From a virus: 27,964 nucleotides of DNA. The notes below the pieces were generated by a model. It was not told where the DNA came from. It worked only from the letters and a program-made list of their open reading frames with translations, and ran no database searches. The stretch lies in IMG/VR virus record IMGVR_UViG_3300049629_000329, positions 1 to 27,964 of that record, one strand, 5' to 3'. Position numbers and translations under genes: made by a program. Below, piece after piece: positions 1 to 27,964 of the stretch (position 1 is its first letter; each line of letters opens with the position of its first letter).

Positions 1-1
1 C

Positions 2-1234
2 ACCTCGATGGCTAAGCGTGGTTCTAAACCCGGAAATACGACGTTCAGATGGCAGGTTGACCGCCACCCCGACCCCTCCATCGAACTCGGCGTTCTCGAT
101 GGTGCTGACGTTGACCCCACCTCCCCCGCCACCAACCCTGCCTTCAAGCAGTACACCCTCGGCTACAGAGAAGAAGTGGAAAACAACATCCACATGTTCC
201 GCAGAGCCGTCCACGTGTCCAACCTGACGCAGGACATCCTCAACATCGCTGGTGTTAAGGACGAACTCAGCCGCCAGTTGTCCAAGGCCACCATCGACCT
301 CAAGCGTTCGATGGAAATGACCTTCACTTCTGACATCCTCCCCGCCATCGACGATGGTGCGACCCCGTATCGCACTCGCTGTCTCACGGCTTGGATTAAG
401 AACGACCTGCTGGGTGCTTCCACCAACGTTCAGGCCAAGTACGGCTCCCAGAACCAGTCCATCCGCCCCGTCGGCGAAAACTTCCGCACCCCGTCCTCGT
501 CTATCGTAGGCACTGGCGAAAGCGTTGACCAACTCGGCGAAAACACTGTTCAGGACCTCATGACCTCGGTCTATGAGCAGACTGGCCAGTTCAAGAACCA
601 CGAAGCCGTCGTCGGCACCGCCCTGAAGCGTCAGTTCACGAACCTCGTCTACACCAAGACCGAGCCTTCGCTGACCTCCCGCATCCAGAATCAGCGTGAT
701 GCCAACTCTGACTCCATCAAGGTGTCGGTTGACTACTTCGAGGGCGACTTCGGTAAGTTGGCCCTTATCCCTACCCAGTTCCTCCATGCGGGTGTCAACC
801 CCTACCGCATCGAAGACACTGGTGCTGGCTCTACTGGCAACTCCTACACCTCCACTGGTCGTTATGCCGTCTATGATGGCGTCACCGCCGCTGGCAACCT
901 CGTCTGGCTCAAGGACGCCACCACCAATAAGTACGAAAGAGTCGCCGTTGGCACCGCTAACGCCGTCCCTGCTCGTTTCGCCACCGAGGCCGAAGCCAAG
1001 GTTTACGTCAACCTCCACGCCAACAACGCTAAAACCAAGGGCTTCATCATCCCGTGGGACATGCTTGAAATCCGCTACGGCGGTAACATCGCTCAGGTTC
1101 GTGAACTGACCGAAAACGGCGGTGGTCCCCGCAGAATGATGGAAGCGATGGCGGCTCTGGTCGTCCAGTCGCCCCTGACGTTCGGCATGCTGGACTACAA
1201 GGCGGCTAACTCCAACGGCGGTCTGCTTTCGTAA
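2..1234 (+). CDS. Major capsid protein, SU10/DUF5309 type (5' partial)
   Basis: Likely forms the icosahedral capsid shell. The pattern fits the SU10-type (DUF5309) capsid family as I know it. An early FRWQVD segment matches the family's xEWQTD-like segment. A helical stretch follows (ATIDLKRSMEMTF, about residues 97-109), then an ARxxGLxxWI-like segment (TRCLTAWIKND). A late VSVDYFEGDFGKLALIP strand pair and a C-terminal MLEIRYGGNIAQVRELTENGG segment, in the place of the family's LE-x-RNE end, complete the match. The first ATG in the window is at position 8 and gives 408 residues. However, the frame is open to the window edge, and the segment before FRWQVD is shorter than in relatives, where a TSM(I)xRGK-like stretch follows about 20-30 earlier residues. 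The true start is therefore probably upstream. It contains the only Pro-Gly pair and the only CCGG site (30-33) found in the window. Confidence 0.8.
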   Translation, partial: TSMAKRGSKPGNTTFRWQVDRHPDPSIELGVLDGADVDPTSPATNPAFKQYTLGYREEVENNIHMFRRAVHVSNLTQDILNIAGVKDELSRQLSKATIDLKRSMEMTFTSDILPAIDDGATPYRTRCLTAWIKNDLLGASTNVQAKYGSQNQSIRPVGENFRTPSSSIVGTGESVDQLGENTVQDLMTSVYEQTGQFKNHEAVVGTALKRQFTNLVYTKTEPSLTSRIQNQRDANSDSIKVSVDYFEGDFGKLALIPTQFLHAGVNPYRIEDTGAGSTGNSYTSTGRYAVYDGVTAAGNLVWLKDATTNKYERVAVGTANAVPARFATEAEAKVYVNLHANNAKTKGFIIPWDMLEIRYGGNIAQVRELTENGGGPRRMMEAMAALVVQSPLTFGMLDYKAANSNGGLLS

Positions 1235-1246
1235 GCAGAGCGGAGC

Positions 1247-1615
1247 ATGGCTGGAATTCAACCCATCCATGAAACCATCCCGTCCGACCTTCTTAGGCCT
1301 ATGCTTGAGGAGTTTCGGACGGGGTGGGAACTCCGTAAAGTGCAGGCCCATGCACAGAAGAAACTGATTGGGCAGTTGAACCAGCAACTCCACAAGCACG
1401 TAGATGGCTTGGGGCAGTTATCCATGCGAATCCCAGTGGACTCCTACCACTACTGGGGCCAGCGTCTCGGATACGAATGCTGGAGAGATAAGGATTTCGT
1501 CAAAGGATTCCTTAGAGACAACCCCGAGTGTAAGGTAAACTCCAAAGCGGAGAACACCACTCTGCTGGTGAACGGCACAAAAGGCCTGTTCGACCAGTTC
1601 GGTAGGTCAATTTAA
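1247..1615 (+). CDS. Conserved-looking small phage protein, unknown function
   Basis: A 122-residue soluble protein directly after the capsid gene. The first 60 residues look helical and rich in Gln, Lys and Arg. The second half holds the compact aromatic segment YHYWGQRLGYECW followed by KDFVKGFLRDNPE and a short beta-like end. I do not recognise the family. Position between capsid and neck-type genes suggests a virion or head-assembly role, but this is context only. The start lies 12 bases after the capsid stop, and a GGAG lies immediately before the ATG, too close to be a normal ribosome binding site. The stop overlaps the next start as TAATG. Confidence 0.8.
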   Translation: MAGIQPIHETIPSDLLRPMLEEFRTGWELRKVQAHAQKKLIGQLNQQLHKHVDGLGQLSMRIPVDSYHYWGQRLGYECWRDKDFVKGFLRDNPECKVNSKAENTTLLVNGTKGLFDQFGRSI

Positions 1616-2361
1616 TGCGTACCATCAACTTCAGCGAAATCCTTCATACCGCCCTGCAACTTTGCGGGTTGGATAGGAACCTGACGACTACCGACAGGTT
1701 CGCTACTGTCAGGGATTTTGCCTCCAGACGCATGCAGACTGTCTGGGAACAGCATGAATGGCCTGAACTCAAGAAGTTTCAGCAGTGCCCGACTGGCATT
1801 GTCAGCGAACGCAACAAGGTCATCCTGCCCTCGGACGTCGGTCAGGTGCTTGCCGTGTGGACAAAGGACCCCCTTGCACACAATTCCATTGAAAAGGACT
1901 TCGTTCTGAATGGAAGCGACTGCTTTTTGATGAACAACGCAGACCAGAACGTCTGGGTTGAGTACAGAAGCGACGCCCCGAAGTTGTTCGGCGAGCCTTG
2001 GGACACCGCCGTGTCCTACAAGAAAGGCTCTCAGGTCTATTTTGATGCTGGCAGTGGCACCAGTTCCCTTGTACCTGTAAGTGGAAGCCCAGTACTGGGC
2101 AATTTCTATGAATACACTGGTGAAACGCCTTCTGGAACTGGTTCAATCCCTACTCTCGGGTCTTGGCAAATCGTCCAAGTCCCCAGACTTTTCGGTTCCT
2201 ACCTTATCCACGGGGTCCACGCTGACTATCAGCGTTCGCAAGGCCAAACGGAACTTGCGACAGCGGCAGAAGCGGACGCCCAGACGGCCCTCGACCAAGC
2301 CCTCGACCAAGTCCTCAGGCAACAGGGCCAAGTAAGGCGTATCAATTTCAGAAACTACTAA
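1615..2361 (+). CDS. Putative neck / head-to-tail adaptor protein
   Basis: A 248-residue protein with three visible parts. The N-terminal part (about residues 5-50) is helical and contains ASRRMQTVWEQHEWPEL. A central part carries an LPSDVGQVLAVW segment and Gly/Ser-rich beta stretches. A helical C-terminus is rich in Ala, Gln and Asp (QTALDQALDQVLRQQGQVRR). This helix-beta-helix plan, the LPSD-x-x-x-V segment and the place just after the capsid gene resemble phage neck and adaptor proteins that ring the portal. The assignment is by architecture and position, not by a diagnostic motif. It starts on the TAATG overlap with the previous gene, without a Shine-Dalgarno sequence. Confidence 0.8.
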   Translation: MRTINFSEILHTALQLCGLDRNLTTTDRFATVRDFASRRMQTVWEQHEWPELKKFQQCPTGIVSERNKVILPSDVGQVLAVWTKDPLAHNSIEKDFVLNGSDCFLMNNADQNVWVEYRSDAPKLFGEPWDTAVSYKKGSQVYFDAGSGTSSLVPVSGSPVLGNFYEYTGETPSGTGSIPTLGSWQIVQVPRLFGSYLIHGVHADYQRSQGQTELATAAEADAQTALDQALDQVLRQQGQVRRINFRNY

Positions 2362-2362
2362 A

Positions 2363-2662
2363 ATGTCTCATATCAATCAGCCCCAGAACATCCCCAACGT
2401 CGATGTGACTGTCTTCAATAGCGTCGGTACCAAGATTAAGGTGCTCGACGCCGTCAGAAACAGGCGTGTCTTCGGAATCGTCAACTCTTCCTCCACGGCC
2501 CTCCTCAACTTCTACCTCCAGCCTGATGGTGCTGGCTCCCCTATCGTGCTTTCGCATGAAAAGAATGCCAACAAGCATGACGGCGGCTCGTTCGAACTGA
2601 ACGGCTACAATGGTGAAGTCTGGGCTGACGGCGAAGGATACGTCTACCATTACGCACAGTAA
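2363..2662 (+). CDS. Small beta-rich virion protein (decoration-like), unknown
   Basis: A 99-residue protein predicted from residue pattern to be almost all beta. Alternating hydrophobic strands include VDVTVFNSV, RRVFGIVNSSS and LLNFYLQP, and it ends with GEVWADGEGYVYHYAQ. The middle 'RRxFxIxNSS' plus a terminal 'VWADGEGY' is a pattern I associate with small beta-sandwich proteins encoded among phage head and tail genes. A capsid-decoration or tail-accessory role is inferred only. It begins one base after the previous stop and ends in a TAATG overlap with the repeat-protein gene, suggesting coupled translation with its neighbours. Confidence 0.8.
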   Translation: MSHINQPQNIPNVDVTVFNSVGTKIKVLDAVRNRRVFGIVNSSSTALLNFYLQPDGAGSPIVLSHEKNANKHDGGSFELNGYNGEVWADGEGYVYHYAQ

Positions 2663-3735
2663 TGCCTTTCAAGGGGGACATGCGACTGGGTGGCCCTCGG
2701 GATAACGAAGCCACCCTGAACGGGACATCCGAAGGCCCGTCAGTGCCTGCGGCTGGAACCTTCATCCGTAATGAGTCACTGGTACGCCCTATCGCAGAAG
2801 GGGGCTTGTTTGTTTCCTACACAAGTTCAGATAACAACCCTCTTCAGGAGCCTAACCAGACTTGGACTGTCCCAGTAAAAGCGGATGGTATCGGCGGCGA
2901 ATACTACGATTGGACGACGGCAAGCAACCCAGTCTACCTGAGTGGGGGCACCCTACCTAGTTCCACTCAATCAACCAACCTGTACATAAGCATAGGGAGT
3001 AGCACGTACATGAACGGGACTTCGTATTCACAATACGTTCATGACGGGGCTGGCGGCTACGTAGTCACTGGAAGTTCGACTTACACCGCCGCAGACACAA
3101 CGTCTTATTTCCACGTTGAGCACGGCGTTCCTCATTACTTGTCCTTCGAAGGAACCCAATACCAGTCGGGCACAAAATCAGTAAATTACTACCACAACGG
3201 GAGTGGCGGGTACACCACTCAAGAACAAAGCCCATCATGGTTCGCAGATGGCACTGTTGTGGGCTCAAAGAATGTGACGACCTACGTGTATGTTACTGAA
3301 ATTGATACGCAATACCAGAGCGGCGGCTGGATTTACGACATTGAGTTGTACCAGCAGAATTTATCCCTGCGTTCCTACCCAGCACACGGAACGTACACCC
3401 CTAGCGGAACTAGGGTTGCAAGCGGACAGCCATACTTCCACAACGGGAATGGCGGGTACTACTACAGCAACGCTGGCATGCCTACGGGAAATTTTTCAAG
3501 CCAGACGGAATACATTGTACTGAGTTTGCCTTATGGTAACACAAGCAGTCACGAAAATGGCTCCACTATCTTAACGGAGTATTACGATGGTGCGGGGGGC
3601 ACTTACTGGGAGTCCTCACGCACGTACGCAGCATACGGACACTACTTTACCTCTTCCAGTTACAGTGACGAGTGGAACACCTACTACACCTACTACTACT
3701 CTGATGGGGTAGGCGGCTACTACACTCAATCATAA
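2662..3735 (+). CDS. Tyr/Gly/Ser-rich repeat protein, probable tail fibre or surface protein
   Basis: A 357-residue protein dominated by Tyr, Ser, Gly and Thr. A short motif of the form (Y/F)-x-(D/N)-G-x-G-G-(Y/T/E) occurs six times, its Asp/Asn codons starting at 2884, 3043, 3196, 3442, 3586 and 3703. Most copies are 39-53 residues apart, with one gap of 82. The motifs are separated by beta-type segments rich in SxxYxxG. Such shallow repeats with little charge are typical of extended beta structures in fibres and other surface-exposed virion proteins, so receptor contact or capsid/tail decoration is a reasonable inference. There is no enzyme motif. Stops are tandem TAA-TAA, and the second overlaps the next ATG. 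Confidence 0.85.
   Translation: MPFKGDMRLGGPRDNEATLNGTSEGPSVPAAGTFIRNESLVRPIAEGGLFVSYTSSDNNPLQEPNQTWTVPVKADGIGGEYYDWTTASNPVYLSGGTLPSSTQSTNLYISIGSSTYMNGTSYSQYVHDGAGGYVVTGSSTYTAADTTSYFHVEHGVPHYLSFEGTQYQSGTKSVNYYHNGSGGYTTQEQSPSWFADGTVVGSKNVTTYVYVTEIDTQYQSGGWIYDIELYQQNLSLRSYPAHGTYTPSGTRVASGQPYFHNGNGGYYYSNAGMPTGNFSSQTEYIVLSLPYGNTSSHENGSTILTEYYDGAGGTYWESSRTYAAYGHYFTSSSYSDEWNTYYTYYYSDGVGGYYTQS
2884..3720 (+). repeat. Six-copy DGxGGY-type protein repeat
   Basis: Six in-frame copies of a short D/N-G-x-G-G-Y-like core in the 2662-3735 gene: DGIGGE (2884), DGAGGY (3043), NGSGGY (3196), NGNGGY (3442), DGAGGT (3586) and DGVGGY (3703). The DNA copies are diverged from each other, so this is an old protein-level repeat and not a recent tandem duplication. 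Confidence 0.8.
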
Positions 3736-3737
3736 TA

Positions 3738-4112
3738 ATGGCCCTTAGAAGGTACAATACAATCAGGGTTTCTGACCGAGCCACACACACCTCAAGCGGG
3801 TTCATCATCCCACGCACAAGGAGAGAGGGTGCCAACCCGCAACCACCTCCTCCCCCGCCACCGCCGCCGCCAGAATGCACTGGAGGGAGAGTGTGGAACG
3901 GCACCTCTTGCGAATGCCCTAATGGGTTAATCTGGAATGGGTCTGGATGCGTCCCTCCGTGCGGGGAAAACTCACACTACGACCCCGAAGTCGGCAGTTG
4001 TGTTTGCGATGAAGGATATCACTGGGATGGGGCTGGTTGCGTCCCTGACACCCCTCCCGATTGCGGCGAGGGATACTACTGGGATGGAACCAGTTGCCAG
4101 CCTAACCCCTAA
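3738..4112 (+). CDS. Poly-proline stalk plus Cys-rich WNGxxC repeat protein
   Basis: A 124-residue protein with an unusual plan. The basic N-terminal part (residues 1-35) is followed by ten consecutive prolines (36-45), then by about 79 residues with ten cysteines. The Cys-rich part consists of short units with an aromatic-(N/D)-G-x-x-C core: VWNGTSC, IWNGSGC, YHWDGAGC and YYWDGTSC, with a looser copy around YDPEVGSC. The pattern recalls EGF-like or trypsin-inhibitor-like disulfide repeats seen in extracellular proteins. No signal peptide is visible. A rigid spacer carrying a disulfide-stabilised tip on the virion surface is an inference. It starts on TAATAATG after the GGY-repeat gene, so the two products may belong together. 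Confidence 0.8.
   Translation: MALRRYNTIRVSDRATHTSSGFIIPRTRREGANPQPPPPPPPPPPECTGGRVWNGTSCECPNGLIWNGSGCVPPCGENSHYDPEVGSCVCDEGYHWDGAGCVPDTPPDCGEGYYWDGTSCQPNP
3843..3872 (+). repeat. Ten-codon poly-proline tract
   Basis: Ten consecutive Pro codons using all four synonyms (CCA, CCT, CCC, CCG), which argues for selection on the protein rather than a slipped-strand expansion. It joins the basic N-terminal part to the Cys-rich part. Confidence 0.9.
3876..4109 (+). repeat. Cys-rich WNGxxC-like repeat block
   Basis: Four clear units and one degenerate unit, each with an aromatic-(N/D)-G-x-x-C core, hold ten cysteines in about 78 residues. The units are 15-30 residues apart. The block reaches the C-terminus of the 3738-4112 protein. 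Confidence 0.75.
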
Positions 4113-4114
4113 CT

Positions 4115-5500
4115 ATGCCTAGAGAAATTAAACCCGACGGCGACCTAAGATTCGAAGGATTCGCATCCTTTCCGAACAGTGCCTCCTTCTCGCCAGAGTC
4201 TGGCATGCTTGAGTACTCCGAGAACATGGAGTTCAATGAGGGGGTTGCCATGCCTAGGCTTGGTAGCGTCCTTGCTGGAACCGCTGGTGCGGCCATTGAA
4301 TACGCCTGTGCCGCCTCATCCACCAGTGGTGATAGCATTCTGCTCTGGGGAGCCAACCAAAGATTCAACTGCGACACTGGCGTGTTCACTTCGGTCAATC
4401 TGGCGGCTAAGCAAAAAGCCCGTGGTCAGGGGTATCAGGACGCACTGACCATGGAGACGGCAGATACGGACTTCGTCGCTGGGGCAAACATCGTCGAGCG
4501 GCTGGTTACGGCAAAAGGGGATAAACTTAAGTTCTCACTCTACTCTGGAAGCCAGCCGTACGAGCCAGATTCGGCTTATCTGGTTCAGGGGACGTACGAC
4601 TCGATTCAGGCAATCGAGCCAGACATGAACGCCATGCTGGTTTTTGGCAAAAGGAGCATTTACTCCGTTGCGGCTGGACTAGGCAGACAGGCAAACGTCA
4701 ACAGATTGCCGAATCCTCAGGTGTTCCACCAGATTCAGAAGATTGCATCCCAAGACGGATTGGCCGCAAAAGACGGAATTTGCCGAATGGGTCCTCAAGT
4801 GCTGTTCATGGACACGGACGGCATCAAGGTCGTAAAGTACTCTGGAGGCAGGAATGAGTACCAAGATGGTTCTTCGCCGATTACGTTCCTGATTCAGGAC
4901 ATCATTGACCTGATTGACCCGACTAAACTCGGTCAGATTACTGCGGCTTCATGTCAGGGTCGTTGCTACTTCACCCTTCCGTTGCTCGCCCCGTACAACA
5001 GGACTGTCGTCTTGACTCTGAACCTCACCAATAAGAACCCTATTGAGTCTATCTACGTTTACCCGCAGTCAATAGACGCCGTCATGTCTGCAAGAAAGAA
5101 CGGGAAGATGAGACTCTGGGGTGTGAACTACGGAATGGGACGAATCTACCTGCTTAATGAAGGTAGCACGGACAATGGCTCGGCCATAGTTGCGAAAATC
5201 CGTAGCCGTAGTTACATGTTCCAGTCCCACTCAGAAAAGAAGTATGACGATTGCTTCCTGTCGCTAGACACAAAAGGCCATGCCGAAGTAGAAATGAACT
5301 TCATTTCCGTAAATCCAGACGGGAAGTGGCTCATGGATAAGTTCTCCGCCAACCTAGGAACCGCTGTTAGACGTGCTTTGACCAACAAAAAGTCGATGAG
5401 CGGCAAGTTGGAAATCGTTGTTAAATCTGGTAGGCCCTGCATCTACAGCATAGGTTTGGAGGCCTCAATTGTCGGTAAATCCATTTTCTCGTCGTTCTGA
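4115..5500 (+). CDS. Putative tail nozzle / tail-tube protein (beta-propeller-like)
   Basis: A 461-residue protein, mostly beta. The N-terminus reads SPESGMLEYSENMEFNEGVAMPRLGS. This is the 'chosen elements, N-x-x-x-x-G-x-x-x-R-x-G' opening typical of podovirus nozzle proteins. Blade-like segments follow: AMLVFGKRSIYSV (about residues 174-186), a central GICRMGPQVLFMDTDGIKVV and later SIYVYPQSIDAVMSARKNGKMRLWG. The C-terminus has a YDDCFLSLDTKG strand pair near residue 380. The family idea rests on these patterns and on the position after the surface proteins. An alternative is another large beta-propeller tail protein. The gene ends in a TGATG overlap with the next start and shows no Shine-Dalgarno sequence. 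Confidence 0.85.
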   Translation: MPREIKPDGDLRFEGFASFPNSASFSPESGMLEYSENMEFNEGVAMPRLGSVLAGTAGAAIEYACAASSTSGDSILLWGANQRFNCDTGVFTSVNLAAKQKARGQGYQDALTMETADTDFVAGANIVERLVTAKGDKLKFSLYSGSQPYEPDSAYLVQGTYDSIQAIEPDMNAMLVFGKRSIYSVAAGLGRQANVNRLPNPQVFHQIQKIASQDGLAAKDGICRMGPQVLFMDTDGIKVVKYSGGRNEYQDGSSPITFLIQDIIDLIDPTKLGQITAASCQGRCYFTLPLLAPYNRTVVLTLNLTNKNPIESIYVYPQSIDAVMSARKNGKMRLWGVNYGMGRIYLLNEGSTDNGSAIVAKIRSRSYMFQSHSEKKYDDCFLSLDTKGHAEVEMNFISVNPDGKWLMDKFSANLGTAVRRALTNKKSMSGKLEIVVKSGRPCIYSIGLEASIVGKSIFSSF

Positions 5501-6420
5501 TGCCCAATCCTGACCCAAATCCTTACTCGTACCCTCCGTACCCTAATCAGTCGTACGTATCGGTCCATTCCATGGACCTTCAGGGTGTCGGTGCTGGGTT
5601 CTACATCCAAGAGATGAAGAACCTGCATACGACGATTGACCATTCTACGAACCCCCCAACCATCACAACGACAGACACTTACCCCGCTGGTGTGAGTTGG
5701 GTTGCTGGTGCGAAATTCCAGATTTGGAGAGGTTCTTGGGGGCAAGTCTGGGTTCCTAGTAAGACGCCTCCCTACAACGTTACGTCCAGTAGTGGTTCTG
5801 GCTGGCCGCTATGCTTTGCCACTCTCGCAGAAGCACAACTCGCATTGTCTCAGTCAGTGTATGCCGCCCCAGAGGGATACACCTTCTGGGGACGCAATCC
5901 GAGATTCGAAATCGCCCAGACTATCGAGGCATACAACGCCAACGCAGAAGAATTTGCCGAAGCAGACGCAAAGGTAACGACTCACCTGACTTCTAGGGCT
6001 TTGACTGCGGCTAACTCAATCTTCGGGTATTACTCGGCAAAACTCGTCAATCAGGACAGCAACAACCAGTACGTTTTAGGCCTGAGTGCGGCGAGCGGCG
6101 GCGGTCAGAATACGACCTATCTTGCCAACTCCCTCTCCGTGCAACAACTGGTAGACGCCGCCGACAAGGCCCTAGTATCCGCTCAGGGAATCCCAATCGT
6201 GGTTCCATTCGAGTCTCCGCTTATCTCCGATTCGCATGCCTCCGCTGTCGAAGCCAAGAACGCTGGAGAAATCCGTGACCAGCAAATCAGGCAGACCATT
6301 GCTTCCGCAGGTGGCGTCCAGCAGGGCTGGGACATTGCGAACCAGAGAGCCTATGACTGGGAGGGTGCCTCCATCGTCATGGGTGCATTCGGACAAAAAG
6401 CCGCCGCCGCACAGACTTAA
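5500..6420 (+). CDS. Uncharacterised virion-module protein
   Basis: 306 residues in two parts. The first 130 residues are Pro-, Tyr- and Trp-rich (NPDPNPYSYPPYPNQ, then WRGSWGQVWVPSKTPP) and look beta/loop-like, with an FATLAEAQLALSQS helix. From about residue 145 the protein turns helical and Ala-rich (AQTIEAYNANAEEFAEADAKV), ending in GVQQGWDIANQRAYDWEGASIV. I do not recognise a family. The split between a surface-like front and a helical tail, and its place between the nozzle and the coiled-coil gene, suit a tail-associated structural protein. It starts on TGATG with the nozzle gene, and five bases separate its stop from the next ATG. Confidence 0.8.
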   Translation: MPNPDPNPYSYPPYPNQSYVSVHSMDLQGVGAGFYIQEMKNLHTTIDHSTNPPTITTTDTYPAGVSWVAGAKFQIWRGSWGQVWVPSKTPPYNVTSSSGSGWPLCFATLAEAQLALSQSVYAAPEGYTFWGRNPRFEIAQTIEAYNANAEEFAEADAKVTTHLTSRALTAANSIFGYYSAKLVNQDSNNQYVLGLSAASGGGQNTTYLANSLSVQQLVDAADKALVSAQGIPIVVPFESPLISDSHASAVEAKNAGEIRDQQIRQTIASAGGVQQGWDIANQRAYDWEGASIVMGAFGQKAAAAQT

Positions 6421-6425
6421 CTAAC

Positions 6426-7550
6426 ATGCAATTCAACTTCCTAGGAGGACAGTCTCAAAGAGACACGCTTCAGAACGCACTGGGGCAGAGGAATGCCACG
6501 CTTGATGCACAATTGGACTTCACCAAGTCCGCCTTCACTACTGGCGTTTCTGGTGCTGGACAGACCATGCGTACGGCCATGCAGGTCGGACAGCAGGCCC
6601 AAGAATCGGCCATGAGAAACAAGACCGCTATTCAGGAAGGCGTCCTTAACAGGCAGAAAGAACAAGACTTACTAGGACAGCGTCTCGCCGCCGACAAGAC
6701 CGCCTATGACCGCAGTTTGGCAGACCAAGACAAGAGAACCTCAGACGCAAGACAGCATCGCCTTGACGACGCCGCCGAACTTCGCCGAAAGGCCCTTGAC
6801 GACCAAGCGGCTAGGGAAGCCAGAGATAAGGAAGAGTTTGAAAGACGCAGGGCACTCGGGTTGGACGATAAGAAAGAAGCAAGAACGCAGGCCGCCTCTA
6901 AAACCAAGGGCAGGATTGCTGGCGTTCAGGCTAGGTTTGAGGCATTAAGACCCCAGATTACTAACCCTGACACCCTTAAATCGGTAGAGTCTTCCCTGAG
7001 AAAACTTCAGGAGGCTTTAAACAATACAACCGACCCAGACGAGCAGGAGGGTCTTCTGGCTTCGATTGATGACCTGCTAAAGCCAGAAACGCTGGTCAGA
7101 ATGGCGGAGGGTGCGGCCAAGGCCAAAGAGGCTGGCAAGACCAAGCCACAGGGAGATTTCTCGAATCCAGAAAACGCAGACTATTCAAAAGAAGTGTGGG
7201 AAATGTTCGGCATGGGCTCAGAGCCGACTGCCGCTCCTGCCGCCGCCGCCGCCCCTGCTGGCTCCATTCCAGCATCCACGGACGCAGAGCCAATGAGAGA
7301 GGTCTTCCCGAGCGGAGTGAAGCCAGCAAGCAGACTTCCTTCAGGGTATTACGATGATAGAGTCGGCTCCGTGCCAGACCCTTCCGCAGGGCTGATGCAA
7401 TTTCAGGCCGACCATAGGAACATCGCTGGACCTCTTCGTTTTCAGTACGAAGACGAACTGAATAGCATCACTAACTTACTGAAAAAGCCAGCCCCCTCTG
7501 GACCTATGCAGTTCGGAAGCGGATTTAGGGTCAAGAGCATGTTCGGATGA
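6426..7550 (+). CDS. Long coiled-coil protein, probable internal virion or ejection protein
   Basis: 374 residues. Residues about 60-165 are a dense run of Lys, Glu, Asp, Arg, Gln and Ala with almost no Gly or Pro, for example DKRTSDARQHRLDDAAELRR, as expected for a long alpha-helical coiled coil. A second helical stretch runs to about 245. An Ala/Pro linker follows (TAAPAAAAAPAGS, about 268-280), then a loop-rich C-terminus. There is no enzyme motif. Position after the tail genes and ahead of further helical proteins and the giant gene fits the internal/ejection proteins of podoviruses. This is context-based. The stop overlaps the next start as ATGA. Confidence 0.8.
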   Translation: MQFNFLGGQSQRDTLQNALGQRNATLDAQLDFTKSAFTTGVSGAGQTMRTAMQVGQQAQESAMRNKTAIQEGVLNRQKEQDLLGQRLAADKTAYDRSLADQDKRTSDARQHRLDDAAELRRKALDDQAAREARDKEEFERRRALGLDDKKEARTQAASKTKGRIAGVQARFEALRPQITNPDTLKSVESSLRKLQEALNNTTDPDEQEGLLASIDDLLKPETLVRMAEGAAKAKEAGKTKPQGDFSNPENADYSKEVWEMFGMGSEPTAAPAAAAAPAGSIPASTDAEPMREVFPSGVKPASRLPSGYYDDRVGSVPDPSAGLMQFQADHRNIAGPLRFQYEDELNSITNLLKKPAPSGPMQFGSGFRVKSMFG

Positions 7551-8623
7551 TTACTGGCTTCTACAACCTGAAGAACTCCGAAGCCTATGATAAAGCCATG
7601 GCTGTCGGAGGAGTCATTGCTACCGAAGTCCCCAAGGCCATAGCCAGCGGAATCGTTGAAAATTACAAGATGCCCCCTTTCAGGATGGCTAACGAGGGCG
7701 TCAACAAGCAGGTCGCTGGAGAGGGAACGGGCAAGTTCACTTGGAATAGAAATTCCTCGGTGCTAGACAATGTAGTCAATAACGCCGCCCCTGCCGCAGA
7801 CTGGACTGTTTACGCCGCAGACAGGCTTAACGACGTCACGAACTACACCAAGTGGGGCAAGGGAGTTGCGGCCAAGGCTGACCCAAAATCATTATTCGGG
7901 TTTGGTACATCCATGGTAGACTCAAGATTCCTTAAGAACAGGGGCACCATAGCGAACATGACTGTCGGTGCTCTTGCTGGCACGGGAATCGACCTTGCTG
8001 GAGAGGCCATGTACGACAACCTGACAGACAGGGAAAGATTTGAGCAAGACTTAGCCGACGCTGAATTCTACGGAGACGACGAATTAAAGGCTAGAATCTT
8101 CAACGCAATGAACTCCTACGGAAGGGCTGGTGACGCAGTAAAGGCCCTCGCCCATGGTGCCAGCACTGGCTCCGCCCTAGGCCCAAAAGGCATGGCAATC
8201 GGAACAGCCGCCGCAACTGGCGTAGTAGGCCTTCAGGCCGCCATGCCTGCAACGTACCACGACTTCGACCCTAAGTTTGCAAAGGAAAACAGGGCCAGAA
8301 GGCGTGAGTTTGCGGCAAAAACTGTTTCTGGATTCTCACAGAACGAGGAATACGGAAACATCGCCGATTCAATTATCGCAGATGCTAGGAGGGTAGTTAG
8401 CGGGGAAGTTTCCCCAGACATCTTTGACGCAGAAACCGCACTTCAGGTCATTGAGAACTCCAAAAGGCCAGATGCGAGCGAAAAAACTGTGAGACAGGGG
8501 ATGATGTTGCACAATCTTTTGAAGAGCGAACTTCCAGAGTCAAAAAGAAGAAGCCAAAAGGACTTAAACTCAAAATACACACCAAGCGACCCGTTTGAAC
8601 ACGGAGCATACTACACTTTCTAA
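7547..8623 (+). CDS. Helical protein with Gly/Ala-rich hydrophobic segments, possible ejection protein
   Basis: 358 residues, mainly helical. Two Gly/Ala-rich hydrophobic stretches stand out: ANMTVGALAGTGIDLAGEAM (about residues 136-155) and MAIGTAAATGVVGLQAAMPA (about 215-235). They resemble the membrane-active Gly-zipper segments seen in proteins that cross or line bacterial envelopes during DNA delivery. The C-terminal third is charged (ENRARRREFAAKTV, then KSELPESKRRSQKDLN). There is no signal peptide and no catalytic motif. A role in the DNA ejection channel is inferred from composition and from the flanking coiled-coil and giant genes. It starts on a 4-base ATGA overlap. Confidence 0.8.
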   Translation: MITGFYNLKNSEAYDKAMAVGGVIATEVPKAIASGIVENYKMPPFRMANEGVNKQVAGEGTGKFTWNRNSSVLDNVVNNAAPAADWTVYAADRLNDVTNYTKWGKGVAAKADPKSLFGFGTSMVDSRFLKNRGTIANMTVGALAGTGIDLAGEAMYDNLTDRERFEQDLADAEFYGDDELKARIFNAMNSYGRAGDAVKALAHGASTGSALGPKGMAIGTAAATGVVGLQAAMPATYHDFDPKFAKENRARRREFAAKTVSGFSQNEEYGNIADSIIADARRVVSGEVSPDIFDAETALQVIENSKRPDASEKTVRQGMMLHNLLKSELPESKRRSQKDLNSKYTPSDPFEHGAYYTF

Positions 8624-8628
8624 ATAAA

Positions 8629-10026
8629 ATGAGCGAAGCCACAAGAAAAGCAGGCAAAGACATTACCAACAAGTTGTACCGAATCTTCGGCGAGGCAGTT
8701 TCCGAAACTGGAGAGTCTTCACTCTTTGGCGGTGAAAAACGCCACCTAGGAACTGTCTCTGGCAACAAGGCGGAAATCATGGCTCAGACCGAAAAAAGGC
8801 TTCAGGAGCAAGCGGACGAACTTGGAGGCAATGTGCTTCTTGAAAGAAAGCCAGACGGCTCTGTCGTTGTCTCACCCAAAGGTACTAAATTTAAGATGGG
8901 CGACATGGAGGGAACCCTTCTGGGTACCGAACTCCCAGAGTCTGTGGTAGACCCCGTTGCACTTGAAGCATTCAAAAAGGACAAGTCTGACACGGCTTGG
9001 GGCAAGAAATGGGTTAAAGCCAAGCCTCAGGAGGGAGTTGAATACCTCCCCCCTACTCCGAAAGAATTGATTCAACACGGCAAGGGCGAATCTATCAAGT
9101 TTGAGGAAATCGCAAAGAGGAGCGGCTGGCCCGACTTCATCAACAGATGGCTCGAACAGCCCGAGCGTTCTGACTTTGTTCGCATCCTTGGGGGTGCGTA
9201 TGGTGAATTGGACCCAAAAAAGCAGGGCAATTTTTTTGGTACGAGAGGGTTGAAATCTTTTGGTGCTCCTATTGCCCTTGGCTATGCACTCAATCAAGTT
9301 GCTAAAATGGCACCAAATGCCGAAGGTCGTACTGGAATCGAACAAATGACTGGCAAGAAAACCCTAAAGCAACTTCAAGACGAAGCCGCCGAAGAAAACC
9401 TTAGAGAACTAGGCAAGAATTCAATTCTCACATCCATCGCAGGGCAGGGCAACGACTGGAACGGAAACCTTTCCATGAACAAATCTGCCTCCACCTTGAT
9501 GAATCTAGGCCTCGACCAGCAGATTTACCTAAGGGCCCTTGCGAAGGTACAAAAAGAGGCTGGGGGCAGGGAAAAATTGCTGGCCATGGGTGGCGACTCC
9601 ATCCTCGCCCAGACAGAGCATGCCTACAATGAGGAATTACTAAGAGAGGCCGCAATACTTGAGGGACAGGGGAAGAAGCCCAAATCAAACAAACGTTTCG
9701 ACGCATACGTTAAGGCGGTAAGAGAGGGCAAAACCCCGTTCTTTTTTCCTCCGCAAATCTCTGGAGACGGAGGGCCTAACATGCCGTGGACCGCTGGAAT
9801 CAAGTCCCCCGACGGCGGCGATTCCAGATACCTTCCTATGATTGTCGCCAGTGGTGCTGGGCAAAGTAAGACCTTGGGTGCGAAACTCACCAATGACCCT
9901 CTCACTACTCTGGTTTACATTGATACCTCCAAAAAAGGAATTGAAGGTCTGACTTACGACAACATGGCACTTTCTAAGGTCAACAGGGACGCAGAGAAGA
10001 AACCCAAAACCGAGGAAACCAAATAA
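8629..10026 (+). CDS. Uncharacterised virion-module protein, 465 aa
   Basis: The protein begins with a charged helical region (TRKAGKDITNKLYRIFGEAV). A small beta element, NVLLERKPDGSVVVSPKGTKFKMG (about residues 66-89), follows and could be a compact nucleic-acid- or peptide-binding fold, though nothing proves it. A helical middle contains a hydrophobic patch, FGAPIALGYALNQVAKM (about 211-227). The C-terminal domain has FFFPPQISGDGGPNMPW and LTTLVYIDTSKKG and ends in an acidic/basic tail. No family is recognised. Context places it among the probable internal virion proteins. It starts five bases after the preceding stop and ends in TAATG overlapping the next start; GAGG about ten bases before that next start is the only plausible weak ribosome binding site in the module. 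Confidence 0.8.
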   Translation: MSEATRKAGKDITNKLYRIFGEAVSETGESSLFGGEKRHLGTVSGNKAEIMAQTEKRLQEQADELGGNVLLERKPDGSVVVSPKGTKFKMGDMEGTLLGTELPESVVDPVALEAFKKDKSDTAWGKKWVKAKPQEGVEYLPPTPKELIQHGKGESIKFEEIAKRSGWPDFINRWLEQPERSDFVRILGGAYGELDPKKQGNFFGTRGLKSFGAPIALGYALNQVAKMAPNAEGRTGIEQMTGKKTLKQLQDEAAEENLRELGKNSILTSIAGQGNDWNGNLSMNKSASTLMNLGLDQQIYLRALAKVQKEAGGREKLLAMGGDSILAQTEHAYNEELLREAAILEGQGKKPKSNKRFDAYVKAVREGKTPFFFPPQISGDGGPNMPWTAGIKSPDGGDSRYLPMIVASGAGQSKTLGAKLTNDPLTTLVYIDTSKKGIEGLTYDNMALSKVNRDAEKKPKTEETK

Positions 10027-10973
10027 TGGAAGGAGAAGATTTTTCCCAGTACGCTGGGGACGTAAAAGGCCAAGCAGGCCTTACTGTCGGGCAAATGTTC
10101 GGCAATCAGGGTCCTAGTGCCCCCCAGTCCGAGCAGGAAATCGGGGTCGCCATGGGCTTTGGTTCGCTTGACTACATTAACCCCACCAAGGAGTACACCC
10201 AAGCAAGGTCCGCTTACGCCGCCGAGCAAAGGAAGACCGCTCAGGCTGGGGCAAATGCCGACTTCAGAATCAATGACGCTAGGTTCTACGCTGGGATAGG
10301 CGACTACAGTGCCGTTGAGTCCATCATGAAGAGCAAGGGTCCAGCCTTGTTCCAACTTGGCGAATCTGTCGATTTTGAAGACGTAGATGACGAAGGAAGG
10401 AAGTCCGCCTTTCAGATGATGTTCTCGCCTAAGGGCTCCTATTCCGTGGACGACGGAGAAGGTGGCATGGCTTCGGTGTCTGCCTTCCAGTTAGCCCGTA
10501 AGATGGGCGTCAAGACCATCCCCTTTAAGGGTGGCGACCTTAGGGCTCAGGAGTTTAGGCAACTTACCGCCAGAATCCAGAGATTCAATGCCATGGCCAA
10601 CCAACTCAGGCAGATTTACAGACGCAACCCCATCTACCTCGGCTCGATGGACCCCTCGGCGGACGCCGCCAACGCAAAAGCCATCGAGTCCAACATCAAG
10701 ATGGACTACCTTAGCATCATGAAGGACATGAAGGGCATGGGCGGCAACGTTTCGGATAATGACATGGCCATCGCCGAGAGCATGGTCCCTCAGAGAGCCT
10801 CCACCATGTTCTCTAGGCTTGGAGGCAACGAATTGTTGCTGTTAGACAACGCCAGAGAAAGCGTTTTCGCCAAGTTGAAAGAGGTTGCTGGGAGCAACGG
10901 GATGGACCTAATCGACACCAGACAACAAGCCAAGCGAAGAACAATGCTTAGAGGCACTGTCGAACGTCGATAA
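10026..10973 (+). CDS. Uncharacterised helical virion-module protein before the giant gene
   Basis: 315 residues, helical and Met/Ala-rich. The N-terminus is loop-rich (GNQGPSAPQSEQEIGVAMG). The middle has a short beta segment (SYSVDDGEGGMASVS). The C-terminal third contains YLSIMKDMKGMGGNVSDNDMAIAESMVPQ, split here as MKDMKGMGGNVSDND and MAIAESMVPQ. It recalls the 'G-x-x-S/T-D-x-x-hydrophobic' helical hairpins found near the ends of some phage internal and tape-measure proteins, but the likeness is weak. Its stop overlaps the giant gene's start (TAATG), so the two are probably translated together, and it may be a partner or chaperone of the giant product. Confidence 0.8.
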   Translation: MEGEDFSQYAGDVKGQAGLTVGQMFGNQGPSAPQSEQEIGVAMGFGSLDYINPTKEYTQARSAYAAEQRKTAQAGANADFRINDARFYAGIGDYSAVESIMKSKGPALFQLGESVDFEDVDDEGRKSAFQMMFSPKGSYSVDDGEGGMASVSAFQLARKMGVKTIPFKGGDLRAQEFRQLTARIQRFNAMANQLRQIYRRNPIYLGSMDPSADAANAKAIESNIKMDYLSIMKDMKGMGGNVSDNDMAIAESMVPQRASTMFSRLGGNELLLLDNARESVFAKLKEVAGSNGMDLIDTRQQAKRRTMLRGTVERR

Positions 10974-13900
10974 TGCAAAACCCCAACCAAGACAATCAGG
11001 CCGAGGAAGACATCCTCAACAAGGCCGCTAACCAGTTATTCAGGGGGCAGACCCTTGATTTCTCTCATTTGGCGTCAAGAGATGCCAACATTGAGTCGGA
11101 CATGGTCAGTGAGGCCGAGATGTCCAACGATGACATCTACGATTTCATCCGTGATAACAGGGATAGGTCTTTCGACAAGACCACCGCAGAGGGAAGGCTC
11201 CTGTTTGCTAGATTCGAAGAGGCAAACTCGAGAAGAAACAAGTTCACGTTCGAAACCATCAAGCAGATGGCTGGAATCGTGTCGTCTGTTCCGTTCGACA
11301 TCGCCGCTGGCGTTGCAAGAAACGTAGGCGTCGGAAAAGATGGTGAATTTGCACCCCAAAGAATCGTGGGCTCTGTCGTAGATGGGGTTCTCCGTGACGC
11401 CCGTGACCTTGCTGGATTACTGACCCAGTCCGAAGACCCAGACTCCCCTCTTTTCAGATTCAGAAACCTGATTACTGGCAATGGTAGCATCGAGTCCAGA
11501 ATCGACCAGTTCAACGAAGCAAGATGGTGGGGCAATAGGAGCAATGACCTCGAAGAGGGCAAGGCTGACATCCTCAGCGAATGGGTTCCCGATGACTACA
11601 AGGAGTTCGCAAAGAAACTCGTAGACCCCAAGTTGGCCAATGCACTTTCTTACATCGGCCTTGATACGATTCCCTTCATCAAGTCTAGGTTCGCTAGGCA
11701 GGGCCTTAAGGATTCTGTAAGAGCCTACAAAGGAATTGACGAACTCTATTCAGTGTCTGGCGAAGAAGCGTTGCAGACGAGGGATTGGTTCTCCACGACG
11801 GCTGAAAAATTCGGCAAACTTTCCCAGAAACTCACAGGACAAGGGCTTGTTGCTGGTAGCGAAATCGTAAGCACCCCGATTGCTTACATTCAGCAGAAAA
11901 TCTCCAGAGGTTCAGACGTCCTTGAGCACAGGGTTGGATATGTCCCGCCCGAAGTGGCGAATGGTGCGTCCACCTTGCTGACCGAGGCTGGCCCAACGCT
12001 CACAAAGGAGGGACTTGAACTTGGCCCAATCAGAAGCGTTCTTTTCTCATTCGGCCTTAAGCCTATTGCTGAGTATGCTGGCGTATTGGGCAATGAGATG
12101 ATTGATGCCTACCAAGGCGTCGTTAAGCCTAAAAGCGAGCACCTAGGTGCTGGAATGCTCCAGAGGCTGGCACTGAACGGAGGCAGAATCAGCATGAGCA
12201 AAGAGGCTCAGGCGGTTGCCAAGTTCACTAATGTGGTCGTTGGATGGCCAGCCTCCATGGCCTTCCCTGCCCTGAAGAGAGCCGTCGGCGACGCCGCTTA
12301 CATGGGTCTTTTAGGTTACGCCAACGCAAGAGGCGAGGGTGCCGCTGGCGGCGTAGGTGTTGGATTCGCTTGGGGCGGACTGTCTGGCTCGCTAAGACAC
12401 TTGCACAACGTCCACACTCAGGGCGTCGCACACAAGTACATCATAGACAATTTCGATTCATACCAGATTCAGGCCATCGCCAAGTCATCGCCTGACCACG
12501 CCAATCATGTAAGTGAATTCCTCAAGAGGGTTGACTCCATAGGCAACCAAAGAGTTTCGGCTACTGTCAGAGCACAAATCATGATGGGCTGGAACGTAAA
12601 CGCACAGACCCAACTTAGATTTGCAGACCTTAATGAACTTGCGGGTGAGTTTGGGCCAAAAGTACTTGCTGAGAATGGATTACTCGAAGCGGGTGCAATG
12701 ACCTCCAAGGGTGCGTTGATTCACACCCCCAAGGGAGACGTAGTGTGGGTAAACAAGGGCGTAGCCACCACCCCAGAAGCGGCGGTTCATGAATACGGCC
12801 ACGTATTCTTGGACAGCATACTCCAGAAAACCGACGGCACCGCCGTAGACGCACTTAAGTCCTTCCTTGGATTCAAGAAAGACGGAGGCGTTGCACCAGA
12901 CAAGGTTCTGGCACTTTGGATTGCCCACTACAGCCAACGCAGATTCGGAATGGATAAGGCCAACCCGAACTGGCTTCTTGGCCCAGCAGACTTGGTCAGA
13001 ATTAACAACGAAAGCGTAAAGGGCTTCGGAAACTACCAATACGCATTGCAGAGCATCAATGCCGCCAGAGAGTTCATAGCCGCCCACCCCAACGAGGCAT
13101 TCGAAATGTACAAGACTGACTCTGGGGTGATGAGGCTAAGGCTATTTGAGGAGTTCCCCATCATCGAAAGACTGATGCAGGAAACTTTTGCCTACAACCA
13201 GTCGAACAGTCTTCTCGTAAAGGCACCCGACATCTTCCTCAGGAACAAAGACCTAGGGCTCATCAGGGGTGCGATGGAAAACTGGTTCACCCTTAGAAAT
13301 CAGAGAACTGTAGCCGACCTAGAAACCGCTGGCGTATTAGTAAGAGAGAAACTCAAGAACGCCGAAGAGGTCGGAATGGACGGAAGGCGTGGTGCGACTG
13401 TTCTGGAAAACATGTTCTGGGAGGACGGCACTTATTTGTCCTTCCCCATGCTGGATAAGTGGGTTGGCGAGCAGATGAAGAGGGCACTCAAGTATGGCGA
13501 CGTAAACATCACCACTCTTACTGGAGACAGGGCTGAGGCTTGGTCCAGACAGACTGGAAAGACCAGATTCTTTGAAGGCGGTAAGATTAAGACGAAGAAA
13601 GAGATAGAGGAAATCGTTACCCAGACTTCCAACGAGGTTGCCAACATCCTCGACTCGCTTCCAGATGATGCTAAGCCCAAGTGGGACATCACCAAGGGTG
13701 GCAACAGGAGAGTAAGCCTCACAAGCCTCAGCCAGCAGGCATGGGAAGCCATCAGGGATTCTGGCACTTACACTAAGGAAGAGTATCAGGCTCTCGTCAC
13801 GATGGTGGAAGTCCTTAAGCAAATCGACTCAGGCAAGCCTGTTTTCAATACTTACTACGGACAATACCTTGGCGTCAGCCAGCAGATAGTCGAAGCCGCC

Positions 13901-16900
13901 CTCGGCGAAAGACTAAAAGGCCGTCAGGTTGCCGTAACGAACAGACATTTCGCCCCATTCAACATCGAACTCATTGTCAGTAAGTTCGACGAGGCTGGAA
14001 ATCCGCTCAGGACCCCCAAGTCCCACATCACGATTCATGCTCACGACGTCAGCGTCCTGAACAAGAGGAAGATGAATCAGTGGAACAAGCCAGAGGTCAG
14101 GGCCCTGTTCAAGGACTTCGGACATTTCTCAGAGACTTTCGTCGAGTGGTTTGAGAACCACTCCAGAGACGCCAGCACCAGAAAGACTTCCGCAGACCTG
14201 CTTAGGCCAGCATTTGGCGATAAGGCAGAAAGGGTCAGAGACATCATGTATGAGACTTGGGGTGGTCGTAAGCGTAACGACGAATCCTACATCAACGCCC
14301 CCGAAGGCTATGCTGGCGGCAGGGATGGCCCTCTCTACCCGATTCACTCCCTCAGATTCGACCTTCTGGCGAACATCCAAAGACAGTCTCAGATTTTCCC
14401 TGAGGCGTTCAGCGGTCAGGTCATGGGTCTGTTCTACAAGGAAGGCGTAGGCTACGAGCCGATGCGTCGAAACATGATGCTCGGCAATTTCACCGAAAGG
14501 GAATTGGCGAACGGACGCAGATTCTACACCAACGGAAGCGGCTATGAAATCAGGGGCGAAATGCCCAAGTTTAAGGTATTCAATCCGTACGGAAATCTCG
14601 TAGGCGTATTCAAGACCATCGAGAAGGCACAGGCGGCGGCGGACAAGGACTCATCCAAAAGGGACGTGGCAGAGTCGTCTCCTTCTAGGGAAGACCTAGG
14701 AGATGCTCCAATCGTAGAAAACTACGACAACCCTTCCATCACACCAGCACAGGTCTATTCTGGCATCGCCAATCTTTGCATTTACGAAGGCGGTTACCTG
14801 CCTTTCAAAATCAGCAAATCGGCAAGAGGTAACGCTGGCTCCGCTCTTACGAATTTTGTCACCGAACTTTCCGCCTACAACAAGGCGGTATTCCCAAGCG
14901 TAGGCCCAGTAGACCCTGAAAACATCTACAGAAGGTTCGATAAACTCCCCGTCGTAAAACTCCACACGCTGATTGAAAACCCCGACGAGTGGAGGAAGGC
15001 ACTTGGTCCTGAGTATTTCGACAGAATCGAAGTGGCTTACGACCCTAGGGCTGACTTTCATGGCGGAGTCGTCATCGGCCTGAGTGCTGGAAGAACTGGG
15101 GGAACCATGTTCGGCGTCGATGCCGATACGTTCTCTACCGAGAACTCCATTGAGTCTGCCTCGGTCAAAATCAGGGCACACCTGCAAGGGTTAATCTCCT
15201 TCAAGGAGAAGTCTCAGACTATGGTCAGAACTGGACTGTCCATGATGGACCCAGACTTCCAGATGATGCACCAGACTGGAAAGATGCTTGGATTCATGTA
15301 TGCCGAGTACAAGGCACAGAACCCCAACGGGCCTCTAACACAAAAGGCCTTTGAGGACTGGAATGAGTCACAAGTGACTCAGTCGATTCAGGAAAAGTCC
15401 ATTGAACTTGCCTTTAATCCAAAGGTTAAGCCGAGGAGAAACATTCCATTCCCAGTAAAGGGAGATTTCTCAAAGCCCCACAAGGGGAACCTAGTTCCTA
15501 GGTATGCTCAGTCCCTTTTTGACAGGCTTGAGGCTGGTGCGGTAAACGGAGGAATCACTCCTATTTCTGCGGATAACCCGAAGGTGGCGGAAAGCCTGAA
15601 TAACTGGATGTGCGACATCGTTGAGGAGTATCTCTCTGGAAGGGCTCAGGCTACGATTTTTGGAAACAACTTTGTCGTGACGATTGACCCAGTGAAATGG
15701 GAAATTCCTCAGGACGTGAGGGCTTATTTCAATAAGTTCTCAACAAAAGGTGACCCAACTGGCGGTTATTACTGGAAAAAATTCAGCAGGTTTGTTCAAG
15801 ACCAGTTCATTACTCACGCATTCTCAAAGATAGGCAACAGAAACGTCGCCGAAAGGTTTGATGTCGCTGGAAACTCTGCGTTCATGCTGGAGAACATCGC
15901 AATTAGCAAACTCAACGAGGGTGCTTATCCTACTGAGTTTGAGAATTTCGGCCCAGAGGACGGCTTCCAATTCCCTATTGCGGTAGAATTTGGAGCCAAA
16001 TATCCAAGCGTTTCTTCGCAGATGGCAAACATGGTCGCTGGTACCAAAAGCGGGCGTGCTTTAGTCCTAGTATCTCCAGTCACTGGTGGTGCTACGAAGG
16101 TCGTAGGCAAATACTCTAAGTTCGTCGTTGCATCTACCAACCTGACTGTAATGGGCTACAGTGGATTTGACCCGCTTGGCAAAGGTTCATTCCTTCCCTC
16201 AACCCCCACCACCGAGCCAAGCGTCGGACTAAACGACATCCCGTACTTCGACGGAAAGAATGGCCAGTTGGGCCTTGTCGAAGCCCCAGTTGACCTAGAG
16301 GCCAACATGCTTGGCGTTCTGCCTTTCTCTGGCGTCACTGGAAAAGGCTCCCTTTTTAAGCACTTCAACGAGAAGTGGCACATCGACCATGTCGAATACC
16401 TTGCTGGCCAACTCAGCATTCCTTTCGACAGGCAGAAGGATGGGACTTCCGTAGGACTGCTCAGATGGCAAAAGTCCCTGTTCCAGATGGGGCTCAAGGA
16501 CGCAAGTCACGTTTATCTGCATCAGGTCGCAGTGGGTGCCATGCAGGCTGAAATCGGTGCCTCAATTATGAGCGACCCCAACGACGCTCACTTCAACCAG
16601 TTGGTCGCTATGACCGACATCGACCCTTCTGCCATCAACAAGGCTGAATACGGACAGGCCATCGCCAATAAGGGTTACGCCTCAATCATCCATGCCGCCC
16701 AGAACGCATCGCTCGATTCTATCGGTAGTAAGTACAAGAGGAAGGGCTCAAAGAGGCCAGCCGAAGTCGGTAGCGTAAACAGCATTATTGAGGGCTCGTT
16801 CAAGACTAGCGACAAGCCAAGCAAGAGAGAGCAACTCACCAAGGGTTTCGTAAGAGAAATCAGGAAGACCATGGGGGAACTTGAGGCCGCTGGCTACGAC

Positions 16901-19900
16901 CCCCACAGGAAGGTTATCAGGGGCATGGAACGCAGGTCCGACCTGATGCTGGGCGGCTTCATGAACTCTACCGCCAAGGAGCGTGAGATGCTGGAGACAG
17001 GTGCCATGCGTCTGGTCAAGACTGACAGCGGTAAGACCTACAAGGCCTTTGAGTTTTCCGACAAGGACGCCGTCCTGTTGCTCGAAAAAGTCGGCGGCAA
17101 GATGCACCTCCTTCCGTTCATGGAGGACGGGGACAAGGGATTTGAAACCTTCATCAGAGACACTGAATTAGGCCTCAACGCAGTGTTCATAAACGCAAAC
17201 TCCGTAAAACTCGGAGACATCCTAGACCACAAGTTGCTGTACATGCACTACCCCTCCCTGAAGAACGTAGTGGTTCAGTGGAAGGAGGGCTATGGTGCCG
17301 ACTACAATCCCGATAGCGACGTAATCAGGCTTGGTATCGACACGTTCATCGGCGAGGAGTTGGCGGGCAGAAGAAACAAGGACTACCTTACCCACGCCAT
17401 GTTCGGCCACGACGGGCAAAGGCATGCAACCGAAACCCTGTTGCATGAGATTCAGCATGCCATCCAGATGCGTGAGATGTGGTCCGACTCCTACGCACTC
17501 ACTGGCGGAGCAATCGGAACGGCTGGAAGAATCATGTCCGCCAACATCTCTGGCGTTGCTGGAAGAACGATTGCCGCCGCTGGAGAAAACAAGGATATCA
17601 ACAATGAAGGTGTCGAGTTCTTCACTGCTGACGGAAAGAAATCCACGTCCTTCTCCAACGAGGAAACCCTCAACTCTATTTACAGGCTCGGCAACACGCC
17701 GATGCACAAGCACCTCCGTCAGATTGCCTACCCCGCTTTTGTCAGGGTAAGCAACGAGGCCATCAACGCACTTACGGACGCACACATCCATCACCCGCCA
17801 GAGCACCCCGCCAGACGTAATGCACAGTCTGCGGTCAAGTCCCTAGTGGCCATGCGTGACGAGGCGAAAGCCCTCACCGAAAGATTCAAGAAGGGCGAAC
17901 TCAGCGAAGAGGCATTCAGAAGCCTGATGTGCGACACGGACAATGGTCTGGCCATCAGGTTCATCAGAAGAATCGAGCAGGTCAGGAACGCCATGTACTT
18001 GGACGCTTCCCCGATTGCCGAGAAACTTTACAACGCCATGGGCAATGCGGAGAAGTATCTGCATCGCTCCCTTGAGGCCCTCAACGGATTCGAGTTCATC
18101 TCCAAGATGGCAGAAAGAGACGGCATGAGCGGCGACGTCACTCTCGCCACCACCAAACTTAAGCAGGTCTTCAACAACCTTGCTGGCATGCACTACCTCA
18201 GCCAGCGTATCGAGGTTGAAGCAAACCTGACTGAGCAGAGGTCTAGGATGACTCAGGCGGAACTCAATTCCACTGGGCTCAACCCCGACGGCTCACGTAA
18301 AAGCCTCCTAGACGGCATGACTGGTGCCTTAGACATCGGCTACAAGGGCAACACCCTCAGGAACATCGGCATCGCCCTGAAGAACAAACAGAGAATCAGG
18401 GTCGCCGACCTTATGATTGGCGGAGTTGCCAGCAAGGATTCCTCCAGAAGCGTGAACAACAACGACATCATCTCGATGATGGCGAGGGGCTCCCTGATTA
18501 CTTGGACTGTCAGACAACTCAAGAATGAGTTGGATGCCTTGGACAGGGTGGCCGTAATTGGTCGTGGCTGGGAAGTCGCAGAAGACGGAAGCGTCAAACT
18601 CGTAGCGAAGACTGCCACAGTCCAGTTGGACTCCAAGAAGCCTAGGAAGAAATTCAAGGAAGTCGGTGAGTCAATCAAGGGGGGAATCCCGATGTCTGGC
18701 GTTCAGTCTGGTGACATCTATCTGAGTCTGGACGAGAACGACAGGGTTCACGTGACCAACGCAATCTGGGGCTCTGGAGAGCGTACTGTAACCATCGAGG
18801 ACATCGCCAGACTTATCGACGGGGTTGTCCTTAACGAATGGGAAGTCAGAACGCCTACCGAAGTCATGGACACTGTCCTGCGTGACGACTTCCCCGCAGT
18901 GGTTAAGATTTCGGAACTTAGGGACGTCCTTAAAGAAAGAGGAGTCAGCGACGACGGCCTTGCATTGGCCAACATCGAGGCTTTCTACAAGGAAGGAAAT
19001 GGGAAGTCCCATCTTTACGGACCGCTTGAACTGACTAAGTACGAACTAGCCGACGTACTCGCCGTGTTCCATAGGCAGTACATCAACGAGAGAATCGTTT
19101 CTGTCTCCGAGGGGGTAAAGAAATTCGGAGAAGTGAACCTAGACAGGGATTCTCTGAGTCCAAGCAAAATAATCGAATCAATCGTGGGCCAAGGCAGGGA
19201 CGACCCGAACATCGAAGACCCCTTACGCAATTTCCTCCTACAGAGGGTAGGTGCCGTGTTTGACTTGGCTGATTCCAACACGGACAGATTGCCATTTGCA
19301 CATGGCGACAAGCGTATTGGGATTACCTCCTACGATGCCAATCAGGACCTCAGGAGAACAACCGCCAACCTGAACCCCTTCAACAGGCCAGACTGGATGA
19401 GCAGCGAGGACTATGACGCAATCGTCAAGAGGCTTGAAAGCAAGGGGCACTTCAAGCAAGGCAAGTTGTTCGATGCCACTACGCTGGCCAATACCTCGCT
19501 AGGAGTACGAAACAGCATGAGGGCTGAACAGATTGCCAGAGAGACGAACATGAGAATCAGGAGAAAGATGTTCCTGCTCAAGCCATTCTACGAAAAGGTG
19601 GTCGATGTAATTGATAAGGCCGCCGACCCAGACGCCAGAAAAATCAAAATCAAACTTCTGGATGAAATCGCAAAGACCCTGATTGAGCCAGAATTGGAAG
19701 GCATGAGGGAGTACAGCAGTTCTTCCAGCATCATGAATACGCAGAGCGTACAGCCCTACACTCAGGACAACTACGAACGAAATGCCGACTTCACCAAGTC
19801 TCCGACTGCGAGATTCGGAATGACCCTTTCCCTTGTTGGTAGCGGAAACACGGCTTTCGGAGACACTGGTTTCATCGAACTTCAGACCCTTCAGACCGCA

Positions 19901-22900
19901 GTAGGCCCTACCGCCGTTCTGGGAAGGGATGACATGACATTCCTCACTGGAGGCACGAAGCCTGCCGACATCTACAACGTCAACACTTGGGATAACTCTG
20001 CAATCAGGTATCTTTACAGGGACAATAGGGCGGCAGAGCCAACGGGTGCATATAAGACGTTCGAGCACCTGAACAGCATTGTCACGTCTACCAGAAACCT
20101 AGTTGCGGTAACTAGGGAAATCATCGCTCACGCAGAGATGGGCTTAGGAGAAGGCTCGATGACATCCGAAGGAGCCGCAGGCAAGGCCGACATCCTCAAT
20201 AAGATGAGGCTCATGCACGACATGGCCGTCAGGCTGTCCTTGGTGGAAGAAAGAACCACATCCCTCATCGGAGACAACAAGGAGTCTAATTCAGACCAGC
20301 CCTCTAGAAACGTCATCTCTGGCCAGAGTTACATCGATGGCATGGCACCGCTCATCGTCCAAGAGTCGTTCCTTATGAAGGGGTATGCTGGCAATGATGG
20401 TAGCGTCGTCATCGGCGAGACTAAGTTGGCCAACACTGTCTCCGCCGTTCAACTGGATGGCGTGACCAGCATGCCGTTCTTTGATGGAAGCGGGCTCCCG
20501 TCAATCGCCGCCAATCCTAATTTCGTCAAGAACGCAGTTTCTGGGCTGATTGCAAGAGACATGGCCGTCCGTACTGTCTTGTTCGGAGAAATCACCGACG
20601 GGCAGGACGTTCAGGGCCCCCTCAGCCACATCTCACCGATTTCGACTTTCGTTGAAGGGTTCAGAACTGGCAATAATGCCAGCGTGAAACTTGACACCAT
20701 TGCCGCTGGGAACGAATCGATAGCCACAAAGACCACCCTGAACGGATTACACGCATTCCATTCAGTACTTTACACTGCGACAATGAGGGCTGGCAAGCAG
20801 GGCCAACTCAGCGGCGTGTTGGGCTCCGACAAGACCTTCTATGAGACTTGGGGAGTGAATTGGAACACCCTTAGGACTGGAGTCGGCGACACCACTGAAA
20901 TCAGTTCTGCCTCTTACGTACCAGCGATGGCACCGCTCATCGCCGCCGCCTTCTCGCCGAAGCAACTCGGCATCAGGAAGGGAAGGATGACTGTGGTTGA
21001 CCACCTGCTCCCAGAGCAGAGACAACTGCTTAAGAACGCCAGAGAAGCCTACAAGGACTTCTCCATGGACACTGGGGCGACTCCTACGCCAGAGCAAAAA
21101 GCCGCCGCCGATGCGTTCTTCGAGTCCATCAGCGAGTCACAGCATAGGCTCATGTTCGGACACTTAGACACCGCCAACGCAGAGATTACCTTTACTGCTC
21201 TTTGCGGTGCTTACGAAGCCCTGTCCATGATTCAAAGGCTCCCAGAGTCTGCAAATTTGGATGCCATGTTCGGCAGAAGAACCAAGGATGTGCTGTCCGA
21301 GGAAATCGGAAAGTACATTTCCGAAGGAAGGTACATGTACGAGCAGGGAAGCAGTGAAGGTCCAGTTGCAAAAAGCAGATTCGCCAATGGCAACGTGGGC
21401 CGCCTTTGGATGCAAGTCATGTACAGAAGCGTCATGATTGACGAAACCAATCGCCACATGCTCATGGGCGTATGGTCTTTGATGGACCAGCATTCGAAGG
21501 GTTACAGGTCGGAAATGATGGTAGAAGAGGGTGCTAGGCAGAACTACCCGATGTACTACAGGAACGGGTTCAAGCCAGAATTACTCCGAGACAGGGCTGG
21601 AGTTCCCTTCTCTTCGTTGAAGACGACGTTTGCCAAGAGACAGTTCAGCGGCGTCGGACCAGAGCACAGCATCAGCGACTTCGACAATGCGAAAACTTCA
21701 TCGCCTTCATTCAGTCACTCGCTTGCCTCCGAGACGTTCGAAACTGGTGACGATTGGAATGAGCACTATGTCCTACAACAGACCGACGGGGGGCTTGCCG
21801 AGTCCCTGTTCAGCCCAATCGACATAGAGAAGACCAACTCGGAAATCGTCGCAATCGACGAAGGCCCTTCACAGCAGGCACCTGACGCAATCATAGGTGC
21901 TTCGAGAATCGATGTCGCCATGAGGGGTTCTCCCATCAGCAACAAACTTACCCGCAAGCAGATGGTTGATTCCATCATCACGCAGGCCAAGAGGAACAAG
22001 ACGGACGCCATTTCTCTTGAGCCAGCAAGAATGAGGCTGAGCGGAAGACTTGTCAGCAACGCCATCCAAAGGGGCTGGGAGCAGGAAAACGTCAACTCGT
22101 CAGAAGGCTTGGGCTTCAGGGCACATGCTTACGGCATCACCAATAACCTTTTCGGCCCGTTCATGTTCTTCACAAAGAACGAAATGGTCAGTAACGTGTC
22201 TCAGACCATGGCACCTTCCAGAGTCGGCTTGACCGAGCCCATGAGAGGCTTTGCTTGGAAGAGACTTGAAGACGGAAGCCTAGTGCTGAACATCAGCGGA
22301 GACATCACTGGCTACAAGGCAGGCTACCTCGGCAATCAAATCAGGGCTACGGCTCCGAATCCCAAGACCAAATTAGGTGCTGGTTTCAGCATCAGAGAAA
22401 GCCTTGGCTATGACCCAAGAAGCGGAGAAATTTCTAACGCCAACCCGTACATCACGCTGTTCGGCTTGCAGACTGCGGCCCTCGGAGGCGGCGGTGCGGC
22501 TGGACTGCAAAACTACTTCAGAATCGGCGGGGAGCCTTGGAGAAAGCAGATTGTCAGTTCCGCAAGGAACAGGCTCAAGAAGGGGGATAGTATCAGGTCC
22601 TTGTACGAGGGGACCACCCAGAACAGAGAAGGAATCAGAAATGTCTCTGGGTACATCAACTTCAACGCATTGGAAGTCCTGATGACGTCAGACAACGCCC
22701 ACAATGACAAGGATGTCATCGCCTTGGCTCTGGCAATCAACGGACACAAGACTGGTGCACAGCACATCACGCTTACGTTCAGGCCAGAAGAAGCGAACCC
22801 AGACTACATCAAGTCCGTTCTTATGGCCATCATGGTCATGGGTGCTGGTGCGGAGATGGCCAACAGCATCTGGAACAAGACTTACGAAAGACAGGGAAGT

Positions 22901-25900
22901 GCAATGAATCCTTTCCTCGGAGACGGAGAAAGAATCATCGAACTCCTGAGCAACAAAAACTCCCTCAACATTCTCAAGGGTGAGAACACCAGACTCATGC
23001 AAATCATGGGAGAGAGGGTCATGGATGCGATTGCCAGCAGGGACGCCCTCGAAATCAACGACATCACTGGATTTGCCGCTGGCGAAGGCGTCCGAGAATC
23101 GGGAAGGTCTTCCACTGAGTCTAGGAATTTCTTCGACAAGTTCGCCGCTCAAACGCTCTCAAGAAGCCAAGACGTCATCCCAGACATCGAGCGTATCGCC
23201 GCCGCCGCAGTGGGTGCCGACCATGGCTACATCCTGCCAGACGCCGAAAGGCACCTTGCCAAGAACGGAGACACCACTGTTTCCATCGAGCACATGTTCC
23301 CCAACAGGCCTGAACTCACCCAGTTCGCTTGGGACGGCAAGGAGTCCAACGGCGTCAGCATCGTCCATAGAGGTCCCAAGTCCAAGCCTACTGGCTACTT
23401 CGTTACCTACGACATCCAGACTGGCGTCAACGACAACGGCGACCCCATCATGTCGAGAAAGGTCGTGCCTGTTAAGACCCTCGTCGAAGCGGAAGCCCTC
23501 AGGAACAAGTACGGGGTCAGTGCCAGCAAGGCCATCCTCGCACAGGCACTTGTTTCGGCTGGTGCTGGAGAAGCCTCCATCAAGGAAGGCGTCATGAAGG
23601 ACAGCGACAACATCGACGTATCCGTCAGGGCCAACAAGCACCTCGACGCTTCCTCCAGACAGGACGGAACCCTGAACTTGGTCAACGACGGCACCTTTAC
23701 TGTCGGCGACCTTGACCTCAACATCTCAAAGGCCGAAGCCACGGCACTTTCAGCCGCCCTCGGTAGCAGGGCCGTTCTACAGACCAAACTCCCCGCCATC
23801 GAAGTAGGCAGGGCTAATCTCATGATTGGGGACAGCAACGCCAGAGAACTCGAAGGCATGCTCAGACGTAAGATTAACTTTGGCTTCGGTCAGGGTCCTG
23901 TCGAATTCGCATCCAAGATGATGCGTGTCGTCGCTTACGGAAAGAAGAAGAGCGGCAAGGACAAGTACCCAGACTCGATGACTGGCTTGGATTGGTTCAA
24001 GTTCCTCAAGGAAAGTTCGGTGTCCAAGGATGAAATCAGAATGTCTGGCATCGCTTACCTGTTGCACGACAACATGAACACCCATCTGACCAGAAAGGAT
24101 TTGGCTGAGTTCATCTACACTGTCTATCCGAGAACATCCAGACAGGCCAGAACCACGCAAATCAACATCAGTTCCGATGTGCACAAGGTAAAGACTGGCT
24201 CCCTGAGCGGTATCTACGAAATGCCATACCTCGAAGACCTCCAGACCAAGGAAGACTTCGTCATCAACACCCATCTGGCCAACCTTGAGTCTGTTGCGGC
24301 TATCATCGAAAAGGCACTTACCGAAGAAACGACTAGGGCCGACGCAGAAGCACTCAGGGCCAACATCATGAAGTCCATTGAGTTCACTGTGGCTGAGATG
24401 GGTGCACCAGAAGGCCTTGCTGGACTGACCGACCTTACGGCGGCGATAAACTACCTGAGGAACGTCTATCAGGAGGGAAGGAATCAGATGGCTTACACCC
24501 ACGCTGGCTACGCTGGTGAAACCAGAAAAGTCAGACCCGCCATCCTTGAATTCGTGATGGCAGAAAGCGTCTTCGGAAGAACGAGCGACCAGTACAAGGC
24601 CATCGAGACAGTCCTTGGAGACGCAGGGCTCATCAATCCCTATTCCATAATCCACTCCGACGTGTCGGGCATGGCCAACCCGTTCGGAGCAATGTCCGTC
24701 AGTTCTGGCAACAGGGGAAACACCGCTACGTCCCTGAATGACGGAGTTGGTCCGATGAAGAAAGATTATGATTCCACTGATTTCGTCTACCCCTCCTACC
24801 AGAGCCAGAACTTCTACTACCACGCTGGAAATTTCCACTCTTCTTGGGCCTCTTTTACTGGCTACTACCAGTCGAACCCCATGTACACCGAGTTCTACAA
24901 CAAGCGTCTCCTCAAGGAAAAGGACGCCGCCATCAAGACCCTCAAGGAAAGAATCAAAGGCACCAAGGACCCTGCTACCAAGGCGAAATACGAAAGCATC
25001 ATCAGTAACATCAACAGGGTGTACACTGTCAGAGAGATGATTAAGAACGGCCATGCCCTGCACGACTACGGGCATTACAGTGACAACGACATCGGCACCT
25101 TCCAGATTGGCCACGTCAGAACCACGCAGACCATCCTTAGCGGAGAATACGGCTTCGGCGACCCCAAGACTCCGAACTACCACGTCGAAGAAGTGACTGG
25201 TACCTACGGATACCAGTTCAACCCAGAAGTCGTTCTGGCAATCGAGGAAATCCAGTCGGACTCGTTCCAGTACCATTCGTTCGGACCGCCCTCAGCCGCA
25301 GAGAAGGCACTCCCAGATTCTCTCGAACAAGTCGAAGGATTCAAGAGGGCTGGCGACATGGCGGCACTGCTTCAGAGCAGGGAAAAGTTGGCGAGCATCA
25401 TAAGCAGTGTCGGCTCTCTCATCGGCACTCAGGTGCAAAAGATGTCCTACAATGGATACGGAGACGTCGAACTGAACTCCCTGTTCGGGGTGAAACTGTT
25501 AGATTCCCTAAGCCCAGTCGAAAGGTTCGTGCTCCGTGAGGACTTGGCACTCGTCGATAGCGGAAGAACCATCGAAGTTCCAGAAGGGCTCAGGAAATAC
25601 ACAGGCAACATGCAGAGAATCCCCGTCTTCGTCTTCCCAGAAATGTCGAAGTACAAGGATACGGACTACACACGTGCTGAGGGCTACAACCCTGAGGCGG
25701 CAAGCAAGGTAATCAATGACTTGGTCTGGGCCGCTGGCGACAGCGTGCTGGACAAACTCCTGCCAGACAGAGTCTCTTCTTCGGACATCAGAAGTGCGTT
25801 CGAAAACATCAGCCAGTCTTACAATTCGGCGTCGAAGGCCGTCACTCCATCCCTCATATTCGCACTTGCGGCCATGGCCGACGAAGAGGTAATCGCAAAA

Positions 25901-27964
25901 TCGATAGAGATTGCGAACTCGGAAAGAGACATGCTTCCCTACAAGGGCATCAACTGGGATGCCGTGGCAAGACGCACCCTAGACAGGCTCAAGCAGAAGA
26001 GAACAGAGGTACTCAGCGGAGAGACTCCAGAAGCCTACAGCAGGTATGCGAAGATTAGGTTCTTCGACACGCTCATGGACACGTACGAGGAATGGATTTC
26101 CTCCCCGCAGAACAGGTCCGCAGTCGTGCTTCTCTCTGACGCAGGCAACTGGAGGGAATGGGAATTCACTGGTTCCAGTGAGTACACTGATTACCAAAAG
26201 CACATTGTCGGCAATCAGAAGGACTTCCGTGCCATTACCCAGCCCCATGGATACAAGGGAGGAGTCGGAGCAAGAGTCTTCCCTCCTACTCATGCACTCA
26301 TAAAGGACGCTCAATTCCACAAAGGAAGGAAACCGAACACGATTTCTGGCGTAAGAAGTTATGAGATGGGTACCAATGAGTTCGAGGGAATGGGCACGAA
26401 CCACCACATGCAGTACAGGGTGGGAAGCACGGCCCTAGGAACAGTCGTAGCCAACAGCGTCCAGCCTCTGATGACAATCATGGCCGCCGCCGCCGACGCA
26501 CCCGAAAGGCTTAAACAAGTCGAGAAGGACATAGCCGAACTCTCCAAGGTGTTGCCTGTTGTTCCGACTGGAAGGGACCCTGCCATCCTGAACACCCTGC
26601 CCTTCGGCGTGGAAGACATCTACAAGCCTATCTCTCTTAACGGAACTGTCATGAGAGCGGCCAATGCTGGCCTCAGTGCGATTACCTACGCCGACGCCAG
26701 ACATCAGGTGAATCGTGGTCATAGCATGGATGCCTCTTCAGCCATGCTGGTCGGAAGACAGGCAAACATCATGTACCTAGGTCAGGACGGGCCTAATTCG
26801 CACATGCTTTCATACCTGAACATGTTGCCTGATTGGCTCACCTATCAGTTGCATGACGGGTTCATGAAAAGAATGGCCGAATTTAGTCAGCAGGAGTTCA
26901 TGACCTACTTCCGTAACAGACAGACCTTTGAGCACGGAGGAATCAACGCACCCTACAACGTTCATCTGCTACTAACACTTAAGGCCGCAATCCCCTACCT
27001 CTTCACCGATGGTATCAGCATTGATGACGTCAAGAGCGGAGAAGGGCTCAGGGACGTCTGGAAGGCATTAGCCGATGGAAACATCCATTCCATCAAGGAT
27101 GAAGTCGTGTTCTCAGACTATTCCTTCAAGGAAGATTCCTCTCTCATCGGCCCAGACGGAAAGCCTTACAAACCTAGGGACCTCTCCACCAACTTCATGC
27201 AGAGGTTCTATGGGAAGCAGGTCATCGGTGAGAAGAAGTCTGGAAACCAAAGAACAATCGACAACGGACTGGCCAACATCGGAAGATACCATTTCTGGTT
27301 CGAGCGTGGTGACGCCATGGGCTACGTCTCCCAGTATGGTGCTCCGAGTTGGTTCATGGAGTCCATCATGTGGGGCCAGACCAAAAAGAACCAAGAGAAG
27401 TTTTCGACCGACGCCTTTATCAGACCCAATGCGGTGCTTAGGGAAGACGGAACTTGGACCATCATCAATTCCAAGACTGGTCAGGTAATCATGGAGAAGA
27501 TTTCCAACATGGGGCTTCTCAAGGAGGCCATGTTGCAGAACTCCGAATACACTGGAAGCCTTCCGTACGTCGGTCAGTTCGTGAAGCAGTGGGGCCCTGT
27601 CGGAGGTTACGTCACTCAGGGACACAGCAACGGACATGTCACTGGAACTGACAACATTGACTGGAGCCAATCCTTCGGATTTGCCGAAGGTGCACTTGAC
27701 CCAACCTCACAAAGAAGAAGACAGCCGTACAGGTCGCAGGCCGCTGGACTTATCGGTCAGGACTTCTTCTCAAGTCAGGGTGCTGGCACGGCAGGCTCTA
27801 CCTTCGGCAATGTTCCTTCTAAGCCGATGTCGCCTACTGGACACTTGGCCACCCAACTGGGATACAAAATCTGGTTCAAGCATGTCATGAAGGTGGACAC
27901 CAATGACGTTCAGGCTGTCAGCAACGCCCTGACCACCATCGCTACCAGATTTTGTATCCCAGTT
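10973..27964 (+). CDS. Giant large-polyvalent-type virion protein, at least 5,664 aa (3' partial)
   Basis: One frame from ATG 10973 to the last base without a stop, 5,664 codons (over 600 kDa) and still open. Likely packaged in the particle and delivered with the DNA; enzymatic and membrane-shaping roles are inferred. Residues about 418-472 are Gly-rich and hydrophobic (VVVGWPASMAF; GVGVGFAWGG). Residues 606-610 read HEYGH in EAAVHEYGHVFLDSIL, and 2158-2162 read HEIQH in ETLLHEIQHAIQ. Both have the HExxH zinc-metallopeptidase form; the second closely matches a motif common in phage and plasmid large polyvalent proteins. Residues about 4336-4390 (DWFKFLKESSVSKDEIRMSG) and 4714-4763 (HVRTTQ to IEEIQSD) resemble the paired helical and 'EIQSDW' domains of the same group. 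No polymerase motif was recognised. The final seven codons are suspect because of the terminal inverted repeat. Confidence 0.9.
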   Translation, partial: MQNPNQDNQAEEDILNKAANQLFRGQTLDFSHLASRDANIESDMVSEAEMSNDDIYDFIRDNRDRSFDKTTAEGRLLFARFEEANSRRNKFTFETIKQMAGIVSSVPFDIAAGVARNVGVGKDGEFAPQRIVGSVVDGVLRDARDLAGLLTQSEDPDSPLFRFRNLITGNGSIESRIDQFNEARWWGNRSNDLEEGKADILSEWVPDDYKEFAKKLVDPKLANALSYIGLDTIPFIKSRFARQGLKDSVRAYKGIDELYSVSGEEALQTRDWFSTTAEKFGKLSQKLTGQGLVAGSEIVSTPIAYIQQKISRGSDVLEHRVGYVPPEVANGASTLLTEAGPTLTKEGLELGPIRSVLFSFGLKPIAEYAGVLGNEMIDAYQGVVKPKSEHLGAGMLQRLALNGGRISMSKEAQAVAKFTNVVVGWPASMAFPALKRAVGDAAYMGLLGYANARGEGAAGGVGVGFAWGGLSGSLRHLHNVHTQGVAHKYIIDNFDSYQIQAIAKSSPDHANHVSEFLKRVDSIGNQRVSATVRAQIMMGWNVNAQTQLRFADLNELAGEFGPKVLAENGLLEAGAMTSKGALIHTPKGDVVWVNKGVATTPEAAVHEYGHVFLDSILQKTDGTAVDALKSFLGFKKDGGVAPDKVLALWIAHYSQRRFGMDKANPNWLLGPADLVRINNESVKGFGNYQYALQSINAAREFIAAHPNEAFEMYKTDSGVMRLRLFEEFPIIERLMQETFAYNQSNSLLVKAPDIFLRNKDLGLIRGAMENWFTLRNQRTVADLETAGVLVREKLKNAEEVGMDGRRGATVLENMFWEDGTYLSFPMLDKWVGEQMKRALKYGDVNITTLTGDRAEAWSRQTGKTRFFEGGKIKTKKEIEEIVTQTSNEVANILDSLPDDAKPKWDITKGGNRRVSLTSLSQQAWEAIRDSGTYTKEEYQALVTMVEVLKQIDSGKPVFNTYYGQYLGVSQQIVEAALGERLKGRQVAVTNRHFAPFNIELIVSKFDEAGNPLRTPKSHITIHAHDVSVLNKRKMNQWNKPEVRALFKDFGHFSETFVEWFENHSRDASTRKTSADLLRPAFGDKAERVRDIMYETWGGRKRNDESYINAPEGYAGGRDGPLYPIHSLRFDLLANIQRQSQIFPEAFSGQVMGLFYKEGVGYEPMRRNMMLGNFTERELANGRRFYTNGSGYEIRGEMPKFKVFNPYGNLVGVFKTIEKAQAAADKDSSKRDVAESSPSREDLGDAPIVENYDNPSITPAQVYSGIANLCIYEGGYLPFKISKSARGNAGSALTNFVTELSAYNKAVFPSVGPVDPENIYRRFDKLPVVKLHTLIENPDEWRKALGPEYFDRIEVAYDPRADFHGGVVIGLSAGRTGGTMFGVDADTFSTENSIESASVKIRAHLQGLISFKEKSQTMVRTGLSMMDPDFQMMHQTGKMLGFMYAEYKAQNPNGPLTQKAFEDWNESQVTQSIQEKSIELAFNPKVKPRRNIPFPVKGDFSKPHKGNLVPRYAQSLFDRLEAGAVNGGITPISADNPKVAESLNNWMCDIVEEYLSGRAQATIFGNNFVVTIDPVKWEIPQDVRAYFNKFSTKGDPTGGYYWKKFSRFVQDQFITHAFSKIGNRNVAERFDVAGNSAFMLENIAISKLNEGAYPTEFENFGPEDGFQFPIAVEFGAKYPSVSSQMANMVAGTKSGRALVLVSPVTGGATKVVGKYSKFVVASTNLTVMGYSGFDPLGKGSFLPSTPTTEPSVGLNDIPYFDGKNGQLGLVEAPVDLEANMLGVLPFSGVTGKGSLFKHFNEKWHIDHVEYLAGQLSIPFDRQKDGTSVGLLRWQKSLFQMGLKDASHVYLHQVAVGAMQAEIGASIMSDPNDAHFNQLVAMTDIDPSAINKAEYGQAIANKGYASIIHAAQNASLDSIGSKYKRKGSKRPAEVGSVNSIIEGSFKTSDKPSKREQLTKGFVREIRKTMGELEAAGYDPHRKVIRGMERRSDLMLGGFMNSTAKEREMLETGAMRLVKTDSGKTYKAFEFSDKDAVLLLEKVGGKMHLLPFMEDGDKGFETFIRDTELGLNAVFINANSVKLGDILDHKLLYMHYPSLKNVVVQWKEGYGADYNPDSDVIRLGIDTFIGEELAGRRNKDYLTHAMFGHDGQRHATETLLHEIQHAIQMREMWSDSYALTGGAIGTAGRIMSANISGVAGRTIAAAGENKDINNEGVEFFTADGKKSTSFSNEETLNSIYRLGNTPMHKHLRQIAYPAFVRVSNEAINALTDAHIHHPPEHPARRNAQSAVKSLVAMRDEAKALTERFKKGELSEEAFRSLMCDTDNGLAIRFIRRIEQVRNAMYLDASPIAEKLYNAMGNAEKYLHRSLEALNGFEFISKMAERDGMSGDVTLATTKLKQVFNNLAGMHYLSQRIEVEANLTEQRSRMTQAELNSTGLNPDGSRKSLLDGMTGALDIGYKGNTLRNIGIALKNKQRIRVADLMIGGVASKDSSRSVNNNDIISMMARGSLITWTVRQLKNELDALDRVAVIGRGWEVAEDGSVKLVAKTATVQLDSKKPRKKFKEVGESIKGGIPMSGVQSGDIYLSLDENDRVHVTNAIWGSGERTVTIEDIARLIDGVVLNEWEVRTPTEVMDTVLRDDFPAVVKISELRDVLKERGVSDDGLALANIEAFYKEGNGKSHLYGPLELTKYELADVLAVFHRQYINERIVSVSEGVKKFGEVNLDRDSLSPSKIIESIVGQGRDDPNIEDPLRNFLLQRVGAVFDLADSNTDRLPFAHGDKRIGITSYDANQDLRRTTANLNPFNRPDWMSSEDYDAIVKRLESKGHFKQGKLFDATTLANTSLGVRNSMRAEQIARETNMRIRRKMFLLKPFYEKVVDVIDKAADPDARKIKIKLLDEIAKTLIEPELEGMREYSSSSSIMNTQSVQPYTQDNYERNADFTKSPTARFGMTLSLVGSGNTAFGDTGFIELQTLQTAVGPTAVLGRDDMTFLTGGTKPADIYNVNTWDNSAIRYLYRDNRAAEPTGAYKTFEHLNSIVTSTRNLVAVTREIIAHAEMGLGEGSMTSEGAAGKADILNKMRLMHDMAVRLSLVEERTTSLIGDNKESNSDQPSRNVISGQSYIDGMAPLIVQESFLMKGYAGNDGSVVIGETKLANTVSAVQLDGVTSMPFFDGSGLPSIAANPNFVKNAVSGLIARDMAVRTVLFGEITDGQDVQGPLSHISPISTFVEGFRTGNNASVKLDTIAAGNESIATKTTLNGLHAFHSVLYTATMRAGKQGQLSGVLGSDKTFYETWGVNWNTLRTGVGDTTEISSASYVPAMAPLIAAAFSPKQLGIRKGRMTVVDHLLPEQRQLLKNAREAYKDFSMDTGATPTPEQKAAADAFFESISESQHRLMFGHLDTANAEITFTALCGAYEALSMIQRLPESANLDAMFGRRTKDVLSEEIGKYISEGRYMYEQGSSEGPVAKSRFANGNVGRLWMQVMYRSVMIDETNRHMLMGVWSLMDQHSKGYRSEMMVEEGARQNYPMYYRNGFKPELLRDRAGVPFSSLKTTFAKRQFSGVGPEHSISDFDNAKTSSPSFSHSLASETFETGDDWNEHYVLQQTDGGLAESLFSPIDIEKTNSEIVAIDEGPSQQAPDAIIGASRIDVAMRGSPISNKLTRKQMVDSIITQAKRNKTDAISLEPARMRLSGRLVSNAIQRGWEQENVNSSEGLGFRAHAYGITNNLFGPFMFFTKNEMVSNVSQTMAPSRVGLTEPMRGFAWKRLEDGSLVLNISGDITGYKAGYLGNQIRATAPNPKTKLGAGFSIRESLGYDPRSGEISNANPYITLFGLQTAALGGGGAAGLQNYFRIGGEPWRKQIVSSARNRLKKGDSIRSLYEGTTQNREGIRNVSGYINFNALEVLMTSDNAHNDKDVIALALAINGHKTGAQHITLTFRPEEANPDYIKSVLMAIMVMGAGAEMANSIWNKTYERQGSAMNPFLGDGERIIELLSNKNSLNILKGENTRLMQIMGERVMDAIASRDALEINDITGFAAGEGVRESGRSSTESRNFFDKFAAQTLSRSQDVIPDIERIAAAAVGADHGYILPDAERHLAKNGDTTVSIEHMFPNRPELTQFAWDGKESNGVSIVHRGPKSKPTGYFVTYDIQTGVNDNGDPIMSRKVVPVKTLVEAEALRNKYGVSASKAILAQALVSAGAGEASIKEGVMKDSDNIDVSVRANKHLDASSRQDGTLNLVNDGTFTVGDLDLNISKAEATALSAALGSRAVLQTKLPAIEVGRANLMIGDSNARELEGMLRRKINFGFGQGPVEFASKMMRVVAYGKKKSGKDKYPDSMTGLDWFKFLKESSVSKDEIRMSGIAYLLHDNMNTHLTRKDLAEFIYTVYPRTSRQARTTQINISSDVHKVKTGSLSGIYEMPYLEDLQTKEDFVINTHLANLESVAAIIEKALTEETTRADAEALRANIMKSIEFTVAEMGAPEGLAGLTDLTAAINYLRNVYQEGRNQMAYTHAGYAGETRKVRPAILEFVMAESVFGRTSDQYKAIETVLGDAGLINPYSIIHSDVSGMANPFGAMSVSSGNRGNTATSLNDGVGPMKKDYDSTDFVYPSYQSQNFYYHAGNFHSSWASFTGYYQSNPMYTEFYNKRLLKEKDAAIKTLKERIKGTKDPATKAKYESIISNINRVYTVREMIKNGHALHDYGHYSDNDIGTFQIGHVRTTQTILSGEYGFGDPKTPNYHVEEVTGTYGYQFNPEVVLAIEEIQSDSFQYHSFGPPSAAEKALPDSLEQVEGFKRAGDMAALLQSREKLASIISSVGSLIGTQVQKMSYNGYGDVELNSLFGVKLLDSLSPVERFVLREDLALVDSGRTIEVPEGLRKYTGNMQRIPVFVFPEMSKYKDTDYTRAEGYNPEAASKVINDLVWAAGDSVLDKLLPDRVSSSDIRSAFENISQSYNSASKAVTPSLIFALAAMADEEVIAKSIEIANSERDMLPYKGINWDAVARRTLDRLKQKRTEVLSGETPEAYSRYAKIRFFDTLMDTYEEWISSPQNRSAVVLLSDAGNWREWEFTGSSEYTDYQKHIVGNQKDFRAITQPHGYKGGVGARVFPPTHALIKDAQFHKGRKPNTISGVRSYEMGTNEFEGMGTNHHMQYRVGSTALGTVVANSVQPLMTIMAAAADAPERLKQVEKDIAELSKVLPVVPTGRDPAILNTLPFGVEDIYKPISLNGTVMRAANAGLSAITYADARHQVNRGHSMDASSAMLVGRQANIMYLGQDGPNSHMLSYLNMLPDWLTYQLHDGFMKRMAEFSQQEFMTYFRNRQTFEHGGINAPYNVHLLLTLKAAIPYLFTDGISIDDVKSGEGLRDVWKALADGNIHSIKDEVVFSDYSFKEDSSLIGPDGKPYKPRDLSTNFMQRFYGKQVIGEKKSGNQRTIDNGLANIGRYHFWFERGDAMGYVSQYGAPSWFMESIMWGQTKKNQEKFSTDAFIRPNAVLREDGTWTIINSKTGQVIMEKISNMGLLKEAMLQNSEYTGSLPYVGQFVKQWGPVGGYVTQGHSNGHVTGTDNIDWSQSFGFAEGALDPTSQRRRQPYRSQAAGLIGQDFFSSQGAGTAGSTFGNVPSKPMSPTGHLATQLGYKIWFKHVMKVDTNDVQAVSNALTTIATRFCIPV
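27855..27964. repeat. 21-bp perfect inverted repeat flush with the window end
   Basis: Bases 27855-27875 are the exact reverse complement of bases 27944-27964, with a 68-base spacer; pairing stops at the inner side (27876 versus 27943), and the outer side is cut by the window end. It lies inside the giant gene, whose frame reads through into TRFCIPV. A repeat ending exactly at the edge is what a fold-back chimera or a graph dead end gives; a natural hairpin is the alternative. Confidence 0.85.

Follow-up and report, generated by a model that had tools for sequence, protein, structure and literature searches.

Non-temperate dsDNA phages are known to eliminate Type II restriction sites (Rusinov et al. 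2018, PMC6286503). In that survey, 7.1% of the Type II (site, genome) pairs were eliminated, elimination being defined by an observed/expected ratio below 0.1, and the words 'amino acid' and 'codon' are absent from its text (PMC6286503). Among individual phages, T7 has 6 GATC sites versus 143 expected and 2 CCWGG sites versus 59, whereas three or four words each are eliminated in Anabaena phage A-4L, Vibrio phage VP506 and Sinorhizobium phage phiM5, the latter two having capsid proteins distantly related to that of the phage described here. This phage resembles those of the survey in the near-total loss of orthodox Type II sites, seemingly without any other defence (PMC6286503), and by our own estimators all eight of its core motifs fall below the ratio of 0.1. 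However, at least eight specificities are eliminated jointly in this genome, which has lost a dipeptide as well. By contrast, two to four words are eliminated in T7, which keeps CCGG (58 sites), and in none of A-4L, VP506 and phiM5 are CCGG and CCWGG both eliminated. As far as testable, site avoidance as a kind is known, whereas its multiplicity and the dipeptide loss are new; no paper on a restriction-driven dipeptide effect was found in the non-subscription literature searched.

The analysed stretch of DNA (the window) comprises 27,964 bp, namely positions 1-27,964 of the IMG/VR record IMGVR_UViG_3300049629_000329 of an uncultured bacterial virus, and is a portion of a phage genome of ~48.5 kb. 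No near nucleotide match to its first 25 kb was found among 50,697 phage records. The window is recognized as phage DNA because it encodes an SU10-type major capsid protein and its complete relatives possess a large terminase subunit (TerL). The capsid protein belongs to the SU10-type class with a PF17236 match of E=1.7e-29 and 103.7 bits (curated cut-off 24.1). It is followed by 11 further genes and a giant open frame, all in the same direction. The features discussed below are as follows:

1..27964, both strands: stretch with zero or few GATC, AGCT, GCGC, CGCG, CCGG, CCWGG, GCWGC and ACSGT words
8..1234, + strand: major capsid protein gene of the SU10 MCP type, PF17236 (Pfam match and relatives)
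28..33, + strand: Pro-Gly codon pair CCC GGA, capsid Pro8-Gly9 in SKPGNTTF
1247..10973, + strand: 11 head, tail and internal-protein genes, Pro-Gly-free
3628..3632: leftover GCWGC site (GCAGC)
10973..27964, + strand: giant open reading frame with 5,664 codons or more, running off the window end, Pro-Gly-free
19401..19405: leftover GCWGC site (GCAGC)

All eight avoided words are palindromic or pseudo-palindromic, so that counts on the + strand cover both strands. As read by eye in the preliminary description, GATC, AGCT, GCGC, CGCG, CCAGG and CCTGG are all absent from the window, and CCGG occurs once, at position 30. GCAGC/GCTGC is also as rare as described, with no GCTGC at all, but the one clear copy of GCAGC reported near 3628 has a second at 19401. 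Other palindromes remain common, again as described, with 58 to 174 copies each (GGCC 148, CTAG 58, GTAC 85, CATG 174, TCGA 136, ACGT 91); therefore, palindromes are not avoided in general.

The two null models that the preliminary description had proposed both predict far more sites. The maximal-order Markov expectation for palindromic tetramers is 65-103 each, in agreement with 300 synonymous-codon shuffles that keep the proteins and codon usage fixed. In these shuffles, the observed and expected counts are 1 versus 107 for CCGG, 0 versus 109 for AGCT, 0 versus 111 for GATC, 0 versus 75 for CCWGG, 0 versus 65 for GCGC, 2 versus 67 for GCWGC and 0 versus 51 for CGCG; the z-scores of these seven words range from -9.3 to -14.2, and the lowest count in any shuffle is at least 35. 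An eighth word, ACSGT (ACCGT/ACGGT), was overlooked in the preliminary description and is absent versus 49 expected (z -8.6). The recognition words are thus depleted relative to both the composition- and the codon-corrected expectation, as site avoidance implies. The same scan applied to ten codon-shuffled windows yielded no eliminated words. A shuffle preserving codon pairs, which the preliminary description named as a possible refutation, would be an unsuitable null, because the avoided words themselves extend across codon pairs. The avoidance is specific to the central base: the words lost are CCWGG, GCWGC and ACSGT, and the counterparts GCSGC and ACWGT exceed their expectations. GAGACC (0 versus 15), GTCGAC (0 versus 9) and CACGAG (0 versus 7) probably also belong to the avoided list. 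CCSGG, GCCNGGC and TCCNGGA were dismissed as separate avoided words, being by-products of the CCGG and CCWGG loss. In a scan for interrupted 3+3 motifs, the strongest matches were palindromic Type II-like words; weaker non-palindromic motifs of this kind (2-3 versus about 22) are not claimed as avoided.

Such absences could in principle arise from codon usage, from the composition of the proteins or from a local bias in the sequence, and the low counts of a few tetramers such as ATAT and TATA are perhaps compositional. As a source of the missing words, however, bias has a negligible probability: shuffles with identical proteins and codon usage expect 51-111 copies per site, relatives of like composition show normal counts, and a dipeptide vanishes together with a word pair, as described below. 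TATA occurs once in the window.

A scan with the capsid protein identified 78 related IMG/VR loci, and a TerL scan added further relatives. Two of them, of 48.3 and 50.0 kb, look complete because they carry a terminal 123-bp repeat. CCWGG is almost gone from all but the most distant relatives, including those with 64% TerL identity and 42% GC; for this word, a cause unrelated to restriction is conceivable. Among the 81 rows scored, GATC is eliminated in 60, AGCT, CCGG, CGCG and GCGC in 43-52 each, CASTG in 15, GAWTC in four, GTAC in three and GGCC in two, and at least 11 independent specificities are eliminated in the genome G001. The family tree requires at least one state change for CCWGG and for GATC, four for AGCT, five for CGCG, six for CCGG and for GCGC, nine for GCWGC and 14 for ACSGT. 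For example, G008 and G009 avoid GGCC instead of GCGC, GTAC is avoided in G025 and G028, and GAWTC in G012-G014. Some relatives lack interrupted palindromes, such as GAAN4TTC (0 versus 18-23), CCTN5AGG (0 versus 19-20) and GCCN5GGC, and the asymmetric GGTCTC is also among the avoided words. At the same time, relatives of similar composition contain normal counts of the words that are avoided elsewhere. Avoided sets that differ between lineages are expected if they track local restriction enzymes, and the turnover of words across the tree fits host restriction repertoires that change.

Many of the avoided words coincide with the sites of known Type II enzymes, among them XmnI for GAAN4TTC, EcoNI for CCTN5AGG and BglI for GCCN5GGC; GGTCTC, CASTG, GCWGC, GAWTC, GTAC and others are established Type II sites as well. 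To our knowledge, no enzyme matches ACSGT, GCACGC, GACATC or GCAGGC, and no paper naming ACSGT was found in the literature searched. Several further words are low in particular lineages. GCACGC/GCGTGC is found 0-1 times versus 15-19 in many relatives (e.g., G001, G007, G008, G012, G033), whether their avoided lists are long or short, and GACATC, GCAGGC and CCGCTC are low in some relatives. In G027 (43,237 bp), and only in this lineage, the centre-specific pseudo-palindrome AGSCT (AGCCT/AGGCT) occurs once versus 119 expected. GCCGGC occurs 0-2 times versus 23-36 in G016, G018, G026, G027 and G032, where CCGG is tolerated or partly depleted, which suggests that these phages face a six-base specificity for GCCGGC.

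The preliminary description noted the pressure on codons; the pressure also extends to amino acids, a point that it lacked. Pro-Gly is encoded by CCN GGN and always creates a site, since CCA or CCT followed by GG gives CCWGG and CCC or CCG followed by GG gives CCGG. According to our enumeration for the eight-word set, Pro-Gly is the sole unencodable dipeptide, and there is no further impossible tripeptide. In the window, Pro-Gly occurs once in 9,301 residues versus 36.1 expected, whereas Gly-Pro occurs 33 times. Pooled over the 22 genomes in which CCGG and CCWGG are both avoided, the count is 33 versus 743 expected, with a few capsid genes missed by automatic gene choice omitted, compared with 334 versus 427 in ten CCGG-tolerant relatives. 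All sequences are metagenomic assemblies, the pooled genomes are related and the gene calls of the relatives are automatic. Among the dipeptides frequent enough to test, Pro-Gly shows a log2 change of -4.1 (17-fold) and the next one of -1.1 (2.1-fold), and Pro-Gly is the only dipeptide lost.

The tolerant relatives write all 334 of their Pro-Gly pairs with CCC or CCG and none with CCA or CCT, although the latter two make up 37% of their proline codons. Conversely, 53 of the 55 leftover CCGG or CCWGG sites in the 22 double avoiders encode Pro-Gly in the largest covering frame; the site at G011:36535 was rejected as a Pro-Gly leftover and counted as an exception, because the giant gene covers it in a different frame. 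The tolerant relatives have eight conserved Pro-Gly columns, at which the avoiders mostly carry Ala-, Ser- or Thr-Gly, or Pro followed by Asn, Asp or Ala. The loss of Pro-Gly is linked to the state of CCGG: the two switch jointly in all three independent pairs on the tree, a number too small for a formal test, although every single genome is by itself strong evidence. Some lineages with a partial loss of both had been read as a time lag, a reading that was abandoned since CCGG and Pro-Gly are about equally depleted versus tolerant relatives; the partial loss may instead be explained by avoidance of the longer GCCGGC in those lineages. T7 was considered as a second case of Pro-Gly loss (7 versus 30.5) and rejected, because Gly-Pro is also low there (11 versus 30.5); in T7 proteins, proline and glycine are rarely neighbours in either order.

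The sole CCGG of the window (30-33) overlaps its sole Pro-Gly, at capsid codons 8-9. An N-terminal capsid Pro-Gly, with one CCWGG or CCGG site there, is present in all 22 double-avoiding genomes, and the dipeptide is found in each of the 57 capsid proteins whose N-terminus is intact. Where the leftover site is CCWGG, a single copy may be tolerable, as EcoRII-type (Type IIE) enzymes require multiple sites (PMC4081073).

Cytosine methylation within the words, by a host or phage enzyme, followed by deamination of C to T could erode them by mutational decay with no selection from cutting. Of the single differences behind the losses of AGCT between relatives, most are indeed C>T or G>A (25 of 34 and 34 of 44), and deamination may contribute at this word. 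As a general account it is very unlikely. GATC, where methylation is normally on adenine, is equally empty, and transversions as well as transitions of other kinds occur among its losses. Such other transitions are seen at several words and transversions at every word tested, many of the latter in the losses of ACSGT, CCGG and CGCG (4-13 per comparison), and the changes are not confined to C>T and G>A. Furthermore, Ala-Gly and Pro-Ala, frequent substitutes for Pro-Gly, require C>G or G>C, and most comparisons show no surviving copy among the 11-53 aligned sites, at an overall nucleotide identity of 71-81%. A phage methylase was not found either: the DNA methyltransferase families PF01555, PF00145 and PF02086 have no member in 39 family records (with positive controls), nor was the Dam-type family PF05869 detected in 24 records. 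A search for ArdA, made without a positive control, returned no match and carries no weight. With no member of the searched methyltransferase families found, the phage has the profile of passive avoidance.

The sites would also have to be absent if the phage, or a co-resident element, encoded nucleases to attack the DNA of hosts or rivals, and functions are unassigned for many of the phage genes. This scenario is hardly probable, as it would take at least eight specificities in a 48-kb genome and a different set in each lineage, and the assignable genes of G006, among the part of its genes searched, code for structural proteins, terminase, an exonuclease VIII-like protein, a RusA-like protein and a helicase loader.

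Very probably, the best explanation is that natural selection by Type II restriction enzymes of the hosts stripped the genome of their sites, and we infer both that these enzymes were the agent and which of them were involved. The claim that hosts carrying many restriction systems shaped the phage is supported by the lineage-varying sets, the matches to Type II sites and the lack of members of the searched methyltransferase families. The infecting DNA would be unmodified, because no methylase that could protect it was found, so every site would carry a risk of cutting, and over many host encounters site-free variants would survive. Almost everywhere the sites could be removed by synonymous codon changes. 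With both CCWGG and CCGG enzymes to evade, Pro-Gly could be removed only by amino acid replacement and would be retained only where presumably indispensable, chiefly at the N-terminus of the capsid protein. The avoided set would then turn over among lineages as the restriction systems of their hosts change. We hold with good confidence that host enzymes specific for CCWGG and CCGG jointly removed Pro-Gly from the phage proteomes, and that the word profile of the family records the changing Type II repertoire of a host population, including a hitherto unassigned specificity for ACSGT. The lack of the tyrosine integrase domain PF00589 in 24 records (14 of 14 controls detected; tyrosine type only) is consistent with a lytic life, in line with the preliminary description; site elimination is most frequent in non-temperate phages.

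The hope that the missing words would identify the host was disappointed: scans of 84,980 genomes with the major capsid protein and with TerL yielded no relative and no contig linking a host. The capsid protein matched only distant phages, with at most 28% identity, the exonuclease VIII-like protein had matches of about 27% in many phages, and the protein encoded at L094:17361-18437 had no plasmid match. No host is therefore proposed.

Site avoidance is usually regarded as silent and confined to codons, whereas here two specificities make one dipeptide unencodable, at a cost to the phages of amino acid replacements across their proteins with few fixed places spared. The extent to which protein sequences can be shaped by host defence, acting through the genetic code, is thus open to a natural experiment in this family, which also marks residues that resist replacement, such as capsid Pro8-Gly9. 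The same or other dipeptide losses are predicted in phages or plasmids that meet complementary specificities, and the DNA of a phage family alone may reveal the restriction systems of a host population and the rate of their turnover.

The remaining genes of the window are poorly assignable. The 11 genes downstream of the capsid gene start at positions 1247, 1615, 2363, 2662, 3738, 4115, 5500, 6426, 7547, 8629 and 10026 and have no family matches except a sub-threshold one to DUF4407; the giant gene has no match in Pfam, PHROG or NCBIfam. Its full length in the relatives is 5,660-6,460 codons, and it occupies 36-40% of the ~48.5-kb genomes (the window and G001, G003-G006, G012-G014, G017-G019, G021, G024, G025 and G033). 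It contains the HExxH motifs HEYGH and HEIQH and is located after the structural genes, so its product may be a giant virion protein that is ejected.
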